From the IMG/VR virus record IMGVR_UViG_3300044825_000698, positions 35,045-99,044 of that record: a DNA stretch of 64,000 nucleotides; one strand, 5' to 3'. This document shows positions 1 through 64,000 of this stretch, piece by piece; positions within the stretch are counted from its first letter, which is position 1, and every line of letters starts with the position of its first letter. This stretch comes from a virus. The position numbers were made by a program, and so were the translations under genes. The notes under the pieces are model-generated. The model had not been told where the DNA came from and ran no database searches. It saw nothing but the letters and a program-made list of their open reading frames with translations.

Positions 1-567
1 AGCGGTGCTCGTCGACTTGTTCGCCACATAAGCACTATCCGCCCCAGTTGGAAGACGCAGACTTACTGTTTTACCATTACGGAGAGTTACCGGGATCGGC
101 TTATGGAAATCAATAGACGGTGGATCGTAGGCGAAGTCATCATCAATATTGATGGTTACGTCGTTCTTCTGTTCACAGGCATTGCACTTGGCGTTAAACG
201 TGCGCTCTACGCCATAGGTGCATTTGATAATCCCTAGAAACAGTGCGTCACGATCACCAATGATCAAGTTATCTAGTGCACTTGGGTCCTTTGATATATC
301 GATAGACCCGACCGACACAGTCGCCCTCTTTAACAGGGCCGACATGTACTCAGCGTAAGTAACATCTTTCTTGGCTTCTACACGCGCCAAGTATTCTTCG
401 TCTGCTCCGGTGAGTTCACGAACCTGAGCGTCCATCTGCCAATCGCCTGATGCAGGATCAACAAGACCCCGCATCAGGCGAACGTGCGTAGATTCTGGGT
501 TGGCTATCTCCGGAACTTTGTCTTCGATAGCCTTATTAAGGGCATCGGCTTCTTCAGTTAAACTCAC
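1..567 (-). CDS. Tail/baseplate assembly protein, partial (3' end outside window)
   Basis: Open from its GTG start to the window edge, 189 codons visible, with AGGAG six bases before the start. A Cys pair (KCNACEQ, around residue 127) sits in the C-terminal half, followed by an acidic DDD stretch. Position directly downstream of the tube gene and the Cys-pair layout resemble the T4 gp26/gp51-type baseplate hub assembly chaperones of contractile-tail phages. That assignment is an inference from context; the visible sequence alone only supports a small zinc-binding-type structural or assembly protein. Confidence 0.5.
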   Translation of the reverse strand, partial: MSLTEEADALNKAIEDKVPEIANPESTHVRLMRGLVDPASGDWQMDAQVRELTGADEEYLARVEAKKDVTYAEYMSALLKRATVSVGSIDISKDPSALDNLIIGDRDALFLGIIKCTYGVERTFNAKCNACEQKNDVTINIDDDFAYDPPSIDFHKPIPVTLRNGKTVSLRLPTGADSAYVANKSTSTA

Positions 568-589
568 CTTGTACTCCTAAGTGTTTGTA

Positions 590-1195
590 CTAACTTACTG
601 TACTGATATTAGCAATCTGATCCTCGGTCCAGGCGACATAGAAGCCCTCATGGTGAACCGTCAACTGCTGGACCATGATTCCACTGTCAGCGGCGTTCAG
701 GTCACTCAGGGCGTAGGCCCCTGGCCAGCAGTCGAACAACTTGACGGCCAACCGAACCCCACCGAGGTTCGGGGTATTGCCATCTGTGTTGGTGGGAGTC
801 TGGTAGTTACCCGCTGATACTGGGTGGTCATAAATGCGTACCACGATGTCACAGCGGTAGTCGTTACCAGCGGTGATGCTTCCACTGTCAGCCTGGTTCC
901 ACGAATGGAGGAACTCCTGCCAGCGGTACATCTGTGGCTGGTTATAGAACACGCCACGGCTGAAGGTCACCGGGGCAAAGTCTGATTGACCCACCAATTT
1001 GTGCGGGTGAGTGTTCATTCCACCCTCACGGTAGCCAATCATCTGGTTCTGCACCGACAGACCTGACATAACGGCAAACCCGAGGCTACCTAGCCCCTGA
1101 GTAGCCGTTGCCAAGCGGTTGCTCGGGCCGGTTGGGATGATGTTGACCTGAAACTTAAAGTTACGAATCGGGTCAGTTACGGTTGCACGTGCCAT
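590..1195 (-). CDS. Tail tube protein (T4 gp19-like)
   Basis: 201 aa, the usual size for the T4 gp19/Phage_T4_gp19 family, whose hexameric rings form the inner tube of contractile tails. The sequence opens with a hydrophilic arm then NFKFQVNI, the first beta strand typical of tube proteins, and has the GLGSLGFAVMSGLS segment and a C-terminal VQQLTVHHEGF strand seen in this family. It lies immediately downstream of the sheath gene, the standard sheath-tube order. Good SD (AGGAG) upstream of the ATG. Confidence 0.9.
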   Translation of the reverse strand: MARATVTDPIRNFKFQVNIIPTGPSNRLATATQGLGSLGFAVMSGLSVQNQMIGYREGGMNTHPHKLVGQSDFAPVTFSRGVFYNQPQMYRWQEFLHSWNQADSGSITAGNDYRCDIVVRIYDHPVSAGNYQTPTNTDGNTPNLGGVRLAVKLFDCWPGAYALSDLNAADSGIMVQQLTVHHEGFYVAWTEDQIANISTVS

Positions 1196-1209
1196 TTAAT
1201 GTCTCCTTA

Positions 1210-2724
1210 TCAGAGTGCTTCTGCGGTGTTAGCCCCACCAGTCCACTGACTGATGGTGATGACTACGAATTCAGCGGGGTACTGTAGGGCCACGCCAACT
1301 TCAATGTGGACTTCGCCATTTGAAATAGACTCTTCAGTGTTGTTGCTTGCATCGCAAACTACATAGAAAGCCTGATTGGCGTTGCGTCCCTTAAGACCGC
1401 CTGCTCGCCAGAACTCGGACAACAGTGAAGACACTGTTACGTTGAGGCGGGTCCACAGACGCTCATCGTTCGGCTCAAACACAGCGAAGGCAGTGGCATC
1501 AGTAAGAGCCTGCTTCAAGTAGTTGAGAGAGCGACGAATCGGAACGTACTTACCGGGTGTGGTCTTTTCCAGAGTACGAGCGCCGTTAATTACAACGCCA
1601 GCACCAGGAACAGCCTTGAACATATTTACGTTATAGGTGTCATACAGAGTGCCTGTTTGAGCCGCCGTAAACGTGGTGACTAGCCCCAATGCTCCTCGTA
1701 CCTCAACATCAAACCCAGCGGGAGCCTTCGCCACCGTGCGGGCAACTTCGGTGCGTACATAAGCACCAGCCACTGCACCGCCTGGGTGGGTGTTGCGGAT
1801 TGCTCCTGGACCAGTCTTCGACGGATCGATCATCTTCAACATTGGGTAGTACACGGCACCGTAGTTAGAGGTGCTGTACGAACCAACAACGGTTCCCCCG
1901 ATGTCAGACACAGTCACTGCATCGGCCTGCGGGTCAATGATGACAAACGAATTGCCCCGTGACTCAGCCTTAGCGAGGAAGGCGTTAACAACAGTCGGGC
2001 TGGTTACTCCGGGGGCGTTCAGCAACAAGACACCTTCAACGGTGTCAAGAAGCGTGAGAGCATTTACGTAATCGGAGTCAGCAACCGCTGAACCATTGGT
2101 ACCAGACGCCGAAGTAAAGGCGCTGGTAATGAACGCCCATGTTGCAGAGGCACTAATCGACGGAACTGCCGCTGTGATGAACTTGGAATAGTTATTAATA
2201 ACGGTCGTCAGGTACCGGTTGTGATTGGGATCAACCGATACCTCGTTCCAGCGCTCAACCTCTGTTCCATCAAGTTTGATAATGACATTGAATGTCGGAA
2301 TCTGAGTTGCGGAAGGAGCGACAACACCGGCAGTTATTTCGATAGTTACACCGTTACCCCAAGTACCAGGACTATTTACAGTGTATGTAAACAATGTCCC
2401 GGCTGATGCACCTGAGCCATTCGGGTAATACGTAACAGTTCCAGTTGCGGCTACGGCATTTGATGCCACGACTCGGCAGATATAGGCATCACGACCACCA
2501 TTAGCAAAGTAGTGGTAGACCGAGAAGCCAAGATTGTGGTCGTTGCTGAGTTCCCCATACTGGGTGGTGAACTCTGACCAGGACGAAATGAGAGTGGCTT
2601 CGTCTGGGCCACGACTGGCAGTACCAAAGAAAGCGGCTACTGATTGAGACGATGATCCACGACGGGGAAGAGACCGCAGTGGCTTCTCGGCTACATAGAC
2701 ACCGGGGTTAGTGTATGTGGGCAT
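1210..2724 (-). CDS. Contractile tail sheath protein
   Basis: 504 aa. The N-terminus PTYTNPGVYVAEKP is the classic sheath start, in which the PGVY strand takes part in the handshake mesh between subunits. A variable domain follows (about residues 90-300), and the C-terminal third (about 330-500, with VPIRRSLNYLKQAL and NGEVHIEVGVALQYPAEFVVI) matches the conserved sheath core that grips the tube. It defines the phage as a myovirus. It is 14 bp upstream of the tube gene and abuts the probable tail terminator gene. Confidence 0.95.
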   Translation of the reverse strand: MPTYTNPGVYVAEKPLRSLPRRGSSSQSVAAFFGTASRGPDEATLISSWSEFTTQYGELSNDHNLGFSVYHYFANGGRDAYICRVVASNAVAATGTVTYYPNGSGASAGTLFTYTVNSPGTWGNGVTIEITAGVVAPSATQIPTFNVIIKLDGTEVERWNEVSVDPNHNRYLTTVINNYSKFITAAVPSISASATWAFITSAFTSASGTNGSAVADSDYVNALTLLDTVEGVLLLNAPGVTSPTVVNAFLAKAESRGNSFVIIDPQADAVTVSDIGGTVVGSYSTSNYGAVYYPMLKMIDPSKTGPGAIRNTHPGGAVAGAYVRTEVARTVAKAPAGFDVEVRGALGLVTTFTAAQTGTLYDTYNVNMFKAVPGAGVVINGARTLEKTTPGKYVPIRRSLNYLKQALTDATAFAVFEPNDERLWTRLNVTVSSLLSEFWRAGGLKGRNANQAFYVVCDASNNTEESISNGEVHIEVGVALQYPAEFVVITISQWTGGANTAEAL

Positions 2725-3423
2725 TTAAAAATCCTCCAAGAATGGACTGGTGAATACAGAGGGGTTCTCGTTGTCTGCGTTTGTTATGGTTCCTACAACT
2801 GTAGTTACTTTCTTTACTGCTTGTACGTCCGATGTGGGCAACTCGGCGGACATCTGCAAGGTGTACACCTTGCGGAATATACGCTTTCGGTAGCCAGCCT
2901 CCTGATCTAAAAGATCGGCGGCTGTCCACCCCAGAAGGTCAAAACGACGAATCGTCCCATCCTCTGGAACTTCAATAAAGCCCCGCCTAAACGGGGTTAC
3001 TCTACGTAATAGTTTACTTGTTAGTTGTCTGTCGTGCAGAGCGCTTCTTGTGTAAGTAGAGATTTGGTAAATGAGGGTAACAGGAACGAACGAATCGATT
3101 CTCAGTACCCCACCTTCTGCCACTAGATCATCTAGACCGTCTGAATCTAATTCAGACGGGTAATAGTCAATTGTACTATTAGCACTTGCGCTGTCATTAG
3201 CGCCGTAGTAATAGTAAGACGTTTCAGACATCTGACGACTTCTATCATGTACAAGATCAACAAGTTCGATAGTAATGAAGGGGTAGTGCTTCTCAGTTTC
3301 CCCATCGGGGTACCGGAAGAAGACCGATACGGGGCGCACGTTGTTACGGTCGTCAGAGACGGTAAGGGTCGAAAAACGTGCCTTAACGGCGGCGTCCTCA
3401 GCCAGTAGGAATCCGGCGGGCAT
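2725..3423 (-). CDS. Probable tail terminator / tail completion protein
   Basis: 232 aa, no certain family by eye. The alpha/beta composition (FITIELVD, VTLIYQISTYTRSALHDRQLTSKLLRRV) resembles tail-terminator proteins that cap the tube and sheath at the neck, which contain a 'Q..t.....D..l...l......p' segment. It is placed between neck genes and the sheath gene and overlaps the upstream gene by one base (TAATG type), fitting a tail terminator. Function is inferred mainly from gene order. Confidence 0.55.
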   Translation of the reverse strand: MPAGFLLAEDAAVKARFSTLTVSDDRNNVRPVSVFFRYPDGETEKHYPFITIELVDLVHDRSRQMSETSYYYYGANDSASANSTIDYYPSELDSDGLDDLVAEGGVLRIDSFVPVTLIYQISTYTRSALHDRQLTSKLLRRVTPFRRGFIEVPEDGTIRRFDLLGWTAADLLDQEAGYRKRIFRKVYTLQMSAELPTSDVQAVKKVTTVVGTITNADNENPSVFTSPFLEDF

Positions 3424-3800
3424 TAGAACAGATCCTTTGCTATCTGCTTGTTAACCATACGCTCAAGGCCGTCAAGGTCTGTTATTGCCGATCTAACCAC
3501 AGGAAGAGGTGGCTCTATGCCCGTTCCGTACTCTTTATTAAAATCTCCCTGGATAGCCAATTCCATGTTGTCAGCATCATAAGTAACTGTCAGTGACTGG
3601 GCGGCGCTACCCCATCCTTTACGACGGGCCAGTTTACGAAGTTTACGTTCATAACGAGGAATGGCCTTATCAATAGCCCTATTCACGTGCTTATCGATGT
3701 TGTTGATGTAGTCCTCGTAAAAGGCAACAATCGTGGGAGTTCCGCTGATAAGCGAACCAGAACCGGATTCGGGGCTAGGTGATGACAAAGCCATAGACAT
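3423..3800 (-). CDS. Neck / tail completion protein, HK97 gp10-like size
   Basis: 125 aa, with a basic helix-rich centre (about residues 28-65: YINNIDKHVNRAIDKAIPRYERKLRKLARR) and a C-terminal segment ending in KDLF. Size, basic helix and position between head-closure and terminator genes match HK97 gp10/tail-completion proteins, but no motif is decisive. The start with GGAGG ten bases upstream is preferred; an ATG two codons later is possible. Confidence 0.45.
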   Translation of the reverse strand: MSMALSSPSPESGSGSLISGTPTIVAFYEDYINNIDKHVNRAIDKAIPRYERKLRKLARRKGWGSAAQSLTVTYDADNMELAIQGDFNKEYGTGIEPPLPVVRSAITDLDGLERMVNKQIAKDLF

Positions 3801-3833
3801 TGGCTCATATCCTCCGGTTCTGGGCGTTGTTAC

Positions 3834-3853
3834 CCACTGACGCGCATCAGTGG
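3834..3853. terminator. Small perfect hairpin in the neck operon
   Basis: CCACTGA-CGCGCA-TCAGTGG, a 7-bp perfect stem with a 6-base loop, in the 63-bp gap between two neck genes. There is no T-run on the minus strand after it, so it may be an attenuator or processing site rather than a terminator. Confidence 0.25.
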
Positions 3854-3863
3854 TGACTATAGT

Positions 3864-4400
3864 TTAGCCCAAATTAGGAAGCGTTGATGGCCATGCGTAG
3901 TTAGTTACTCCAAGACTGTCTGGCCCTGGATCATTAACTAGTTCCTCATCCACGTAGGTTTCGTATCCGGTAATGAGGACAAACACTTCGTCTTTGATGA
4001 CTCCCCGTACCTTGTACGAGGCTATGTTGTAAAAGCGACCATCGTACACGAACACGTCGTTGAGGTGGTGCTGGTACTCCCATGGCTGATAGAGGCCAGC
4101 ATCTTTCATGTCCTTCATGGTGATGAACAACGTCATGGTCTGAGTAGGTTTACGACCGTCGGCTACAGCACGACGTTCATCCTCATTCTCGGAGGCAAGC
4201 ATTATCGGAAGCATGACACCCGGTTTGTACTTCTTACCGCCACTGCCCCGGATTCCTTCATCGTATATATCATCATATACGCTGTTAACGGAGGCCGACC
4301 CTAGAGGTATGAATTCATACCAGACAACGGCTAACTGGGACACTTCACGGAATCTCCTGAAGTGCTTATTTATGTTGGCGAGTTCTCTACGGACATCCAT
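3864..4400 (-). CDS. Head-closure (neck) protein
   Basis: 178 aa. Begins with a short amphipathic helix (MDVRRELANINKHFRRF), followed by a beta-rich domain (VYDDIYDEG, LFITMKDMKD, VFVYDGRFYNIASYKVRGVI) that resembles head-closure or stopper proteins of contractile-tail phages. It overlaps the upstream adaptor gene by one base and continues the connector series portal - adaptor - closure - completion - terminator. Assignment is mostly from gene order. Confidence 0.5.
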   Translation of the reverse strand: MDVRRELANINKHFRRFREVSQLAVVWYEFIPLGSASVNSVYDDIYDEGIRGSGGKKYKPGVMLPIMLASENEDERRAVADGRKPTQTMTLFITMKDMKDAGLYQPWEYQHHLNDVFVYDGRFYNIASYKVRGVIKDEVFVLITGYETYVDEELVNDPGPDSLGVTNYAWPSTLPNLG

Positions 4401-5194
4401 CAGTAATAGGCGTTAGTGGTCTGCCCTGACCTGGGAGCCGTATCGATGTAAACGTCTTCTCGTAGGCTGTCTTCCTGAACCTCTCGGTCAATGACACCTG
4501 GATCGATGTCGGGCCATAGGCGCTTCATTGGTGAGTAATCGCCAAACTCCTGGGGCGCATATAGAGGCACCAGGCGATTTGTGGTTCGGGCAATACGACG
4601 CAGACTGAAGACCTCAACCCGGTCAATACCAATGTTGAGAGCCGTGGCATGGCGCTTGTACTCTTCTTCCCACTGTGCCAGTAGAGCCTGGACCATGCGG
4701 AAACGCTGACTGGCAGGGATATGGACAGACTCAGAGGTTATTACGTCGATGTCCCGGCTGTACTCAGTCATCAATGCCCATAGACATTCGGTGATAGTAG
4801 CGATACCGATGGCATTGACCATGAGGTCAGACATCCCATCAATACCTACTCCAATGTTTTTGACATGCTTTTCTATGGCCCGCTGGGCGTAGAAGGACAA
4901 GTCTTCTGGGGTTACCCACTCGTAGTAGTAACCCTCGACCATGATGGTCTGAGTACCACCAGGCAATGAAGCAAGGCGCAAGATGCCGTTACGTGAGTCA
5001 ATAGCGTACTGGGTTGATGTTAATTCGGTTGTGGTTGAACCGTTATATAGAGCAACCCACAGGCTGTCGGCATCGACGTTTATTTGCCCAAGTTCGTATG
5101 TACGTCCTACAACGGTAAAAGTAGACTGGAAGAACTTGGGGAAGTCTCGCAAATAGCGACGAGCAATTTCCTCTATATCAGTTACTGTGGCCAC
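4400..5194 (-). CDS. Head-tail connector (adaptor) protein
   Basis: 264 aa. The N-terminal half is beta-rich (TYELGQINVDADSLWVALYNG); the centre is helical (AQRAIEKHVKNIGV, RFRMVQALLAQWEEEYKRH), a layout seen in adaptor proteins that dock below the portal. The C-terminus is acidic and extended. It starts the neck block below the small 5210-5341 gene. Family membership is inferred from position and secondary-structure pattern. Confidence 0.5.
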   Translation of the reverse strand: MATVTDIEEIARRYLRDFPKFFQSTFTVVGRTYELGQINVDADSLWVALYNGSTTTELTSTQYAIDSRNGILRLASLPGGTQTIMVEGYYYEWVTPEDLSFYAQRAIEKHVKNIGVGIDGMSDLMVNAIGIATITECLWALMTEYSRDIDVITSESVHIPASQRFRMVQALLAQWEEEYKRHATALNIGIDRVEVFSLRRIARTTNRLVPLYAPQEFGDYSPMKRLWPDIDPGVIDREVQEDSLREDVYIDTAPRSGQTTNAYY

Positions 5195-5209
5195 AAACCA
5201 ATTCTACTA

Positions 5210-5341
5210 TTAATTGGCTTTTGTGTCTTGCCGTGGCTGGTTAATAGACGGATGGGCTTCACGAATACGACCAGCCATATGCATGGCCCGCTTGATAAGC
5301 GAAGGGATCGATGCCCCAGTAGGTTTAGGCAAGTTAGGCAT
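5210..5341 (-). CDS. Small basic protein coupled to the collar gene
   Basis: 43 aa, starting MPNLPKPTGASIPSLIKRA and basic throughout, ending DTKAN. Its ATG overlaps the stop codon of the collar-fibre gene (ATGCCTAA), with no separate SD, so translation would be coupled. The same stretch has no better reading in other frames. Function unknown; it could be a small neck or capsid-associated peptide. Confidence 0.5.
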   Translation of the reverse strand: MPNLPKPTGASIPSLIKRAMHMAGRIREAHPSINQPRQDTKAN

Positions 5342-6566
5342 ACTTTATAAAGTACCGTACGCCGTAGTTACGGGGTTCAATGTTTATGGCCTCGGTGTAT
5401 CCGGTGTTACGAGTGCGCCCACTTATTGCGTGTGAGTGGGCACCCGCCGTATTGGTAGAACCAACCCCAACCGTTGTTGTGAAATACCACGGGTACGCCC
5501 AGAAGTTAAGTGAACCAGTGGATGTTGACGACGACGAGTTAGCAATCAATATTCCAACACCATTACCTGCTGTATGACTGTGGTCTCCGTTGGTTTGGAT
5601 AACACCAGAGTCCATTTCGTGGGAGTGTTCAGGCATCTGGTTAATGGTCAAGTTAATGCTGTTACCAGCATTGCCATAGGCAGTGGCCAAGGTACGACTA
5701 CCTGACAATCCCATAAGGAAGTGACCACGGAAATCAGGAACCTTGAAAGTCAACGAATCATTAGAACCATAGGCAGTTCCGAGAACCGAGAACAGCCCGG
5801 CGTAGGTTGTTCGGCTAATTGACTGACCATTGCACTCTAACCAGGCCAATGGGTCTGGACTTGCTGTGCCAGATACCCACGTGATAACAGCACCAACTGG
5901 GGTACCGGCTCCGACAGATGGGCCACCTGTTCCAACCTGTTCCCATGTGCCATTAAGTTTCACGTAAAGGCCAGCATCACCGGACAGGGAACTCTTGTAG
6001 TAGAGGTCGCCGTTATTACCGAAGGTGTTTGACGGAACTGCGTCTCCACGGAGAGATGTGGATGCAACAGTCACACGCTTATCAACAATGTGGGCTTTTG
6101 TGACGTTTGCGGCACCTGACCGTAGAACAGCGGCTAGTACTACGTCGGTATTTGGGTTGACGTAGTTAGTTAAGGGAACCCCAACTACGGTGGTCAACTG
6201 ACTTGGTGTTGGTGGAAATGATGGGTTGCTGGCACTGTTAGGTCCTGATAGGACCGTTAGGGCCATTGAACCATTAACAAGTCTGGCCACAACCAGATCG
6301 AATCTGGTGTTACTAGGTACTGACGGAAGAATAAGAGCAGGGTTAGATGGAATTGAATAGACAGTTCCATCAAGCACTACGTGACCAGATGCCACCGCAA
6401 CGGTGTAGTTGGCTACTGACTGGGCGGTTACTTCTCCGCCTGAAAGAACGCCAGTTGACCGGTTACCCAATAACTGAAAGTCAAGAGAATCAGGCTCCGC
6501 CTGGTCTAGAGAGTTATACCGGTTACTACCGGTCGTGTCTATCGCATTGGGGATAACGAAGGGCAT
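5334..6566 (-). CDS. Tail-collar-domain fibre protein
   Basis: 410 aa. Residues about 215-290 form a phage tail collar domain (PVGAVITWVSG, WLECNGQSISRTTYAGLFSVLG, FKVPDFRGHFLMG). The C-terminal region carries HSH pairs (PEHSHEMDSG, GDHSHTAG, GAHSHAISG), comparable to the His pairs that bind iron in T4 gp37-type tips, and ends in YGVRYFIKYA. The N-terminal 200 residues resemble a baseplate- or virion-attachment part. It is unusually located between the capsid and neck genes rather than in the main fibre region. Confidence 0.85.
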   Translation of the reverse strand: MPFVIPNAIDTTGSNRYNSLDQAEPDSLDFQLLGNRSTGVLSGGEVTAQSVANYTVAVASGHVVLDGTVYSIPSNPALILPSVPSNTRFDLVVARLVNGSMALTVLSGPNSASNPSFPPTPSQLTTVVGVPLTNYVNPNTDVVLAAVLRSGAANVTKAHIVDKRVTVASTSLRGDAVPSNTFGNNGDLYYKSSLSGDAGLYVKLNGTWEQVGTGGPSVGAGTPVGAVITWVSGTASPDPLAWLECNGQSISRTTYAGLFSVLGTAYGSNDSLTFKVPDFRGHFLMGLSGSRTLATAYGNAGNSINLTINQMPEHSHEMDSGVIQTNGDHSHTAGNGVGILIANSSSSTSTGSLNFWAYPWYFTTTVGVGSTNTAGAHSHAISGRTRNTGYTEAINIEPRNYGVRYFIKYA

Positions 6567-6579
6567 CTGTTACCTCTCC

Positions 6580-6831
6580 TCAGAGGGTGTCGTAGATATT
6601 CCCGCTCTTCCGTAGGTATGCGTACAGATCGGCGGGAAGACGGTAACGGGTACCATCCTGGAAGTTGTAAACCGCATTGCCCCAGAACATCTTCCACGTT
6701 CCCTTGACCCGGCATGAAATGAGGTCATCGGCAACAACGGTTGTTGGGGTGGCGACTTCGACTTCGTCGTAGGTAACGATGTCGTCAGAATCAACTTCTG
6801 CAAATGCATTTGTTGTACGGCGATTAGCCAT
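6580..6831 (-). CDS. Small virion-associated protein, unknown
   Basis: 83 aa, acidic N-terminal half (AEVDSDDIVTYDEVEV) and a beta-like half (CRVKGTWKMFWGNAVYNF). It lies just downstream of the capsid gene behind a terminator-like hairpin and has a proper SD (AGGAG). Size and position would suit a head decoration or head-tail protein; no family recognised. Confidence 0.55.
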   Translation of the reverse strand: MANRRTTNAFAEVDSDDIVTYDEVEVATPTTVVADDLISCRVKGTWKMFWGNAVYNFQDGTRYRLPADLYAYLRKSGNIYDTL

Positions 6832-6865
6832 TATTGGACTCCTTATTGTGTTGACTAGAAAGTTA

Positions 6866-6895
6866 ATGGCGGGGGCAGTTTCCCACCCCCGCCAT
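6866..6895 (-). terminator. Rho-independent terminator after the capsid gene
   Basis: A perfect 10-bp GC-rich stem (ATGGCGGGGG / CCCCCGCCAT) with a 10-base loop, followed on the minus strand by TAACTTTC. It lies 23 bp after the capsid stop codon and would reduce read-through into the neck genes, keeping capsid expression highest. Confidence 0.75.
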
Positions 6896-6918
6896 CATAC
6901 CTTACATGAACCTTAGGT

Positions 6919-7998
6919 TCAGGAGATTGCGCCACCCAAGGTGTTGAGGATGACACGGGACTCGTGGGTGATGACACCGAAGCCCCAGATTGCGTACCAT
7001 GCGAGACCGTGCTCACGACCGAAGTCGATGACACCGCCGTCACGGAGTTCAACTGGGAGCGAAATAGCATGACCGAAGGCGTTGTCACCGATCATGATTG
7101 CGCTGTACGAGTCGGCTGTTGGGGCCTGGGCACCGCCGGTGTTCGGGTCGAGGTCAGCGGGGATGCTGAGACCCTTCTTGACCTGAGTGGTCTCGATGAA
7201 CACCACGTCGTAGAGACGACCGATTTCACCAAGCATGAAGTTGCCGGGGGCGGCGTACTTGGTGACTTCGATGAACTCTGGCCAGTCACGGAGCGAACGG
7301 CTCTGCGACGGGTGGACGAAGCACACGTAGGTGTCGCCCAGACGGGGGATGTTCTGACCAGCGAGGACTTCGACAGCGTCCTTGATCGAGGCCGGGCTGA
7401 GGTAGCCAGGGGCACTGGCTGAACCGAGGGTACCGGCATCGTAGGGGCTGATCGAGCCACGGGTAGCGGCGGCAGTGCGACCGAACACAACACTCGGGGC
7501 CACAGCGGAGCCACCACCGAAGGGGACGCCGTTAGCGTAGAGGGTGTTACGGGCCTGGATGTCCATGCTCTGGGCCATGTGACGACCGAGGAGGCGTGAG
7601 GACGAAGCCATAACGTCGTCGAACGATGCGTTGAGAAGCAGTTCGGTGACGGCTACGGCCTGACCATGCTCCGATACGGTGATCTGGATCTGGCTTGCTG
7701 ACAGGGCCACTGGCTCCATACGTACACCTTCGGTGAGTGTTGCACCGGTGCTCTCGTTGACCGAGAGGTTGTTGTAACGCATGAAGTTGATGGTAAGACC
7801 GGGCATAACGCCGAGTTCGGTCTTCTTTACAGCAAACTGCTCGAACCGAAGTACGGGCATGGCCTGGAAAAGGATTTCCTTCGACCAAATCTGCTGGATT
7901 GCGGGTGAGAGGGTGCTGTCACTGGAGTAACCGGTCGTTGAAATGCTCTGTAGACCGGCTCCGGTAACCGCACCTCCTTGGGGGGCGGGAAATGCCAT
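6919..7998 (-). CDS. Major capsid protein, N4-gp56 family
   Basis: 359 aa. The opening with TTGYSSDSTLSPAIQQIW, the LRFEQFAVKK and GLTINFMRYNNL segments, VAVTELLLNASFDDV and the C-terminal GFGVITHESRVI are typical of N4-gp56-type major capsid proteins with an HK97 fold. It is followed by a strong hairpin terminator and preceded by the scaffold gene. The reading frame is noticeably more GC-rich with regular codon choice than neighbouring genes, as expected for the most highly expressed virion gene. Good SD (GGAGG). Confidence 0.9.
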   Translation of the reverse strand: MAFPAPQGGAVTGAGLQSISTTGYSSDSTLSPAIQQIWSKEILFQAMPVLRFEQFAVKKTELGVMPGLTINFMRYNNLSVNESTGATLTEGVRMEPVALSASQIQITVSEHGQAVAVTELLLNASFDDVMASSSRLLGRHMAQSMDIQARNTLYANGVPFGGGSAVAPSVVFGRTAAATRGSISPYDAGTLGSASAPGYLSPASIKDAVEVLAGQNIPRLGDTYVCFVHPSQSRSLRDWPEFIEVTKYAAPGNFMLGEIGRLYDVVFIETTQVKKGLSIPADLDPNTGGAQAPTADSYSAIMIGDNAFGHAISLPVELRDGGVIDFGREHGLAWYAIWGFGVITHESRVILNTLGGAIS

Positions 7999-8032
7999 TG
8001 TTTATCCTCCGATGGATAGTTGTTGATGGGTT

Positions 8033-8803
8033 TTAGAACCGACCTCTGGAAGGCCGAGCCTGTAGGAGCCTCTCACGCATCTTCACGTACTGATCCATCG
8101 GCATATTGCGGATATCCTCCGCGCTCATCGTTTGGTATTCCTGTTGGTTTTCCAGTGGCCCAGTGGGAGGAGCCGTTACCGGTGCCCCCCGCAGACGAGT
8201 CGTTTGACCCGCCTGTTGGATTGACTCTATAATAGCACTACTTCTGTCACGAAGTACGGCAATAGAGTTTTCTATTTCTTCCTCATTATTTCCCGAGACT
8301 AGATCTCGTAGTTCGGGGATAATGGTCTCCTGTTCGTCCTGGAGCCTCCGTTGACGGTAGGACTCTAGTGATTGGAGATACCGCTCCTTTTCAAGGAGGG
8401 CTTCCTGCGCCTGGCGCTGTTGCTCCAGTTCGTTAAAGCGTACTTTCCACTCTTCCTCGACCTGGTTCAGGCGCTTATTGAACTCATCCTCACGCTTGGC
8501 AAGGAGATCCTTAGCGGAAAGTTCTTCCATCTCTCGCTGACGGAGCAGTTCGGCTTCTGCACGAGCCTTTTCCTCAGCGGCCTTAATGGCCTCTTCTCGC
8601 TCTTTACTTAGGACACTCAACTGCTCTTCCATGCTCTTAACACGGGTGTCGGCATCCTCAAGACGCTTGTACATCTTGTCTTTCTCCTGCTGACGGATCT
8701 TCTGCACGTCATCCTCGGAGAACAGACGCTGTTGTTCCGTCTTTACTTCAGGAGTGGGTTCGACGGGAATCTGAATCCCGTCCTCAATGGACTGCTTTGC
8801 CAT
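8033..8803 (-). CDS. Capsid scaffold protein (coiled coil)
   Basis: 256 aa, dominated by a long charged coiled coil (about residues 25-165, rich in E, K, Q, R). The C-terminal part (about 200-256) is less charged and ends basic (ERLLQARPSRGRF), where scaffolds contact the capsid. Located between portal and capsid genes, the standard scaffold position. No protease motif is visible, so this appears to be scaffold only. Confidence 0.8.
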   Translation of the reverse strand: MAKQSIEDGIQIPVEPTPEVKTEQQRLFSEDDVQKIRQQEKDKMYKRLEDADTRVKSMEEQLSVLSKEREEAIKAAEEKARAEAELLRQREMEELSAKDLLAKREDEFNKRLNQVEEEWKVRFNELEQQRQAQEALLEKERYLQSLESYRQRRLQDEQETIIPELRDLVSGNNEEEIENSIAVLRDRSSAIIESIQQAGQTTRLRGAPVTAPPTGPLENQQEYQTMSAEDIRNMPMDQYVKMRERLLQARPSRGRF

Positions 8804-8856
8804 ATCTTTACCTCGTTTGGTTAGGCGTTTATTGACTTGTTTTAAGCGACTTCTAA

Positions 8857-10548
8857 TTATTCTTCGTCAGGTACACGGCGCTGGGCGAACCTGGCTCCGT
8901 ATGCCCGTTGGACAATCTTGTTCATTGTGTCTAACTCAGGACCACCTACGGCAGTACCTGGCAGAGTTCCGCCTTCTTGGCCTTGCCCTGCGTTTGTTAC
9001 ATTAGCACCACCAGCAGACACTACGCTGGAAGTGCCGTCGGCTTGGGGCAATAAGCCCGTCGCCATCATAACAGCCTGTGAAATCTGTGCACGAAGCATG
9101 TCGAGCGCACCCTGATCGATGGCGTCGTCACGCAGTTCTTCAAAGATCTCGCCCATCTTCTCGTTCGGGAACTCTTCACCCAAGATTCGGAGAGCGCCAC
9201 GCTTGGATTCCAGACCGAGTCCCATCTTGGCCTGGACTTCGTTGAGTTTGATAAGTACATCAACGGGTAGCGGTTCAGGCCAGTGAACAGTCGTCTGATA
9301 GGTAAGAGGATCAGCCGGGTCCAACTGAGTGAGTTGGTCTGGCTCGGGGACTTCGGCAACAGACGGGTTATAGATGAGCATCTCGGGCTGGAATACCGCC
9401 GCCGTCTTGATAACGATCTCGTTGATCTTCTCAAGGCCCTTAGTGAAATGAATCCGCTTCATGTGATAGCGATTCATCATCGGCTGGTACTGGATAGCCA
9501 AGGCTACGCCCGAAGTATTGGATACTGGCTGGAACTGGCCTAGGGCGGTCTCAGGAACGCCAGTTATCTCGTGCATGGCCCGCTTCAGGAACGTGATGTA
9601 TTCCAGAGCGCCCGCCATGTTGCCACGGGACTCCAGATTGAACACCTGGGAGTCCTTGGGAAGACCGGCCCATACCTTCTTAGGGCCTCGCTCCAACTGG
9701 CTTGCCTTAGCGCCGGTAATGATCGTTACAGGGGCGGCGTGATAGTTGATGATGTCCGATACTTCGGTCATCTTCTCGTTCAACTCACGATTCAGGGGAA
9801 TGATGTCCCAAATGTCCGATTGTCCCCAGGGCGAGGAAGAAATCGTCATGTTAGGAATGTGGACAACCGGAATCTGACCAATGGGGTTGGGGTATTGGTC
9901 GATCAGTTCGTCGTTGATGTACTGCTCGATACTGTCGTCTGTAAGGATCTCAGTAAAGGTGTAAACCTGTCGTGTTCCTTCGGGTGAAGTCCCCCAGAAG
10001 CGATACTTCAACTTGAAGCGGAGCAGACGATCACGGTCGTGTGGGTGGTACTCGGGGAAACAGTGTGCCGGGTTGAGCGGGATGATGCGAATACGCCCCT
10101 CGTGTGGAACCCCCAGCGGATCTACATAAGGATCTTCAAAAGCAATCTTAACGAAGCAGTCTCCGGTTACACCGGCTAACTGACCCATCTCCCATAGAAC
10201 GTGGTGCTTGTTATTGTGCTGTTCCCAAACCTTATGTAGAAGGTGGGGAATGATCGCACCGTTCTGCTCGGGTACTTTCCACTGGACACCCTTACCGAAG
10301 CAGAAGTTAGTGATGTAGTCCGACATCGTACGGGTGTAGTTCATGGTCACATTGCTCTCGCCCATTTCACGGCGATAAGACCAGTGGTGTCCCAAATACC
10401 AGGCCCAGCAGGCGCTGTAGCGGTTTAGACGGGGGCCATGTACTTCAAACTCTTCGTCAGCCAGTTCAACTAAGCCAAGCGGCGAAATAGCGACGGTTAG
10501 GTCGCTGGAAGAAGCACGGTAACTTGGCGACCAGAAATCAATGGGCAT
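8857..10548 (-). CDS. Portal protein
   Basis: 563 aa, SPP1/HK97-type size. Contains the features expected of a portal: an N-terminal wing with YLGHHWSY, a long stem and clip region (VVHIPNMT, LNRELNEKMTEVSDIINYHAAPV), EITGVPETALGQFQPVSNTSG close to the crown, and a helical acidic C-terminus. It forms the dodecameric DNA gate and packaging-motor dock. Gene order terminase - portal - scaffold - capsid supports the call. Confidence 0.9.
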   Translation of the reverse strand: MPIDFWSPSYRASSSDLTVAISPLGLVELADEEFEVHGPRLNRYSACWAWYLGHHWSYRREMGESNVTMNYTRTMSDYITNFCFGKGVQWKVPEQNGAIIPHLLHKVWEQHNNKHHVLWEMGQLAGVTGDCFVKIAFEDPYVDPLGVPHEGRIRIIPLNPAHCFPEYHPHDRDRLLRFKLKYRFWGTSPEGTRQVYTFTEILTDDSIEQYINDELIDQYPNPIGQIPVVHIPNMTISSSPWGQSDIWDIIPLNRELNEKMTEVSDIINYHAAPVTIITGAKASQLERGPKKVWAGLPKDSQVFNLESRGNMAGALEYITFLKRAMHEITGVPETALGQFQPVSNTSGVALAIQYQPMMNRYHMKRIHFTKGLEKINEIVIKTAAVFQPEMLIYNPSVAEVPEPDQLTQLDPADPLTYQTTVHWPEPLPVDVLIKLNEVQAKMGLGLESKRGALRILGEEFPNEKMGEIFEELRDDAIDQGALDMLRAQISQAVMMATGLLPQADGTSSVVSAGGANVTNAGQGQEGGTLPGTAVGGPELDTMNKIVQRAYGARFAQRRVPDEE

Positions 10549-10572
10549 TGAGTCATCCTACATGTAAACGGA

Positions 10573-10872
10573 TTACTTATTTATATTAGCAGGAACTGGG
10601 ATCTTTGTTATAGAAACGACCCACGACTCTGGGATGTGCACCGGGTTGCTGTAAATCACGTCGTCTGTGTCTTCGTACAGATACGTGGAAATAACGGTGA
10701 TGTAGCCGTCTAAATAGTTCGGAAGCAACCAGCCACACGTAACGGGTTCGGCTATTTCTGGTTTGTATTCCTGTGGATCAAACCAGCCGTTAGGACCATC
10801 AAAGGCGTCTTGCCATTTGACAACAACGAGGTCTAGTGCACGATGTTTATAGTGCTTCTGTTTCTTGGCCAT
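10573..10872 (-). CDS. Unknown small protein upstream of portal
   Basis: 99 aa with a basic N-terminus (MAKKQKHYKHRALDLVVVKW) and aromatic, beta-like body (CGWLLPNYLDGYITVISTYLYED). It sits between the phosphatase and portal genes. No SD is obvious; a TACCAT box seven bases before the ATG would allow leaderless translation. No family recognised. Confidence 0.6.
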   Translation of the reverse strand: MAKKQKHYKHRALDLVVVKWQDAFDGPNGWFDPQEYKPEIAEPVTCGWLLPNYLDGYITVISTYLYEDTDDVIYSNPVHIPESWVVSITKIPVPANINK

Positions 10873-10887
10873 AGCCGCAATGGTAGG

Positions 10888-12039
10888 TCAAGCGGCGGTG
10901 TACTCGTTGCCCCGCCATATGGCACGGCCATTACGAATGTGTACGATCTCCTTAGACCAGGAGCCGTCGGCGGCTACCGTAACAATGCCGACCCCTTGTT
11001 GCCAGTTCTCCCAGCGCTTCACAGGACGCCCTGTAATCGTCGTCCCGCCCTTGGTAGAGGGAATACTGCCATCGACCCTGGATAGGCACCCAGGAGACCA
11101 AGCATTGACCACTACAGGCTCACCATCGACCTCAAAGGTTTCGTAGTGGTCTTGTATACGGTGTATATGACCCTGAACCATCGACTGGCGCTCGTTCTTA
11201 GCCACGGCAGATACGGTCAACCGTTCTCCGTGTACGGCATACAGCGGAGTCTGGTGGTCTCCACCGGTGGCCAGTCTCACTCGACCTGCCGGATAGCCAT
11301 CATGGTATGTCACGCCGAGGTCTTCTAACCGCAATAAGGATTGAAGCGACAAGACGGGCCACTCCTCTGGAGCGTTGGCCCGTCGAAGCCGTAGAGCGGC
11401 CATAGCGTTCTTGGTGATGGCGATGGGCAGACGGTTATCGTGGTTGCCTTCCATCATGTGGATTTCACAACCCGTTGGAGACTCCGCCTTCTGTTCGGCC
11501 AAATACTGATGCGTACGGTCGATAGTCGGCTGGGTAGTCATTACGAACTCGGGGCTGACCAAGAACTTGGACGACCACTCCGGGAAGTCACAGGTATCAC
11601 CGAGGTTGACAATGACTGACGGCTTACACTCACGGATTAGTTGGAGCGATACGTTGATGGCGACTTCGTCGTGGAAGGGGTCCAGCGTTCCGTCTTCGTA
11701 ACGTCGATATCCGATCTGCGGGTCCGGGGCAATGAAGATGACCTTCTCAGTGCGCTTGGGGTCAGGCTTGATTGTTGACTTGACAATCGTGGGTTTGCAC
11801 GGTTGTACAACAGGCCATTCAGGCCCCGATTCCCAACTAGGCGAGAAGGCAATGGCAGTAAGATCATGGATCTCTGCTTCGCCCTCGTCGTTCTTAGTTA
11901 GCGTCTGATAGAGGGAGACCTTCTGGATGTTGCCTACATCGTTTACATCGATGTTATGGCGATCCAGTAGATCGGCAAGTTTGCCCAACTTCTGACGTGT
12001 GTTATCTGGGTTGGCCAGGTCCTTGGCAAGATCACTCAC
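10888..12039 (-). CDS. Calcineurin-like metallophosphoesterase
   Basis: 383 aa. After a 90-residue N-terminal helical part comes a metallophosphoesterase domain with metal-binding motifs in order: PDPQIG, NLGDTCDF, EGNHDNR, AVHGE and GHIHR. The GNHD and GHxH motifs are complete, so the enzyme should be active on a phosphoester. Substrate is unknown; related phage proteins have been annotated as DNA repair exonuclease-like. GTG start overlaps the HTH gene by 8 bp, so the two are co-translated. Confidence 0.8.
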   Translation of the reverse strand: MSDLAKDLANPDNTRQKLGKLADLLDRHNIDVNDVGNIQKVSLYQTLTKNDEGEAEIHDLTAIAFSPSWESGPEWPVVQPCKPTIVKSTIKPDPKRTEKVIFIAPDPQIGYRRYEDGTLDPFHDEVAINVSLQLIRECKPSVIVNLGDTCDFPEWSSKFLVSPEFVMTTQPTIDRTHQYLAEQKAESPTGCEIHMMEGNHDNRLPIAITKNAMAALRLRRANAPEEWPVLSLQSLLRLEDLGVTYHDGYPAGRVRLATGGDHQTPLYAVHGERLTVSAVAKNERQSMVQGHIHRIQDHYETFEVDGEPVVVNAWSPGCLSRVDGSIPSTKGGTTITGRPVKRWENWQQGVGIVTVAADGSWSKEIVHIRNGRAIWRGNEYTAA

Positions 12040-12304
12040 AACTGCACTTCCCCGTTACGTGGCGTGCGATAGTGCTTGAACTAATCGGATGCCCATTCTT
12101 CTTAAGAACGTCAGCCAACCATGTATACGAGTACACACGTGCTCTACCTTCTCCTGTGTCTGTCTTTACACGTTCAAGAGCGTTCTCGACGGCTGTGCGT
12201 TCCTCATCGGAGAGCGCCGCAAGTAGGCGAGTGAAAGCGCAGATCATCTTCACGTTTGATGGCTCGCGTGACAGGAGATCGGCTACTAGGCCGTGTTCAG
12301 ACAT
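12032..12304 (-). CDS. Small helix-turn-helix DNA-binding protein
   Basis: 90 aa. The C-terminal half has a helix-turn-helix pattern (TWLADVLKKNGHPISSSTIARHV) ending in CSCE; the N-terminal half is a helix rich in E and R. Overlaps the phosphatase gene. It could be a regulator or a stand-in for a small terminase subunit, which is otherwise not recognised in the packaging block. A sigma70-like promoter lies 50 bp upstream. Confidence 0.65.
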   Translation of the reverse strand: MSEHGLVADLLSREPSNVKMICAFTRLLAALSDEERTAVENALERVKTDTGEGRARVYSYTWLADVLKKNGHPISSSTIARHVTGKCSCE

Positions 12305-12329
12305 GCGAAACTCCTAATTGTGATGGCGG

Positions 12330-12491
12330 TTATGCGGCGGTTACGCTCCGACCATTATAGGGTTTCTTGACGGGGTTGGCAAGCACTGTCAATGACTGTA
12401 TTACTTGCATGAGATTGCGCTCTTCATCGGTGCCACGTGGGGCAACTCGGGAAAGAAAATACAGGGCTACCTGTGCCTCTGATGGTGACAT
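12330..12491 (-). CDS. Unknown small protein
   Basis: 53 aa, starting MSPSEAQVALYFLSRVAPRG and containing an amphipathic helix (EERNLMQVIQSLTVLA). A perfect SD (AGGAGG, five bases before ATG) supports translation. Its 3' end contains the promoter for the next gene. No family recognised. Confidence 0.6.
   Translation of the reverse strand: MSPSEAQVALYFLSRVAPRGTDEERNLMQVIQSLTVLANPVKKPYNGRSVTAA
12354..12382 (-). promoter_or_regulatory. Sigma70-type promoter
   Basis: TTGCCA, 17 bp, TATAAT on the minus strand, the best canonical promoter seen in the left arm. It would start transcription about 45 bp upstream of the HTH/phosphatase genes and run into portal and capsid genes. Confidence 0.65.
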
Positions 12492-12554
12492 CGTGTCCTC
12501 CTATTGTTTCACGGAACACGACTTTACCAAAGGTGTCAAGTACCTCGATACATC

Positions 12555-13319
12555 TCACTTAGGCTTACGTTGACGCAGTGGGATGTCTGCTTCCGTCTTA
12601 GGACGAGCCGGTGTACGTGTTTTACGAAGATTCTTAAGACTTTCCTTTACGTACTGTGCGGCACCCTTCTCTTTGAACGGTTTGGGCTTTAGTCCCATGC
12701 TACGAGATATCTCACCGGCTTCTACTCCTATTGCTTCCTGAAGCCCAGGAGTAATACGGACACGGCGACGACCGGACTCTTCTGATACACCAAGGTCTTC
12801 AACAGTTGGGTTATACCCCTCACGACCTTTCCACTGATCCTTGTTCAGATAATCAGGAATCGGGATGTCCCCTTCGTAACCTTTCTTACCGAGGTTACCA
12901 ATAGCCGCTTGTTTCCCCTGTACGCCGATGTGCATCGCCGCCTCAAGACCCTCTGGTGTGCGGGGAGTAGCAACAGACGTATCCATCTGGACGACCCCTG
13001 TGTCCGGGTCGAGCCACCCGCCCATAATCATGGAAGCGCCTTTGGTTCCTAGAATCTTACGATTCTTCTCGTTGAACTCACGCATCTGGTCTGCGGCGGA
13101 ACGGCCCTCAGTTAATGATACCTCTGCGGCACGCCCGCCCTCGGGGGCAAACCCTGTAGAGAACACATCACGAGCGGGACGGCCAACTCCGGGACCCGAG
13201 GTACGGATACTAAAACCTTCCCCTGGTTTCGGAGCATTACGGGTAATTTCCCCTGGCTTATTAGGCTCATCAAATGTCAACTCACCGGGGTATCTAACTT
13301 TACGCCTACGTCTGTCCAC
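12555..13319 (-). CDS. Unknown conserved-looking protein
   Basis: 254 aa, GTG start with GGAGG seven bases upstream. Basic and disordered at both ends; the centre (about residues 75-165) is folded, with MIMGGWLDPDTGVVQMDTSV then a helix and KQAAIGNLGKKGYEGDI. The GGW.D..TG...D.S pattern followed by an alpha helix is reminiscent of single-domain enzymes or toxins encoded near phage capsid genes, but no family can be named. It lies in a four-gene block between terminase and phosphatase. Confidence 0.6.
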   Translation of the reverse strand: MDRRRRKVRYPGELTFDEPNKPGEITRNAPKPGEGFSIRTSGPGVGRPARDVFSTGFAPEGGRAAEVSLTEGRSAADQMREFNEKNRKILGTKGASMIMGGWLDPDTGVVQMDTSVATPRTPEGLEAAMHIGVQGKQAAIGNLGKKGYEGDIPIPDYLNKDQWKGREGYNPTVEDLGVSEESGRRRVRITPGLQEAIGVEAGEISRSMGLKPKPFKEKGAAQYVKESLKNLRKTRTPARPKTEADIPLRQRKPK

Positions 13320-13321
13320 GG

Positions 13322-13350
13322 TTGCTCCTCCAGATGTACCTTGGTATAGT
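13322..13350 (+). promoter_or_regulatory. Plus-strand leaderless promoter
   Basis: TTGCTC, 17 bp, TATAGT with TGG before the -10 (extended -10). The following ATG is seven bases after the hexamer, so the transcript would begin at or next to the start codon. Confidence 0.65.
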
Positions 13351-13357
13351 ACCAGAC

Positions 13358-13519
13358 ATGAGTATTAATATGAGTGACGAAGACTTTGCGGCAGTATACG
13401 AGGCCGTGCAATTCTTTAATGAAATGGGAGAAGATTCAGATATAAACTATTCTCTGGATCTACTGGAAATTGCCCAAGAGATTCTTGATAAGTACGTCAG
13501 TCAAATAAATCCCAGTTGA
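13358..13519 (+). CDS. Small acidic protein, lone plus-strand gene
   Basis: 53 aa, starting MSINMSDEDFAAVYEAVQFF, acidic and helical. It is the only supported plus-strand gene in the left arm. No SD precedes it, but a promoter ends seven bases before the ATG, fitting a leaderless mRNA. Its 3' end overlaps the convergent 13497-14363 gene by 23 bp. Function unknown; acidic small proteins of this type may be inhibitors or DNA mimics, but nothing specific is recognisable. Confidence 0.55.
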   Translation: MSINMSDEDFAAVYEAVQFFNEMGEDSDINYSLDLLEIAQEILDKYVSQINPS

Positions 13520-14363
13520 GATGGCTTAACCGTCCCATGTCTACTGGTTTTCCAGTACTGGTCATGTATGGTTCACCTTTACGTGGGATTCCCACTTTCC
13601 TTTGGCCACCCTTTGCCGTAGGCCGACTCATTTCAATATCTTTACCAGCCAACCAAAGGGCGGCTTGAGCCTGATTTCCTACGTGCAGACCTCGGACACC
13701 ACGCCCTGCCAAAGTTGAGTACACATCGGCCATCCGTTCAAAACGGCTTGAGCCTTGTTTGTATGGGTGTGAAGATCCTTTAACTAGGTCGGCACTTGTT
13801 ATCCCACGAGGGTAACTTCGTGATGGTCGCATTTCGTTAGCGATCATGTCGTAGGCCCGAAAGTCCACGGTAACCTCAGGACCCTCAGGATCTAAGATAT
13901 TACGGAAGAATGAGTTTGTCTTAGGGTTTGTACGGCGGTTAAGAACTTCTTCTGGGTCTGCTCCACGATGCATTTGTAATGCTCGTCCAATGTTCCTGTC
14001 TGTCGAAACACTAAGACCCGGATAGTGCTCCTTTAGTAGATTCTTTACTTCACTACTACGACTATTGCGTAAAGAACTTCTTTGAATCATCTGCTCGTGT
14101 TCTGGTGTTAAACGCAATAAATCATGAAAAGCAGACTTATTCTGTTCCCACTCTGTTCCAGCAGATAAGGCAGATATTACCCCAGCGGCACTACGTGTGG
14201 ATGTTCCAAACTCTCTACCGGCCTGACGGGTTATGTCATGAGCCTGCGGATACCAGTTCTTACCCGCTTCTATATGATGTTCAGGGATTGTTTCAGCAAA
14301 GTTAGACATACGTCTTACGATTGCCGCCATTTGACGTTGGTTAAAGATATCAAAACCAGCCAT
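13497..14363 (-). CDS. Conserved actinophage-type protein, unknown function
   Basis: 288 aa. The N-terminal half has the pattern NWYPQAHDITRQAGREFG followed by SAAGVISALSAGTEWEQN, similar to a family often found in actinophages with a W-Y..A...S...G..A.LSP...W..N signature and a helical repair-enzyme-like fold (I recall it as DUF7178-like; not verified). The middle continues with helices; VDFRAYDMIANEM may hold polar catalytic residues. It is one base from the next gene and part of the terminase-phosphatase block. Confidence 0.6.
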   Translation of the reverse strand: MAGFDIFNQRQMAAIVRRMSNFAETIPEHHIEAGKNWYPQAHDITRQAGREFGTSTRSAAGVISALSAGTEWEQNKSAFHDLLRLTPEHEQMIQRSSLRNSRSSEVKNLLKEHYPGLSVSTDRNIGRALQMHRGADPEEVLNRRTNPKTNSFFRNILDPEGPEVTVDFRAYDMIANEMRPSRSYPRGITSADLVKGSSHPYKQGSSRFERMADVYSTLAGRGVRGLHVGNQAQAALWLAGKDIEMSRPTAKGGQRKVGIPRKGEPYMTSTGKPVDMGRLSHLNWDLFD

Positions 14364-14554
14364 TATTTATCTCCCCGACACGAGCGGATGGAACCATAAA
14401 AACTGCACCGACGGCACTTGGTGCACCCACACCCGGATGAGTACACAGGCGCAATAGGTAGGTCCTCAGACGTGGTTAAAGCAGAGGGTGAGGCAACCTC
14501 TGTTACCCCACCCTCCGCACCAGTGGCGACACCTGGACTAATGCCAGGCCCCAT
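14363..14554 (-). CDS. Small Cys-rich protein
   Basis: 63 aa. The N-terminal two thirds are Gly/Ala/Ser-rich and likely disordered; the end has four or five cysteines (GCGCTKCRRCSFYGSIRSC), a likely zinc-binding knot. ATG at 14554 is preferred; a TTG two codons earlier overlaps the upstream stop. Function unknown. Confidence 0.5.
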   Translation of the reverse strand: MGPGISPGVATGAEGGVTEVASPSALTTSEDLPIAPVYSSGCGCTKCRRCSFYGSIRSCRGDK

Positions 14555-14556
14555 TA

Positions 14557-14958
14557 TCAACCGCTAACGCGAGCGGCGGCTGGACGGTTTGCACGACCGC
14601 CCGAGTTGTATGCGTACTCAAACGTAGGCATACCGTCGCCAGACATGGAACCCTGTACGAAGTCCCCGAGCATGGCTGGAGCCTCGACCCAGGAAGCCGA
14701 GCCGACGTGGGCACGCTCCTGCATGGTCTGCTCTGGGTACTTGTAGAACATCTCTGGGTTATTGTGGTTCATACGCGCCTGTGATGGAGCGGTGTCGGCG
14801 TAAGCGCCCTGGCCGAAGTCACGAGGAACATCGGTGTCAGTGGCTACGCCTTCCATGAAGCGCTTTGGACCACGGTTCATTGGGATGCTCGATGCCATAG
14901 AGCGCTCAAATACGGGAGTGCCCTTCTCTGGGAACATCGGGTTGGGAGCAACATTCAT
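14557..14958 (-). CDS. Unknown protein, possibly virion-associated
   Basis: 133 aa, low-complexity and rich in M, P, N and G, with few hydrophobic core positions (starts MNVAPNPMFPEKGTPVFERS). Excellent SD (AGGAGG). Located between the terminase and the packaging-associated genes. May be an extended virion or packaging accessory protein; no family recognised. Confidence 0.55.
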   Translation of the reverse strand: MNVAPNPMFPEKGTPVFERSMASSIPMNRGPKRFMEGVATDTDVPRDFGQGAYADTAPSQARMNHNNPEMFYKYPEQTMQERAHVGSASWVEAPAMLGDFVQGSMSGDGMPTFEYAYNSGGRANRPAAARVSG

Positions 14959-15018
14959 AAATTAATCCTCCTGAAGGAGTTTCCGGTAGATAAAGATTAC
15001 CACTTTTTGTAGACCGTA

Positions 15019-16572
15019 TCAGAAGAACGGGTTCTCTGATACTGAGATTACCGGCATTGTATCCTGAACCGACATCGCACATGCGATGGCTAGACTGTCT
15101 GGGTAGTCGTCGAAAGCGCCCCGCTCCTCTGGTGCGGCGGCTAGAAGGTATGGTCCTCTGTACACCTTCTCCAGGTCGGACATTTGCTGGTTAAAACGCT
15201 TCCACGGACGGGTACGGCGAGCCTTGGAGTGACCAGGAACAATCAACTGGTCACGCTGGATGAGTTCCGTCAGATGTACCCAGCGTTCATTCTGGGCCTT
15301 AGCGTCAGACGACACTGGTAGAACCTCTACCTGGGGCAGGAGGATCTGTAGACGTTCGGCTACAGCGCCTCCAACACCTTGCGAATCCACACCAATACGT
15401 AGTACATCATAATTGCGGATAAAATCAATGATCTCAAAGTACTGTTGCTCCCACTCTTGGTTATTGATTTCCAGCCAGTTAAGAACTCGGTGTTCGTAAA
15501 AACCGAAGCCGTCAGGGTGGTCCCAGTCGACCCACACGACAGTGGCCACGGTTGAGTCATTAGACCGGGCTACGTCGATACCAATGACAACTGGGGTCCG
15601 CCACCACTGTTTGATAAGGGCCATAGATGGGTCGTACATCCGCTCCAGGCGTTCCTCGGTAACGAACATTCCCTTCTCTAAGATCCACTTATTACAATAA
15701 GACATCATGAACTCGTCTGAGTCCTCGCCAATACGTACCTTCTCTTTGGCGATGAACTTGGCGTAGTTCTCATTGTACTTGGCGGCTGTGCGCCAGTCGT
15801 ATTCAAAATGAGCCTGACGGTGGCCCCTCTTGTGGTTTACGTCCCGGCGCTTGTTGTACTGGATCATCTTGTAGAAATAGGATTTATTCCTAGTTGCCGT
15901 ACCAGTAAGGGCAATCGATCCGTTGTTGAACGCCAACATGGGCTTGATCGACTTGGTGATCATGAACTCGTCAGCCTCTTGGGCCTCGTCTACTAGAACG
16001 AAGTGATAGGTCTTGGACTCGATCTTGGCCTTGGGGTTACAAGTCTGCATACGACACAGAGAACCGGAGTGTTTTAGGGTGATTATTCGACCCTTACCAC
16101 GGGCACCACCAGAGGTGGCCTTGTCATCGATTTCAGGGTCCAGCAAGAAGTCCATGGCATGGTCGCTGGTCAACTTGGTGACGATACGGCTAAATACCGT
16201 GTCGGCTTGGTCTTCGACAGGGGCGAATACACCGCACCAGAAGCCCTTCTCAAACTTGCCCAACCAGGTTGGATACACCTTGGCCAACTTAGGAAGGATG
16301 ACCATCATGGAGGCCATGACATTAGACAGAACTTCGGACTTACCCGACTGTCGGGTCGCCACGAGAGTTACCTCTTCACCATCGCCTAGAACAATCGACT
16401 CGATCAACCGATAGGCGATGGGCAACTGGTACGGGAACAGGGTTACGTCACAGAACTCTTCCGTAAACAGTATGAGTTTCTTAACAAGAGCATCAACAAA
16501 CTCTGCTGATGTTTCGTCCAGTTCCTCAACCTGGTCTTCTGGAAGAAGTTCTTCGTCTAGAAGATCATCCAT
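15019..16572 (-). CDS. terL: Terminase large subunit
   Basis: 517 aa. ATPase domain: Walker A ATRQSGKS (residues 72-79), Walker B FVLVDEAQ (191-198), coupling motif LTGTATR (222-228). Nuclease domain: first Asp in GIDVARSNDS (D333), second in RIGVDSQGVGG (D396), third in DDYPDSLA near 497, the RNase H-like triad. It packages DNA through the portal and cuts the concatemer. It starts one base into the stop of the 16572-16805 gene. Confidence 0.95.
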   Translation of the reverse strand: MDDLLDEELLPEDQVEELDETSAEFVDALVKKLILFTEEFCDVTLFPYQLPIAYRLIESIVLGDGEEVTLVATRQSGKSEVLSNVMASMMVILPKLAKVYPTWLGKFEKGFWCGVFAPVEDQADTVFSRIVTKLTSDHAMDFLLDPEIDDKATSGGARGKGRIITLKHSGSLCRMQTCNPKAKIESKTYHFVLVDEAQEADEFMITKSIKPMLAFNNGSIALTGTATRNKSYFYKMIQYNKRRDVNHKRGHRQAHFEYDWRTAAKYNENYAKFIAKEKVRIGEDSDEFMMSYCNKWILEKGMFVTEERLERMYDPSMALIKQWWRTPVVIGIDVARSNDSTVATVVWVDWDHPDGFGFYEHRVLNWLEINNQEWEQQYFEIIDFIRNYDVLRIGVDSQGVGGAVAERLQILLPQVEVLPVSSDAKAQNERWVHLTELIQRDQLIVPGHSKARRTRPWKRFNQQMSDLEKVYRGPYLLAAAPEERGAFDDYPDSLAIACAMSVQDTMPVISVSENPFF

Positions 16573-16805
16573 TAGACCTTCTTACGTTCCCGAATCTCCG
16601 TTAGGAGGGCTTGTAGGGCATCTACGTGCTGGACCACTTCTTCGATAGGTGCATCGTGGTAACGCCATTGATCAAACGACGCCCCGAGACCCATAAGAGT
16701 ATTGTCAAACCAGGACAACAAGGTTTGGTATTCCGTATTGGCCAGACGGGCTAAACGCCTGTCTAGTTCCTGTGTTGGACCTTCTTTACGCTGAAACAAC
16801 TTCAT
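16572..16805 (-). CDS. Small helical protein upstream of terminase
   Basis: 77 aa, starting MKLFQRKEGPTQELDRRLAR; helical with basic N- and C-termini (LLTEIRERKKV). Its ATG overlaps the upstream stop (ATGA). Position directly before terL fits a small terminase subunit, but there is no clear DNA-binding motif; this is only a possibility. Confidence 0.55.
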   Translation of the reverse strand: MKLFQRKEGPTQELDRRLARLANTEYQTLLSWFDNTLMGLGASFDQWRYHDAPIEEVVQHVDALQALLTEIRERKKV

Positions 16806-17071
16806 CGCCAATCTCCAATATCGGATGGTGTCATTTCTAGAAATCTACCATTGACCGCTACAAGCATCCCTTGTTCCTCGTCAGCGGCTTTGTTATTACG
16901 GGCCAACCCAATCTGGAAAGAATACTTACCTATACGCAAATGAAGTCCACGACCGGTCTTCCATGGCGGAGCGGTTTGGCGCATGAATCCTAAACCGACT
17001 ACCTTGTCGCCCTTCTTGGCGTTATCCCTTGTGATCCAGTAAAGAGGCCCGATGTAATACAACCGATTCAT
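16802..17071 (-). CDS. Unknown small basic protein
   Basis: 89 aa, beginning MNRLYYIGPLYWITRDNAKK; beta-like in the middle (GLHLRIGKYSFQIGLARNNK). Coupled to the next gene by a 4-base overlap. No family recognised. Confidence 0.55.
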   Translation of the reverse strand: MNRLYYIGPLYWITRDNAKKGDKVVGLGFMRQTAPPWKTGRGLHLRIGKYSFQIGLARNNKAADEEQGMLVAVNGRFLEMTPSDIGDWR

Positions 17072-17074
17072 ATC

Positions 17075-17626
17075 TTAAATACCAACTCCAGCAGGCACCG
17101 ACGCTACTGCGCCGTGTCCATATTGTTCCAAATACCGAACTGACTTTCCTTTGGATACTGAGTTACGGAAGTTGCGATACTCAGCCAAGGGGATAGGGGT
17201 GTAAATACCGTAACGCCACAGGGAGTTGTTCTTGATGAACCGCACATAAATTAATCCGGTGATATTGAAATCCATGAACTGACGCTGGCTAAGAGTTCCA
17301 GACTCAGTGGCTTCTGAAATCTTGCTAATGATATCCGGGTCATCTGGAACAAACTGATGTGCTGATACACGAGTACTGCGGTTTGGACCCTGGTAATACT
17401 CCTGGGCTATATCTAGAACGTACGGTTCAAAGTCCGGGATACCTAGAAGTAGAGAACGTCGTCCGGTAGCCCCGTAGGGGTTTTCTTCACTAGGGAGTTC
17501 TCGTCCCTGCGCCGGTCGAGAATAGAACTCATCAATATCGGCGGTTATCTCGTCTAGGCGAGTACCGAGAGCATTGGGCCTACGATCACGTCGTGGGTAC
17601 TGTGGGTAATCTTTGTAACTCGCCAT
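17075..17626 (-). CDS. KTSC-domain-like protein
   Basis: 183 aa. The N-terminal 100 residues are polar; the C-terminal part (about 120-175: LIYVRFIKNNSLWRYGIYTP then YRNFRNSVSKGKSVRYL) matches the KTSC layout, with the conserved L-x-V-x-F, Y-x-Y, VP and S-x-G elements. KTSC is a small domain found fused to or near RNA- and nucleic acid-related proteins; its role in phages is unknown. A TAGAAT box lies upstream in the 53-bp gap. Confidence 0.6.
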   Translation of the reverse strand: MASYKDYPQYPRRDRRPNALGTRLDEITADIDEFYSRPAQGRELPSEENPYGATGRRSLLLGIPDFEPYVLDIAQEYYQGPNRSTRVSAHQFVPDDPDIISKISEATESGTLSQRQFMDFNITGLIYVRFIKNNSLWRYGIYTPIPLAEYRNFRNSVSKGKSVRYLEQYGHGAVASVPAGVGI

Positions 17627-17679
17627 ACAACTTCTCCGGTGTTAGATCCCAATAGTATCATTCACCTATCGGTTGTATT

Positions 17680-18723
17680 CTATAAATTGTTAAGCATCCA
17701 CTGGAGATTGTTGGTCAAACGCTCGTCGCTGTTCCTAGCAATGGCTTGTTCGACGTATGTGATGGCCAGGTCCTTAACCCCGGTATGCCAAGCCGCAAGT
17801 GACCCAATATCGTATAGGTATGACCCCCACGCCTCTGGCTCACTGAGGTAATCGGTGGCTTTGTCGGTGATGCTGAGGGCACGAGTTACTGCGGCCAGAC
17901 ATTCAGTCCACTGCTCTGTGCGGTAATAGTGGGACGCCAAGTCGACCCATGGTTCTCTGCGCCCTGGATCTTCTGCGGTGGCCCGTAGTAACCAGGTCTC
18001 AGCCTCGTGGGGCAGGCACTTGGCTAGATACCTCATGCTCTTGGCCCGTTCTGGTTTCCATACCGCTGAGGGCATGGCCAGATGACGTTTGAACTCCGTA
18101 GCCGCCTTATCCAATTGATCATTAAAGAAGTATTCCCTGGCCAAGTAATGGGCCGTGCGGTCACAGTCAGGGGACTCCTTGGCCGCAAGTTCTAATAGTG
18201 GGAAGTACTGACTACGTGGTTTGGAGTTATCCGGATGATGGTGGATCTCCAGGCCGCACCAACCCTGAACTTCCTTAATAGTGGGAGTCAGAGTCTCATG
18301 AACTGGGTGCTTCCAGCGATACCCAAATCGGGAGTGGATCTTGTCTCCGCCGTAGGTAAGTCCAGGTGAACCGTCTGGGTTCCATGACCAGATGTAGTTA
18401 TAACGAGGCCGAGTGATACTCGGGTCTAATGCTTCTAAATGTTCGCGCCATCCCGGTTGTAGCACCTCGTCAGCGTCTAGTGCGATGCACATATCAATGT
18501 CGTCTGGGACAAGCGCCAGGGAGGCATTACGGGCATCGTCGAAACGCCACGGTCGCACGGTTATGAACGCAACTTCACATCCACTTTCCATGGCCACGCT
18601 GGTGGTGTTGTCGGTGGACCCAGTATCTACAACAAGGCGATAGTCAGCGTCGGCACATGAATCAGCCCATCGTTTGATGAACTGTTCTTCGTTCTTAGTA
18701 ATCGTATAGACGGCTATACGCAT
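17680..18723 (-). CDS. Glycosyltransferase family 2 with C-terminal TPR-like helices
   Basis: 347 aa. GT-A fold: nucleotide-binding start RIAVYTITKNEEQFI, VVDTGSTDNT (residues 31-40), DAD metal-binding motif at 83-85 (IALDADEVLQPGW), and H-P-V-H-E around 140. The C-terminal 150 residues are helical with repeat character (TAHYLAREYFFND, ALSITDKATDYL), like TPR units that follow the GT domain in SunS-type or surface-glycan enzymes. Cytosolic. Translationally linked (TAATG) to the oxygenase gene; together with it a candidate for modifying fibre proteins or surface glycans. Confidence 0.85.
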   Translation of the reverse strand: MRIAVYTITKNEEQFIKRWADSCADADYRLVVDTGSTDNTTSVAMESGCEVAFITVRPWRFDDARNASLALVPDDIDMCIALDADEVLQPGWREHLEALDPSITRPRYNYIWSWNPDGSPGLTYGGDKIHSRFGYRWKHPVHETLTPTIKEVQGWCGLEIHHHPDNSKPRSQYFPLLELAAKESPDCDRTAHYLAREYFFNDQLDKAATEFKRHLAMPSAVWKPERAKSMRYLAKCLPHEAETWLLRATAEDPGRREPWVDLASHYYRTEQWTECLAAVTRALSITDKATDYLSEPEAWGSYLYDIGSLAAWHTGVKDLAITYVEQAIARNSDERLTNNLQWMLNNL

Positions 18724-19358
18724 TACTTAAAGGGTGGGCCGCTGATCCAGGCTACTAGGGAGTAACGGGTACCTTGCGTTACAGGCTTGACTCGATGCAT
18801 CGTGTATGACGGGAAAAACACCGTCATTCCACGGTCCTTCTTTACCTTTTGTGGAACCCGTCCGAACATCATTTCAAAATCTCCGCCTTTGTAGTCCTTA
18901 GGATCAGACAATTGAACGGATACGGATAATTTACGAGTAGCGGTAAGAAACCCACGGTCAACGTGCCAGTCATAATGTTGGCCCGGTGCAACATAACGTG
19001 TGAACTGGATACCTTGTTCCATACCTGTGAGATCAAATTTAAAGAATTGAGAGTTAATCTCGTTAATGGCACCAGCCATGCGAGCAAATATCCAGTTAGT
19101 AACTTCGTTAGGATACAAGAAATTAACGTATGAATTGCGGGTTTTGTCGGACTGCTCACCATAGGTATTGGCTTTTAGTAGTTCTGTACTATTACCAATT
19201 TCTATAATTGTGTCCAATTCTTCTGGCGTAAATACGCCAGTACGCCATGCCCAATTCTCTACATGGTCCAGTTGTAGTGGCCATGCCCCGCCACCTCGGG
19301 TGGGGTCTGGGCGTTCGGGCAGGTCAAGTTTGATTTTTGGTTTAATCGAGCGGGCCAT
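18723..19358 (-). CDS. 2OG-Fe(II) oxygenase, prolyl-4-hydroxylase-like
   Basis: 211 aa. Double-stranded beta-helix with a complete active site: H132-V-D134 (HYDWHVDRG), distal H188 (YTMHRVKPV) and R198 for 2-oxoglutarate. TGTRYSLVAWI at the end is typical of PKHD/P4H-type hydroxylases. Such enzymes hydroxylate prolines or other side chains using O2 and 2-oxoglutarate. Sits in an operon with a second oxygenase and a GT2 gene upstream of collagen-like and adhesin genes' region, suggesting a virion-protein or glycan substrate. Confidence 0.85.
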   Translation of the reverse strand: MARSIKPKIKLDLPERPDPTRGGGAWPLQLDHVENWAWRTGVFTPEELDTIIEIGNSTELLKANTYGEQSDKTRNSYVNFLYPNEVTNWIFARMAGAINEINSQFFKFDLTGMEQGIQFTRYVAPGQHYDWHVDRGFLTATRKLSVSVQLSDPKDYKGGDFEMMFGRVPQKVKKDRGMTVFFPSYTMHRVKPVTQGTRYSLVAWISGPPFK

Positions 19359-19947
19359 TAAACTTCTCCGGGACGAAGTGGAAGAACACTAGATCTGCTG
19401 ATCCATCACTTTTGGTAGGACGGTAGTGCCACGCATTAGTGCCAGAGTAACAGACAGCGTCGTTTGGACGCAAGTTACACACGGTCCAATCAACGGAGTC
19501 AATAATCGATTGCCGTTCCTCATCTAGAGGAAACGTATTACTAACACTTTTAACTTCTTTATCAGACATTTGAGGACCAATCGCAATTGGCCATGGGTCT
19601 GGTTGTTCTTGACGTATTAGATAGTCAATTGTGTACCGACACTGTGGGCGGTCAATGTGGAGTGGGCATTGACCACCCTTGTCGTACATCGACAAGAAGT
19701 TGTATGACGGTTTAACCTTTTCACCGAATAACTCACTTGCGTAATCGGTCAATTGGTGGTGGATACTGACAAAGAATCCTAAATTGTGACCATACCTACG
19801 GCCAAACTTTATTGGGGTGTTTGACCTATCATTATCGGATGCAAGCGGTATTGTTGGTAACCAATTATCCATAAATTTGATAATTGTTTTATAAGTGTTT
19901 GAATCAAATAGATCATTTACAATTAGTGGTTTATTTTTGTATTGCAC
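19342..19947 (-). CDS. Second 2OG-Fe(II) oxygenase-like protein
   Basis: 201 aa, GTG start with AGGAG eight bases upstream. H97-x-D99 (PLHIDRPQCRYT) and H174 (NAWHYRPT) provide the facial triad, with R176 nearby; the barrel strands are TIDYLIRQ and LVFFHFVPE. It is not closely similar to its neighbour, so the pair are distinct enzymes rather than a recent duplication. Overlaps the next gene by 17 bp. Confidence 0.7.
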   Translation of the reverse strand: MQYKNKPLIVNDLFDSNTYKTIIKFMDNWLPTIPLASDNDRSNTPIKFGRRYGHNLGFFVSIHHQLTDYASELFGEKVKPSYNFLSMYDKGGQCPLHIDRPQCRYTIDYLIRQEQPDPWPIAIGPQMSDKEVKSVSNTFPLDEERQSIIDSVDWTVCNLRPNDAVCYSGTNAWHYRPTKSDGSADLVFFHFVPEKFNGPLD

Positions 19948-19970
19948 AATTGCTACTCCTAATTTATGTG

Positions 19971-20204
19971 TTAACGGATTATTGCGTTGATTTCGTCCTC
20001 ATCTAGACCAAGATTCATTAACTTATCACGTGCAGAAGACCTCTTAGCCGCTATTTCAGCAAACGAGTTTTCACGGGCGACACGATCAGCCTCAAACTGT
20101 ACTAAATCGGCTTCTCGTTGAGCAACCTCTGCGGGTGTGGACATACGAGTTTCAGTACGACCATCAGGGTAAGTGGTTGTGATCTCAAACGGCTCTATGG
20201 GCAT
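19971..20204 (-). CDS. Small helical protein, fibre-assembly-like
   Basis: 77 aa. N-terminus PIEPFEITTTYPDGRTETR, then a long helix (AQREADLVQFEADRVARE) and a short conserved-looking end (LGLDEDEINAIIR). Small proteins of this layout are common beside tail-fibre genes of aquatic phages and may act as fibre chaperones; this is inference from position. Confidence 0.5.
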   Translation of the reverse strand: MPIEPFEITTTYPDGRTETRMSTPAEVAQREADLVQFEADRVARENSFAEIAAKRSSARDKLMNLGLDEDEINAIIR

Positions 20205-20221
20205 TTTTTCTCCTGTTTTAA

Positions 20222-20767
20222 TTATTGGGTAAAAGCATAGACAGTTACTTCACCAGTAAATGAACCAGCGGAGGCGATCAATGTAATACCATCATATGCG
20301 GTTGACTGAGAGTGTGTTGACGCAAGATCTAGTACGGCACCACCTAAGTAGTCATCTGCCAATATTGATCTTAGAGCAGTTGGCTGTGCCAACCTAGGAC
20401 CAAATACATACGCTGTAAATCCAGCACGCTGGGTGTTTCCACGGAAAGACATATCTGCATATGTAGTGGTAGTGCGTGAAGCACTTATAGCCGTCCCATC
20501 AGAAAATACGTATTGAGATACATACCCTGCATCGGTGGCATCACTGCCAGAATTTCTAAATCTATAACGAAATGTATAGTCGGCTGAAGTGGAGTGCCTA
20601 CCCATAATCATGTAGTTGTTGTATGACGTAGTAAATACCCCATTTAAAGACAGTGTTGCACATGCTGTAAATGATACGCGACCAGATGTGCCGATAGATG
20701 CAGATGAACCAGTTCCTGTTTGCGTAATACTAGTAGGAGTAACAACTACAAGACCGTTATCAGGCAT
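20222..20767 (-). CDS. Adhesin/fibre-tip protein, paralogue 1
   Basis: 181 aa, beta-rich (S, T, G, Y). Shares with the next two genes the pattern NGL.VV.PTS....GTGSSA, a LS.NGVF...Y.NYM segment and the ending YDGITL...AGS.TG.V.VY. Likely a receptor-binding head or tip module. The first of a tandem array of three paralogues, suggesting diversification of host binding. Confidence 0.65.
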   Translation of the reverse strand: MPDNGLVVVTPTSITQTGTGSSASIGTSGRVSFTACATLSLNGVFTTSYNNYMIMGRHSTSADYTFRYRFRNSGSDATDAGYVSQYVFSDGTAISASRTTTTYADMSFRGNTQRAGFTAYVFGPRLAQPTALRSILADDYLGGAVLDLASTHSQSTAYDGITLIASAGSFTGEVTVYAFTQ

Positions 20768-20768
20768 A

Positions 20769-21326
20769 TTAATTCCTTATACCATAAAAGGTAATTTGAC
20801 CAGAAATGCTTCCGGCTTCCGTAAGTAGGCTAATCCCATCATAAGATACTGGTAGTTCATGCCTAGTAGCAGACTCCCATAGCACAGTTCCACCAGTAGT
20901 TCGGCAAACATTACTCGTCCTTGCAATAGTACGTTTAGTTGTAAAAGGGTTGTAGATGTAACCTATGGTTCCTGAAGGAAGGCCCATTCCGTGTAACGTA
21001 AAATACCCGTATGTGTCATTCTCTATACGCTCTCCACCGACAACAGCACCATCTCCAGTAGTGGTGTTCCATGTGTACGATGCAGTGGAACTAGCATTAC
21101 CATTAGCAAGAAGTCTAAAATAGGTTCTATTAGAACCAGTAGTACCACCTGAATAACGCATAACAACCATGTAATTGTCGTAGGCCGAACTAAAGACGTT
21201 GTTAATATTTAAAGTAGATGCGCTAGTAAACGTAATAGATCCTGAAGAACTAATAGATGAAGAAGAACCTGTTCCAAATGCAGTCACGCTAGCCGGAACT
21301 GCTATGTATAACCCATTAAGAGGCAT
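20769..21326 (-). CDS. Adhesin/fibre-tip protein, paralogue 2
   Basis: 185 aa, the same architecture as its two neighbours: NGLYIAVPASVTAFGTGSSS at the start, INNVFSSAYDNYMVVMRYSG in the middle, SYDGISLLTEAGSISGQITF at the end. Sequence between the anchor motifs differs strongly, as expected for receptor-binding loops. Confidence 0.65.
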   Translation of the reverse strand: MPLNGLYIAVPASVTAFGTGSSSSISSSGSITFTSASTLNINNVFSSAYDNYMVVMRYSGGTTGSNRTYFRLLANGNASSTASYTWNTTTGDGAVVGGERIENDTYGYFTLHGMGLPSGTIGYIYNPFTTKRTIARTSNVCRTTGGTVLWESATRHELPVSYDGISLLTEAGSISGQITFYGIRN

Positions 21327-21328
21327 CT

Positions 21329-21994
21329 TTAACCTGCCATTCCATAAATTCTGACGTCACCAGTAAAAGCGTCATCGAATGACAAAGTAAAACCATCAAA
21401 AGATGATGATACGTTGTGTGTTCCTGCACCGTCTAATCGTCGCAATCTTCCTGTTGATGTTCCATCATGACCCACTGAATCAATCGATCTAAAAGCAGTA
21501 GGTTGAGTCAAAAATGGACCATATAAATGAACCACAGTTCCGGTTGGGAAGTTTTCCTGCCTTGATCCAATATTAAAGTTACTCCAGGCGTTACCGGTTC
21601 CCCTACCAGCGTAACGATACGGACCATGCTCATCAAGGTATTGCGCTATGTAACTACTAGCAGTCGTATTATCAGTTCCCGAAGCGCGAAGACGGAAATA
21701 TATACCAAATACATTAAACGAAGCACCTCTGCCAGTAATCATTAACGTGTAGTTAATGTAATTTGATGAAAAACAACCATTTACAGATATAGCAGTGCAT
21801 GATGTCATGACGACATCGCCTGTGTTAGAAACAGTTGCTGAAGAACCAGTCCCGGCAGAGACAACCGACGTGGGAAATACAACAGCCAACCCCCCATTGG
21901 AGGGGAGATCTTCACCTGGAACCCAGGTACCATCCAGGATGCGTTTACGAACTTTATTAGGGTTCCATCTACCTACTGTTGTCATGTCAACCAC
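21329..21994 (-). CDS. Adhesin/fibre-tip protein, paralogue 3 with attachment module
   Basis: 221 aa. Carries an additional 35-residue N-terminal piece (VGRWNPNKVRKRILDGTW) before the shared adhesin domain (NGGLAVVFPTSVVSAGTGSS onward). A similar G-W-x-P-x-x-V...W piece starts the two polyglycine adhesins, so this is probably a common virion-docking module swapped between tips. Confidence 0.65.
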   Translation of the reverse strand: MVDMTTVGRWNPNKVRKRILDGTWVPGEDLPSNGGLAVVFPTSVVSAGTGSSATVSNTGDVVMTSCTAISVNGCFSSNYINYTLMITGRGASFNVFGIYFRLRASGTDNTTASSYIAQYLDEHGPYRYAGRGTGNAWSNFNIGSRQENFPTGTVVHLYGPFLTQPTAFRSIDSVGHDGTSTGRLRRLDGAGTHNVSSSFDGFTLSFDDAFTGDVRIYGMAG

Positions 21995-22896
21995 CTAATA
22001 ATCACTCGACCTGAACCTCCCACACCTGCACCGCCAATCGCCCTTGCACCACCACCACCACCACCAGTATTAGCAGTGCCTGAACCACCACCTCCTGGAC
22101 CTCCTCCTCCAGGTCCTCCTGATCCTACGGGGATACCGGTATTAGACGGTGCTCCACCACCTCCACCACCGGCAAGAGTAAGTGGTGAACCTGTTATTGT
22201 GGTGGTTGCCCCCGAACCACCAGGCCCACCTGTGCCCTCCGGCCAAAGACCACTAGGTACAGTAGGTGTTCCAGCGCTACCGGCACCACCTCCACCAGCG
22301 GCGGATAGAGAGTTACTAAAACTAACAGGTATTCCGTTACCACCAGGATTTCCTTGAGGTGGACTTACTGGTGGGACGTTACCCGAACCTCCACCATACC
22401 CTATTGGTGGGGAAGCACTAAGGGCGAGAACATAACCTCCACCACCAGAGCCGCCACTTCCTGAGTTGCCTGCTCCACCTGCGGCGGAAGTTATACGTGA
22501 TGCATACGAGGGGGGACTAAATTCGGAGAAAGACCCACCTCCACCAACTACTACTAAGTAGTTACCCTCTGATGCTGACGGTATAGTTCCCGACCTATAA
22601 CCACCTGCGCCTCCACCTCCACCTCCAGTAACTGCACTACCGCTAACAGGACCACCACCAGTGCCACCACCACCAACTACTACGTATTCAATTGCTCTGC
22701 TACCTTTGCTTATTGTGAAGGTAGCAGAGGCGGTAAAGTCAACACCGGTATAACTACCCGTTGTAAACGGTGTTCCCGCTGGCCCAGGACTCCATGAAAC
22801 TGATAATCCGGGGGTGGCCCAGGTGTTATCTAAACGTGCTTCATACACGGAGTTTACTGGCCAACGTCCGTAATAGGGGGGTCCACCTGAAGGCAT
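21982..22896 (-). CDS. Polyglycine-rich adhesin
   Basis: 304 aa. N-terminal docking module (YYGRWPVNSVYEARLDNTW), a beta domain (about 35-75), then from VVVGGGG (about 72) to the end almost continuous glycine tracts with GGGG repeats. Such sequences form packed polyglycine-II helices in the gp38-type tip adhesins of T2/S16-like phages, where exposed loops bind receptors. Overlaps the next adhesin gene by 13 bp. Ends GRVIIRWLT, matching the other polyglycine adhesin. Confidence 0.75.
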   Translation of the reverse strand: MPSGGPPYYGRWPVNSVYEARLDNTWATPGLSVSWSPGPAGTPFTTGSYTGVDFTASATFTISKGSRAIEYVVVGGGGTGGGPVSGSAVTGGGGGGAGGYRSGTIPSASEGNYLVVVGGGGSFSEFSPPSYASRITSAAGGAGNSGSGGSGGGGYVLALSASPPIGYGGGSGNVPPVSPPQGNPGGNGIPVSFSNSLSAAGGGGAGSAGTPTVPSGLWPEGTGGPGGSGATTTITGSPLTLAGGGGGGAPSNTGIPVGSGGPGGGGPGGGGSGTANTGGGGGGARAIGGAGVGGSGRVIIRWLT

Positions 22897-22939
22897 TACT
22901 GTTATCTCCTATTAGTCAACATGCTCTACAACAGTATAC

Positions 22940-23830
22940 TTAAGATTCTAGGAACCATTCCATAGCATAAAATCCATCATGCACGGTTAGGCTGTTCTGT
23001 ATCCAAGTACTTTGCTCAGTAACTTTAGCAGGACGGAATAGTTCTTCTAGTTGGTCTATGGGGATAAGCGTACTCATGTCACACTGGATCGTCAAATCTA
23101 ATGACCTTTGTAGTTTGTTATTTTTTACACAATTAAACCATTGACTTCCTGGGAAGTCGGTGGTATTGCGGAACCCATAGTCCAACATCAGGACTGAACC
23201 TGTGAGGTTGCGAGTTAAGTTGTGTAGCAGGTCAGCGGCTTGTTGTATCCACGGGGCTGAACCATCCATGCCTTTGATTGCTTGGAGAGTTGCAGGTATC
23301 GGTTCGTTGAGGTCATGCCATTCGTAGATGGCTGTGTCGGCAACACGGATGAATAGTTCTTGCCAACGGTCATCTCGGAAGGACACAAAACGCATTGGTT
23401 GAACATCTAGCAACTCATTGGCAAACATCACACCAAAAGCGGGAGGTTGATCTAGTTGTTGCGTCACAGCCACCTCGTCAGGAAACGATTCCTTGTACAG
23501 AGGATTTGATTCAACGGCGGTGTACCGTAAGGCTGACCGACACGCCAGGTTTTGTGCCAATAGTTTGCGGCACAGCGTTCCGTTTCCTGCGGCTATCTCA
23601 TAGACGGGATACGGGTTTGGTTTGCCGAGCCGTTCCCATTCGGCGTCCAACCATTGACCGATGCGGTCAGACAACTTGTTGTCCAGACTGACAAATGTTT
23701 CAAAGTCTTTGCCGACTCCGTTGCCTGTCTCGTAATACCCACCAGGCCCGTAAATACGCGCCCAATAAAACTGGTCAAATCGGTACAGTCCTGGTGTCAG
23801 GTTGGTAGTTCGTTGTCTACCAGAGTCCAT
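22940..23830 (-). CDS. MidA/NDUFAF7-like SAM-dependent methyltransferase
   Basis: 296 aa. Family signatures in order: GPGGYYETG then VGKDFETFVSLD (about 28-50), SAM-binding YEIAAGNGTL (77-86), VESNP acidic ribose-binding region, ANELLDVQPMRF (about 136-148, the NELLDA/EFFDA motif), and LDYGFR (about 217). NDUFAF7/MidA enzymes methylate protein arginines. Located between two adhesin genes, suggesting a virion-protein or host surface/metabolic target. Overlaps the preceding gene by 34 bp. Confidence 0.75.
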   Translation of the reverse strand: MDSGRQRTTNLTPGLYRFDQFYWARIYGPGGYYETGNGVGKDFETFVSLDNKLSDRIGQWLDAEWERLGKPNPYPVYEIAAGNGTLCRKLLAQNLACRSALRYTAVESNPLYKESFPDEVAVTQQLDQPPAFGVMFANELLDVQPMRFVSFRDDRWQELFIRVADTAIYEWHDLNEPIPATLQAIKGMDGSAPWIQQAADLLHNLTRNLTGSVLMLDYGFRNTTDFPGSQWFNCVKNNKLQRSLDLTIQCDMSTLIPIDQLEELFRPAKVTEQSTWIQNSLTVHDGFYAMEWFLES

Positions 23831-24177
23831 GAAAGATCAGATTCATTCCATACATAAGTACCGCCATCAGTAGGACGTGGTACTGGGGGTTGCCAGTCAT
23901 AGTTAGAATCAAGAGTCCAGGACGCATACGGTGGAGTTAGATTATAGAAAACGTCTATTATTGGATCATAGTTATCACCAATATTAGCGTACTTTTTACG
24001 AAAGTTATTATTGTACGAAGTTTGAACCCACTTAGTGTCAGTACCAAATATGTTTTTACACACCTGTATACCTAGTGACTCCTGTTCTACACCGTCCTTA
24101 TCCAACAAATCATCATTAGCAATGACAACAACACGTAAAACTATATTGTTGTTATCTAACTCAGCGAAGTGAGCCAT
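23797..24177 (-). CDS. Aquatic-phage conserved structural-region protein
   Basis: 126 aa. Starts MAHFAELDNNNIVLRVVVI and has WVQTSYNNNFRKKYANIGDN and a W-x-x-P-x-P-x-P-x-D-G-G-x-Y-x-W pattern near the end. This layout is common in cyanophage and other aquatic phage fibre regions, often next to fibre genes. Function not established; possibly a fibre accessory protein. Confidence 0.65.
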   Translation of the reverse strand: MAHFAELDNNNIVLRVVVIANDDLLDKDGVEQESLGIQVCKNIFGTDTKWVQTSYNNNFRKKYANIGDNYDPIIDVFYNLTPPYASWTLDSNYDWQPPVPRPTDGGTYVWNESDLSWTLVDNELPT

Positions 24178-24186
24178 CAGTGTCTC

Positions 24187-25041
24187 CTATACGTTAGTTA
24201 ACCAGCGTAACATCACAATGCCAGAGCCACCTGAAGTTGCACCGCCACCGCCACCACCACCGCTAGACGGTGTTCCAGAAGTTCCAGCAGGTCCTCCACT
24301 AAAACTTCCCCCTACACCACCATTAGAACCACCGCCGCCTCCGGCCAAACCGCGAGTACCATCCCACATTGCTACATACCCAGAACCCCCTGGTCCCCCT
24401 CCACCTGGACCACTCGGTGTTGCCCCAATTGCGTTTCCTCCGATAGAGGAATAACCACCACCACCACCACCACCACCGACAAAGGTTCGAGGTCCACCTA
24501 CACGGAAAGGTGCAGGTATAAATATCGATGGTGCTCCAGTTCCTCCTGGATTACCTGCTCCAATCGCAGTAGCGCCAAGTCCAACAGTGCCGCCCCCTAT
24601 GGAACCGCCTCCACCTGATGCACCAGGAGTTCCTCCTGATCCTCCTCCAACCGCTTCTAACGATCCAAAGGATGATGGTGATCCTTGTGTAGCGGGACCT
24701 GGTCCTGCCCCTCCCCCTACGGTAATAGATCGTGAAGAGGGAGCGCTTACCAGAGTTGACCCTATTACTAGACCACCGCCTCCTCCTCCTCCTCCGTCTG
24801 CAACACTTCCACCACCACCACCAACTACTATGTACTCTACATTTCGTATACCTGATGTAAACGATACAGTTGATGCGCTACTAAAAGTTACACCAGTGTA
24901 ATTACCAGCGACAAATGGTGTCCCTGATGGTGTTGGAGTCCAACTAACTGCAAATGGGGATGACGGTAACGACCAGTCACCTTGAGCAATTCGACGGTAT
25001 ACGTCGCTAGGGTCCCAAAGTCCAGATGTTGTTTCAGGCAT
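24187..25041 (-). CDS. Polyglycine-rich adhesin, second copy
   Basis: 284 aa. Docking module SGLWDPSDVYRRIAQGDW, beta domain FAVSWTPTPSGTPFVAGNYT, hinge NVEYIVVGGGG, then glycine-rich sheet to SGIVMLRWLTNV. Clear paralogue of 21982-22896, with the variable glycine-framed loops being the part that differs most. Confidence 0.75.
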   Translation of the reverse strand: MPETTSGLWDPSDVYRRIAQGDWSLPSSPFAVSWTPTPSGTPFVAGNYTGVTFSSASTVSFTSGIRNVEYIVVGGGGGSVADGGGGGGGGLVIGSTLVSAPSSRSITVGGGAGPGPATQGSPSSFGSLEAVGGGSGGTPGASGGGGSIGGGTVGLGATAIGAGNPGGTGAPSIFIPAPFRVGGPRTFVGGGGGGGGYSSIGGNAIGATPSGPGGGGPGGSGYVAMWDGTRGLAGGGGGSNGGVGGSFSGGPAGTSGTPSSGGGGGGGATSGGSGIVMLRWLTNV

Positions 25042-25048
25042 AACTCAC

Positions 25049-25420
25049 TCAGGAAATATCCTCGTAAGCAACGGTTACATGAATATGACCACTGCTGTTG
25101 CTGGATTTTGCCATTAGGGTGTCGCCCTCTTCAAGATATACAGGAGTTGAGTCTTTCATGAAGGCTTCATATGCGGCCAACGCTGGAATTGTGATGTTAC
25201 GAGCCAGATAATAATCTACACCGCCACGGGTTATGTAGAGATCAAATCCCACGTTTACACTAGCCCCCTCAGTATTAGCGGCCAAAACACCAGCCAATTT
25301 AAATACTTTATTAGATGCGGCGGAGTTTGCAAGTACCTGGGTAGCAGTAGCGTTGGTAAGTCGCACAAGAGCGGTCCTACCAATGATGGTTGCTACGTTT
25401 ACGATATTGGGTGCGGCCAT
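25049..25420 (-). CDS. Small beta-rich virion protein
   Basis: 123 aa, Ala/Val/Thr-rich beta protein with a helix-breaking middle (VGFDLYITRGGVDYYLARNI) and an end (GHIHVTVAYEDIS). Similar small jelly-roll-like proteins are often encoded in fibre regions. No family recognised. Confidence 0.55.
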   Translation of the reverse strand: MAAPNIVNVATIIGRTALVRLTNATATQVLANSAASNKVFKLAGVLAANTEGASVNVGFDLYITRGGVDYYLARNITIPALAAYEAFMKDSTPVYLEEGDTLMAKSSNSSGHIHVTVAYEDIS

Positions 25421-25429
25421 AATTATTCC

Positions 25430-25879
25430 TTATCCAAATATGAGAGATATAGCGATTGACTGACTAGATGTTCCAGGTGGAGTCGACAATGCGGTCCATT
25501 CTAGTCCAGTTGCTGTGGCACTGTTGGCAGTTAAAACATAGCCATCTGTACCTACGGGCAGTTTACTGACGGTATCGGTGGCGGTACCCACCAGGATATC
25601 CCCCTTAGCGTCAACAACTTGTGGTGAAATGTAAATCGAAGTATCGACATTTAATGTAACCGATCCTAGGGTTCCACCGCCGGTAAGTCCAGTACCTGCA
25701 ACAACCTCGGTGATGGTACCACTTGCTAGATATGGTAAGTCATCCCATACATCGGTACCATTTCCTATTTTAAACAGACCAGTGTCTGTTTCAAAACCAA
25801 ATTCACCAGATGACAGTGCAGGGTTTGCTGAAGTCCATTGAGACTCAGTTCCCCGTCTAAATTGAATTCGTACTGCCAT
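25430..25879 (-). CDS. Fibre protein with Mtd-N-like attachment domain
   Basis: 149 aa. The first 50 residues (IQFRRGTESQWTSANPAL, GEFGFETDTGLFKIGNG, WDDLPY) match the N-terminal domain of major tropism determinant-type fibres, which anchors to the tail. The rest (TGLTGGGTLGSVTLNVD, GYVLTANSATATGLEW) is a typical fibre shaft. No reverse transcriptase or template repeat was seen nearby, so there is no evidence for a diversity-generating element. Confidence 0.75.
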   Translation of the reverse strand: MAVRIQFRRGTESQWTSANPALSSGEFGFETDTGLFKIGNGTDVWDDLPYLASGTITEVVAGTGLTGGGTLGSVTLNVDTSIYISPQVVDAKGDILVGTATDTVSKLPVGTDGYVLTANSATATGLEWTALSTPPGTSSQSIAISLIFG

Positions 25880-25936
25880 ATGCCGAGTTCCTTAGGTTAT
25901 CGGAGAGTGCTATTCATTTTAGCATTGACCAGCGTG

Positions 25937-28474
<2,538 letters not shown>

Positions 28475-28512
28475 TCAACTCTAGTAGATGTTATGCCCCT
28501 CAGGGCCTTATG

Positions 28513-29835
28513 TTAGCCCGTGATAACGACTCGGTATGAGTTGGTTGCCGGTGCGGATGAGAATGAAACAGTCACGGTGTTAGTCGTCGAACGAGCAACA
28601 TCAGTGAAAACAGTGTCGTAAGTTGCTACGTCGTACACCTGAACAAGTACGTCACGAGTACCGAGGTTGTGGGTAATCGTGAAGGACGTAGCCGAGTTGT
28701 CACCGATGGTCTTGGCCGCAACTCGGGCCAGAACCGGGGTGCTGGTATCAAACCCAGCGGTGGTATCGGCCAAGTTGGTACGGGCGCTGGCGGCGGTCGA
28801 AGCGCCAGTACCACCGTCGGCAACCGCAACGTCAGTACCATTCCACACACCTGTGGTGATGGTTCCTAGTGTGGTGATCGATGCCTGACCAACATAGGTG
28901 CTGGCAATGTCGATGCTGTCAGCGTTGGAAACAATACGGTCGGCGGTTCCGACGACATCAATAGTGTTGCCAGCCTTAGTAAGACCATTACCAGCAATAC
29001 TCTGACCAGCCGCTGAGAACTGAACAAAGGTCAGGTTGGTTGTGCCGACAGTAATTGGGCTGTCGTTGGTGGTGAGAATCCATCCCGAATCCGACCAGGT
29101 GTCGCCTTCCTCAACGAAAGTGAACATCCCAGGCGTTACTTTAGTGCTGGTATTGGCATCGTCAGAACGGGTAAGGACGAAAACTGATCCAGCATCACCG
29201 GAGTGGGTTACAGTGTAAATACCGTTGTAGGGGGCATTAGAACTTGTTTCGTTCTTGATAAGAACCCGCTCGTTGTCACCAATCAATACGTTGTCAACAC
29301 TCAGGGCACCGTTGGCCGAGGCAGTGATGACGTTGGATGAGTAGGTGTAAGCGGGAAGGGCCGCATTGGTGGCGGCACGAACCGATGCCTTGACATCGAG
29401 TCCTTGACGGGCACCGTCTACATACGCCTTGTTGGCTACGTCAAGATCAGCCGAGGGGGATGCGGCTTGGAAACGACTGTTGGCATCACGAAGTACCAGT
29501 GTATTGGCGGTATTTGAGGCAGTGGCGTTGTCAAGTTTGGTCTTGTCCGCGCCAGTCATCAAGCCAGATGCGCCAGCGGCAACTACGTCAGCGACCGCTA
29601 GAGATACCGTACCGTTTGATTCAGACGAGGTGAGGGCTGTCGTAGTGGAGGAAACGGCATGAACAACCTTGCGCCAGGCGCTACCGGTGTACCACTTGAG
29701 CACCTTCTCCGTGCTGTTATAGATAAGACGACCTTCAAAGTTACCGGTGTTGGGATCGCTACCTACAACTTCAAACCGGCCATTTAGAATCTGGTTCTGG
29801 ACCAGGTCTAGATTAGACAAATACCTTGTCGCCAT
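28513..29835 (-). CDS. Tail fibre protein
   Basis: 440 aa. N-terminus LVQNQILNGRFEVVGSDPN then GRLIYNSTEKVLKWYTGSAW; the middle carries repeats common in long fibres (DVANKAYVDGARQGLDVKASVRAAT, residues about 132-155), and the C-terminal region GITHNLGTRDV-like (ITHNLGTRDVLVQVYD) is a beta domain. Such proteins are common in phages of aquatic bacteria as fibre shafts that carry the tip adhesins. Confidence 0.8.
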   Translation of the reverse strand: MATRYLSNLDLVQNQILNGRFEVVGSDPNTGNFEGRLIYNSTEKVLKWYTGSAWRKVVHAVSSTTTALTSSESNGTVSLAVADVVAAGASGLMTGADKTKLDNATASNTANTLVLRDANSRFQAASPSADLDVANKAYVDGARQGLDVKASVRAATNAALPAYTYSSNVITASANGALSVDNVLIGDNERVLIKNETSSNAPYNGIYTVTHSGDAGSVFVLTRSDDANTSTKVTPGMFTFVEEGDTWSDSGWILTTNDSPITVGTTNLTFVQFSAAGQSIAGNGLTKAGNTIDVVGTADRIVSNADSIDIASTYVGQASITTLGTITTGVWNGTDVAVADGGTGASTAASARTNLADTTAGFDTSTPVLARVAAKTIGDNSATSFTITHNLGTRDVLVQVYDVATYDTVFTDVARSTTNTVTVSFSSAPATNSYRVVITG

Positions 29836-29844
29836 TTTTACCCC

Positions 29845-30165
29845 TTAGGAAAGATAGACAGAACCAGAAAACGGTGCGGAGAAACTTATTGTGATCTGCT
29901 GGGGTCCAGAATATGTAACGTCTCCGTGCACAATGTCACCCGTAGATGACACAATGCTTACTGCTGGATTATAACTCAAATTATGATTTACAATCCAAGT
30001 TGCTGATGGGCTTGATTGGATATGCGTGTAACTTTGGGCAGAACCACCACCGCCACCACCGCCCCCACCAGGTTCAACAATTGTTGTAGTGTTTATTGGG
30101 CGGGTAACAGTAACGGTGCTCCGTGGACGACGTGTCGTCACCTCGACAGAGGAACACTGGGTCAT
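29845..30165 (-). CDS. Small fibre-associated protein
   Basis: 106 aa. Thr/Val-rich N-terminus with a glycine run (about residues 33-41), then a domain resembling the C-terminal domain of the neighbouring fibre (WIVNHNLSYNPAVSIVSSTG; compare ITHNLGTRDVLVQVYD). Probably a shorter paralogue of that tip domain. Confidence 0.6.
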   Translation of the reverse strand: MTQCSSVEVTTRRPRSTVTVTRPINTTTIVEPGGGGGGGGGSAQSYTHIQSSPSATWIVNHNLSYNPAVSIVSSTGDIVHGDVTYSGPQQITISFSAPFSGSVYLS

Positions 30166-30908
30166 GCTGGCATCACCGAAATAGATTCTTCAACCACAAT
30201 TACGCCCGAAGCCAGGCAGGTCCAATCACCACTGTTATCCTGGACAAACATGTCATACCGGTGCTCTCCAGCAGGGACTGTATTCAAATTAGAAATGTGT
30301 AGTGTAATTGAACTATCTTGGTTTTCGGTAATGTACCCACGACGATTACCAGTGAGAGCACCAATAGTTGCGTCAGATGGAGCAGGTGGTGCGTACCACC
30401 GGATATCAAGAACAGTTGTCCCACCTGTGTTCTTGGCCTGCATGTAGGCGTTTTGAACGTCAATAACGTCGCCGTTCTCGTCTTTCCAAGTGAAAGTACG
30501 ATAGAAGTCCTCGTATTGCTTGAAGCGCAGTTCCATATAGTCGGATTCCTCTAGTGGGGTGTACGTATCCAACGCCGACACAACTAGTGTGCCCTTTGCT
30601 ACAGGTTTTGTTACATTTACTGTTCCAGTATACAACGACCGTGTAGGTATAACGGCGACGACATCAAACTCAAGATCACCCTCGGGCAAATCGTAAGTGT
30701 CTTCCTCAGACAGGTAAATAACGATGCCACCTTCTGAGGTGATCTTTGTGGCGAACTCTTTACGAGTGACCTCGCCGGTCTTGACTACACCCCAAGCATC
30801 AATAGGCTTCTGAACACGCCGTGAGACTTTGTCTTTGACAATAATCAACCGTTCCCACGGCAAACCTTTAGTAGCGTGGTACTTTAATGTCGATACTGAG
30901 TGTGTCAT
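30162..30908 (-). CDS. Fibre/baseplate-region structural protein
   Basis: 248 aa from the ATG chosen here (MTHSVSTLKYHATKGLPWE); an in-frame GTG/TTG extension upstream would cross the terminator. Beta-rich domains with a WKDENGDVIDVQNAYMQAK segment that resembles small immunoglobulin-like or fibre-support proteins. A TAGAAT box seven bases before the ATG could serve leaderless translation; a GAGAG is the only SD-like sequence. First gene of the fibre operon. Confidence 0.65.
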   Translation of the reverse strand: MTHSVSTLKYHATKGLPWERLIIVKDKVSRRVQKPIDAWGVVKTGEVTRKEFATKITSEGGIVIYLSEEDTYDLPEGDLEFDVVAVIPTRSLYTGTVNVTKPVAKGTLVVSALDTYTPLEESDYMELRFKQYEDFYRTFTWKDENGDVIDVQNAYMQAKNTGGTTVLDIRWYAPPAPSDATIGALTGNRRGYITENQDSSITLHISNLNTVPAGEHRYDMFVQDNSGDWTCLASGVIVVEESISVMPA

Positions 30909-30934
30909 GCTCTCTATTCTATCGCAAATATAAT

Positions 30935-30966
30935 ATGGGTGGACCACCCGCAGGCAGTCCACCCAT
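30935..30966 (-). terminator. Terminator between lysis and fibre operons
   Basis: Perfect 10-bp stem ATGGGTGGAC / GTCCACCCAT with a 12-base loop, followed on the minus strand by ATTATATTT. It separates the lysis genes (upstream) from the fibre operon (downstream), whose own promoter-like TAGAAT lies just beyond. Confidence 0.75.
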
Positions 30967-30984
30967 CAAGAGCACTCGGGTGTA

Positions 30985-31239
30985 TTATACACCAGTTTTA
31001 GTACTACGTGCCTTTCGGGCTGGTTTCTCCAGGTTGGTGACCCGCTCGTCGATGCGGTCAACCTTCCCATCAAGACGATCAACCTTACCGTCCACTCGAT
31101 CCATCTTCCCTTCGACCCGCCTTAGTATGGCCATATTCTGACCATGTTGCTCGGTGTTACGACGGTCAAATCGAAATAGGAGCCACATAAGGGGGCCACT
31201 GATAAGGGCCACAATGACGGGGATGTACACGGGGTCCAT
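30985..31239 (-). CDS. Membrane-anchored coiled-coil lysis-cassette protein
   Basis: 84 aa. N-terminal membrane helix (PVYIPVIVALISGPLMWLLF), the dipeptide-like FRFDRRN, then a strict heptad coiled coil (MDRVDGKVDRLDGKVDRIDERV) and basic tail. Matches the DUF2746-type proteins encoded next to actinophage endolysins (recalled, not verified). It likely assists holin function or lysis timing. Starts one base into the endolysin stop. Confidence 0.7.
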   Translation of the reverse strand: MDPVYIPVIVALISGPLMWLLFRFDRRNTEQHGQNMAILRRVEGKMDRVDGKVDRLDGKVDRIDERVTNLEKPARKARSTKTGV

Positions 31240-32051
31240 TAGAACATCTTGTCCCAGGTGATGGGGCCGACTACACCGTCAGCCTTAAGACCATTGGCGG
31301 TCTGCCAAGCCTTAACTGCCTCATCAGTCTTGGGACCGAAGTCCCCGTCGTCCTTCAACCCGACAATAACCTGTACTAGGCGAACTGCGTCACCCTTAGA
31401 ACCTAACTTAAGGGGGGTTCCTGGGTACTTGAATTCAAGCACGCCAGAAGGTGTCGAGGCCGAAGCCGGGGGAGCGCCAGCGGGAGCGACGTAGGGCTTA
31501 CCATCGGGCTTGGAATCACCAAGGCAATACTGCCAGTGCCACGCCTCAAACTCCTTCGACTGACGGTTATCAGTCTGAAGGTAGAAGCCCCACTTAGGAG
31601 CGTTCACGCACATCCAGTCGAAGCAGGCCCCACCCATGGAAGTAAGTTTTCCGTTTACCTCGTAACCGAGGTCAATAGCCAGTCCCCAACCATGATTGGA
31701 ACCCTTGGTGCCGGTAGGGTCTGGGGCGGCTGACGGGGCCTTACCAGGCTTCAGATACCAGGTTTTACCTTCATATTGCCGGGTTACCTGGGGCTTACGG
31801 CCCTGATCGGTAGTTGTGTAGCGATCCATGAACATCTGCAACTGACCTTCAAAAGACCGGTAGTCACCGACGTTACGCAGTTTGAAACCTGCGGCCAAGG
31901 CGGCGTCATAGAGTTTGTTAAACTCTTCGGCCACTGGCAAATACATCCGTCCACCAGTCTTGACCTTGCCAAGAACAGATTCAGGCAATTGGCCATTCTT
32001 GTACTGCCTAAGGGCAGTGGGGACGACCAGTTTCATGTACGGAAGGCTCAT
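31239..32051 (-). CDS. Endolysin: VanY-type D,D-carboxypeptidase/peptidase with PG-binding domain
   Basis: 270 aa. VanY/peptidase M15 domain with LRNVGDYRSFEGQ, zinc ligands in SNHGWGLAIDL (SxHxxGxAxD, about 118-128) and EAWHWQY (about 170). A Pro/Ala-rich linker (about 189-203) precedes a PG_binding_1 domain (LKLGSKGDAVRLVQVIVGL, DGDFGPKTDEAVKAWQ). Cleaves cross-links or stem peptides of the host wall at lysis. Upstream GAGG and a CGATAGAAT box, also found before 30908, suggest a shared promoter type. Confidence 0.9.
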   Translation of the reverse strand: MSLPYMKLVVPTALRQYKNGQLPESVLGKVKTGGRMYLPVAEEFNKLYDAALAAGFKLRNVGDYRSFEGQLQMFMDRYTTTDQGRKPQVTRQYEGKTWYLKPGKAPSAAPDPTGTKGSNHGWGLAIDLGYEVNGKLTSMGGACFDWMCVNAPKWGFYLQTDNRQSKEFEAWHWQYCLGDSKPDGKPYVAPAGAPPASASTPSGVLEFKYPGTPLKLGSKGDAVRLVQVIVGLKDDGDFGPKTDEAVKAWQTANGLKADGVVGPITWDKMF

Positions 32052-32127
32052 GCTTCAACCACCTCGCTTGTTGGTGCCTATATTCTATCGTAAGCGTTGT
32101 TGAGTATGGTACAAATTATGATTTTGT

Positions 32128-32286
32128 TTACTTAGTTACCACGAGTGTAACCCGATAGGCGTTCTGCCCGACAAGATCAACAGCAGTGACGGTGATACGA
32201 GACCAGCCCTCGGCTTTGGCACGATTGACGGCTTGAGTGCGGGCGTCGTGCATCATGGGGGTATTGATCGTGTAATTAAGGACCAT
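32128..32286 (-). CDS. Small protein downstream of tRNA, leaderless
   Basis: 52 aa: a segment MHDARTQAVNRAKAEGWSRI followed by two beta strands (TVTAVDL, AYRVTLVVTK). No SD; TGGTACAAT lies six bases before the ATG, just at the tRNA 3' end. Likely a small alpha/beta protein; function unknown. Confidence 0.5.
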   Translation of the reverse strand: MVLNYTINTPMMHDARTQAVNRAKAEGWSRITVTAVDLVGQNAYRVTLVVTK

Positions 32287-32292
32287 ATTATG

Positions 32293-32301
32293 ATTGTACC
32301 A
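32293..32301 (-). promoter_or_regulatory. Extended -10 of the 32128 gene
   Basis: TGGTACAAT, six bases before the start codon. The TTCAAC of the tRNA T-loop lies 18 bp further upstream and could act as a weak -35. Confidence 0.4.
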
Positions 32302-32302
32302 G

Positions 32303-32376
32303 TGCCGGGTACGGGAGTTGAACCCGTCTACGGGTGTTTATAAGACACTTTGCGTCAACCGGACGCATCACCCGGC
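32303..32376 (-). tRNA. tRNA-Ile (anticodon UAU)
   Basis: A 74-nt cloverleaf is readable on the minus strand: acceptor GCCGGGT/ACCCGGC, D-arm TGCG...CGCA with GG in the loop, anticodon loop CTTATAA (anticodon TAT) on a GTGT/ACAC stem, T-arm ACGGG-TTCAACT-CCCGT, discriminator A, no encoded CCA. Positions 8-9 are GA instead of the usual T-start, and there is one A-C mismatch at the base of the anticodon stem. UAU decodes AUA only, a rare codon in GC-rich actinobacteria; the left arm of this phage is less GC-rich. Confidence 0.85.
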
Positions 32377-32381
32377 GTGTC

Positions 32382-32960
32382 TTACTTGGCTATAGCGTAT
32401 ATAGCAAACTGCCAGTGCCACTTGGCTACGACTGGCCAGGTTATCTGTGTGTCCGGATCAGTCCAAGATGTCATATTTGTGTTATTCGGGATCTTATCGA
32501 AGTAATCCACTAGGTTGGTAAACCCGAACCTCTCCATCATGTCCCACACCCGTTGATGATGACAGTTCCAGTGGTGCGTGGCTCCATCCCAGAACTCACC
32601 TTCACGCTCAGGCTGGTAGTTGTGTTCTTGGTGTTCCAAGGTAGATAGGACCATGTGCCAGGGTTCCTGGCCGTCTTTCCATCGCTGGATGGTCTTAATG
32701 ATGTCGGGGCCGACTACCAGGATCGGTGCGCCAGGCTTAGCAATGCGGCGCATATCAAGCATAAAGTCAGGAACAGAGCGCCAGTCAATATGTTCGATGA
32801 CATGCCCGAGATAAATGGCGTCAAAATGATCGTCAGGAAAAGGATACGGTTCACCCGGCTTAACGACAACATCTGGCCTCGTCGTCGGACTTTGCCAAAC
32901 ATCGCAATTCACCCAACCTTGTGCGTAATGGGTTCCACACCCAGCATTTAGAAGATTCAC
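32382..32960 (-). CDS. Class I SAM-dependent methyltransferase
   Basis: 192 aa from a GTG overlapping the previous stop (GTGA). SAM motif NLLNAGCGTHYAQGWVNCDV, acidic residue at the end of strand 2, FDAIYLGHVIEHI (motif after strand 4, with H-V-I-E-H like Methyltransf_11 proteins) and LVVGPD. The end GFTNL..YF is consistent with the lid. Substrate unknown; neighbour of a PhyH-type oxygenase suggests small-molecule or glycan modification. Confidence 0.85.
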   Translation of the reverse strand: MNLLNAGCGTHYAQGWVNCDVWQSPTTRPDVVVKPGEPYPFPDDHFDAIYLGHVIEHIDWRSVPDFMLDMRRIAKPGAPILVVGPDIIKTIQRWKDGQEPWHMVLSTLEHQEHNYQPEREGEFWDGATHHWNCHHQRVWDMMERFGFTNLVDYFDKIPNNTNMTSWTDPDTQITWPVVAKWHWQFAIYAIAK

Positions 32961-33736
32961 TTGTAATAAAGCCCCAGGTTCGTCTCCAGTGGAAAGTACC
33001 ACCCTCCACCTGGTTGACGCAAGGCTTTAGGCATATCTTGACGATGGTGAATACCTGAGTAGTGAGCGATGAGCGACTTGCGTTGCATACCTGGCACATT
33101 GGGCTTAGAACCACGATGCATCAGTCGTCCGTGCCACACCAGAACGTCACCACGGCTGGGCAAATGTGACACCACGTTGTTACCCCTCTTGATGATCTCT
33201 TCTTCAAATACCGGGGTAAGGATGCGCTCCGAGAACTTGGGCCAACGATGATCCCGCTCGTCAGGGTTAAGTGCTGACAGTATCTTCTCTCTGGTTACCT
33301 GAGGCCAACGGTGGGAACCAGGAATGTACTGAAATGGTCCAGAATCAGGATGGATGTCATCAAGAGCGATCCATACTGCGGCGTAGTAGTCACCGACGTT
33401 AGGTGGGTTTAGGTATGAATCCTGGTGCCAGTTGCGTTCTGTGCTTTGCCACCCGGTTAGGTTGAGATGGAGGCCCGCTGGTTCGCTGATCAGGGACTCC
33501 AGCAGATTGGCCAGAGGTGCCCAGGTCAGGATGTTCATCAATTCAGGATGGCGGGTATACGGAATAGGGTCGGGCCATCCCATAGGGCGATCAGCGTTTT
33601 CCCGTAGCCAACATTCCTCGTACGCAATCATCAGGTCTTCTGGTAAGAAGTCCTTCATGATGACAAAGCCGTCGTCGTTCCAGTCCATCTTGGACGCACT
33701 GGGGGCTGGTATTGTCAGACTCTCAAATGTGGGCAT
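32957..33736 (-). CDS. Phytanoyl-CoA dioxygenase (PhyH)-family oxygenase
   Basis: 259 aa. Fe(II) ligands H104-x-D106 (NWHQDSYLN) and H207 (RLMHRGSKPN), 2OG-binding Arg around 219. FQYIPGSHRWPQ (about 136-145) is the PhyH signature PGSH. ATG at 33736 has GAGGAG five bases upstream; an earlier GTG lacks spacing. Third 2OG oxygenase of the left arm; its product is the neighbour of a methyltransferase in a two-gene overlap. Confidence 0.85.
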   Translation of the reverse strand: MPTFESLTIPAPSASKMDWNDDGFVIMKDFLPEDLMIAYEECWLRENADRPMGWPDPIPYTRHPELMNILTWAPLANLLESLISEPAGLHLNLTGWQSTERNWHQDSYLNPPNVGDYYAAVWIALDDIHPDSGPFQYIPGSHRWPQVTREKILSALNPDERDHRWPKFSERILTPVFEEEIIKRGNNVVSHLPSRGDVLVWHGRLMHRGSKPNVPGMQRKSLIAHYSGIHHRQDMPKALRQPGGGWYFPLETNLGLYYK

Positions 33737-33738
33737 AG

Positions 33739-33840
33739 TCACTCCTCAGGTTTTATGGTATCTGGTGAGCCAGCGATGCGCTTTGACCACTTGGCTTCCA
33801 GCCGTTTCCTGGGGATCGAGGGTTGTTTTCGGGAGTCCAT
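33739..33840 (-). CDS. Very small basic protein
   Basis: 33 aa (starts MDSRKQPSIPRKRLEAKWSK). AGG eight bases before the ATG, and its stop TGA is placed two bases before the PhyH start with the SD inside its last codons, a translational-coupling arrangement. May act only as a leader peptide. Confidence 0.4.
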   Translation of the reverse strand: MDSRKQPSIPRKRLEAKWSKRIAGSPDTIKPEE

Positions 33841-33873
33841 CTTCTTACCTAGTTGACGGACTTCCCCCACCCG

Positions 33874-34113
33874 TTACTCGCCTTCTTGGAAGGACTTGTT
33901 GATCTCATCGGCATCTAGTGCGCCGTCCTTCAGGTACGCCTGAGCGAGAGATTCAACAACAGCGGCCACGCCACCGATGCCCGCCATGAGGGCGGCTTTC
34001 CACAATTCGACACCAGCGAGAGCACCGGCACCGACGACACCTAGCGCCGAAGCGGCAAACTTAGCAAGGATACGAGTGGCGATTGATTGCATACTGAGAA
34101 CATTATAACCCAT
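33874..34113 (-). CDS. Holin-like membrane protein
   Basis: 79 aa (72 aa if started at the internal ATG 34092). Two hydrophobic segments (FAASALGVVGAGALAGV and AALMAGIGGVAAVVESLA) separated by a short turn with E and W, then a soluble tail (LKDGALDADEINKSFQEGE). It resembles r1t-type actinophage holins. GGAGG lies too close to the first ATG, so the dual start is worth noting, as dual starts control holin timing in other phages. Confidence 0.6.
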   Translation of the reverse strand: MGYNVLSMQSIATRILAKFAASALGVVGAGALAGVELWKAALMAGIGGVAAVVESLAQAYLKDGALDADEINKSFQEGE

Positions 34114-34140
34114 GTCCTCCAGTATAGGTGCTTTTTATAT

Positions 34141-34359
34141 TTATTGTTTACGCCACACTGAAGGAGAGTGGTTGTATTCAATGTTCACTCTCTCTTCTTC
34201 CGAATCATAGATTCGGTAAACAGGAACGCAGGGGTCATGCCCTTCATCCATGTATTCCTCTTCTTCTTCGGTCATGGGAAGGCCGTCATGGATGGCGCAA
34301 ACCCTCGGCCCAATCCATCCCTTTTCCATGCCGTATGATACCCAGTCGTGGTACTCCAT
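34141..34359 (-). CDS. Conserved actinophage small acidic protein
   Basis: 72 aa. Starts MEYHDWVSYGMEKGWIGPRV then CAIHDGLPMTEEEEEYMDEG and PCVPVYRIYDSEEE. This W.SYG.E.GW....C..HDGLP.TE.EE signature recurs in actinophages and their hosts as an unnamed small protein. No SD; TATCCT seven bases before the ATG fits leaderless translation. Function unknown. Confidence 0.7.
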   Translation of the reverse strand: MEYHDWVSYGMEKGWIGPRVCAIHDGLPMTEEEEEYMDEGHDPCVPVYRIYDSEEERVNIEYNHSPSVWRKQ

Positions 34360-34391
34360 GAACGTGAGGATACCGACTCCTATTGACTACG

Positions 34392-34568
34392 TCAACTATC
34401 TTCGTCCGAATCTTCTGGCAAGGCTGTTCCAAGGAAATGTAAACCTAAAGCACCTATGAATGTCCATGTAGCCAACTTAAGAGTCTGACCAGTCAGTGTG
34501 TACAGGACTAGCAGGGTTCCGCATACGGTCCATATTTGAGCATGTACTTCTTTAATAAACTTCATCAT
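34392..34568 (-). CDS. Small two-TM membrane protein
   Basis: 58 aa. Hydrophobic stretches IWTVCGTLLVLYTLTG and LATWTFIGALGLHFLGTAL with an acidic C-terminus (PEDSDEDS). The start overlaps the stop of the PA14 protein gene (ATGA). Could be a second holin/antiholin or a membrane partner for the surface proteins. Confidence 0.55.
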   Translation of the reverse strand: MMKFIKEVHAQIWTVCGTLLVLYTLTGQTLKLATWTFIGALGLHFLGTALPEDSDEDS

Positions 34569-35950
34569 TTGACCTTTCGGGGAGATGGAGATGGCAACAA
34601 AAAGGTTGCCGCTGTTACGACGATAAGAACTCGACGTGTCTTGACTGGCACTTTGGAATCAAGTGGTATATACGAGTCAAATTGACCACCAAATATGTTT
34701 ACAGCCTCTTCAAATGCCTTCTTAACTTCAGGAGGTGCTGATGACAAAGCAACCGCTAGTTGTTCCGCTTCCTCGTCGGTCAAATCCGCAGAAGCGATGT
34801 CCTCTATCAATGAGGCAATTTCATCCTCACTGAGATCCTGTAGATCTTCTGGGCTTACGCTTGTCAGGTACTCGACAAGTTCGCTCGCAGTTGGGACCTC
34901 AGGAAGGGTGGGTGGAGTCGAATCGTTCGCAGTAGGGGCAGTCGAATCCGCAGTCGGTGCATCTACAGGTTCCGAGGTCACAGCATCTGTGGAGGCAGTA
35001 TCCCCATTGTTCGCAGATGTGTCGGAGGGAGACTCGGTTGAGTCCTCGGGAGCAGAAGGGGCACTGGGAGTCGGAGCATCTGAAGGTTCCGGGGTCTCCA
35101 CTTCGGGAGTCGAGGGCGTCGAGGAGGGCGTCGATACTTCCGTAGACGGCGGTTCCGTCTCCTCCACTGGAACTGTCTCCTCCACCGGAGGTTGAGTTTC
35201 CGCTGGTGGTTCCGGTGTCGGAGGAATCATGACAGGCGCAGTCACTGGAGGAACAGTGGTAGTAGGCATCGTCGTCGGGGGTGTGGATTCCGTAGTTGGC
35301 GGCCATGTTTCCTCCGGTTGAGTAGTGGTGGTGGTCTCTTCAACTATTGTAGTCGTAGTCGTGGTTGTACTAGTTGTTGTAGTGGTAGTAGTTGTCGTAG
35401 TAGTGACAGGTGTAGTTTGGGTGTACCACGATTCGGGGATAAAACCCCAGCCCGGAGCGGTGTAGTACAGGAGGTAAGACGTTGCCCCACCACCGTTTTC
35501 ATAAACATACGCCTCTAATTGTTTCGGCTCGCCATTAGAGAAATCAACATCGGCGGTCTGGCCACACCCACCACCACGGTCGTACCAGTCATTAATAACT
35601 AGTACTCCATCTAGGTACAACCGGAACCCATCGTCAGAATTAGCGCAGACGTAATAAGTCTGGGCTGTGGGGGCAGATAACCACCCGGTGTACTTGACGA
35701 TTACCCCATCGCTACGACCACTATCTAGAACTTCCCCGCCACCCCAGTCGTGTGCGATCTGTGTAAGGGTGCCCGATGAAAGCACTGGTGATTCAGACGT
35801 AGGCATGTCTGGGGATTCTCCCCATGATGCGTAAGTTTGATAAACCAAGCCAGAGGAGTTACTCTCCGCTTCAACTCCGGGTGCGAACCAAGCAATACCT
35901 AATGTAACAATGAACATTAGGCGAGCCAGCACCAGTATGTTACGGCGCAT
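34565..35950 (-). CDS. Secreted PA14-domain surface protein
   Basis: 461 aa. N-terminal signal peptide (RRNILVLARLMFIVTLGIAW, cleavage near VEA). Residues about 33-180 form a PA14-like carbohydrate-binding domain (WGGGEVLDSGRSDGVIVKYTGW, NSDDGFRLYLDGVLVINDWYD, GGGATSYLLYYTAPG). A 170-residue Thr/Pro/Glu mucin-like stalk follows (TTTTTTT runs), then an acidic helical part (about 345-430) and a C-terminal hydrophobic segment near 440-452 (VLIVVTAATFLLP). Probably displayed on the host surface rather than packed in the virion. Good SD; directly downstream of the LPXTG gene. Confidence 0.75.
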   Translation of the reverse strand: MRRNILVLARLMFIVTLGIAWFAPGVEAESNSSGLVYQTYASWGESPDMPTSESPVLSSGTLTQIAHDWGGGEVLDSGRSDGVIVKYTGWLSAPTAQTYYVCANSDDGFRLYLDGVLVINDWYDRGGGCGQTADVDFSNGEPKQLEAYVYENGGGATSYLLYYTAPGWGFIPESWYTQTTPVTTTTTTTTTTTSTTTTTTTIVEETTTTTQPEETWPPTTESTPPTTMPTTTVPPVTAPVMIPPTPEPPAETQPPVEETVPVEETEPPSTEVSTPSSTPSTPEVETPEPSDAPTPSAPSAPEDSTESPSDTSANNGDTASTDAVTSEPVDAPTADSTAPTANDSTPPTLPEVPTASELVEYLTSVSPEDLQDLSEDEIASLIEDIASADLTDEEAEQLAVALSSAPPEVKKAFEEAVNIFGGQFDSYIPLDSKVPVKTRRVLIVVTAATFLLPSPSPRKVK

Positions 35951-35964
35951 GTACGCTCCTCTGT

Positions 35965-37404
35965 TTATTCAGGTCGCAGTGCTGAAGCGGTGAAGATTAA
36001 AACTCCAATTAGAACAAACAAGATTGAAAGTACTGCTAGTGTTTCTGAACTACTCCCAGTGTTGGGCAACGTAACTGCCGACGTGGTAGGGGTTGCCGAT
36101 GTAGTTGGGGATTCAGGGACAGTAGTTGTGGTTACTGTGCTCCACACAGCCACTAGATCAACATCGCTGGCGACGAAATAACGCCATACGCCATCTGAAG
36201 GATCTACTAGTAGAGGTAGGTCGAGGGGCGCTGTTGCTGACGATGTGGCCCATCCACCAAACACAAACCCGTCCTTCTTGCACTCCTCAGCGCCTGGTAG
36301 GTAGGTGTACCCAATGAAGGATGCTGAAACTGTGGCTGACTTTGGCTCGCCCCCGATGAGGCATGTACCATCACCAATATTGGTGAGTGCTTTGTAAAGA
36401 GGTACAACCGGTGTTGGAACAGTTGCCGAGGTCGTAGTGGGGGCGGCAGTTGTTGGAGCCGATGTCGTTGGAGGAGCGGTCGTTACGACTGGCGCATTTG
36501 GGTTGTTAGGTGCTACAGCACCGAACGTAGTTCCGTTTTTGGTTGTTCCACCAGGAGCGCTGTCTACTAGAAGAACCGGTGACAAAGCAGTATCACCCAA
36601 GTTGAAGACCGAGAAACCGAGGGTGTACGTGCCGGTTACAGATACCTCGTATGTCGAAATCTGCCAGCCGGTGGAACCGTAGGTGCCAGTGGAGTAATCA
36701 CCAGTACCTGGGTTGGTGAACCCTAGAAGAGCGTAGTTACCAACACCATTATTGACTTTGATGGTCGGGGCTGGGTCTGATCCGGTGTATACAAGGGATG
36801 TGATCGAACCATCATTGAACGGCACATAATCAGTACCGATGTAGTTCCACGCCATCGTGTAGACGGTATTTGCGCTCAAAGTCACCGAACGGGTGATCCA
36901 GGCGGCGTTAGTTGGATTACCACTACCGTTGCCTGAGGCGGTTGCCTGTTGAGACAGCAGAGTCTTGATGGACGCACTTTGGGTGGTGGTAAGCCCCAAA
37001 GAAGTCATGGACGAATCAAAGGACACTCCACCAGCGGGCTGGAGAAGCCCAGCCTTACTGCCATATGGCGAGAAAGTCCAGGTAGTAGGCTGTACGGCGG
37101 GCGCGTAGTATGGATTCGGCTGGCCACTGACGGTTGGATTTCCAACCGCATTGTGAGCCGGGGCATTGAACGTAACGGCCCCACCGATGATGTTTACACC
37201 AGTTCCACTACCTGTAATCGTGGTCCCGTTTAGAGTTCCCGTCTGAGAACCAATGTTCCAGCCTGAGAAAGAGCCATCCTCAAAGTCAATGTTGGTTCCA
37301 CTAACGGAATCAGCATGGGAGTCTCCTGCTAGGGCAAATGACATTCCCAATGTTATGGAGGACAGTATGAGTACATTACGGAGTCTTAAAAGTGGTTTAT
37401 GCAT
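35965..37404 (-). CDS. Sortase-anchored (LPNTG) surface protein
   Basis: 479 aa. Signal peptide (LRNVLILSSITLGMSFALAG), a beta-sandwich region resembling a carbohydrate-binding or DUF-type domain (DFEDGSFSGWNIGSQTGTL onward, about 40-290), a Thr-rich linker, a Cys-containing InlB/SprB-type repeat (about 330-420: FVFGGWATSSATAPLDL), then the sorting signal LPNTGSSSETLA followed by a membrane helix and a basic end (LRPE). The host sortase would attach it to peptidoglycan. A phage-encoded LPXTG protein implies modification of the host surface. Leaderless: TATACT lies six bases before the ATG. Confidence 0.85.
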   Translation of the reverse strand: MHKPLLRLRNVLILSSITLGMSFALAGDSHADSVSGTNIDFEDGSFSGWNIGSQTGTLNGTTITGSGTGVNIIGGAVTFNAPAHNAVGNPTVSGQPNPYYAPAVQPTTWTFSPYGSKAGLLQPAGGVSFDSSMTSLGLTTTQSASIKTLLSQQATASGNGSGNPTNAAWITRSVTLSANTVYTMAWNYIGTDYVPFNDGSITSLVYTGSDPAPTIKVNNGVGNYALLGFTNPGTGDYSTGTYGSTGWQISTYEVSVTGTYTLGFSVFNLGDTALSPVLLVDSAPGGTTKNGTTFGAVAPNNPNAPVVTTAPPTTSAPTTAAPTTTSATVPTPVVPLYKALTNIGDGTCLIGGEPKSATVSASFIGYTYLPGAEECKKDGFVFGGWATSSATAPLDLPLLVDPSDGVWRYFVASDVDLVAVWSTVTTTTVPESPTTSATPTTSAVTLPNTGSSSETLAVLSILFVLIGVLIFTASALRPE

Positions 37405-37410
37405 GCACTA

Positions 37411-37419
37411 AGTATAACA
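37411..37419 (-). promoter_or_regulatory. Extended -10 of the LPXTG gene
   Basis: TGTTATACT, six bases before the ATG, with no SD before the gene; an AT-rich -35 region precedes it. Confidence 0.5.
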
Positions 37420-37612
37420 AACGTCATTGTTTATATAAAAAGAATAGAGACGATGCTATGACTTTTGTCACAAGGCAAAACAACAGTTATCCACAGGTTT
37501 CTTATCTAAATAACGTCTTATAGATATAAGAACTGAAAACTGCACGCAATGTTATATACGAACTCCCCATATTACCGGGTATAAGCCGTTATAGGGTTTA
37601 TAAATACAAACG
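37420..37612. other. AT-rich intergenic region with one DnaA box
   Basis: Contains a perfect TTATCCACA (37487-37495), TGACTTTTGTCA (37459-37470), with the same TGAC-N4-GTCA core as the palindromes near the main origin, and the palindrome CTTATAGATATAAG around 37520. It separates the surface-protein operon from the effector cassette. Possibly a second origin-like or regulatory site; no gene is supported in it. Confidence 0.5.
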
Positions 37613-37759
37613 TCAGCGACGATGTTGCTTTGCCTTCTCAACTTCCATTAAAAATGGACTAACAGCAAATAAAACAGCCAATACTGCACCAACAGTGTAC
37701 GAAACGGCGGCAACGCCCAGAGCAGTGGCCGAGGTTTTCAAGAACGATTGAACATTCAC
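37613..37759 (-). CDS. Single-TM small protein
   Basis: 48 aa, GTG start overlapping the previous stop (GTGA). One membrane helix (ALGVAAVSYTVGAVLAVLFA) and a basic tail (EKAKQHRR). Conserved position at the end of the effector cassette; function unknown. Confidence 0.5.
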   Translation of the reverse strand: MNVQSFLKTSATALGVAAVSYTVGAVLAVLFAVSPFLMEVEKAKQHRR

Positions 37760-38040
37760 CGGAACTTGCCCAACTTAGGGGGTCTCTTGTATGTGGAAAG
37801 GACAGGAGTCTCTAATGCGGCCTCAAACACGGTATCGCAGTCATCACAGCGCACCTTCTTACTGGTGATCTGGGACTTACCGCTGGTATTGCGGCTCGGT
37901 AGATCAACTGTCGAACGGTTGCCACAAGTAGGACACTTGTCGTTCAATGGCTTGGCCGCAGGAAGTGGGGCCGGTTGTGCCTGTGGCGTAGGAGCCATCA
38001 AGGGTCGCCCACTCTTGTCATAAAGGAACTGGTCTGCCAT
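37756..38040 (-). CDS. Zinc-ribbon protein
   Basis: 94 aa. Start at TAATG overlap with the upstream stop. Pro/Ala-rich N-terminal part, then a zinc ribbon: CPTCGNRS and VRCDDCDTVF, with basic flanks and a basic C-terminus (YKRPPKLGKFR), consistent with nucleic-acid or protein binding. Confidence 0.65.
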   Translation of the reverse strand: MADQFLYDKSGRPLMAPTPQAQPAPLPAAKPLNDKCPTCGNRSTVDLPSRNTSGKSQITSKKVRCDDCDTVFEAALETPVLSTYKRPPKLGKFR

Positions 38041-38702
38041 TACTGTCCTAACTCTGGTTGATACCAACCCTCAGGATTATTATTCTCAAACTGTGGACCC
38101 ATATGGGCCTTTTTGGCCTGACTGTGTCCCTTGACGATTTTACGAATCGTTTCCCGCCCGGCTTTTACTTCAGCGTCAGATACAGGGTCCAGGTCTTGGA
38201 ACACGGCGGGGACTAATTCATGGTGGTATGTATTAGCACCTCCCGATCCAATACTGTTCGTTGTACCGGCATTTGGATTTCTCTGGTTTACTAAGACCGT
38301 CCCAGACTCTATGCCTTTCTTGGCCAGTTTGGAACTATGTTCAGATAAATCACCTGAGTACGTCAGACCAGTCCCGATCTTGGTGGCTTCATTGATCGCC
38401 ATACCCAGCAACGTCGGTGTATATGAACGCATCGAATGATCAGCAAAAGCGCTCTCAATAACAGATGGGTGAGTTTGGAACATCTTTAGTTGATCGCCTG
38501 GTTTTGCATGGATATTATGAGCAAGTGATTCGGAATCGGTATCTCCGAATCTCCCATACTCGTAACGGCCCCGGCGAAGTCCTATCTCTGCTGATGGGTG
38601 CAATTTGTAGTGGTATTCGTCCGAGCGTGTATCGTCTGACCTGACAAAGAACCCCGTATTAAAAGCACTTGGGTTATTAGGAGTCTTGAAGTATTTAGCC
38701 AT
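38040..38702 (-). CDS. Effector-cassette protein, paralogue A
   Basis: 220 aa. Shares with the upstream gene the pattern LHPSAEIG...GYEY, DQLKMF.THPSVIESAFADHS, TPTLLGMAIN, the HSSKLAKKGI segment and an AHMGPQF...GWYQPELGQ end. Function unknown; the E/D and H-rich conserved positions suggest an enzyme. Coupled to the next gene by TAATG. Confidence 0.6.
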   Translation of the reverse strand: MAKYFKTPNNPSAFNTGFFVRSDDTRSDEYHYKLHPSAEIGLRRGRYEYGRFGDTDSESLAHNIHAKPGDQLKMFQTHPSVIESAFADHSMRSYTPTLLGMAINEATKIGTGLTYSGDLSEHSSKLAKKGIESGTVLVNQRNPNAGTTNSIGSGGANTYHHELVPAVFQDLDPVSDAEVKAGRETIRKIVKGHSQAKKAHMGPQFENNNPEGWYQPELGQ

Positions 38703-39355
38703 TACTTACCCAATTCAGGTTGATGCCACTCAGTATCAAGATCAGGGTGCTTGAACTGTGGTCCCATGTGCTTCGCAGGTCGCCCAGACCGGACAAGGTC
38801 ACGGATCGTCTCTTTGCTCCGAGATATGGTGTTTGGATCGGCTGGGTTAGCACTACTTAGCGTTCTTTTATCAATAAGGTATTCGTGTGTGTCTAGGTCT
38901 TCTGCGTCCCATTCGTCACCGTAAGCGAGAGGGTTGTTTGGGTTACGTGTAAGGATTCCCTTAGCCATGCCTCTTTTAGCAAGCCTTGAACTATGCGCCG
39001 TCAAGGAATCGTCGTAGGTCAATCCAAACCCAGCATCCTTGGCATCATTGATCGCCATTCCAAGGAGCGTAGGAACACGGGAACGTAGGGAATGGTCGCT
39101 GAACGCATAACTGATCTTGGCGGGGCGCATATTGAACAGACGCATCTGATCAGTGCCCTCGTCGTAGTAATCACCTGACATCCTGTCATTTACGTCATAG
39201 TGGTCACTATTGTATTCGTAGTAACCCTTATCCATGTCTACTTCGGCGGCTGGATGCATACCACTACGTTCTGAAGAACTAACAGCCAAGTATCTCGACG
39301 ATAACGGATAAACATCCCTGTGGATGTTTGTTGTTGAGTTCTTCTTAATGGCCAT
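38702..39355 (-). CDS. Effector-cassette protein, paralogue B
   Basis: 217 aa. N-terminus MAIKKNSTTNIHRD, then the same motifs as paralogue A (MHPAAEVDMDKGYYEY, DQMRLFNMRPAKISYAFSDHS, HSSRLAKRGM, KHMGPQFKHP, TEWHQPELGK). A leaderless start with TGGTATTAT seven bases upstream. The pair is a tandem duplication. Confidence 0.6.
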   Translation of the reverse strand: MAIKKNSTTNIHRDVYPLSSRYLAVSSSERSGMHPAAEVDMDKGYYEYNSDHYDVNDRMSGDYYDEGTDQMRLFNMRPAKISYAFSDHSLRSRVPTLLGMAINDAKDAGFGLTYDDSLTAHSSRLAKRGMAKGILTRNPNNPLAYGDEWDAEDLDTHEYLIDKRTLSSANPADPNTISRSKETIRDLVRSGRPAKHMGPQFKHPDLDTEWHQPELGK

Positions 39356-39362
39356 AATGCCA

Positions 39363-39371
39363 ATAATACCA
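39363..39371 (-). promoter_or_regulatory. Extended -10 of paralogue B
   Basis: TGGTATTAT, seven bases before the ATG; no SD is present. Confidence 0.5.
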
Positions 39372-39393
39372 GACCAAGAAAATTAGCCCTCAG

Positions 39394-39711
39394 TCACACT
39401 GCGTCTCGGTTGATGGGGTACTCCATGGCCTCTATTGTTTTCAGCCCCTCGGGGTCGACAACATACTGTTCACCTTCAGGTACTCCCCAGACACTGGAAT
39501 CTTTTGAAGTGGGCTGTACTTTATAGACAGTTCCAAACAACCTGTTTTCGTCCATAGCGCCAAAACGGGCGTATCTACGAGCAGTAGCAATATTGGTTGT
39601 CCCATAAGCACCATGCCCAAGAGAACCTCGCCCTGGTCGAACAACTCCACCTTCTACTTCTCCACCGGTACCGTGGAACAGATCTTTGTTCAGGGCATCT
39701 TTAGCGGCCAT
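39394..39711 (-). CDS. ADP-ribosyltransferase-like effector 1
   Basis: 105 aa from ATG 39711 (GAAGAG upstream). The opening LFHGTGG then GHGAYGTTNIATARRYARFG fits the NAD-binding core of ART/PARP-like folds (H-G-T...G-x-Y-x-T...A..Y). The rest is short, so the protein is a minimal ART domain with a possible catalytic Glu in VPEGEQYVVD. Overlaps the ParB-like gene by 11 bp. Confidence 0.65.
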   Translation of the reverse strand: MAAKDALNKDLFHGTGGEVEGGVVRPGRGSLGHGAYGTTNIATARRYARFGAMDENRLFGTVYKVQPTSKDSSVWGVPEGEQYVVDPEGLKTIEAMEYPINRDAV

Positions 39712-40114
39712 TTGGACGCTCTTCATTCTCACGATGTGTATGCTCGGGCAAGCCACTACGACGTGGGGCCTCATCGGAATAGGTAATCGGTACAAAAGTT
39801 GTGTCCTCGACCGAAGCCACCCGGTGGAACCCATCTCTGATCATGGGGTTTCGCCCGGAAGTTTCTAAACGTACAGGATTAACTATCCCTTCACGCATGA
39901 CTGACCTATACACACCGCTTTTGATGGCCTCATCCTCTTTACGACTCCACAAGGCTTCCTCAGGAGTACGTGGGCGCATGAACCCTTCTGGGTCCCGAAC
40001 CATTGTCCGGTCAGATACATCTTCGACCGTTAATTCGTTCGGGTGAACAGGAAGGCTCTTGATCCACTTGGCTGGCATGAACAACTGGTCGTTTAAATGG
40101 TGAAATGCGGCCAT
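39701..40114 (-). CDS. ParB/sulfiredoxin-like protein 1
   Basis: 137 aa. C-terminal half has the ParB-like signature: GIVNPVRLETSGRNPMIRDGFHRVAS followed by VPITYSD (strand, I.DG.HR.A). N-terminal half is helical (SVMREGIVNPV context). ParB-like folds act as NTP- or nucleic-acid-binding and occasionally nuclease modules; here the domain is solitary. ATG overlaps the upstream stop (TGATG). Confidence 0.65.
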   Translation of the reverse strand: MAAFHHLNDQLFMPAKWIKSLPVHPNELTVEDVSDRTMVRDPEGFMRPRTPEEALWSRKEDEAIKSGVYRSVMREGIVNPVRLETSGRNPMIRDGFHRVASVEDTTFVPITYSDEAPRRSGLPEHTHRENEERPNGR

Positions 40115-40554
40115 CAGTCGTCCCACCAACTGCTTTGCCTAGGTGTCTTCTCAACACCAACAATGTCTTTTGGATTAATCCGGCCCTCATGGAAGACGGC
40201 TCCGGTCTCACGTAGTGAGTTCTTCCAGTCTTTGTCGTCATCACGCAGTTTAGAAGGATCAAATGACCGTTTCTGTACACCGTAATCCTGTGCGTAGACT
40301 GGATCTCCAAATGAGTTACGGTCGACACGAAGGTTGCGAGGATTGGCCCGCACAGTCAAAACGACTGGTTCACCACTGGCGGATTCATCAGCCGCCGCAT
40401 TGGCATAGTACCTGGCTAGGTCATAGTCATGGGTCAAATACGCCCCTGTTTCCTTACCTAACCCCGATTTTTTAATTCTCTCCACCTGAGATGCGTCAGT
40501 GCCGTGGTACAAGCGCATATGAAATTGATTGCCCTTGTTGCCTTTGATCGCCAT
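40114..40554 (-). CDS. ADP-ribosyltransferase-like effector 2
   Basis: 146 aa. N-terminal tag MAIKGNKGNQF, then an ART-type core LYHGTDASQVERIKKSGLG, AYLTHDYDLARYYA, VLTVRANP and a C-terminal acidic segment. Resembles small phage ARTs with Y-H-G-T...Y-L-T...A..YA. Leaderless start. Confidence 0.7.
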   Translation of the reverse strand: MAIKGNKGNQFHMRLYHGTDASQVERIKKSGLGKETGAYLTHDYDLARYYANAAADESASGEPVVLTVRANPRNLRVDRNSFGDPVYAQDYGVQKRSFDPSKLRDDDKDWKNSLRETGAVFHEGRINPKDIVGVEKTPRQSSWWDD

Positions 40555-40561
40555 AACAACA

Positions 40562-40570
40562 ATATTACCA
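40562..40570 (-). promoter_or_regulatory. Extended -10 of ART-like effector 2
   Basis: CCTATCCTG then TAATAT (TGGTAATAT on the minus strand), seven bases before the ATG. Confidence 0.55.
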
Positions 40571-40578
40571 GGATAGGA

Positions 40579-40983
40579 TCATTGGTAATCTATGGCACTA
40601 CGGATATCACGTGAATCGTAAACATACGCCGGAATTTTACGCATCCCAGCGGCCCTAGCGGCCACCGCCCTGTGATGACCTTCCAACACAATCCCGCCCT
40701 CTTTGTCACCGAGTACTTCAATGCGCTCATTGGGGTCATAACCACGGGATTTAATCGAGTTCATCAGGCTTCTTGCCTTGTCACGGTCGATATCATGGAG
40801 CGCCATGAGTCCACCGATGGGTACGTCAACCTCTTCGGCGTGCGTGGAGTACTTAGCATTGGCGACGGCCTCATTAGCCGCTTCAGGATCGTCCATACGG
40901 ACCTCATCGGCCAATCCCTCGTATCCAGCAAACCGTCGAGAAGACGGTCTGAATTGGCCACCACGGTTTCCTTTAATCGGCAT
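40579..40983 (-). CDS. ParB-like protein 2
   Basis: 134 aa. N-terminal tag MPIKGNRGGQFRP, helical middle, then ParB/Srx-like pattern RIEVLGDKEGGIVLEGHHRA and AARAAGMRKIPAYVYD. VLEGHHR is the conserved nucleotide-binding loop. Leaderless start. Confidence 0.7.
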   Translation of the reverse strand: MPIKGNRGGQFRPSSRRFAGYEGLADEVRMDDPEAANEAVANAKYSTHAEEVDVPIGGLMALHDIDRDKARSLMNSIKSRGYDPNERIEVLGDKEGGIVLEGHHRAVAARAAGMRKIPAYVYDSRDIRSAIDYQ

Positions 40984-40989
40984 ACCTAC

Positions 40990-40998
40990 ATCGTATCA
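40990..40998 (-). promoter_or_regulatory. Extended -10 of ParB-like protein 2
   Basis: CCTATCCTG then TACGAT (TGATACGAT), six bases before the ATG, directly after the stop codon of the upstream gene. Confidence 0.55.
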
Positions 40999-41007
40999 GG
41001 ATAGGGA

Positions 41008-41373
41008 TTACCAGTCGCTCCCGTCATGGTCTGGCTCATACGCAGTACGGTTGTAGTACTTGGTTTCAAACTCTTCAGCCAGGTGGGTAGAGGCCGGGTG
41101 AATGGTCCTACCCCAGTCAATGAACGATTTAGGGTACCGATCATAAAGATGTTGCATCATCTTACGGGCGTGACCTTTTCCTTCGTCTGGACTACGAAGG
41201 TAACTAGCCTCGATACGGGACGGCATGTCTTCATCATCTGCGTCGGTATAGTGGTCATACTCCAAAGTAGCCTTTTCTCCATCGAAATTGTTCATACGAA
41301 GAATGTGAGAGCCTTTGCCCACCTTTTCATGGATGAACTCAAACTGACTGCTCATATGTGGACGACGTGCCAT
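41008..41373 (-). CDS. GNAT-like acetyltransferase
   Basis: 121 aa. Segment ASYLRSPDEGKGHARKMMQH is the acetyl-CoA pyrophosphate-binding R..G.G.A motif with the following helix; the preceding residues ATLEYDHYTDAD are beta strands and the end is helical. Leaderless start with TACACT six bases before the ATG. Acceptor unknown. Confidence 0.6.
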   Translation of the reverse strand: MARRPHMSSQFEFIHEKVGKGSHILRMNNFDGEKATLEYDHYTDADDEDMPSRIEASYLRSPDEGKGHARKMMQHLYDRYPKSFIDWGRTIHPASTHLAEEFETKYYNRTAYEPDHDGSDW

Positions 41374-41379
41374 ACAGAA

Positions 41380-41388
41380 AGTGTATCA
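41380..41388 (-). promoter_or_regulatory. Extended -10 of the GNAT gene
   Basis: TGATACACT, six bases before the ATG, preceded by CCCTATCC. Confidence 0.55.
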
Positions 41389-41443
41389 GGATAGGGCTAT
41401 CAGGGAGTTACACAGGTGGCCCGGTATGGGGCAAGAACCGGTC

Positions 41444-41854
41444 TTACGCCCGAAATTTACGTAACTCGCCCAACTTCATATCTTGTCGTTTGACCGTACG
41501 TGATTCGCCCTCTTCAGGGAAATGGGTAATCTCTGTGACGTGGATCATTGCTCCGGGTCGTACAGTCCGTTCGCTCTCATATCGTCCACGAGGATCGTCC
41601 GAACCAATGACCCCCCACCGGTCCTTGACATTTTCCCACTCCTGAGAACCTTCTTCTATGATGTGGCGACGGTGGACCTTGGCCCCAACAATGGTTCCTG
41701 GAGACCCTTCCCAGTCAACCCCAGCAAAATCACGGGCCACGTCGTAATCGGTCGTCCAATGCGGCCCCATACGGTGCTTATCCAAGGTTTCAGGGGTGGC
41801 TTCCTGTAGACCACGGTACAACTGTATGAACTGGGGGCCGTTAGGGCGAGGCAT
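41444..41854 (-). CDS. ADP-ribosyltransferase-like effector 3
   Basis: 136 aa. Short N-terminus then QLYRGLQEATPETLDKHRMG and HWTTDYDVARDFAG (R-G...H-W-T-T-D...A..FA), a variant of the ART core; RYESERTVRPGAMI may hold the catalytic E. Leaderless start. First gene of the left arm next to the origin region. Confidence 0.65.
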   Translation of the reverse strand: MPRPNGPQFIQLYRGLQEATPETLDKHRMGPHWTTDYDVARDFAGVDWEGSPGTIVGAKVHRRHIIEEGSQEWENVKDRWGVIGSDDPRGRYESERTVRPGAMIHVTEITHFPEEGESRTVKRQDMKLGELRKFRA

Positions 41855-41860
41855 ATACCC

Positions 41861-41869
41861 ATCGTACCA
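41861..41869 (-). promoter_or_regulatory. Extended -10 of ART-like effector 3
   Basis: TGGTACGAT, six bases before the ATG; the first left-arm promoter next to the origin. Confidence 0.5.
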
Positions 41870-41930
41870 CTCGGAATAGGGCTATTACGCAATGGGGTGG
41901 TGGGTGGGTGGTGCTCTCTACCCCCGACCC

Positions 41931-42115
41931 TGTGGATAACCTGTGGATAACCATGGGGGGTGTGCCATAGGTCACACCACACCGTGTGACAAATGTCACA
42001 TGGCCCTGTGGATAACTCCCTCATTCTGTGGATAACTACCCTGTGGACAGGCTGTGGATAACTCGGGCCGAATGGGGCCGATCCTGTGGATAAGTGCCCT
42101 GCTGGCTGTGGATAC
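41931..42115. other. Cluster of DnaA boxes (candidate replication origin)
   Basis: Perfect TGTGGATAA (reverse of TTATCCACA) at 41931, 41942, 42007, 42027, 42053 and 42085, all in one orientation, plus near-matches at 42042 (TGTGGACAG) and 42107 (TGTGGATAC). Spacing is irregular, as in actinobacterial oriC. Located at the divergence point of the two gene arms. The host or a phage initiator could load replication here. Confidence 0.8.
41985..42000. repeat. GTGACA palindrome at the origin (copy 1)
   Basis: TGTGACAAATGTCACA, perfect inverted halves around a 4-base centre. Overlaps the DnaA-box cluster; a further TCACAC half-site lies 15 bp upstream. Confidence 0.6.
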
Positions 42116-42272
42116 AGAAGTCCCACGGTAACCGGCGTTTGCCCTGCTCAGGGGCACATTCCGTTATCCCCGGTAACCACTTTCAGCCCGTCCTCTGGGT
42201 AAGAGGGCATAACGGGTCCAGAATGGGGGGTGCGTGGCTCTCCGGGCCTCTGAGGGGGCAATGGTGGCAACC

Positions 42273-42286
42273 GTGACAAATGTCAC
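42273..42286. repeat. GTGACA palindrome (copy 2)
   Basis: GTGACAAATGTCAC, the same core as the copy at the DnaA boxes, in the middle of the gene-free region. Confidence 0.6.
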
Positions 42287-42308
42287 ATCGACCCTATGGT
42301 TGGGCCTA

Positions 42309-42324
42309 TGTGACAAGTGTCACA
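42309..42324. repeat. GTGACA palindrome (copy 3)
   Basis: TGTGACAAGTGTCACA, 22 bp after copy 2; the pair may be bound cooperatively. Confidence 0.6.
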
Positions 42325-42372
42325 GGTGATCGGGGGATGGGGGTAGGCGTGACGCTGGTCACTACCCCTGGG

Positions 42373-42521
42373 ATACTTGCTATCAGCAACTAAATACTTG
42401 CTCACTACAACCTTCTCCCCGTACACGCGCACGCGCATACACGCACGCACGCATACGCACGCCCGTACGCACGCACACGCCCACGCCTGTTTCCTCTCCC
42501 TCCCCAAGACGCATACTTGCT
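42373..42521 (+). repeat. ATACTTGCT direct repeats
   Basis: ATACTTGCT at 42373, 42394 and 42513; the last two continue with a similar ACTACAACCTT / AGTACAACCTT. Iteron-like in arrangement, next to the DnaA boxes. Confidence 0.5.
42421..42487. repeat. Alternating purine-pyrimidine tract
   Basis: About 65 bp of mostly ACGC / GCAC steps interrupted only by TA and CCC, between repeats two and three. Such tracts favour Z-DNA under negative supercoiling. No gene is supported in it. Confidence 0.55.
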
Positions 42522-42560
42522 GAGTACAACCTTTGGGCCGATTTGGGCGACCCTGGGTAG

Positions 42561-42616
42561 TGTGACGGATTTCACACCTTTATGACTCGTTGTTTGCCCG
42601 GCAGTGAGGGCAGACT
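42561..42616 (+). promoter_or_regulatory. Early promoter module, copy 1
   Basis: TGTGACGGATTTCACA, then TTTGCCC, 11 bp, CAGACT (weak -10). Faces the first right-arm gene; shares layout with modules at 46478, 49707 and 51906. Confidence 0.55.
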
Positions 42617-42650
42617 GGGGGGGTCGGAGCAGACAGCCCCGACACCGGGT

Positions 42651-42665
42651 GTCTCACCGTGAGAC
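42651..42665. repeat. 15-bp palindrome, copy 1 (5' UTR)
   Basis: GTCTCA-CCG-TGAGAC, perfect; between promoter module 1 and the first right-arm gene. Confidence 0.85.
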
Positions 42666-42691
42666 AGCCGGGCAACTCAGAAAGGTCAGCC

Positions 42692-43402
42692 ATGTCCACC
42701 ATCACCACCACCCTCGTGACCCCTGCGGTCACCCTCTCACCCGTCGAGGCCACCGTCACCTCGGCCAAGAAACTGACCCAGGCCGAGCGCACCGTCGCAT
42801 CGGCGTTCGCACACTGGGCCAGCGTGTCCGATCAGGCCGACGAGGCCACCCTGCTCCTGACCGTTCACCTGCTCGCCAACGAGAGCGTGTCGGCTCGCCG
42901 TGCGTCCGAACTCGCCACCGAGGTGCTGGGCACCAGCCGTGGCTGGTCCAAGGACAAGGTCACCGCCGTTCGCTGGACCGCTCCCGTGTGGGAGTTGCTG
43001 GCCTCGCCCGATCACCAGGCCGACGACTACCTGCTCGACGAGGATGGCGAGCGTCTGACCGTGGCCGACCTCATCTCCGAGGTTCGTACCATCGCCAGCG
43101 TCATCGGCTCGGCCAAGGTCCGTGAGGCTCTCGCCAGCGTCGACGAGCCGTCGGTCGTGGCATACATCTCGGCCCTGCGTGACGCTCGGGATGCCAAGGC
43201 TCTCGGTGCCGAGAACACGCCCCCGGCAGGCGACGAGGCCGACGACGAGGCCGAGGCCGAGGCCGAGACCAAGTCGGGCTGGACCCTCGACCACGCCCTC
43301 GCCACGGCCATCGCCAAGGCTCGCAAGGAGGGCATCTCGGATGCCGACATTCTCGCATCGTTCGCCCTGGCGGTCACGACCCTCAACACGGAGGGTGTGT
43401 GA
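42692..43402 (+). CDS. Unknown helical protein, first right-arm gene
   Basis: 236 aa from the ATG with AGAAAGG upstream. Thr/Val-rich start, central helical domain (about 30-170), an acidic DEADDEAEAEAE stretch (about 190-205), then a C-terminal helical end. No recognised family. Its position right after the origin and first promoter suggests an early regulatory or replication function. GC-rich codon use throughout. Confidence 0.6.
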   Translation: MSTITTTLVTPAVTLSPVEATVTSAKKLTQAERTVASAFAHWASVSDQADEATLLLTVHLLANESVSARRASELATEVLGTSRGWSKDKVTAVRWTAPVWELLASPDHQADDYLLDEDGERLTVADLISEVRTIASVIGSAKVREALASVDEPSVVAYISALRDARDAKALGAENTPPAGDEADDEAEAEAETKSGWTLDHALATAIAKARKEGISDADILASFALAVTTLNTEGV

Positions 43403-43465
43403 CCGTCAGCGGTCCGGGCCGGGCCGTGGTCTCCCCCTACCACGGCTCGGCTCATCCATCGCCCT

Positions 43466-43480
43466 GTCTCAGCGTGAGAC
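43466..43480. repeat. 15-bp palindrome, copy 2 (intergenic)
   Basis: Centre GCG; its last bases begin the 43478 stem-loop. Confidence 0.85.
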
Positions 43481-43508
43481 ACGGCCTCGGCGCAACCGTC
43501 GCCGTGTC
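43478..43508 (+). ncRNA. CAACCG stem-loop 1
   Basis: Stem GACACGGC / GCCGTGTC with inner CGG-CGCAA-CCG. It could be a structured leader or terminator for the upstream gene. Confidence 0.5.
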
Positions 43509-43542
43509 CCATCACCACCAACCGACCCAGGAGATCACCGCC

Positions 43543-43773
43543 ATGTCCATCGACTATTCGACACCCGAGTTTCCTGCCGACGAGTTTCCGCCCGACTACA
43601 ACTTCTCGGCCCTGTACAGCCTGTTCGTCGCCCATGTCGCCCTGCTCGACCCGAACGACGAGCAAGGCGTGGAGTGGCTTCTGACCCAGGCCCGTGGCCT
43701 GTGTCGGCGGTACTTCGTGGCCGAGTCGTACGTCGAGTCCACCGCCAACGAGTTCGTCGACCGCATCCTCTGA
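43543..43773 (+). CDS. Unknown small protein
   Basis: 76 aa from MSIDYSTPEF with GGAG eight bases upstream (a longer reading through the repeat region has no SD). Helical with aromatic residues (NFSALYSLFVAHVALLDP, RGLCRRYFVAESYVES). No family recognised. Confidence 0.55.
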   Translation: MSIDYSTPEFPADEFPPDYNFSALYSLFVAHVALLDPNDEQGVEWLLTQARGLCRRYFVAESYVESTANEFVDRIL

Positions 43774-43776
43774 CCC

Positions 43777-43791
43777 GTCTCACTCTGAGAC
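43777..43791. repeat. 15-bp palindrome, copy 3 (intergenic)
   Basis: Centre CTC; four bases after the stop codon of the preceding gene. Confidence 0.85.
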
Positions 43792-43813
43792 ACCAACCAC
43801 CAAGGAGACCACC

Positions 43814-44086
43814 ATGCGTTATGTAGTAATCGCCAGCGTTACCATCACCGACGAGTGGGGCTGGCGCACCACCCGGCAGGTGCCGACCTTCCTGGTCTAC
43901 GCCTGCTCCAAGACCAACGCCGAGACCATCGCCCTCGATGTTGTCTCGTCGGCTCAGGGCAACACTCGGGCCACCTACTCGGTCGAGGTCGCACTCGACG
44001 AGGGTCCGTTGTCCGAGTTGGTCGCCAGCGAACCCAGCACCGACCGCATCCTGGCCGAGGCCCGTGCGCTCGGGTACGAGGTCTGA
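43814..44086 (+). CDS. Unknown small beta/alpha protein
   Basis: 90 aa; strands RYVVIASVTIT and VPTFLVYACS, then a helix TNAETIALDVVSSA. A compact ferredoxin-like pattern; function unknown. Leader AAGGAGACCACCATG. Confidence 0.55.
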   Translation: MRYVVIASVTITDEWGWRTTRQVPTFLVYACSKTNAETIALDVVSSAQGNTRATYSVEVALDEGPLSELVASEPSTDRILAEARALGYEV

Positions 44087-44088
44087 CC

Positions 44089-44103
44089 GTCTCATGCTGA
44101 GAC
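44089..44103. repeat. 15-bp palindrome, copy 4 (intergenic)
   Basis: Centre TGC; overlaps the base of stem-loop 2. Confidence 0.85.
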
Positions 44104-44131
44104 ACGGCTCCGTCGCAACCGGGGCTGTGTC
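44101..44131 (+). ncRNA. CAACCG stem-loop 2
   Basis: GACACGGC / GCTGTGTC outer stem and CCG/CGG inner stem around TCGCAAC. Followed seven bases later by a promoter module, consistent with a terminator-promoter junction. Confidence 0.5.
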
Positions 44132-44137
44132 CAGCAG

Positions 44138-44159
44138 TGCCACACCCACCTGTTAGCCT
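44138..44159 (+). promoter_or_regulatory. Promoter module TGCCACACC-N7-TAGCCT
   Basis: Directly upstream of the 44181 gene; same spacing as the copies at 48194 and 55461. Confidence 0.5.
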
Positions 44160-44180
44160 CTCTAATCGAAAGGAACCACC

Positions 44181-44909
44181 ATGCCCATCACACCGCCCAG
44201 CCCACGCCAACTCGACTACATCCGCACCCTCGTCACCGAGCGTGTCCAGGCCATCACGGCCCTGGCCGACGACGAACGCAAGCGTCTGCTGTCTCAGCCT
44301 GAGACAACCAGGGATGCGTCGAACCTGATCGACCGCCTGCGTCGACTGCCTGCCGACCCCAAGCAGGTCGACGCTGGTGCCCAGGCCAAGATCGACGGTC
44401 TCGTGGCCGTGCTCGATCAACTCGATGCCCGTGACCGTTCGTTCGCCAGCGACCTCGTACGGTCGTTCAGGCAACGGGGCGACCTGTCCGAACGCCAGTG
44501 GCCGTGGGTCGAACGGCTCACCGCCAAGGCCACGGCTCCCAAGGTCGAGCCTGCCGAGCCGGGCCTCTACATGGTCGACGGGAACATCGTCAAGGTGTAC
44601 CTGACGCAGAACCGCAGGCTCGCCACCAAGGTGCTCCACGCCAACGGCTCGCACGGCTCGTTCTCGTACTCACCGGGCTGGCTCGCCAAGGTGCGCCCCG
44701 AGCATCGGCTCACCGAGGAGCAGGCCCGTGCGTTCGGCAAGCAACACGGCTTCTGCTGTGCGTGTGCGCTCGATCTCGATGACGACCGTTCGCTGGCGGT
44801 CGGCTACGGCCCGGTCTGTGCCAAGCGGTACGGCTGGTTCTACCCATCGGCCAAGCAGGCCAGCGAGATGCTCAACCGTCCCGTCGATCTAGCAACCGTC
44901 TCAGCCTGA
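44181..44909 (+). CDS. DUF6011-like zinc-binding protein
   Basis: 242 aa. N-terminal helices (PSPRQLDYIRTLVTERVQAI), a central domain, and a C-terminal zinc-type motif FCCACALDLDDDRSLAVGYG followed by PVCAKRYGWFYP (G.C..C...L.D..S...GYGP.C). This pattern is found in small phage proteins near helicases. The stop codon lies inside a palindrome. Confidence 0.65.
   Translation: MPITPPSPRQLDYIRTLVTERVQAITALADDERKRLLSQPETTRDASNLIDRLRRLPADPKQVDAGAQAKIDGLVAVLDQLDARDRSFASDLVRSFRQRGDLSERQWPWVERLTAKATAPKVEPAEPGLYMVDGNIVKVYLTQNRRLATKVLHANGSHGSFSYSPGWLAKVRPEHRLTEEQARAFGKQHGFCCACALDLDDDRSLAVGYGPVCAKRYGWFYPSAKQASEMLNRPVDLATVSA
44291..44305. repeat. 15-bp palindrome, copy 5 (inside CDS)
   Basis: Centre GCC; read as S-Q-P-E-T in the 44181 gene. 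Confidence 0.85.
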
Positions 44910-44912
44910 GAC
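44898..44912. repeat. 15-bp palindrome, copy 6 (contains stop codon)
   Basis: Centre GCC; its TGA is the stop codon of the 44181 gene. Confidence 0.85.
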
Positions 44913-44933
44913 ACTCAACAAGGAGAACCACCA

Positions 44934-45218
44934 ATGACCATCATCGACACCAAGACCATCGTCGAAGACGATGCCATTCGTCTCTACTACGAACTGTCAC
45001 GCAAGTTCGGTTGGCAGGGGACATTCTTCACCCGTGGTGATGCCAGGGACTCGTGGGAGAACTACCACGAGCAGACCAAGCCGTTCACCGACGAAGTGTG
45101 GGAGACCGTGCGTCAGTCGTACTACTGGCGCAGGGCGTTGCCCGACAACCTGACAGCCGAGGGACTGAGCATCGTCAACGATGCTGTGTCCGAAGCCATC
45201 TACCCTGTCTCAGCCTGA
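44934..45218 (+). CDS. Unknown small protein
   Basis: 94 aa, helical with aromatic patches (RLYYELSRKFGWQGTFFT, QSYYWRRALPDN). Leader AAGGAGAACCACCAATG. Stop codon inside the next palindrome. No family recognised. Confidence 0.6.
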   Translation: MTIIDTKTIVEDDAIRLYYELSRKFGWQGTFFTRGDARDSWENYHEQTKPFTDEVWETVRQSYYWRRALPDNLTAEGLSIVNDAVSEAIYPVSA

Positions 45219-45221
45219 GAC
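45207..45221. repeat. 15-bp palindrome, copy 7 (contains stop codon)
   Basis: Centre GCC; its TGA ends the 44934 gene. Confidence 0.85.
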
Positions 45222-45240
45222 ACCAACGAAAGGAACAGCA

Positions 45241-45579
45241 ATGACCACCACCATCACCATTCCCGTCGAGATCGAGAACCTGCTCGACTCGATTCTGTAC
45301 GCCGGGGCGTTCTCGACTTACTCCTGGTATTCACACCTCGCCGTCGCCAATGACGGTCGCCGGGCCTCGGTCGGCATCTACACCAACGAGGGACACACGG
45401 CCACGGTCAGTCGTATTCTCGACGCTCGCACCCTGGCCGAGACCATCGAGCGCATCGTCAGTGAACGACTGCTCGGATGGCAGGATGTGCTCCACGGTGC
45501 TCGCAACGACGACTTCGATGCCAACTCGGCTGACACCGTGCTCCAAACCGCCGTGCTCGGCAAGGTGGTGTGGGGCTGA
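45241..45579 (+). CDS. Unknown small protein
   Basis: 112 aa, starting TTTITIPVEIENLLDSILY; alpha/beta with LAVANDGRRASVGIYTNEG. Next gene starts in its stop (TGATGG). No family recognised. Confidence 0.6.
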   Translation: MTTTITIPVEIENLLDSILYAGAFSTYSWYSHLAVANDGRRASVGIYTNEGHTATVSRILDARTLAETIERIVSERLLGWQDVLHGARNDDFDANSADTVLQTAVLGKVVWG

Positions 45580-45770
45580 TGGCAACGCTCACCAACATCG
45601 ACAAGCCCTGCCGTGGTCGTGACTGCGACCAGCAGGCCAGCGTCTACGCCATCGACCCAGCCCCCGATGGCTGGGGCGACTGGTACTGCGACGACTGCCA
45701 GCCCAGCAACTGGTGGGTCATCGACACCATCGAACGAGTGTCTCAGCATGAGACAGAGGGAGACAAGTAA
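45579..45770 (+). CDS. Zinc-ribbon small protein
   Basis: 63 aa. CRGRDC and YCDDCQPSNWW form a CxxxxC...CxxC zinc site. A palindrome lies in its 3' coding part (read S-Q-H-E-T). Overlaps both neighbours. Confidence 0.6.
   Translation: MATLTNIDKPCRGRDCDQQASVYAIDPAPDGWGDWYCDDCQPSNWWVIDTIERVSQHETEGDK
45740..45754. repeat. 15-bp palindrome, copy 8 (inside CDS)
   Basis: Centre GCA; 16 bp before the start of the 45770 gene. Confidence 0.85.
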
Positions 45771-45913
45771 TGGAAGCGAGTGATGTCGTTGCCCTGGACT
45801 GGCTACACAGCCTGTTTCAGGAACTGGAAGATCAGGGAGTGGAGTTGCCGATGGGCGACTACCACTATGTGTACGGACTCATTGAGAACATCAGAGACAG
45901 GGAGAGCAAGTAA
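45770..45913 (+). CDS. Very small acidic protein
   Basis: 47 aa, starting MEASDVVALDWLHSLFQELE. Start overlaps the previous stop (TAATGG) and its stop overlaps the next start (TAATGG). Acidic helix. No family recognised. Confidence 0.5.
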   Translation: MEASDVVALDWLHSLFQELEDQGVELPMGDYHYVYGLIENIRDRESK

Positions 45914-46140
45914 TGGAAACCAAGACCTACACCGTCGACATGACCATCCGTGTCTATGTCGAAGCAACCTCGGACGCAGAGGCACAGGCCAAGGCCGTGG
46001 ACCTCTACGCAGGGTGGTCGCCCGATGGCATCGGGCAGTACGGGAATGTCCTTTCCCGTGAAGGAATGTGGTACCTGTGCGAGCACGGCGACGAGACCGA
46101 TGCTCAGGTATGGGACCCCTACAACAAGGAGAGTGTCTGA
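45913..46140 (+). CDS. Unknown small acidic protein
   Basis: 75 aa, starts with a strand-helix pattern TYTVDMTIRVYVEATSDAEAQ typical of small phage alpha/beta proteins sometimes annotated as DpnD/PcfM-like. Part of the overlapping run of small genes. Function unknown. Confidence 0.55.
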   Translation: METKTYTVDMTIRVYVEATSDAEAQAKAVDLYAGWSPDGIGQYGNVLSREGMWYLCEHGDETDAQVWDPYNKESV

Positions 46141-46142
46141 AC

Positions 46143-46478
46143 ATGGGAGCCAACTTCGCCCACGACCTCGCCAACGAGGACTTCGGTCTGTCGTTGGAGC
46201 AGGCCGTCACCATCCACCTCACGGCCAACCATTACCCGGCTGTGCCGACGATCATGGTGCCGGTGTGTGTCCAGGCCATCACCTGCGCTGACGGTGGTGC
46301 GTGGGACGACCTCGTAACCCTGCCCGATGGTGTCTCATACCGAGACAGCAACAAGGCTCCGGCCTACGCCATCATCGAGGCGTACCACCTCGGTGCGTTC
46401 CTCAGCGACGACGAGGACTACAACGACTACGGGTGTGGTAAGTGGGGATGCCAAGAGTGCTACCCCGATGCGGAGTAG
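46143..46478 (+). CDS. Unknown small protein with C-terminal Cys pair
   Basis: 111 aa. Central alpha/beta (IMVPVCVQAITC) and the end GCGKWGCQECYPDAE with clustered cysteines. A degenerate palindrome is within the coding region. Last gene before the helicase promoter module. Confidence 0.55.
   Translation: MGANFAHDLANEDFGLSLEQAVTIHLTANHYPAVPTIMVPVCVQAITCADGGAWDDLVTLPDGVSYRDSNKAPAYAIIEAYHLGAFLSDDEDYNDYGCGKWGCQECYPDAE
46332..46346. repeat. 15-bp palindrome, copy 9 (degenerate)
   Basis: GTCTCA-TAC-CGAGAC; one mismatch in the right arm. In the 46143 gene. Confidence 0.5.
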
Positions 46479-46531
46479 TGACAAACTTCACAAAGAGGGT
46501 CCGTCATTATGCCCTCTAATGCCCCTACACT
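46478..46531 (+). promoter_or_regulatory. Early promoter module, copy 2
   Basis: GTGACAAACTTCAC (46478-46491), then TGCCC, 11 bp, TACACT. Drives the helicase gene. Confidence 0.55.
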
Positions 46532-46562
46532 GACCTCTGTTATCCATCAGAAAGGAACCACC

Positions 46563-48014
46563 ATGACCAGCGTCGAGGACTTCCTCGCCAACCTTGGCAA
46601 GACCACGCCAGCACCAGCACCTGTCGTGCGTCAGCCCGTCGCCGTGCCCACGCTCGCCCTGCCGTTGCTCCCGTACCAGCAGGAGGCCGTGCGGTTCGCC
46701 CTCGGTCGTAGCGAGTCGTACCTCGCTCTCGACATGGGCCTCGGCAAGACGGCGTGCGCCATCGCCATCGCCGTGGCCTCGCTGTCTCAGAATGAGACAC
46801 CGCTCGTCGTGGTGCCCCCGTCGCTCCGCACGAACTGGGTGCGTGAGTTCCACAAGTTCGCACCGAGCGTGCGTGTGGCCGTGCTCTCGGGCACCAAGCC
46901 CCACGCCCTGCCGACCGCCGATGTCTACATCATCGGTGACTCGACGGTTCAGCACTGGGCACCGTCGCTCGTGGGCCAGGTCGATGCGATCATCGTCGAC
47001 GAGGCGCACCGCCACAAGAACCCCGATGCCAAGCGTGCCAAGGCTCTCAAAGACATCGCTCGCACCCTGTCGGGCGTGCGTGTGCTGATGAGCGGTACGC
47101 CCACGCCCAACGGTCGCCACGCCGAGTTGCCTGCTCAGGTCGAGATACTCGGCCCGACCGCATGGGACGAGATCGGTGGCAAGGGCAAGTTCTGGAACCA
47201 CTTCTGCCCCAAGGTCGACCAGTGGTCCCGTGGCAACGCCTACACCGAGGAACTCCACGACCTGCTCCACGGTTCGTGGATGCTTCGCAAGCGTCGTGGT
47301 GAGGTGCTCGATCTCCCCAACAAGGGACGCTCGGGCCTCCACATCGAGGGCCGTGGCACCGCTGTCCGCAAGTACATCCAGGCCGAGGAAGACCTGATCT
47401 CGTTCCTCCACGGCGAGGGTCGTTCGTGGGAGGGCGCACAGAAAGCAGAGGCTCTCGTCAAACTCACCACGCTCCGTCATCTCGCTGGCGAGGCCAAGGT
47501 CGAGGCCGTGGCCGAGCACATCATCGACCTGCTCGACGAGCCGGGCGGTGTGTTCGTCGTGGCCGAGCACCACGATGTCATGGACAGGCTGGCCGACCGT
47601 CTGCTCAAACACGGTGTGGCAACCATCCGTGGTGGCATGACGGATGCTCAGAAGACCGAGGCCGTCGATGCGTTCACGAGCGGTAAGAAGCGTGTTCTTA
47701 TCGGTCAGGTCATCTCGGCAGGCGTGGGCCTCACGCTCCACGGCAACGGCATCAACCACCGTGTCGTGTTCGCTCAACTCCCGTGGACCCCGGCTGATCT
47801 TCGCCAGGCCGAGGACCGCCTCCATCGCATCGGGCAGACGCACGATGTCAGCGTCGAGGTGACCCTCTGCTCCATCGACGGTCGCTGGACCATCGACGAG
47901 CGTCTGTGGGGTCTGCTGGAAAGCAAGGCCGACTCGACTGGCCGTCTCATCGATGGCGAGGCCGAGGTGTTGCTCGACGACATCGTCGGAGGTGTGCTCG
48001 ACACCTACCGCTGA
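46563..48014 (+). CDS. SNF2-type helicase/ATPase
   Basis: 483 aa. Motif I DMGLGKT (57-63), motif II DEAH (146-149), motif III SGTPTPN (177-183) and C-terminal motifs V (VISAGVGLTLHG) and VI (RQAEDRLHRIGQ). Compact SNF2/SMARCAL1-like helicase as in many phages; likely acts on replication forks or in recombination. A palindrome inside encodes SQNET. Begins with leader AAAGGAACCACCATG. Confidence 0.9.
   Translation: MTSVEDFLANLGKTTPAPAPVVRQPVAVPTLALPLLPYQQEAVRFALGRSESYLALDMGLGKTACAIAIAVASLSQNETPLVVVPPSLRTNWVREFHKFAPSVRVAVLSGTKPHALPTADVYIIGDSTVQHWAPSLVGQVDAIIVDEAHRHKNPDAKRAKALKDIARTLSGVRVLMSGTPTPNGRHAELPAQVEILGPTAWDEIGGKGKFWNHFCPKVDQWSRGNAYTEELHDLLHGSWMLRKRRGEVLDLPNKGRSGLHIEGRGTAVRKYIQAEEDLISFLHGEGRSWEGAQKAEALVKLTTLRHLAGEAKVEAVAEHIIDLLDEPGGVFVVAEHHDVMDRLADRLLKHGVATIRGGMTDAQKTEAVDAFTSGKKRVLIGQVISAGVGLTLHGNGINHRVVFAQLPWTPADLRQAEDRLHRIGQTHDVSVEVTLCSIDGRWTIDERLWGLLESKADSTGRLIDGEAEVLLDDIVGGVLDTYR
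46784..46798. repeat. 15-bp palindrome, copy 10 (inside helicase CDS)
   Basis: Centre GAA; encodes S-Q-N-E-T. Confidence 0.85.
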
Positions 48015-48015
48015 T

Positions 48016-48030
48016 GTCTCAGCCTGAGAC
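48016..48030. repeat. 15-bp palindrome, copy 11 (intergenic)
   Basis: Centre GCC; one base after the helicase stop codon. Confidence 0.85.
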
Positions 48031-48049
48031 ATAACAAAGGAGAACCACC

Positions 48050-48190
48050 ATGCCCGAACAACTGATCTGTGACCTCTGTGGTGAGGAGACACACGGCGAC
48101 ACCTCCGAGATGTTCACCGTGCTCACCAACAAGGGCACACGCACCGAGCGTCATTGTTTCGACTGCGACCCACCGGACGAGGACGACTAA
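48050..48190 (+). CDS. Tiny zinc-finger protein
   Basis: 46 aa with CDLCGEETHG and HCFDCDPP: one four-Cys zinc site. Acidic end (PPDEDD). SD AAAGGAG. Confidence 0.6.
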   Translation: MPEQLICDLCGEETHGDTSEMFTVLTNKGTRTERHCFDCDPPDEDD

Positions 48191-48193
48191 CCC

Positions 48194-48215
48194 TGCCACA
48201 CCCCCCTGTTACCGT
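48194..48215 (+). promoter_or_regulatory. Promoter module TGCCACACC-N7-TACCGT
   Basis: Second copy; its 3' end overlaps the next palindrome by two bases, so a protein bound there could block transcription. Confidence 0.5.
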
Positions 48216-48228
48216 CTCATAGTGAGAC
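48214..48228. repeat. 15-bp palindrome, copy 12 (promoter overlap)
   Basis: Centre TAG; directly on the -10 end of the 48194 promoter module. Confidence 0.85.
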
Positions 48229-48230
48229 AA

Positions 48231-48256
48231 GACAGCGTGCCAACCGTGCGTCTGTC
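48231..48256 (+). ncRNA. CAACCG stem-loop 3
   Basis: GACAG / CTGTC plus CG/CG around GCCAACCGTG, in the 5' UTR of the 48284 gene. Confidence 0.4.
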
Positions 48257-48283
48257 CAAACCACCAAACAAAGGAGAACCACC

Positions 48284-48847
48284 ATGCCCAACCATTGTCT
48301 GAACTTCACTACCGTCACCGGCCCTGTCGATGACATCCAGCGTTTCTATGACGCTGTGCTCGTCCCCGATGAGGACATCAACGAGAACACCACCGACTGC
48401 TTCTGCCTGGCCCGTCTGTTCCCTATCCCTGAAGATCAGGTAGGCCGGTCGTACTGGTGGTGCGTCGAGAACTGGGGCACCAAGTGGGGCGACTACAACT
48501 ACCTCACGGGTGACGACGATGACATCTGGCAAGCCCCGGACACCCTGTCGTTCTCGTACCACACCGCCTACGCACCGTTCAGCGAGAACTTCTGGCAGAA
48601 AGTCACCAGCGACTGGCCGACGCTGTACTTCACCACCTCGTACCAAGAGGAGGGCATTGGTGTGCTCGGTGCGATAGCCGCTTCCGATGGCCTGGTCGAG
48701 GTGAACGACACCGAGTACCCCGAGTTCGACGGGCCGTTCGACGGCGACGAGTACCTCGACTTCATCGACGAGGTCGACCGTCTACGCAACGAGGCGTGCG
48801 ACACCGTCATCGAGATGCTCGACGCACGACTGGAGGTGAACAAGTGA
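48284..48847 (+). CDS. Api92/DUF1281-like ferredoxin-fold protein
   Basis: 187 aa. Starts PNHCLNFTTVTGPVDDIQRF (MPNxCxN...G signature), then ENWGTKWGDYNY and a helical acidic end. Similar proteins occur in plasmids and phages (Api92-like, recalled), with unknown role. Confidence 0.7.
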   Translation: MPNHCLNFTTVTGPVDDIQRFYDAVLVPDEDINENTTDCFCLARLFPIPEDQVGRSYWWCVENWGTKWGDYNYLTGDDDDIWQAPDTLSFSYHTAYAPFSENFWQKVTSDWPTLYFTTSYQEEGIGVLGAIAASDGLVEVNDTEYPEFDGPFDGDEYLDFIDEVDRLRNEACDTVIEMLDARLEVNK

Positions 48848-49092
48848 TGGCCGATTACAACGGATGGGCCAACCACGCCACATGGAATGTGGCCCTGTGG
48901 CTCAACAACGACGAGGGTCTGTACCGACTCGCCCGTGAGTACACCAGGCGTGCTCGCAATGTTCGGTACGAAGACTTCGTGAACCAGTACCTCGTCGAGG
49001 ACTCGTACGCCACGCCTGACGGTGTCGCCTGGCTCGGTGACGAACTCGACTACGACGCTCTCGACGAGATGCTCGTCGAGTTAGGAGAGTGA
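48847..49092 (+). CDS. DUF7249-like small protein
   Basis: 81 aa. Opens with NGWANHATWNVALWLNNDEG, a NGW.N..TWNVALW.NND signature recurrent in phage genomes. ATG overlaps the previous stop (TGATGG). Function unknown. Confidence 0.7.
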   Translation: MADYNGWANHATWNVALWLNNDEGLYRLAREYTRRARNVRYEDFVNQYLVEDSYATPDGVAWLGDELDYDALDEMLVELGE

Positions 49093-49094
49093 CA

Positions 49095-49427
49095 ATGACC
49101 AACAACTACACGACCGCTCTACGCCGTGTGCGAGAGCAACTGCCTGCCAGCGACCGCAAGTACACACGGGCGCAGATCAGAGAGGTCATCACCATCGCTG
49201 AGGCTCGCTACCCCGAGGCGCACAATGTCGACTGGCGTTGTGCGTTCTTGGAGGGTGTGCTTCTCGCTTACTCCGGTGCCATCGTCTTCGGTGGCGTGGC
49301 AACCGCCAGCCGTGGATGGAACGACGCTCTGTTCGCAGGGGTCGCACTTGGCGAGGCCATGTACGACGATGAGCACGAGATCATGTACGACGACGAGGGT
49401 TACGACTACTACGAGGAGGACCAATGA
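49095..49427 (+). CDS. Unknown small protein, acidic tail
   Basis: 110 aa; basic helical start (ALRRVREQLPASDRKY), hydrophobic middle (GVLLAYSGAIVFGGVATA) that could be a membrane or buried helix, and an acidic D/E/Y-rich end. Overlaps the next gene by 4 bp. Confidence 0.55.
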   Translation: MTNNYTTALRRVREQLPASDRKYTRAQIREVITIAEARYPEAHNVDWRCAFLEGVLLAYSGAIVFGGVATASRGWNDALFAGVALGEAMYDDEHEIMYDDEGYDYYEEDQ

Positions 49428-49702
49428 CCAACGAAGACTGGAAAGCCATCGCTGACGACATCTACCACGCCGTGTGGCACAACATCCACTGGTGTGAGTG
49501 CCGAGAGAAGTACGCCCTGCCCGAGTACCGGGCGTGGCGCAACGACACTAACGGGGCGATGCCCCCATCACCGATGTTCACCGACCTCTGCCCTCGATGC
49601 CGTGCGGTCGCTCGATACGAGCGAGTCGCCTGCTCCGAGGAGTGGAACAAGACGCTCGACGAGATCGAGATCAAAGCATTAGGAAAGGTAACCACCCGTT
49701 AG
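49424..49702 (+). CDS. Unknown small Cys-containing protein
   Basis: 92 aa. WHNIHWCECREKYALP and LCPRCRAVARYERVAC form two Cys pairs, likely a zinc site. ATGA overlap with the previous gene. Confidence 0.6.
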   Translation: MTNEDWKAIADDIYHAVWHNIHWCECREKYALPEYRAWRNDTNGAMPPSPMFTDLCPRCRAVARYERVACSEEWNKTLDEIEIKALGKVTTR

Positions 49703-49706
49703 ACAG

Positions 49707-49761
49707 TGTGACGAAGTTCACACAAAGCATCCACCACTTTGCCCAAACAGGGCCGTAGACT
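49707..49761 (+). promoter_or_regulatory. Early promoter module, copy 3
   Basis: TGTGACGAAGTTCACA, 17 bp including CAAAGCATCC, then TTGCCC, 11 bp, TAGACT. Best-conserved copy; promotes the run from 49814. Confidence 0.6.
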
Positions 49762-49781
49762 GAACCACACAGCAAGCAAGT

Positions 49782-49796
49782 GTCTCACCGTGAGAC
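49782..49796. repeat. 15-bp palindrome, copy 13 (5' UTR)
   Basis: Centre CCG; between promoter module 3 and the 49814 gene, as copy 1. Confidence 0.85.
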
Positions 49797-49813
49797 ACAG
49801 AAAGGAAACCACC

Positions 49814-50107
49814 ATGACACCCATCATCGACAAGTACGAGAACGAGTGCCAGTTGTACGCCGAGTCGCTGAGGTCCAACCTCACCGACATTCTCAACCGC
49901 TTACAGAGTCTGTTGGACGACACACGAGTGTTCAGCACCTTGGCTACCGCCCAGCGCATCGCCCGTAGTGCTGGGTCGTGTGGTCCCATCGGCTCTCTGT
50001 GGGAGTCGGCGGTGGCGAACGCCAGCCACCTCGTCGCTCTCCACAAAGTGCTGGAAGACCTGAAGACCGAGGCTCTCCTGCGAACCATCGAAGAACAGGA
50101 GGTCTGA
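49814..50107 (+). CDS. Unknown helical protein
   Basis: 97 aa, almost entirely alpha-helical (ENECQLYAESLRSNLTDILN, HKVLEDLKTEALLRTIEEQE). Could be a coiled-coil partner. No family recognised. Confidence 0.6.
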   Translation: MTPIIDKYENECQLYAESLRSNLTDILNRLQSLLDDTRVFSTLATAQRIARSAGSCGPIGSLWESAVANASHLVALHKVLEDLKTEALLRTIEEQEV

Positions 50108-50109
50108 CC

Positions 50110-50241
50110 ATGCCGAACCTGAGGACCGCTTACCTCGTCATGTGCGAGGAGTGCGGTCGAGTGTTCGACCTCGTCAACCAAGACGACGAGGCCGACTGGG
50201 CACTCGGCCATGACTGTGAAGACAACGAGGAGGAACAATGA
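50110..50241 (+). CDS. Tiny Cys-containing protein
   Basis: 43 aa with VMCEECGRVFDL and GHDCED, a likely small zinc-binding module. Ends ..EEEQ and overlaps the next start (ATGA). Confidence 0.55.
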   Translation: MPNLRTAYLVMCEECGRVFDLVNQDDEADWALGHDCEDNEEEQ

Positions 50242-50369
50242 CCAAGCCGAAGATCAACACCTTCCCGGCCACGCCGGGGTACATCGAATGGTGTGAGGCC
50301 AACGGCCTCGACCCCAACGACGAGAACAACCAAGACTCATACTCCGAGTGGAAAGCGAACAACCGATGA
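50238..50369 (+). CDS. Tiny protein of unknown function
   Basis: 43 aa, starting MTKPKINTFPATPGYIEWCE, overlapping both neighbours by 4 bp with SD AGGAGG upstream. No family recognised. Confidence 0.55.
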   Translation: MTKPKINTFPATPGYIEWCEANGLDPNDENNQDSYSEWKANNR

Positions 50370-50626
50370 CCATCATCAACGACCTGACCTGCCTGCGCTG
50401 TGGGGCGCACGGACCTGACATCCAGTTCCCGATCTTCCCACTCTCGGGCGCACCGTTTGGCTCGGTCTGCGTGGACTGCGATCACCAGTCACCGTGGTCC
50501 GAGCGACCGCTCGCCTGCGTCGACTGCGAGATCGAACTCGACGAGACCGAGGCGTGGGGCAACCGCAAGTACGGCGACCCTCGATGCGAGGACTGCCACC
50601 AACAGAACGAAGGAGACAACGAATGA
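50366..50626 (+). CDS. Multi-CxxC zinc protein
   Basis: 86 aa with four CxxC pairs (CLRC, CVDC, CVDC, CEDC), enough for two zinc ribbons. No extension domain. The strongest case in a series of small Cys-pair proteins here. Confidence 0.65.
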   Translation: MTIINDLTCLRCGAHGPDIQFPIFPLSGAPFGSVCVDCDHQSPWSERPLACVDCEIELDETEAWGNRKYGDPRCEDCHQQNEGDNE

Positions 50627-50835
50627 ACCCGACACAGACCAAGCACTTCGACATCACCATGGACAAGCCTGAGGCGTACATCGTGTCCCTCAAAGTCAAC
50701 GGTGAGGCCGTTGTCCTAGTGAGGCTTGAGAGAAACGCAGACGGCTCTCTCGATCTCAATGTGTTTGAGACGGCGAACGACGACATGGAGATCGCCAACA
50801 CCTACCCCGAGTTCTTTCAGGAGGTGACCGCATGA
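50623..50835 (+). CDS. Unknown small protein
   Basis: 70 aa, strand-rich (YIVSLKVNGEAVVLVRLERN) with a short helix at the end. Coupled by 4-bp overlaps on both sides. Confidence 0.55.
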   Translation: MNPTQTKHFDITMDKPEAYIVSLKVNGEAVVLVRLERNADGSLDLNVFETANDDMEIANTYPEFFQEVTA

Positions 50836-51062
50836 ACAAGGCCGTGCGTTACTGGGTCAGACGGCTCGTTATCTCGTTCCCGTTATGGCTCGCCCTGGTT
50901 CACGAGACCGACACTCGCCGGTTCGACAACGGACAGAGAGTGTTCGGTGACCACCAGGGCATGGTCCTGTGGGGACTGATGTTCATCCTGCTATGGGTCT
51001 CACTCGATCTGTATGTTCAGGACATGAGAGCGTCTCAGCGTGAGACAAAGGAGGAGCAATGA
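50832..51062 (+). CDS. Small membrane protein
   Basis: 76 aa. Two hydrophobic segments (VISFPLWLALV; GMVLWGLMFILLWVSLDLYV) with basic flanks. The only evident membrane protein in the right arm besides the 57902 peptide. A palindrome is embedded near its end (S-Q-R-E-T). Confidence 0.65.
   Translation: MNKAVRYWVRRLVISFPLWLALVHETDTRRFDNGQRVFGDHQGMVLWGLMFILLWVSLDLYVQDMRASQRETKEEQ
51032..51046. repeat. 15-bp palindrome, copy 14 (inside CDS)
   Basis: Centre GCG; ends 12 bp before the start of the 51059 gene. Confidence 0.85.
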
Positions 51063-51307
51063 AAGAGAACTGGTACGACAAGTGGGAGGCCGACTACCTC
51101 GGCTCAGGCGACGAGCGCACAGTCTTTGAGCAGTGGTTCGTTGATACCCGTGGCAAGCAGTACGCCGACGACTCGTCGGACACAGACCTGCTCAACGAGT
51201 TCCGAGACACCCAGGTATGGGTGGACTCGTTCCTCGACTGGGCGTTCGTAATGGAAGCAGACCACCGCATCGAGCAATACGCAGAAGAAACAAGGAGCAA
51301 CCAATGA
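51059..51307 (+). CDS. Unknown small acidic protein
   Basis: 82 aa, aromatic and acidic (MKENWYDKWEADYLGSGDE). Overlaps both neighbours. No family recognised. Confidence 0.6.
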   Translation: MKENWYDKWEADYLGSGDERTVFEQWFVDTRGKQYADDSSDTDLLNEFRDTQVWVDSFLDWAFVMEADHRIEQYAEETRSNQ

Positions 51308-51705
51308 CACACCTAATCATCCATCCCGGTACGGGAACCATCGTCAACTCCGACGAGTGCTGGTTCATCGACGCTAACGCTCTCCCCGAGGGCGTGGACA
51401 TCGAAGACCTCGCCTCGACCGAGTTGTTCGACATCCCCGAAGACATCCCGGCCACACCTAACACGGGGTTCTCTTACTCGGTGTCTGATCTCGATAAAGA
51501 CATCGAGGACGACATCTTCGTGAGCGACCACATCGAGTGGCTCAAAGCCCTGCCAGCCCACGAGCGTGAGTTCATCATTCAGAACGCCTTTCAGATCATG
51601 CTGAACCAGGTCGACTTCTGGAATGAGTGGTGGGACGCTCTCCGCTACTCGATCAGTCTGTCGAAGCGCATCAGCGAGACATCAGTCGAGGAGGAGCCGT
51701 TCTGA
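51304..51705 (+). CDS. Unknown acidic protein
   Basis: 133 aa. Acidic N-terminal half (VDIEDLASTELFDIPEDIP), helical C-terminal half. Last gene of the 49.8-51.7 kb unit. Confidence 0.6.
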   Translation: MTHLIIHPGTGTIVNSDECWFIDANALPEGVDIEDLASTELFDIPEDIPATPNTGFSYSVSDLDKDIEDDIFVSDHIEWLKALPAHEREFIIQNAFQIMLNQVDFWNEWWDALRYSISLSKRISETSVEEEPF

Positions 51706-51866
51706 GACAACCAAGTGTGGTGAGGGGGTACGGCCTGTCAAGCCGTGTTCTCAAACTGCGTCGAAGTAGCGAAGCGTGATGCGAGCCGAGCCGAGGGCCA
51801 TCCCCGAGGCGATGAAGCCAGCCAGCCAGCCGAGTGAAACAGCAGGCGCAACCTCACCAACGTCAT
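51706..51866. other. Intergenic stretch with a small hairpin
   Basis: No gene supported. Contains ACGGC-CTGTCAA-GCCGT (about 51731-51750) and tandem GCCGA/GCCA steps (GAGCCGAGCCGAG, CAGCCAGCCAGCC). Precedes stem-loop 4. Confidence 0.4.
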
Positions 51867-51905
51867 GCTGGACGGGCAAGCGTTCCAACCGTGCGCTCGT
51901 CCAGC
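51867..51905 (+). ncRNA. CAACCG stem-loop 4
   Basis: GCTGGACG / CGTCCAGC, perfect 8 bp with an inner GCG/CGC step around TTCCAAC. It abuts promoter module 4. Confidence 0.55.
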
Positions 51906-51959
51906 GTGACAAACTTCACACAAAGCATCCGCCCGGTTTGACCAAACACCCCCTATCCT
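51906..51959 (+). promoter_or_regulatory. Early promoter module, copy 4
   Basis: GTGACAAACTTCAC then CACAAAGCATCC, TTGACC, 10 bp, TATCCT. Shares an identical TTCACACAAAGCATCC stretch with copy 3. Drives the AAA/VWA pair. Confidence 0.6.
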
Positions 51960-52000
51960 GGATAACAAGCAAGTCAGTCACACAAGAAAGGACCACCACA

Positions 52001-53251
52001 ATGACCACCGCCAAAGCCCTCCGTACCGGACTCCCGGTCATCATCAACGCAGGCCCGTACAAGGGTCTCAATGCCATCGTCGTCGATGCCACCGTCTTCC
52101 CTGACGGCCACGAGCATCAGCGCAAGGTCGTCGTCGACATCGACGGTGTCGGCCAGTCGTACATCATCCCCAAGCAACTCGACCTCGTCGGTCACGTCCG
52201 TCCGTCCGTCGCCCCGGTCGTGCCGTCCGTCCCCCGTGTCGAAGTGTCTCAGCGTGAGACGGTCTCGATCTCCGTCCCCACGAAGATCACCTCGCTCGAC
52301 GACCCGGCTCTCGACGAGTACCGCCCCCAGCGCAAGGGTCTCCTGCGTGAGTACGTCTCTCGTACGCTCGCTGGCGGTCACAAAGACATCGAGGTGCTGG
52401 CCTCGTACTGGGAGAACCGCCGTGACGGTTACGCCACCAACGTCGGCCTCGTGGGCGACACGCAGTCGGGCAAGACGATGCTCGTCGAAGTGATGTCTCA
52501 CGTCATCGCCAAGAAGATGGGCCTCAGCAAGCCCCTCCCGGTGTTCACCCTGTCGGGTTCGTCGGCCATCACCGACCACGACCTGTTCGGTCAGTACCGC
52601 CCGACGCTCGTCGATGGCGAGGAGCGCATCGTGTGGATGGAGGGTCTCGTTGCCCTCGCCTGCCGACTCGGTGGCATCCTGTACCTCGACGAGGTCAACG
52701 CCATGCCGGGCAACGTCACCTCGGCTCTCCACCCGGTGCTCGACGACCGTCGCCAGTTCGTCAACATCCGCAAGCCCGTCCCCGATGGACACGGCGGTTA
52801 CAAGCCCGAGGTCGTCAATGTCTCGACCGACCTGTGGGTGCTGTGTACCTACAACCCCGGCTACGCAGGCATGGCCAAGACCAACGAGGCGTTCGCCAAC
52901 CGCTTTGAGTGGCTCACGTGGGATTACGACGAGGAAGTCGAGAAGCGTCTTATCAAGTCCCCGGCCATCCGTCTGCTCGGCCAGGCTCTCCGTGTCGCTC
53001 GTGACAACCGAGCGGTGACGACTCCGGTCGGCACCTCGGCTCTCCAGCGACTGGAGCGCAACATCGCCAGCCTCGGCCTCGACTACGCCGTGTGGTCGTT
53101 CCTCGGTCAGTTCACCAGCAAGGCCGAGAAAGCCAAGGTCCAGTCCATCATCGACGAGCGTTCCATCTACGCAATGCTGGAAGCCGAGGTCGACGCAGAG
53201 TCCCGTGTCGAAGATGTCCAGCCGACCGACGAACCCATCAACTCACTCTGA
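52001..53251 (+). CDS. MoxR-type AAA+ ATPase (CobS/NirQ-like)
   Basis: 416 aa. N-terminal KOW-like strand region (GPYKGLNAIVVDA, VGQSYIIPKQL), Walker A GDTQSGKT (152-159), Walker B GGILYLDEVN (224-233), sensor 1 in TYNPGYAG (about 286-293) and an arginine finger candidate at FANRFEW. Such ATPases remodel or insert metal into partners; the partner is the VWA protein encoded 17 bp downstream. A palindrome is within the gene (encodes SQRET). Confidence 0.9.
   Translation: MTTAKALRTGLPVIINAGPYKGLNAIVVDATVFPDGHEHQRKVVVDIDGVGQSYIIPKQLDLVGHVRPSVAPVVPSVPRVEVSQRETVSISVPTKITSLDDPALDEYRPQRKGLLREYVSRTLAGGHKDIEVLASYWENRRDGYATNVGLVGDTQSGKTMLVEVMSHVIAKKMGLSKPLPVFTLSGSSAITDHDLFGQYRPTLVDGEERIVWMEGLVALACRLGGILYLDEVNAMPGNVTSALHPVLDDRRQFVNIRKPVPDGHGGYKPEVVNVSTDLWVLCTYNPGYAGMAKTNEAFANRFEWLTWDYDEEVEKRLIKSPAIRLLGQALRVARDNRAVTTPVGTSALQRLERNIASLGLDYAVWSFLGQFTSKAEKAKVQSIIDERSIYAMLEAEVDAESRVEDVQPTDEPINSL
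52246..52260. repeat. 15-bp palindrome, copy 15 (inside AAA CDS)
   Basis: Centre GCG; encodes S-Q-R-E-T. Confidence 0.85.
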
Positions 53252-53267
53252 TAAGAAAGGGATAACA

Positions 53268-55403
53268 ATGCCTAAGCAGAAGATAGACAGCGAGATCGTC
53301 AAGGCTCGCAACCGTGCCCGGTCACACTTCCGCCGGGAGTCCAAGGCATACGAGGAGCGGTCATTGGCCGAGGCCCGTGAGGCTCTCAACCGTGCTCGCT
53401 ACCGTGCCACGCTCAACAAGGACGAGGTCAACCGTCAGGCCAGCATCGCATCGTGGGTGACCTCGATGTCGATTCCGGTCCTCGCCTCGCTCGACATCAC
53501 TCCCGAGATGGATGTCAATGTCATGGACGACCCTCGCATGGTCGCCAACGGCATCACGGCATCGGGCTGGACCGACTTCAGCAAGATTCACGTCCGTGTG
53601 TCGGACAAGTTCTACAACGAGAACGACCCGGCTCAGTTGTCCCGGCTCATCGCTCTCACCAAGGGCTTGATCTACCACGAGGCTGGTCACATCCTCTACA
53701 CCATCCCGTACCCCCAACTCGTACAGCGTGCGTCGGAGGCTGGCTACAAACTGTCGCCCTTGCCCGGTTCTTTGCTCGGCCCGACAGGAAGCATCACCAT
53801 CCAGGACGAGTACGAGTACAAGTGGGTGTGGAACCTGCTGGAGGACCAGCGCATGGAGTGCGCCGTGGTTCGTACCTCTCCGATCATCGAGCGGTACTAC
53901 CGAATCGTCGTGCTCGATGCGGTGATTCGTAGCATCCCGGCAGAGCAGGCGCACCGTGCGTGGCCGTTCATCACGGGTCGGTCTTACCTGCCCCTATCGG
54001 TCCTGAACGATTACCGCCGTAAGGCCGTCCAGTACGCACACGACAACGATCTCGTCGACGCTCTCGTCGCCATCGACCAAGGCGTGCGTGACTACAAGCG
54101 TGCGAAGACCGAGGTCGACATGGTCAAGGCTGTCGAGAAAGTCACCCCGGCCCTGCGCTTGTGGCTCAAACAAGAGCGTGCCAACGGCGGTGGCGACGGT
54201 GGCAGTGTGGATGACCACGGCCATCAGAGGCGACGTGAGCCGGGCCGTATTAGTCCCGACTCGTCAGCCACCGAAAGCGGTGAGGGCTGGGGTATTCCGA
54301 CTCCACCGACCAAGGCCGATGACCGTCAGGACGACGACAACAACCAGGGCGGTGGCGAGGTGACTGACTCGACCAGCGACACCCAGCGGTACGACAGCGC
54401 ACCGTCTCAGGGTGAGACAGACGAGGAGTCGGATAACGAGACATCCAATAACAAGTCCGATGGCAAGGGTCAGCAGGCCGATGGTCAGGACGACACGACC
54501 GACGATGACACCGACGAGTCGGATGAGTCGGACGAGCCGGGCACTGGTGTGGGGGCGTACGGAGACAACGCCCCCATCCTCGATGGCATCGAACAGACGG
54601 GTCTCAATGACCTGCTCGACGATCTCATCGACAACGTGGTGACCAACGATCAGATTCACGACCTCGTGACTCAGGTCAATGACTCACTGCGCCGTGGTGT
54701 GCCTCGTGACCCGAGCCTGTCCCCGATGCCTACGGAACTGCTCGCTCAGGTCGAGGAGGTCCGTGCTGGGATGCTCAACACCCTGGCTCCTCTCGCCGTC
54801 CAGGCCGACCCGGCATGGCGGTTCCGTCAGGAGTCGGGCGTGTTCGACCCGGTGACGTTCATGTACCGTGAGCCGGGCGACACCGACTACTGGGTCGACC
54901 TCGACGACACGGGTGCGACGGGTCACGACCTGGCCGTGTCAGTCATCCTCGACGTGTCGTACTCGATGTCCGAGAACACCGACGCTCTGTCGGTCGGTGC
55001 GCTCGGCATCCGTATGGCGTGCGACGAACTCGACATCCCGTGTACCGTCAGCACGTTCTCGGACAACGGGTACCTGTACTTCGATGCGACCGATAAGACG
55101 GAGCCTCTCCGTGTGTCGGCCCATGGCGGTACCGAGCCGACCGAGGCGTTGGAAGACCTGCCCAACCAGCGTTACGGCAAGGCCCGTCACCTCGTGGTCG
55201 TGTTCACCGATGGTGCGTGGAGCCACTCGGCTCCGATGTTCTCTCAGGTGCGTGAGCCTGGGATGTACATCCTGGGTGTCGGGTTCGGTCTCGGAGTGGC
55301 CGAGGCCATCGCCCAGCGCAAGCCCGACGTGGCCGTCAAGATCGAGTCGGTGTCGCAGTTGCCCGCCGAGGTGACCAAGGCACTCATCGGTTATCTCGTC
55401 TGA
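53268..55403 (+). CDS. CobT-like VWA protein with metallopeptidase-type HEAGH motif
   Basis: 711 aa. Residues 1-60 are basic and helical; HEAGH at 137-141 (LIYHEAGHILYT) and NLLEDQRME (189-197) resemble the zinc site found in CobT/peptidase-type VWA partners. About 305-430 is a long acidic linker (runs of D, E, G, S). The C-terminal VWA domain has MIDAS residues DVSYSMS (562-568) and TDG (about 643). Together with the AAA ATPase it mirrors the MoxR-VWA pairs that insert metals or dismantle complexes. SD AAAGG before the ATG. Confidence 0.85.
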   Translation: MPKQKIDSEIVKARNRARSHFRRESKAYEERSLAEAREALNRARYRATLNKDEVNRQASIASWVTSMSIPVLASLDITPEMDVNVMDDPRMVANGITASGWTDFSKIHVRVSDKFYNENDPAQLSRLIALTKGLIYHEAGHILYTIPYPQLVQRASEAGYKLSPLPGSLLGPTGSITIQDEYEYKWVWNLLEDQRMECAVVRTSPIIERYYRIVVLDAVIRSIPAEQAHRAWPFITGRSYLPLSVLNDYRRKAVQYAHDNDLVDALVAIDQGVRDYKRAKTEVDMVKAVEKVTPALRLWLKQERANGGGDGGSVDDHGHQRRREPGRISPDSSATESGEGWGIPTPPTKADDRQDDDNNQGGGEVTDSTSDTQRYDSAPSQGETDEESDNETSNNKSDGKGQQADGQDDTTDDDTDESDESDEPGTGVGAYGDNAPILDGIEQTGLNDLLDDLIDNVVTNDQIHDLVTQVNDSLRRGVPRDPSLSPMPTELLAQVEEVRAGMLNTLAPLAVQADPAWRFRQESGVFDPVTFMYREPGDTDYWVDLDDTGATGHDLAVSVILDVSYSMSENTDALSVGALGIRMACDELDIPCTVSTFSDNGYLYFDATDKTEPLRVSAHGGTEPTEALEDLPNQRYGKARHLVVVFTDGAWSHSAPMFSQVREPGMYILGVGFGLGVAEAIAQRKPDVAVKIESVSQLPAEVTKALIGYLV
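54404..54418. repeat. 15-bp palindrome, copy 16 (inside VWA CDS)
   Basis: Centre GGG; encodes S-Q-G-E-T, in the acidic linker. Confidence 0.85.
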
Positions 55404-55422
55404 TGGTGGTAAGGCGGTGTAT

Positions 55423-55455
55423 GGACACGGCGACGATCAAACCGTGGTCGTGTCC
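55423..55455 (+). ncRNA. CAACCG-type stem-loop 5
   Basis: GGACACG / CGTGTCC, 7 bp around GATCAAACCGTG. 20 bp after the VWA stop codon; probably terminates its transcript. Confidence 0.5.
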
Positions 55456-55460
55456 AACAC

Positions 55461-55482
55461 TGCCACACCGGTCGGGTACAAT
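55461..55482 (+). promoter_or_regulatory. Promoter module TGCCACACC-N7-TACAAT
   Basis: Third copy with the best -10. It starts the 55533-57909 gene run. Confidence 0.6.
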
Positions 55483-55532
55483 AATCAACGAAACAGGTTG
55501 TGAGACCTCAACAAGAAAGGTAAAGTGAAACC

Positions 55533-55892
55533 ATGGAAACCACCAACATCACCGAGATCGCAGTCCGGTATCTCAAGACCAGGGAGACCGTCGAGTCAGC
55601 CTCCATCGCCCTGGCCGAACTGGACAGCCAACTGAAGGAGTACTTCCAGCAGACTGGCAACGAGTCCATCGAAGTGGATGGTCGCAAGATCAGTGTCGTC
55701 CACAACAAGCGTCGATCATTCGACATCACCGCTCTTCGGAATCTCGTCAGCCCGGCGATGTTCCGCAAGATCACCGAGCCGTCCGTCAAGACCAAGTTGT
55801 GGGATTCGGCTGTCGCTCTCGGTGAACTCGATAGCAAGGTCATCAAGAAAGTGGAAGCGACCACGTTCTATGACCAACTCAAGGTCAAGTAG
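55533..55892 (+). CDS. Unknown small helical protein
   Basis: 119 aa. Starts with a long helix (TRETVESASIALAELDSQLKE) and a small beta piece (ESIEVDGRKISVVHNKRR). Resembles helical subunits of small phage DNA-binding proteins; no family recognised. Confidence 0.6.
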   Translation: METTNITEIAVRYLKTRETVESASIALAELDSQLKEYFQQTGNESIEVDGRKISVVHNKRRSFDITALRNLVSPAMFRKITEPSVKTKLWDSAVALGELDSKVIKKVEATTFYDQLKVK

Positions 55893-55901
55893 GGAGGCTG
55901 T

Positions 55902-56048
55902 ATGTCAGCAACGACATACGAGTGCCCTGCCTGTCACCAGCGCATAACGGTCTACGTACCGCTGGTGGAGAATCCGACCTGTACCCGTCACACGGGTGGG
56001 GGTCGCCAAATGAAACCAGTTACAGACAACAAGGAGAACAACAAGTGA
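55902..56048 (+). CDS. Small zinc-finger protein
   Basis: 48 aa with YECPACHQRITVYVP and CTRHTGGGR, a C2CH-type zinc site. GGGAGG upstream of the ATG. Confidence 0.6.
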   Translation: MSATTYECPACHQRITVYVPLVENPTCTRHTGGGRQMKPVTDNKENNK

Positions 56049-56437
56049 GCATGGACATCAAGACCATTGTCATTCTGACTGTCGAGGGTCGCATCCCGGC
56101 AGAAGAAGGACTCAACCTCATCGCACAAGAGTGCGGTGTTACCACCGACAGCCTCATCCAGGCTCTGACATCGAGCGAGACGGTCACGACCCTCTCGGCC
56201 CGTCGTTGGACGATGGAAGACGACGGAACCGTCATCAAGATGTGGGCCTCGGGAGCATCAGCCGGGACCATCGCACGTGCGTTGGCCCGGACCCGTAACA
56301 GCGTGTCACAGCGTGTCCACTACCTGCGTGGTCAGGGCCACGACTTGGAGAAGCGTGAGACCGCAGGCATGAACCGGATTCGTCAGAACCGCACTAACCG
56401 CAGTGGGGCAACTCAACTGAAGTTGCCTGGGTTCTGA
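56045..56437 (+). CDS. Myb/SANT- or GcrA-like DNA-binding protein
   Basis: 130 aa, GTG overlapping the upstream stop (GTGA). Residues about 55-100: RRWTMEDDGTVIKMWASGAS followed by AGTIARALARTRNSVSQRVHYL is a helix-turn-helix of the Myb/SANT-GcrA type. N-terminal helical part, basic C-terminus. It is one of the few right-arm candidates for recognising the 15-bp palindrome or GTGAC sites. Confidence 0.7.
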   Translation: MSMDIKTIVILTVEGRIPAEEGLNLIAQECGVTTDSLIQALTSSETVTTLSARRWTMEDDGTVIKMWASGASAGTIARALARTRNSVSQRVHYLRGQGHDLEKRETAGMNRIRQNRTNRSGATQLKLPGF

Positions 56438-56502
56438 GAACACGACCTGAGCACGTCGAGAAACTGCTCACCAACAACCAGTCCCTAACAAGGAGAATCA
56501 CC

Positions 56503-56931
56503 ATGAGATACCTACCGAACATCCACGAAGAGACCCGTAAGGCCGATAAGGAAGCCATCGCAACGGTTCTGAAGACCTTTGCCGATACTCCTCTGACAGC
56601 AGGCGATGTCACCGCACTCCTCAAGGACGTGCCGAAAGAAGTGGTCAACGGACTGCTGTGGCGTATGGCCAACAACAAGACCAAGTGGCCCAACATCAAG
56701 CGCACCAACTATGCGTCTTATGTGTGGGACAGCAAGGCCCGTCCCCCTCGTACCCCTCGTCCTGCCAAGCACAAGACCGTCGTCAAGCACAAGGTCGAGC
56801 AGATTCGTCCTGTCGTCGAGGCTCCTGTCGCCAAGCCTGCCGAGTGGGAGACCATCACGACCATCGAGGACAAGATCATCATTCGTCGCCACGACGGCAC
56901 GGTGTGGGTCGCCAAGCCCCTGTCGGTCTGA
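56503..56931 (+). CDS. Winged-helix-like protein with basic linker
   Basis: 142 aa. First 70 residues helical with a wHTH-like arrangement (TPLTAGDVTALLKDVPKEVV); basic Pro/Lys linker (RPPRTPRPAKHKTVVKHK); C-terminal strand pair (TTIEDKIIIRRHDGTVWVAK). A DNA-binding role is plausible but not proven. Confidence 0.55.
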   Translation: MRYLPNIHEETRKADKEAIATVLKTFADTPLTAGDVTALLKDVPKEVVNGLLWRMANNKTKWPNIKRTNYASYVWDSKARPPRTPRPAKHKTVVKHKVEQIRPVVEAPVAKPAEWETITTIEDKIIIRRHDGTVWVAKPLSV

Positions 56932-56932
56932 C

Positions 56933-57136
56933 ATGACCTACACCGAGTTCATCATCAACGCCACGCAGTACTTCGGTGCTCATCGTCGGGAGATGCGGTT
57001 CGGTCAGGCGGTCTACAACTGCCTGGCCACCGCTCGCCCCGACATCGCATCGCAGATCGTCGACACACCACTCGACCCGTTCCACAAGAACAGTGTGAGT
57101 GACGACGTGTGGCAGTTCATCAAGGAGAAGTGGTGA
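56933..57136 (+). CDS. Unknown small protein
   Basis: 67 aa, starting MTYTEFIINATQYFGAHRRE. Similar in size and sequence style to small actinophage proteins; unknown function. Confidence 0.55.
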   Translation: MTYTEFIINATQYFGAHRREMRFGQAVYNCLATARPDIASQIVDTPLDPFHKNSVSDDVWQFIKEKW

Positions 57137-57342
57137 CCAAGAAGATCGACCCTCTTACCGGGGCTAACTACGACATCGAACTCAGGATGTACATCCTGTA
57201 CCATGGCCTCACGGTCGACGAGGCTGTCGAAGTAATGAAAGTGACCGAGTCGTACAAGGCTCGGGATGAGAAGTTCAACCAAATCACTCAGAGAGGAAAC
57301 GCAGATGAAAATGCCATTCATAAGACGTTCAAAGGCGAGTAA
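57133..57342 (+). CDS. Unknown small protein
   Basis: 69 aa, GTG start overlapping the previous stop (GTGA). A single helical domain (NYDIELRMYILYHGLTVDEA). No family recognised. Confidence 0.5.
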   Translation: MTKKIDPLTGANYDIELRMYILYHGLTVDEAVEVMKVTESYKARDEKFNQITQRGNADENAIHKTFKGE

Positions 57343-57658
57343 GGCGATAAGCCACCTCATACAAACGCACATCAATGTCGTTCGTGAAATCTTCATGGTG
57401 ACTGACACCATGTCCGACGTACTCATGTCCCCGGCGGTCGACGAAGCGTTTCGTAATGCTCTCGCTACCACCGGTGGAGACCCGACAGCATCGGACGATC
57501 TTTACGAGGCTTATCGCCTCTTACGTCAGAAGCACTACGTCATCGTTGATACTTACGACTCTCTCCTTGAGGAGCAGGTCATCGACGAGATCGTTCACGA
57601 AGAGACCAGGGACATCGACCGAGAGATTCAGCGGTTCTTGTCCGTCGGAGGTCTGTGA
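57305..57658 (+). CDS. Unknown helical protein
   Basis: 117 aa from MKMPFIRRSK (GAGAGG upstream; an earlier in-frame reading has no SD). Basic start then continuous helices with acidic residues. Overlaps the previous gene by 38 bp. Confidence 0.55.
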   Translation: MKMPFIRRSKASKAISHLIQTHINVVREIFMVTDTMSDVLMSPAVDEAFRNALATTGGDPTASDDLYEAYRLLRQKHYVIVDTYDSLLEEQVIDEIVHEETRDIDREIQRFLSVGGL

Positions 57659-57909
57659 TGAACCTACGAGACCTGCCCGACTTCAACGATCTCTTCACTC
57701 GGTTCCGCTCTGACTACGACTACGAGAAGTCGTTCCAACGGTGGTGGGCCGAGGTGGAGGAGTCGTTCCAAGACATCCTCGACGACAAGGGTGCCGACTG
57801 GCTCAAGCACATCATCCGCTGTTTCTGGGAACAGTCGCCAATGGCACTCCGCATCCTCGATGATCAGTTCTTCGACGAGATTCGTAAGTGGCGTGATAGC
57901 CATGCGTGA
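57658..57909 (+). CDS. Unknown acidic helical protein
   Basis: 83 aa; W-rich amphipathic middle (FQRWWAEVEESFQDILDD). Start in the previous stop (TGATGA). No family recognised. Confidence 0.55.
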   Translation: MNLRDLPDFNDLFTRFRSDYDYEKSFQRWWAEVEESFQDILDDKGADWLKHIIRCFWEQSPMALRILDDQFFDEIRKWRDSHA

Positions 57910-57964
57910 GGTGCTGTGTATCATCGGCCTCATCGCCGTCATTCTTTACTGGTCACGCCAGTAA
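57902..57964 (+). CDS. 20-residue single-membrane peptide
   Basis: M-R-E-V then a hydrophobic stretch (LCIIGLIAVILYW) and SRQ. Overlaps the previous gene by 8 bp. Its size is at the limit of what can be supported; no SD is separate from the previous gene. Confidence 0.3.
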   Translation: MREVLCIIGLIAVILYWSRQ

Positions 57965-57973
57965 CAGGCGTAA

Positions 57974-58098
57974 GGAGAACATCGCAGGGACCGGCCCTCT
58001 TCCTTTCTGTGGTCGGCGTTCTCCTCCCTCTCCCATTCGTAGTCCCTCGTGGCGCACTTTCCATTTCTTCAGTGCTGACACGAGGTAATGGGAGAGGG
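57974..58098 (+). ncRNA. Nested-stem structured element
   Basis: First stem GGAGAAC/GTTCTCC (57974-58024) with inner GACC/GGTC. Second: CCCTCTCCCATT / AATGGGAGAGGG (12 bp), inside it CCTCGTG / CACGAGG (7 bp), inside it GCACT / AGTGC (5 bp) with a 12-base loop. No gene fits the region. It may be a small RNA or a strong terminator. Confidence 0.5.
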
Positions 58099-58152
58099 TG
58101 ACACCTGCTAGACTGAGAAGCGTTCCAACCGTGGCGATGTCCAAGGAGACCT

Positions 58153-58629
58153 ATGAACCTGTGCCGTGGACCGCTGTGTAGCAAACCAGTGGTCGCCAAG
58201 GGGCTGTGCCAAGCCCACTACAAGCAGTTGAGCCGGGGTAACTCGCTCACCGTGATCGAAGACCCGACCCAACAGACACCCGAGACCAAGTTCTTCAACA
58301 CGATCAAGAAGCAGGAGAACGGGTGCTGGATCTGGGATGGCCCGATAGATAAGGGCTACGGGCGTATGTACGTCAATAACAAGGCGTATCAAGTCCATAG
58401 GTGGTCGTATGAGTTCCATAAGCACGTCTCGCTCCGTAAGGAAGAGACGCTCGACCACCTGTGTCGAAACACTCTGTGCTGTAATCCCGAGCACTTAGAG
58501 AAGGTGTCGTTGATCGAGAACATCGAGAGACAGCACCTGTACCACGCTCTCAACGCCGAGATCAAACGGCTGAGAGAGTTCCTAACCGACATCGGGTACA
58601 ACCCCGACACTCTTATGAAGGAGATGTAA
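58153..58629 (+). CDS. HNH endonuclease
   Basis: 158 aa. N-terminal zinc-ribbon-like part (CRGPLCSKPVVAKGLCQAHY), then the HNH core: GCWIWDGPIDKGYGRMYVN, LDHLCRNTLCCNPEHLEKV and an ending NIERQ. Likely a free-standing homing-type nuclease. It has a good SD (AAGGAG). The DHLC...C.NP.H..EKV pattern matches HNH_3-type nucleases. Confidence 0.85.
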   Translation: MNLCRGPLCSKPVVAKGLCQAHYKQLSRGNSLTVIEDPTQQTPETKFFNTIKKQENGCWIWDGPIDKGYGRMYVNNKAYQVHRWSYEFHKHVSLRKEETLDHLCRNTLCCNPEHLEKVSLIENIERQHLYHALNAEIKRLREFLTDIGYNPDTLMKEM

Positions 58630-58796
58630 TGACCGAAACGCTAGACATCCAGGAACTGCTCGATGAGATCGACGAGATGCTCAAGATGACCGTCGGGCAT
58701 CAGATCGTGTCGGCATCAGAGATGACAGATAAGTTGCTTGACTTACGTGGTGTAGTTGGTAAACTGAATACACCTAACAAGGAGGACCACCAGTGA
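58629..58796 (+). CDS. Small helical protein
   Basis: 55 aa; acidic helix (IQELLDEIDEMLKM) and a second helix. Starts in the HNH stop (TAATG). No family recognised. Confidence 0.5.
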   Translation: MTETLDIQELLDEIDEMLKMTVGHQIVSASEMTDKLLDLRGVVGKLNTPNKEDHQ

Positions 58797-59044
58797 ACGA
58801 CATCTACAAGGAAGTAGAAACTCGGCTTAGTGCCAAGGCTCTTGCTTCATGGCAGACCAAACGTGTGGAGCGCAAAGACCAACTGATCGCCTGGGCGTAC
58901 AGTTGTGTTCGTCACCCTGGGAACATCCACCTGTGGCCGAACGACGAACTAACTGAAGAGCAAGGACTTGATCTTGCTGTCAAGTTCCTCGATGACAAAC
59001 TAAATGAGGAGAACCACCATGCAGACATTCGTCCCCTACAGTGA
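58793..59044 (+). CDS. Unknown small protein
   Basis: 83 aa, GTG overlapping the previous stop (GTGA). Helical with basic WQTKRVERKDQLIAWAY. 3' end overlaps the next gene by 26 bp. Confidence 0.55.
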   Translation: MNDIYKEVETRLSAKALASWQTKRVERKDQLIAWAYSCVRHPGNIHLWPNDELTEEQGLDLAVKFLDDKLNEENHHADIRPLQ

Positions 59045-59447
59045 CCACCTGAAGACAGCCCGTGTGCTGGACCGCCAGCGTCTAGGCAAACAGCGCGTCG
59101 AGACGCTTCAGATTCTCAACGCCCTTAGCCCTTTCTACGATAAGAAGGGTTGGAAGAACCACCCTGCCGTCAAGATGTGGCGTGGCCATGAGCACGCTCT
59201 CATCGAGTACGGCCTGTACATCTGCCACGAGTGGGTCAAGCGTGGCTACACCGACACGTGCGCTGGCAAGATGACGGCCATGTTGCCCCTGTTCGATGAG
59301 CGGTCGGCGTTCATGCCCGACTGGTGGGGCGATACCGCCATTCACGACTCACACAAGTCGAACCTCGTCCGTAAGGCTCCCGATCATTACGGCTCGTGGT
59401 GGCCTGAGGTGTCACCCGACCTGCCGTACGTGTGGCCGGTGGCGTGA
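59019..59447 (+). CDS. Pyrimidine-dimer glycosylase-like protein (MSMEG_6728 type)
   Basis: 142 aa. QTFVPYSDHLKTARVLDRQR followed by LGKQRVETLQIL and WKNHPAVKMWRGHEHALIEYG match the MSMEG_6728/Pyr_excise family common in actinobacteria and their phages. The His and Glu rich helix resembles T4 endonuclease V. Likely DNA-repair role. Confidence 0.8.
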   Translation: MQTFVPYSDHLKTARVLDRQRLGKQRVETLQILNALSPFYDKKGWKNHPAVKMWRGHEHALIEYGLYICHEWVKRGYTDTCAGKMTAMLPLFDERSAFMPDWWGDTAIHDSHKSNLVRKAPDHYGSWWPEVSPDLPYVWPVA

Positions 59448-60046
59448 TGACAAGGAAAGGTAAGGAGATACGGGAGTTGGCTTCTTACGCTTTCTCTATT
59501 CCACCTAATGGAAGACCCGGTAACAAGTCAACCGGTGACTGGGGTATCAGGAAAGAGCGTAACGCCAATAGGGACGCCAAGACAGATTCCATGGTCGCTT
59601 TCGCCTCGTTTGTTCATGGGACCATTACACCTGGGTGTGGTTGTGAAGAGTGTGATTCACGTCGAGATTTAGTAATGACACTGATCTACAACAAAGACCT
59701 CGATGTCAAGAAACTAGGACAGGCCATTTACGATGGTCCGTCTACAAGTGGCACTGACTGGTTCAACGCCAAGTGCCCTGTATGTGGTGCCTCACATTCG
59801 ATAAATGGGGTGTTTGGTACCATCATGGGAGAAAGGTGTTACCGTCGCTATGCGTGTAAGCGTCTCAATGAGATACTCAGGGAAATGAACGTAGAGCCGA
59901 AGAGACGGGCTATCCACTTCAACAACAACCTGTATTGGGTCGCACGAAACCTACCTAGTATTCGTAAAGACCACGAGTTGCTTGATGAGGCACTAACCCT
60001 CGCTGATAACTTGCTTACTATGTCTGACTACCCGTCAGTACGCTAA
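59447..60046 (+). CDS. Unknown protein with Cys pairs, lower GC
   Basis: 199 aa. CGCEECDSR (about residues 69-77) and CPVCGASH (about 115-122). Codon use is less GC-biased than the preceding right-arm genes, suggesting separate acquisition or a boundary. ATG in the stop of the glycosylase gene (TGATG). Convergent with the deaminase gene at its 3' end (12-bp overlap). Confidence 0.55.
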   Translation: MTRKGKEIRELASYAFSIPPNGRPGNKSTGDWGIRKERNANRDAKTDSMVAFASFVHGTITPGCGCEECDSRRDLVMTLIYNKDLDVKKLGQAIYDGPSTSGTDWFNAKCPVCGASHSINGVFGTIMGERCYRRYACKRLNEILREMNVEPKRRAIHFNNNLYWVARNLPSIRKDHELLDEALTLADNLLTMSDYPSVR

Positions 60047-60433
60047 GGCCATCAGATCACGTACTCGGGCTTTCTCCAGCCCGTATGGGGTCGTCCACAC
60101 CACGTTGGCCACCCCGGCATCTGCCAGGTCGTCAGAGCACCTAGCGCACGGCTTGGCGATGCCTAACTCTCCGCTACGGGTGATTCGGGCGACGTAGATG
60201 GTCGCCCCCTCCGCATCCCCAGCACGTCGCAGGGCAACCTCTTCGGCATGGTACGAGACATCACCGATGTCGACTTGTGACGGATTATTCCGATAGCGGT
60301 TGTAACCAGTAGCGAGTACACGCCCACGACGGACGAGAACAGCCCCAACACGCCATCTGTTATGTGGGGCTTGGTCGGCTTGGAGTAGAGCATTACGCAA
60401 CCACCTTATGTCAGAGGATGTAATCGTGAGCAT
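60035..60433 (-). CDS. Cytidine/dCMP deaminase-like protein
   Basis: 132 aa. Zinc-site motifs HAEEVALRRAG (H-A-E) and PCARCSDDLADAG (P-C-x-x-C). Size is short for dCMP deaminase and fits a cytidine/deoxycytidylate deaminase-fold protein. May supply dUMP for nucleotide metabolism. Overlaps the WhiB gene by 23 bp. Confidence 0.8.
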   Translation of the reverse strand: MLTITSSDIRWLRNALLQADQAPHNRWRVGAVLVRRGRVLATGYNRYRNNPSQVDIGDVSYHAEEVALRRAGDAEGATIYVARITRSGELGIAKPCARCSDDLADAGVANVVWTTPYGLEKARVRDLMALAY

Positions 60434-60890
60434 TGTCGATGTTGTCGTAAATCTCTTTGTGCGTCAGCCCCGTGGACTTAGCCACCGCTGAGATCACGTC
60501 TTTGCTGTATTTGTAGAACCACTGGTCGGTCTTCCTCGGATACGTATTGTTGACGACGAAGAAGGCGCACCGCAGAACCTCTGCCAGGGTCACGTTCGTT
60601 GTACGAACGCCCTTACTGACCTTACGACGCTCTTTCTCTGTCAGACCGCCGTAGATACCGTCTCGCATTGAGTTGTTGATGGCGAACTCGGCGCACGGCT
60701 TGCGTACCGAACACCCGTAGCAGATGAGTTTGGCGGTGGTCCCGTTGCCTCCCTGGACGGGGTAGAAGACGTTCACGTCGACACCCTTACACTTGGCGTT
60801 GTCACGCCAAGACGAATCCTTATCCGGGTGCGACAAGGACGGCAGGCATACTTCGGGTGGTAGTTGATTCACAGTGGTTTCTTCTTTCAT
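60411..60890 (-). CDS. WhiB-family regulator with C-terminal extension
   Basis: 159 aa. Fe-S ligands C34, C57, C60 and C66 (AKCKG, ICYGC, PCAEF) and the GIYGGLTEKER turn (78-88). About 70 extra residues follow (LAEVLRCAFFVVNNTYPRKT onward), helical with no recognised family. WhiB proteins bind sigma factors or promoters; a longer-than-usual phage version could redirect host transcription. ATGA overlap with the upstream gene. Confidence 0.85.
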   Translation of the reverse strand: MKEETTVNQLPPEVCLPSLSHPDKDSSWRDNAKCKGVDVNVFYPVQGGNGTTAKLICYGCSVRKPCAEFAINNSMRDGIYGGLTEKERRKVSKGVRTTNVTLAEVLRCAFFVVNNTYPRKTDQWFYKYSKDVISAVAKSTGLTHKEIYDNIDNAHDYIL

Positions 60891-61951
60891 GCGTTAGATA
60901 TTAGGTCGGCTAGACGGGAAACACCAGTCGAGATGTCTCGGGCCTTCACCATTTCACGGTTTTGTTCTGCTTCTTCTTTACGTGTCTCATAGTGAGACAG
61001 TTCCCTGATGTGCCTCGACCACTGGACGGGGTTCTTAGCGAGTCGACCAATACCAAGGTCTTGCTGTAGTTCGATGTAGGCATCGAGTGTGCTGGCGATA
61101 AACGGAACTCCAGCGGCGGCGTATTCAAGTCCCTTGATATCGGACTTACAACGGTTGAAAGGCATCTTGGTTAGAGGCACTAACCCAATGTCCATCACCA
61201 TGAGGTTGGGGTACTCGCTGTGTGGGCACAACGGCATCGTCTCGACTTCACCGTCGAGGACACCGACACGAGATGCGAATGATGGAGCCTTGGGAACAGT
61301 GCCACCGTGGAACAGACGAATCGAATCAGTACGGAGGAACGCCGGGAAGATGCCTTTCAATATCTCCAGGTCACCTGACCGATGATTAGTGCTTCCTACC
61401 CACCCGACGAGAGGACGAGGGGTGTCCTGATGTTCGTGGGGTGTGAACCGAGCGACATCGACAGTGTTCTTGGAAATCTCAATGGGAGCACGGCAGAACT
61501 CAGCCACACGGCTCGCCAAGTACGGAGTACTTGAGATGATGAGGTCCGACCGACCGATGATGTTTCGGTAGTGGTTGAAGTTAGCCCGAGGGTTGACCTT
61601 CGGGTGGTTATGGCGAAAGGCATCGTTAGTGGGTGATAGTCCCCAATACCAGTCGTCAATGTCGTTGATGATCTTGATGCCCTGCTTCTGCGAAGCGACC
61701 ATGTGATCGGAAATACCGTCGTACATCAACCTCTGCATCAAGATGACATCAACATCATGTAGTTCACCCGATGTATCCATGATGCCGAGATGATCTCGGA
61801 CCCATGTCAATACACCGTGGACAATGTCGAACGGCAGGTGCTCGATGTACTGGCCAATACGTGCCCAGCCCGAGCCACCCCACCGTTCAACATTGTCAGG
61901 AGTTCTACTGGGGTGTACCCAGTCTCCTGATGCGATGCCTACTTTCAACAC
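60887..61951 (-). CDS. GT-B glycosyltransferase
   Basis: 354 aa from the GTG preferred here (VLKVGIASGDWVHPS). A GT4-like GT-B fold: IINDIDDWYWGL, LIISSTPYLA, SKNTVDVARFTP (N-to-C domain hinge), PLVGWVGSTNHRSGDLEIL and CKSDIKGLEYAAAGVPFIA (E in the nucleotide-sugar binding loop). Contains a palindrome in its coding strand. Confidence 0.85.
   Translation of the reverse strand: MLKVGIASGDWVHPSRTPDNVERWGGSGWARIGQYIEHLPFDIVHGVLTWVRDHLGIMDTSGELHDVDVILMQRLMYDGISDHMVASQKQGIKIINDIDDWYWGLSPTNDAFRHNHPKVNPRANFNHYRNIIGRSDLIISSTPYLASRVAEFCRAPIEISKNTVDVARFTPHEHQDTPRPLVGWVGSTNHRSGDLEILKGIFPAFLRTDSIRLFHGGTVPKAPSFASRVGVLDGEVETMPLCPHSEYPNLMVMDIGLVPLTKMPFNRCKSDIKGLEYAAAGVPFIASTLDAYIELQQDLGIGRLAKNPVQWSRHIRELSHYETRKEEAEQNREMVKARDISTGVSRLADLISNA
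60984..60998. repeat. 15-bp palindrome, copy 17 (inside minus-strand CDS)
   Basis: Centre TAG; encodes L-S-H-Y-E-T-R in the glycosyltransferase. The only copy found beyond 59 kb. Confidence 0.85.
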
Positions 61952-61961
61952 GCTTGGAACG

Positions 61962-62162
61962 TCAGGCCGACTTCGGCTTACGACGGGTCCAAGTGAGTGC
62001 GAAAGCACGGATGTCGTCTAAGTTCCACAGAGGAGTAGCCGACAGTTGTTTGATGGGCTTAGGGAAGTCCGACTTCTTACGCAGAGCATGAATCTGCTGT
62101 TTCGGGCATCCGAGTAGGTCTGCTACTTCCGCTGTCCCGCCAATGTTGTTCACATCGAACAT
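61962..62162 (-). CDS. AlpA/MerR-like small HTH protein
   Basis: 66 aa. GTAEVADLLGCPKQQIHALRK is a winged-helix start, then SDFPKPIKQLSATPLWNLDD, typical of small AlpA/excisionase-type regulators. SD AAGGAAGG upstream of the ATG. Confidence 0.75.
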   Translation of the reverse strand: MFDVNNIGGTAEVADLLGCPKQQIHALRKKSDFPKPIKQLSATPLWNLDDIRAFALTWTRRKPKSA

Positions 62163-62242
62163 AGTTGTACACCTTCCTTAGGGTTTGTTACCCACGTAAT
62201 GCTACGAGTATGAAATAACCTAGCACAACCTCGGCGGGCTTT

Positions 62243-62872
62243 CTAGGCACATGGGGTTGCCCACGGGCCTCGCCAGCCACATCCGTGCTTCTGCTCTCCG
62301 TAGAGCCAGACGGCCAGACCGGCCCGGAGGTTCACCTCAGGCTGGAACAGGTCCTCACAGGTGGTAAGGATGCCCCGGTCTTGTAGCCAGCCAGCCTGGG
62401 ACCACCTAGAGGGTTGGCACCAGTAGCCGTTGATCTGCATGAGACCCCGAGAGCCACCGTTTGTGTCGGTTCGATTCCAGGAGCCAATGTTGCACCGGCT
62501 CTCACGGAACAGAACATACGACATGGTTGACCACTCGTCGGCAGGCCAACCGATAGACATGGCTAGGTCGTACCACTCACCACACGGGCCGTACTTGTCT
62601 CGCATGACTGCGATGTTGGCCAACCTCTGCTCTTCTGCTTTCGCCTTGGCGTAAGTGTCGAGAGCAACCCAGTCCACTCCGCTCAAATCGGGAAGAGTGG
62701 TCGTGGGGGCTGGTGGTTTCGTGGTTGTTGGGGCAACGGTTGATGTAGTGGTGGTTACGGTGGTTTCTGTAACTACCTCAGTTGGTTCTCGCGTGGAGTC
62801 CACTGCCACCACTGTGGTGATTCCTGCGACAGGAATGAACCCAGCGATGAGTGCTATGAACAATGCTCGCAC
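62243..62872 (-). CDS. Secreted lytic transglycosylase-like protein
   Basis: 209 aa. GTG with AAGGAG upstream; signal-anchor helix (LFIALIAGFIPVAGITTVVAV), a Thr-rich linker, then an SLT-like domain: FRESRCNIGSWN and GGSRGLMQINGYW (catalytic E in RES and the conserved GLMQI). It could open the cell wall for DNA entry or act at lysis. Second wall-degrading gene besides the endolysin. Confidence 0.8.
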   Translation of the reverse strand: MRALFIALIAGFIPVAGITTVVAVDSTREPTEVVTETTVTTTTSTVAPTTTKPPAPTTTLPDLSGVDWVALDTYAKAKAEEQRLANIAVMRDKYGPCGEWYDLAMSIGWPADEWSTMSYVLFRESRCNIGSWNRTDTNGGSRGLMQINGYWCQPSRWSQAGWLQDRGILTTCEDLFQPEVNLRAGLAVWLYGEQKHGCGWRGPWATPCA

Positions 62873-62967
62873 TGAACTTCTCCTTGGTTAGGGGATAAAG
62901 ACAAGGCCCTACGACGTGTGTAGGGCCAAGGTCAATATTACCAAAGGATGACGAGTACGAACAACCT

Positions 62968-63348
62968 CTAGTCGCTAGAGAGTACAAAGATCAGTTCGGA
63001 GATGTCGAACTCTTCACTACTCTTAGGTAGTTTGTCCATATCAACACGGTTGTGTATTCGCACTGAAGCGTGTCTACAGTCTTTACACGTACACCCTAAG
63101 CGGAACTTCTCGGGTGTGCCATGCGCCACCCGTGCGGTGCCTTTACGCTCCTGCGGAGTGAGTCCACCCCACATACCCCACACTTCTTCGTTCTTGGTGG
63201 CTTCGGCAAGACATTCACGCCATACCGGACACCGGAAACACACGGCCTTACCTACGGTGTAGTAGTTACCAGGAGTCGGAGACTCTAGCGGCGGATACCA
63301 GAGATGTGCGTGCATCCCTTTACATCTGGCATCGGCTAACCACTCCAT
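62968..63348 (-). CDS. WhiB-family regulator 2
   Basis: 126 aa. C9, C37, C40, C46 (ARCKG, CFRCPVWREC) and MWGGLTPQERK. The C-terminus has a GCTCKDCRHASVRIH zinc-like motif found in some actinobacterial WhiB proteins. An extended -10 (TGGTATGTT) lies eight bases before the ATG. Confidence 0.9.
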   Translation of the reverse strand: MEWLADARCKGMHAHLWYPPLESPTPGNYYTVGKAVCFRCPVWRECLAEATKNEEVWGMWGGLTPQERKGTARVAHGTPEKFRLGCTCKDCRHASVRIHNRVDMDKLPKSSEEFDISELIFVLSSD

Positions 63349-63361
63349 AAGGGGCTAACAT

Positions 63362-63385
63362 ACCATATGACTTAGGACATATGGT
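63362..63385. promoter_or_regulatory. 8-bp inverted repeat upstream of WhiB 2
   Basis: ACCATATG-ACTTAGGA-CATATGGT, perfect arms, overlapping the TGGTATGTT extended -10; likely an operator for the WhiB gene. Confidence 0.6.
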
Positions 63386-63388
63386 GGC

Positions 63389-63631
63389 TTATTGACACCG
63401 GTGTTCCTCAAACTGCCGTTTCGCCTCGTGAAGCAGATCGTAGTTTCCGTTCAGTAAGAACGACTCGATGGCTTTGTACAGAGTGTCAGACATCTGCGAT
63501 TCCTTCTGTACCACTGAGTAACTCGCTATGAGTGTCTTGATGAGATCATCGGACATACGAGTCGGGAGATCGACAACATAGGTGTGCTCGTTGTCGGGCA
63601 TCTTCCAGATCGACATTCCATCACTCGCCAT
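63389..63631 (-). CDS. Unknown small protein
   Basis: 80 aa, with PDNEHTYVVDLPTRMSDDLI and a helical end. Overlaps the DUF6378-like gene by 11 bp. No family recognised. Confidence 0.55.
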   Translation of the reverse strand: MASDGMSIWKMPDNEHTYVVDLPTRMSDDLIKTLIASYSVVQKESQMSDTLYKAIESFLLNGNYDLLHEAKRQFEEHRCQ

Positions 63632-63893
63632 CGACTATCACCGTTTCGTAGCCACACCCGGCGTAACCAGCCAGGTCGACCCATGAGTCTCGCTTCTCTG
63701 GTTGCCAGGCAATACGGGACAGTTTCAGGAGCGCCATCAAGGCGGCGACATCGTGTGGTTTCACGTCGATACCGAGATAAGCAGACCACATACGAGCGGT
63801 ACGGGTGAAGTCCTGGGTCGGTTCTCCGTACTGGTTATTACGTTCACCAGTGATAAGGCGGTTGGCTTCAGCAAGAACCTCAGACCTGAGCAC
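63621..63893 (-). CDS. DUF6378-like protein
   Basis: 90 aa from the GTG with GAGG about ten bases upstream. VLAEANRLITGERNNQYGEP then ARMWSAYLGIDVKPHDVAAL and LKLSRIAWQPEKRDSWVDLA are the DUF6378 signature in order. Occurs widely in actinophages next to nucleotide or regulatory genes; function unknown. Confidence 0.8.
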   Translation of the reverse strand: MLRSEVLAEANRLITGERNNQYGEPTQDFTRTARMWSAYLGIDVKPHDVAALMALLKLSRIAWQPEKRDSWVDLAGYAGCGYETVIVDGE

Positions 63894-64000
63894 CGGAACC
63901 AGCCTCAACGAGAGATTCCTCACGAACCTTATTCACGGTGTACATAACGAGTGACTCCAGTTCTTTGTAGAGCCACTCAGCGGCCTTCTTCTTACCCTTG
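63880..64000 (-). CDS. Unknown protein, partial (5' end outside window)
   Basis: 40 visible codons at the right edge, KKKAAEWLYKELESLVMY then a short helix ending in SGAQV. The start lies beyond the window. Overlaps the DUF6378-like gene by 14 bp. Confidence 0.5.
   Translation of the reverse strand, partial: KGKKKAAEWLYKELESLVMYTVNKVREESLVEAGSGAQV

Follow-up and report, generated by a model that had tools for sequence, protein, structure and literature searches.

The right arm of the window, meaning the whole 64,000-nucleotide stretch analysed here (positions 35,045 to 99,044 of the 99,044-base IMG/VR virus record IMGVR_UViG_3300044825_000698, hereafter G000), carries 17 scattered copies of a short palindrome among the early genes of a virus whose host is probably actinobacterial. 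The initial annotation had described these copies as 15-bp sites, GTCTCA-N3-TGAGAC, and all 17 of its positions were correct, 16 copies being exact and the one at 46332 having a single mismatch. However, we found that the site is longer by one base on each side, giving the 17-bp TGTCTCA-N3-TGAGACA; position -8 is T in 11 and C in 6 of the 17 copies, and position +8 is A in 16 and G in 1. The arms are invariant in 16 of the 17 copies and the centres are free. The flanks are unrelated between copies, except for three that share a following stem-loop. The sites, listed without strand, and the genes most relevant to them are as follows.

42650..42666, site 1 (TGTCTCACCGTGAGACA), in the first early gene's leader, gene start 26 nt on
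42692..43402, plus strand, first early gene, 236 aa, low-confidence candidate binder, from its operon position and site 1 in its leader
43465..43481, site 2, intergenic, 64 nt past a stop codon
43776..43792, site 3, intergenic, 4 nt past a stop codon, next start 22 nt on
44088..44104, site 4, intergenic, 3 nt past a stop codon, upstream of the DUF6011 gene
44290..44306, site 5, within the DUF6011 gene, encodes SQPET
44897..44913, site 6, includes the TGA stop codon of the DUF6011 gene
45206..45222, site 7, includes the TGA stop codon of gene 44934-45218
45739..45755, site 8, 3' end of gene 45579-45770, next start 15 nt on
46331..46347, site 9, one mismatch (CGAGAC), avoids an in-frame TGA
46563..48014, plus strand, SNF2-type DNA helicase gene, used as query for relatives
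46783..46799, site 10, variable loop of the SNF2 helicase gene, SQNET
48015..48031, site 11, 2 nt past the helicase stop codon, next start 19 nt on
48213..48229, site 12, intergenic
49781..49797, site 13, leader, start codon 17 nt downstream
51031..51047, site 14, 3' end of gene 50832-51062, next start 12 nt on
52001..53251, plus strand, MoxR/porphyrin-biosynthesis-type AAA ATPase gene, used as query for relatives
52245..52261, site 15, N-terminal linker of the MoxR-type ATPase gene, SQRET
54403..54419, site 16, acidic low-complexity linker of the large gene 53268-55403, SQGET
60983..60999, site 17, within a leftward glycosyltransferase gene, SHYET

The array stands out clearly from background. 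Shuffled sequence gave 3.25 matches to GTCTCA-N3-TGAGAC at up to two mismatches (largest value 8), and a reversed control pattern had no match in the whole 99,044-base record. When the best exact palindrome with 6-bp arms was sought per 20-kb slice, the array slice yielded 16 well-spaced copies, against 1-2 copies in shuffles and in three tested 20-kb slices of the left part. All 16 exact copies of the record lie in the right arm of the window, bearing out the earlier observation that none occurs to the left.

Mapping the sites onto the genes, we found an excess at gene boundaries over random placement, as expected from the earlier description of copies in leaders and just after stop codons. 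Between 42.6 and 55.4 kb, 9 of 16 sites are not wholly intragenic (1.6 expected at random) and 11 of 16 have the next start within the following 100 nt (3.45 expected), and no draw of the random placement test for these 16 sites reached either value. Sites are enriched directly 3' of stop codons, at 12-77 nt from the following start codon, and two copies (44898 and 45207) contain the stop codon itself. Seven in-frame copies (44291, 45740, 46784, 51032, 52246, 54404 and 60984) encode S-(Q/H)-x-E-T, again as first described, and the SHYET peptide of site 17 is present in none of 12 aligned glycosyltransferase homologues. The mismatch of the copy at 46332 changes TGA to CGA in a frame where TGA would be a stop codon. 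One feature of the initial annotation, a copy on a promoter -10 region, was not supported, since none of the sites gave a hit when scanned for promoters; nor were intrinsic terminators called at the sites. By eye, a TAGACT can be seen about 20 bp upstream of the copy at 49782.

No close phage record was found by megablast, and the evolutionary comparison draws on divergent relatives. One of these, G001, is 36-46% identical in protein sequence (SNF2 36%, MoxR 45%), with a terminase at 77%, and carries 8 exact copies of the same palindrome, all in its early region; it too was found by the palindrome, although its relationship to G000 rests on separate evidence. Five of the 8 copies mark boundaries that are also marked in G000, these being the first-gene leader, the positions after the first gene and before DUF6011, and the ends of DUF6011 and of the helicase gene. 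G001 thus retains this kind of array and some of its positions, in keeping with the conservation that the initial annotation had made a test of its proposal. Other relatives either lack an array, which is therefore dispensable, or have arrays of different palindromes, including TGTAAC-N-GTTACA (seven copies), YCTAAT-N-ATTAGR, TAAAGT-N3-ACTTTA (eight copies, two of which directly flank the helicase gene before and after) and TGTTGT-N-ACAACA (four copies). Such differences are as expected if a phage-encoded specificity changes, and they indicate that binding specificity may switch between relatives and that the binder is probably encoded by the phage. The Streptomyces phages BRock and pSt2308 (terminase 46-47%) were set aside, having no dispersed palindrome. 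Two further records, G002 and G003, are unrelated and were retrieved by the palindrome itself, so that its presence there is partly selection and is not counted as strong evidence.

What kind of site is this? The invariant arms, free centres, lack of compensatory change and in-gene copies arising by substitution suggest that the sites are bound by a sequence-specific dimeric protein, as had been proposed from the outset for a symmetric, multi-copy site, and the symmetry and confinement of the array agree with this. A different reading takes the copies as RNA hairpins, with a 7-bp stem and a 3-nt loop upstream of ribosome-binding sites, controlling translation, RNA decay or antitermination. Many copies do lie 12-77 nt ahead of start codons, and a second family of conserved stem-loops follows directly 3' of three of them. 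We nevertheless consider it unlikely, since the arms are sequence-invariant rather than covarying, the loops are free and some copies sit deep within genes. Pairing itself is not kept, as the mismatch copy breaks a pair, 7 of the 16 exact copies are unpaired at the next position, and two of the three copies co-folded with the neighbouring stem-loop form no hairpin of their own; a search for known RNA families found none. That the copies are mobile or recombinational repeats, such as small inserted palindromes or insertion-sequence ends, is highly improbable: multi-copy perfect palindromes can be mobile and bacteria carry similar copies at many loci, but the centres vary freely, the flanks have only that stem-loop of three copies in common, and the in-gene copies replace residues at places where homologues are near-equal in length, so that nothing was inserted. 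A host transcription factor as binder is also very unlikely. Some rumen Clostridia and Tropicimonas are rich in the same 17-bp palindrome, but one centre, CCG/CGG, dominates there (106 of 162 copies) and many copies have longer arms, so that those of the Clostridia resemble a separate class of longer hairpins, and the phage's own relatives carry other palindromes. The initial annotation had named a similar density in the host genome as a refutation. In 120 actinobacterial genomes the array is absent; two genomes have a match, with three sites in total against about one by chance on our own estimate, so that no host regulon is apparent and an actinobacterial one can be ruled out.

More serious, though still doubtful, is the possibility that a different phage or host protein binds the sites for DNA organisation, partition or replication, in the manner of parS/Noc or iterons, rather than for transcription. 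Unrelated phages have the same palindrome repeated in tandem within or beside replication-initiator-type genes, where iterons belong in lambda O-like origins, and the describers of the dyads of Cluster O mycobacteriophages likewise doubted a role in transcription initiation (PMC4351075). However, the G000 sites are dispersed, unclustered, across 18 kb of early genes at gene boundaries, and its own O-like initiator gene (record 21007-22323) carries three GTGTCA-N4-TGACAC palindromes found nowhere else in the record, ruling out the 17 sites as its iterons.

The initiators flanked by the palindrome do, however, point to a possible binder. Their helices (SKATICR, SRATVNR, PRASFYR) suggest a recognition-helix pattern, S[KR]xT[IVFY]xR, chosen after several of these proteins had been seen. 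Of 132 loci, 14 have it at the palindrome, compared with 4.2 when positions are random. In G001 the only ORF of at least 60 aa with this pattern is the first early gene, and the same is true of G003, against a background of 1.8% of ORFs of 180-250 aa. We tentatively regard the product of the G000 first early gene (42692-43402) as the best candidate, with low confidence; its own helix, SKDKVTA, departs from the pattern. Its positional equivalents are 235 aa (G001) and 184 aa (G003) long. No sequence homology is detectable among the first-gene proteins, and the G000 protein has no relatives in IMG/VR, Pfam, PHROGs or PDB. Predicted structures of the G000 and G003 proteins (mean pLDDT 43 and 39) were too poor for a structure search. 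Because the G000 helix deviates and no predicted structure is usable, we infer both the binder and its effect. Two helix-turn-helix proteins put forward earlier fared less well: that at 61962-62162 has relatives at 51-79% identity both in array-bearing and in array-free phages and is thus not the specificity factor, and the GcrA-like protein at 56048-56437 has, by eye, an apparent relative in the array-free L137.

The reading we favour, to which we give about an even chance, is that one phage-encoded dimeric protein, likely the 42692-43402 product, uses the 17 sites as its operators and turns down early transcription. Such a dimer would occupy sites spread over the early operon of the right arm and, at gene boundaries downstream of early promoters, would most likely form roadblocks or silencing points, a roadblock being the probable effect. 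Early transcription would be lowered once enough protein accumulates, and an incoming phage of the same specificity would also be silenced; with site 1 in its leader, the gene would control itself. Site 17, within a leftward gene, counts against this reading. A broader proposal, that in mostly virulent actinophages an initiator-like winged-helix protein serves as a genome-spread silencer whose specificity switches while boundary positions are kept, is speculative; if true, it would mean immunity-type specificity turnover without lysogeny. We found no tyrosine integrase domain in the G000 record, which may be a fragment, and PHROGs scans of about 30 of its proteins reported no immunity repressor.

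Similar scattered sites are already known from a few phages, and in this group the palindrome differs from relative to relative. The c repressor of phiC31 binds conserved inverted repeats. Like the G000 sites, these are dyad-symmetric, number about 15 (15 exact copies were recovered de novo) and lie between genes of an actinophage; they differ in sequence (TACTCAC-GTGAGTA), have no spacer and occur in both arms. The G000 sites do not match the phiC31 sequence TACTCACGTGAGTA, and phmmer against all six-frame ORFs of G000-G003 found no c-repressor homologue. In R4, silencing is exerted by the R4/phiJoe repressor-stoperator system (PMC10276819). L5-type stoperators (Cluster A, Cluster CA) are also genome-wide, found where genes end and in the short gaps between them (PMC9283540, PMC13313380), but these 13-14 bp sites are asymmetric, follow the direction of transcription and bind a monomer, so that the perfect dyad of G000 is not of this type (PMC9283540). 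Nor is a symmetric distributed site new, since the phiC31 repeats and the 17-bp Cluster O dyads are also symmetric (PMC4351075). The latter, in Corndog and Firecracker (TGTTCGG-N3-CCGAACA), have the same 7-3-7 layout, TGT...ACA ends, invariant arms and variable centre; they occur in many copies, intergenic and in-gene and denser at the right end, no lysogens are known, and their function was left open (PMC4351075). They differ from the G000 sites in arm sequence (TGTTCGG) and in numbering about 30 or more genome-wide (28 in the 50 kb of Firecracker searched) against 17 in the right arm only, and no early proteins shared with Cluster O were found. The 7-3-7 architecture of the Cluster O dyads is thus now seen in another phage group, where palindromes differ between relatives that share a gene neighbourhood and a candidate binder has been named, which makes the question of their function testable.

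The 17 copies of GTCTCA-N3-TGAGAC reported in the initial annotation stand where it placed them, 16 exact and one with a single mismatch, and its observation that none lie to the left holds for the whole 99,044-base record (G000); outside the window, which spans its bases 35045-99044, this record contains no additional exact match. A relaxed scan against the full form, TGTCTCA-N3-TGAGACA, shows a sharp gap, with 17 sites at zero or one mismatch, zero at two, and background thereafter. Other palindromes reach at most two spaced copies per 20-kb slice, in shuffles and in the left-part slices tested. The 6-bp inner arms are unchanged in 16 of 17 copies and the central bases are free; one position further out, the left arm has T or C and the right arm has A, with G in one copy. 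The sites and their neighbors in the window are as follows.

42651-60998: the 17 palindromic sites
42692-43402 (+): first early gene, 236 aa, with site 1 in its leader
46563-48014: SNF2-type helicase gene
52001-53251: MoxR-type ATPase gene
43478-43509, 44101-44132, 48226-48254, 51866-51906, 55424-55455, 58106-58144 (+): six intergenic stem-loops
41985, 42309, 42561, 49707 (also 46477, 51905): TGTGA-N6-TCACA boxes, ahead of putative early promoters
60411-60890 (-) and 62968-63348 (-): WhiB-like regulator genes

Although only 8% of the 42.6-55.4 kb region is intergenic by our gene calls, 9 of its 16 sites are not wholly intragenic, and 11 have the next start codon no more than 100 nt downstream. 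At two positions the palindrome supplies the stop codon, as had been noted from the sequence. Intragenic copies fall in loops, tails, and linkers of the encoded proteins. The copy in the helicase gene occupies a variable loop where homologues are near-equal in length, which argues against insertion as the source of in-gene copies, and the SHYET peptide encoded by the glycosyltransferase copy is present in none of 12 aligned homologues. The single mismatch copy avoids an in-frame TGA. Because this mismatch also breaks one base pair of a would-be RNA stem, and the next position is unpaired in 7 of the 16 exact copies, RNA pairing is unlikely to be the selected trait. The pattern looks like DNA-level selection that the proteins tolerate.

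In the six intergenic stem-loops the stems covary, the inner CG-nnnnAAC-CG loop is conserved, and the end is GUCC. For five of them folding is much stronger than in shuffled sequence (z -3.2 to -5.4), and three are immediately 3' to a palindromic site; none matches Rfam, and one similar stem-loop occurs in a relative (L145). The TGTGA-N6-TCACA boxes are CRP/GlxR-like by consensus, and relatives L128 and L132 carry clusters of TGTGAC-N4-GTCACA at comparable locations.

Scanning IMG/VR for the 17-bp site, then counting copies across whole records, yielded three further records, with copy numbers from seven to nine. The 40.9-kb record G001, with eight copies, is, by protein identity to G000 (terminase 77%, MoxR 45%, SNF2 36%, DUF6011 32%), a true relative. 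Its sites lie in the early region, upstream of ribosome-binding sites, and hand reading of site and gene positions finds five boundaries marked in both genomes: the first-gene leader, after the first gene, before DUF6011, the DUF6011 end, and the helicase end. G003 (53 kb), essentially unrelated to G000, has nine copies, which occupy most early-gene leaders in a single operon, and G002 (30.9 kb), also unrelated, has seven, less regularly placed. Among 120 genomes sampled from the actinobacterial phylum to which Streptomyces brasiliensis belongs, three sites occur in two genomes, about chance by our own estimate; the similar host density that the initial annotation named as refuting its reading is not seen there. 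The palindrome is frequent in some rumen Clostridia and Tropicimonas, where one centre dominates and many copies are longer-armed. On these GTDB contigs (L194-L313), TGTCTCA-CGG-TGAGACA is a frequent dispersed repeat. Five viral contigs (G022, G026, G029, G038, G039) carry TGTCTCA-CSG-TGAGACA in two to four copies; the spacing is mostly 11-16 kb, and three of the contigs have it at 14,871 bp. At least some of these copies are within a ~1,250-codon gene (PRGSVRR).

Relatives retrieved through their helicase or MoxR proteins, blind to any palindrome, were scanned for palindromes de novo. Apart from G001, arrays were found of TGTAAC-N-GTTACA (L323, seven copies), YCTAAT-N-ATTAGR (L316, L318, L321), TAAAGT-N3-ACTTTA (L330, eight copies), and TGTTGT-N-ACAACA (L343, four copies); the scan found no array in other relatives. 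Their placement is of the same kind as in G000. The TGTAAC sites contain a stop codon or stand ahead of a start, one of them in the MoxR N-terminal linker, where G000 also has a site, and TAAAGT sites directly precede and follow the helicase gene. Since longer hairpins enclose some TAAAGT copies, this array is less clean.

A dimeric sequence-specific protein very probably binds these sites, and it is likely encoded by the phage. Unrelated phages with tandem copies have palindromes in or beside genes whose PHROGs matches are replication initiators or helicase loaders related to these (L164, L072; L163 weakly); the L162 gene resembles them, with no PHROGs match. Their proteins contain the helices SKATICR, SRATVNR, PRASYYR, and PRASFYR. 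At 14 of 132 loci (one protein counted twice), versus 4.2 at random positions, an ORF at the palindrome carries the pattern S[KR]xT[IVFY]xR, which was relaxed to allow S, T, or P at position 1 and T or S at position 4 and was picked after several of its matches had been seen. The background of this pattern is 1.8% of 180-250 aa ORFs, and the first early gene is the only ORF of at least 60 aa carrying it in G001, and likewise in G003. The G000 first gene deviates, with SKDKVTA at the equivalent place; structure prediction gave no usable model. The helix SRETVIR belongs to the O-like initiator of G000, whose gene contains three copies of GTGTCA-N4-TGACAC, a palindrome absent from the rest of the record; they lie to the left of the window, at record positions 21863, 21897, and 21941, and are probably the replication origin. 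As this gene carries different palindromes, the 17 sites do not serve as its iterons. Tentatively, the leading candidate for the binder is the product of the first early gene. Such a dimer would bind every site, repress its own operon, and halt elongation at gene boundaries, a roadblock or silencing role for which we consider the case evenly balanced.

G000 encodes a DNA polymerase-sized ORF, RecA/UvsX-like protein, primase, DnaB, helicase loader, and the O-like initiator. Its terminase is 46-47% identical to those of BRock-group Streptomyces phages, contractile-tailed as judged from tail sheath genes, and no tyrosine integrase domain was found in the record; thus, G000 is probably a virulent phage with, as far as sequence likeness indicates, an actinobacterial host, which the two WhiB-like genes also support. 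BRock and pSt2308 themselves lack a dispersed palindrome.

Compared with known systems, the sites lack the asymmetry that defines L5 stoperators and the clustering in an initiator gene that defines iterons, and G000 has neither the sequence nor the c repressor that define phiC31 CIRs. They share their anatomy with the 17-bp dyads of Cluster O, described without a function (PMC4351075), and in proposed working they would be closest to the symmetric stoperators of phiC31/R4. We place the array among the dispersed dyad sites of phages, a known kind, to which it adds the specificity turnover among relatives as a new element.

Follow-up and report, generated by a model that had tools for sequence, protein, structure and literature searches.

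A MoxR-type ATPase and an adjacent VWA protein with a putative zincin domain in a tailed phage: relation to described phage pairs and to viral cobST

In group 2.2 jumbo phages, MoxR ATPase genes adjoin genes for metallopeptidase-vWA proteins, and a role in virion assembly together with peptidolysis has been proposed for them (Iyer et al. 2021, PMC7824862). Other known examples are AAA+/VWA pairs in halovirus Hardycor1 and a pair of MoxR type in phage 0305phi8-36. In Acidianus two-tailed virus (ATV), the MoxR protein p618 and the VWA protein p892 have been linked to tail development (PMC4124505). For NorQD, twisting by means of a finger inserted in the pore has been described (PMC13036017). Viral cobST pairs, in haloarchaeal viruses and cyanophages, were reported to be widespread and were interpreted as cobaltochelatase, the peptidase label of cobT being considered an error ("mistakenly annotated as a peptidase", PMC8651126). 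Several studies of viromes and phages list viral cobST among the auxiliary metabolic genes for vitamin B12.

The present work describes a pair of this kind in a tailed phage. Because MoxR and metallopeptidase-VWA pairs have already been described in jumbo phages (PMC7824862), the architecture is not new; the comparison below concerns its conservation, its possible function and its name.

The gene pair and its surroundings

The window, that is the whole stretch of DNA analysed, comprises 64,000 bases, from 35045 to 99044 in a virus record of 99,044 bases. On its plus strand, a gene for a MoxR-class AAA+ ATPase of 416 amino acids (P0001; 52001..53251, ATG at 52001) adjoins a gene for a putative zincin-VWA partner of 711 amino acids (P0002; 53268..55403, ATG at 53268), whose start codon lies 16 nt downstream of the ATPase stop codon. 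Both reading frames are found where the original prediction had placed adjacent genes for an ATPase and a 711-residue VWA/HEAGH protein. The pair belongs to a block of plus strand genes, opposite to the structural genes on the minus strand. GC content of this block (42000-58000) is about 0.60, compared to about 0.51 across most of the remaining window, and its codon use is distinct as well: a model trained on the block rejects most other genes. Megablast of the gene pair against phages gave no match.

The promoter module originally ascribed to the pair finds no counterpart, as a scan of 51500-55700 for sigma-70-type sites returned none. Upstream of the pair, a strong RNA hairpin with 16 continuous base pairs and an inner stem is predicted on the plus strand at 51862..51910 (-33.6 kcal/mol, z -6.9). 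It belongs to a recurring type: hairpin-type repeats with AACCG in the loop occur at 43478, 44101, 48221, 51866, 55424 and 58106, about 50-135 nt before gene starts; four of them were folded (z from -3.9 to -6.9), and they are candidate terminators, regulators or processing sites. Another repeat, the 15-bp palindrome GTCTCA-N3-TGAGAC, has 16 exact copies in the 99-kb record, the reversed control having 0. Fifteen of them are concentrated in a 12-kb stretch (42651-54404) and one is at 60984, with none in the first 77 kb of the record. Many copies are intergenic and directly precede the ribosome site, and two (52246 and 54404) lie inside the genes of the pair. The palindrome is a candidate operator or RNA hairpin; in scanned viral contigs it was present mostly in single copies, with no clear relative, and it is not repeated in the relatives.

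Several other features of the phage were recorded. Six perfect DnaA boxes (TTATCCACA, all on the minus strand) are packed within 163 bases (41931-42093), 0.5 being expected per whole window; the cluster is located at the junction of the minus and plus strand gene blocks and is likely a replication origin. There are two separate genes for SNF2-type helicases, both assigned to phrog_62, one at 46554-48014 of the window and the other at L017:15919-17463. A lone tRNA-Ile gene with anticodon TAT is present on the minus strand (32302-32376), and 25937-28468 encodes a long protein of the tail fibre, with numerous collagen-like matches.

Domains of the two proteins

P0001 contains an AAA_5 module at residues 148-302 (53.6 bits against a Pfam cut-off of 22, E 3.2e-14), with Walker A GDTQSGKT at residues 152-159 and Walker B GGILYLDEVNA. 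These features, combined with the adjacent VWA gene, are those of the MoxR class. The protein also matches phrog_249, labelled "porphyrin biosynthesis" (E 3.5e-20). Of the CobS/NirQ type proposed at first, the MoxR-type AAA_5 domain with both Walker motifs stands, but similarity to CobS does not go beyond the generic AAA level. The N-terminus of P0001 (52001..52192, plus strand, approximately residues 1-64) looks like a KOW domain in the near family, judging from profile matches. The best PDB match of a profile built from 15 ATPase N-termini was the NusG KOW structure 1nz9 (E 0.0016), almost all other matches being likewise NusG, SPT5 or L24-type proteins; a KOW motif was seen in 6 of 10 ATPase relatives, every time with a score below the Pfam cut-off.

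P0002 itself has no match to any Pfam family. Its full AlphaFold2 (AF2) model is confident for the N-terminal domain and most of the VWA domain, which are connected by a low-complexity acidic linker (54177..54590, plus strand, approximately residues 304-441) with pLDDT below 50, disordered in the model. The finger region and the VWA domain (54732..55400, plus strand, approximately residues 489-711) were recognized by VIA-align and hhalign comparisons. The VWA fold is clear in the model and among Pfam-scanned relatives, and the MIDAS is complete: D562-x-S564-x-S566 (DVSYS, 562-566), T622 and D648 are unchanged in 46 of 46 aligned partners. When the VWA model was compared by VIA-align, the MIDAS domain of Rea1 scored best (Z 18.3), the VWA domain of NorD being among the other matches with Z 15.4; the domain superposes on NorD, with low model confidence in the region 511-552. 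Since both Rea1-MIDAS and NorD are partners of AAA+ proteins, these matches count in favour of a motor with its VWA partner. The acidic linker, the VWA domain and the intact MIDAS of the original prediction are thus all borne out, including the fold, which it had singled out for checking.

The N-terminal domain of P0002 (53415..54194, plus strand, residues 50-309) carries the HEAGH motif at residues 137-141 (53676..53690, plus strand). Further motif residues, E192-D193-x-R195-x-E197 and R238, were recognized in the alignment. H137, E138, H141, E192, D193, R195, E197 and R238 are invariant in all 46 aligned partners, despite the fact that the N-terminal domains of relatives are merely 21-33% identical to that of P0002. 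Downstream of the invariant HExxH, E192 and E197 are candidates for the acidic third ligand that a gluzincin-like site would have. Relatives match phrog_459, labelled "peptidase".

Because Foldseek with the full P0002 model probed only the VWA domain, the N-terminal domain was modelled separately (AlphaFold2, 40 sequences, pLDDT 92.4). Its VIA-align neighbours of top rank are mainly zinc metallopeptidases, namely puromycin-sensitive aminopeptidase, ERAP1, YbeY, LTA4H, Spartan, Wss1, selecase, Ste24 and BepA. Their Z scores, up to 7.7, are about the level usual for unrelated folds, the identities of the hits nonetheless agreeing with one another. Foldseek with the same model found no hit at E below 0.001 (best E 0.14). 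With Z scores modest and Foldseek non-significant, the assignment is drawn from the fold neighbours and the invariant HExxH jointly, and the modelled domain is probably zincin-like. The zinc-metalloprotease-like HEAGH site predicted originally agrees with this, at the modest scores given.

Conserved pairing, proposed mechanism and target

Relatives were collected from 15 viral loci found by ATPase search, and further ones by scans with ATPase and partner alignments. When viral contigs were searched directly with P0002 by itself, nothing matched since the partner diverges fast; its relatives were traced by way of the conserved ATPase first, and by alignment afterwards. The ATPase alignment had no match in genome_contigs, which indicates no cellular or prophage copy of the ATPase at that sensitivity. 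At all related viral loci long enough to hold both genes, ATPase and partner are side by side, and the single locus devoid of the partner (L016/L055) stops inside the ATPase gene. The commonest order is ATPase followed by partner; the reverse is found at L071 and L073-L076, and a divergent arrangement at L072, L077, L080, L081 and L083. Preservation of the pair despite such rearrangement is stronger evidence of joint function than one fixed order would be.

The joint conservation by which the original prediction was to be judged is thereby confirmed, and it extends to other actinophages. Among annotated ones, the pair is present in Gordonia phages GMA6, Gray, DalanDe, GMA3 and GMA7 and in Brevibacterium phage Cantare. 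The pairs GMA6 61/62, Gray 72/73, GMA3 88/87, GMA7 72/71 and Cantare 55/56 resemble the present one in adjacent ATPase and VWA genes and in HExxH. They differ in sequence (identity at most about 30%) and, in GMA6, Gray and Cantare, in lacking the KOW-like domain of the ATPase.

Starting from the observed domains, invariant residues, constant pairing and modelled folds, we propose that both genes encode one ATP-driven machine that remodels and cleaves a viral or host target, and we put the probability of this reading at about 0.6. The MoxR-class ATPase would form an AAA+ ring; by analogy with NorQD and Rea1, the VWA domain of the partner would dock on it with its finger in the pore, and the MIDAS would hold the target protein. 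The zincin-like domain, placed beside the ring on its long acidic tether, would cut the target segment opened by the motor, delivery of metal being less likely. Proteolysis is suggested by the invariance of the catalytic glutamate of HExxH.

That the pair remodels a host or virion complex, as supposed from the start, is plausible. As target, a viral assembly protein (as in ATV) has about the same likelihood as an early host factor: tail-sheath co-occurrence leans towards the virion, and the early-type gene neighbourhood with the KOW-like domain leans towards the host. Each of the two corresponds to a narrower, and tentative, form of the remodel-and-cleave proposal.

According to the first, the pair may act as a chaperone-protease of virion assembly on a structural protein (such as one of the contractile tail), which it would both remodel and process. 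Such a role has been proposed for group 2.2 jumbo phages (PMC7824862) and outlined for ATV p618/p892. Of 23 records with the pair, 19 contain the tail-sheath family phrog_23; among 12 viral control records, each 50 kb or longer, 1 does. These counts ignore kinship, so that shared ancestry may explain them. Three of the four sheath-negative records are contigs of 51-60 kb, possibly fragments. However, the pair stands in the plus strand block apart from the minus strand structural genes, it adjoins replication genes in Cantare and HVTV-1, and distant versions are carried by the sheath-less GMA3, GMA7 and HVTV-1.

The same surroundings speak for the second form, an early machine of host takeover, which might unfold and cut a host protein, perhaps of the transcription or translation apparatus, after docking through the KOW-like N-terminus. 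Phage peptidases acting on host proteins provide a general precedent (discussed in PMC7824862). Besides the early-type neighbourhood, the position of the pair in the GC-rich plus strand block, near the cluster of DnaA-box-like sequences and opposite to the structural genes, is consistent with this possibility, as are the near-family ATPases with a KOW-like domain. Nevertheless, the Gordonia and Brevibacterium relatives lack that domain, and its scores stay under the curated cut-offs.

An HExxH sequence can also be a metal site without proteolysis. HExxH-type sites bind metal and both NorQD and CobNST are metal inserters, so the motor could instead help to insert metal bound at HExxH into a metalloprotein in a NorQD-like manner. 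We consider such a metal-insertion chaperone unlikely: in zincins, the glutamate of HExxH is the catalytic base and not a ligand, and its invariance in 46 of 46 partners points to hydrolysis. H137, E138 and MIDAS D562 are sites whose mutation would separate the protease, chaperone and chelatase readings.

Comparison with CobST and other AAA+/VWA systems

The cobaltochelatase reading draws on real homology. Finger and VWA domain of CobT are homologous to the C-terminal part of P0002 (hhalign probability 96%, E 2.9e-9; match to CobT 9uka, E 2.7e-9), the CobT finger motif is common to the P0002 family, and CobT likewise has an acidic linker. CobS/CobT and NorQD, named as comparators in the original prediction, are valid mechanistic models for the AAA+/VWA part, but CobST was overstated as a guide to function, because the N-terminal domain of the partner is not that of CobT. 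The CobT N-terminal domain, PF06213, was not found in this virus or in Pfam-scanned relatives, and hhalign of the N-terminal domains of CobT and of the P0002 family gave a probability of 0.5% and no alignment. CobT and NorD N-terminal domains are not among the structural neighbours of the P0002 domain either, an omission that carries no weight. None of 13 cellular CobT proteins has HExxH. CobT EQARVE does fit a motif common to both N-terminal domains, E-[DQ]-x-R-x-E; this might go back to a common ancestor, but the profile comparison gives no support.

The haloarchaeal virus HVTV-1 is a member of Druskaviridae, a family assigned CobST. Its "von Willebrand" protein has HECGH and a MIDAS-type DRSSS and aligns with the N-terminal domain profile through the WN..ED motif. 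In the 40-89 kb span of cyanophage P-SSM2, no pair is annotated. CobN was found in none of 13 viral records (this virus and 12 relatives), a host CobN being possible. This virus has no ribonucleotide reductase, and of 27 other records only 2 have one. That the pair supplies host CobN with its CobS and CobT and boosts cobalamin for nucleotide synthesis, as published for viral cobST (PMC8651126), is thus highly improbable in spite of the CobT-like finger and VWA domain, given the missing PF06213, HExxH in HVTV-1 and not in cellular CobT, the absence of CobN from the 13 records, the scarcity of ribonucleotide reductase, and the merely generic likeness of P0001 to CobS.

The viral "cobST" cluster has the same two-gene AAA+/VWA layout; on the present evidence, "peptidase" is a better label for its partner protein than CobT. 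Counts of cobST as B12 auxiliary metabolic genes may consequently be wrong, as the partner appears to be a zincin-VWA protein and not CobT both here and in one archaeal-virus member. One might go further and suppose, rather speculatively, that the widespread viral "cobST" of bacterial and archaeal tailed viruses is one ancient class of ATP-driven metalloproteases with no cobalamin role, in which a ring and MIDAS grip feed a tethered zincin, the KOW-like domain aiming it here at the transcription or translation machinery.

Among other systems, NorQ/NorD shares with the present pair a MoxR ring and a linker-tethered VWA domain which superposes with Z 15, the comparison covering the VWA part; its target cNOR would not be expected in phages. 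ATV p618 and p892, compared by published description, are viral MoxR and VWA proteins which bind each other and differ in having no peptidase domain (PMC7824862). In the jumbo-phage pair, a MoxR ATPase likewise adjoins a vWA protein with an N-terminal metallopeptidase domain (PMC7824862). P0002 has the corresponding N-terminal HExxH domain, zincin-like in its model, and a C-terminally fused VWA domain with MIDAS. The present pair, likened to it by described architecture, differs in coming from a 99-kb phage and in the KOW-like domain of its ATPase. It is a real and well-conserved instance of the already described phage MoxR/metallopeptidase-VWA pairs, to which it adds useful evidence on the naming problem, against the cobaltochelatase reading for the present family.
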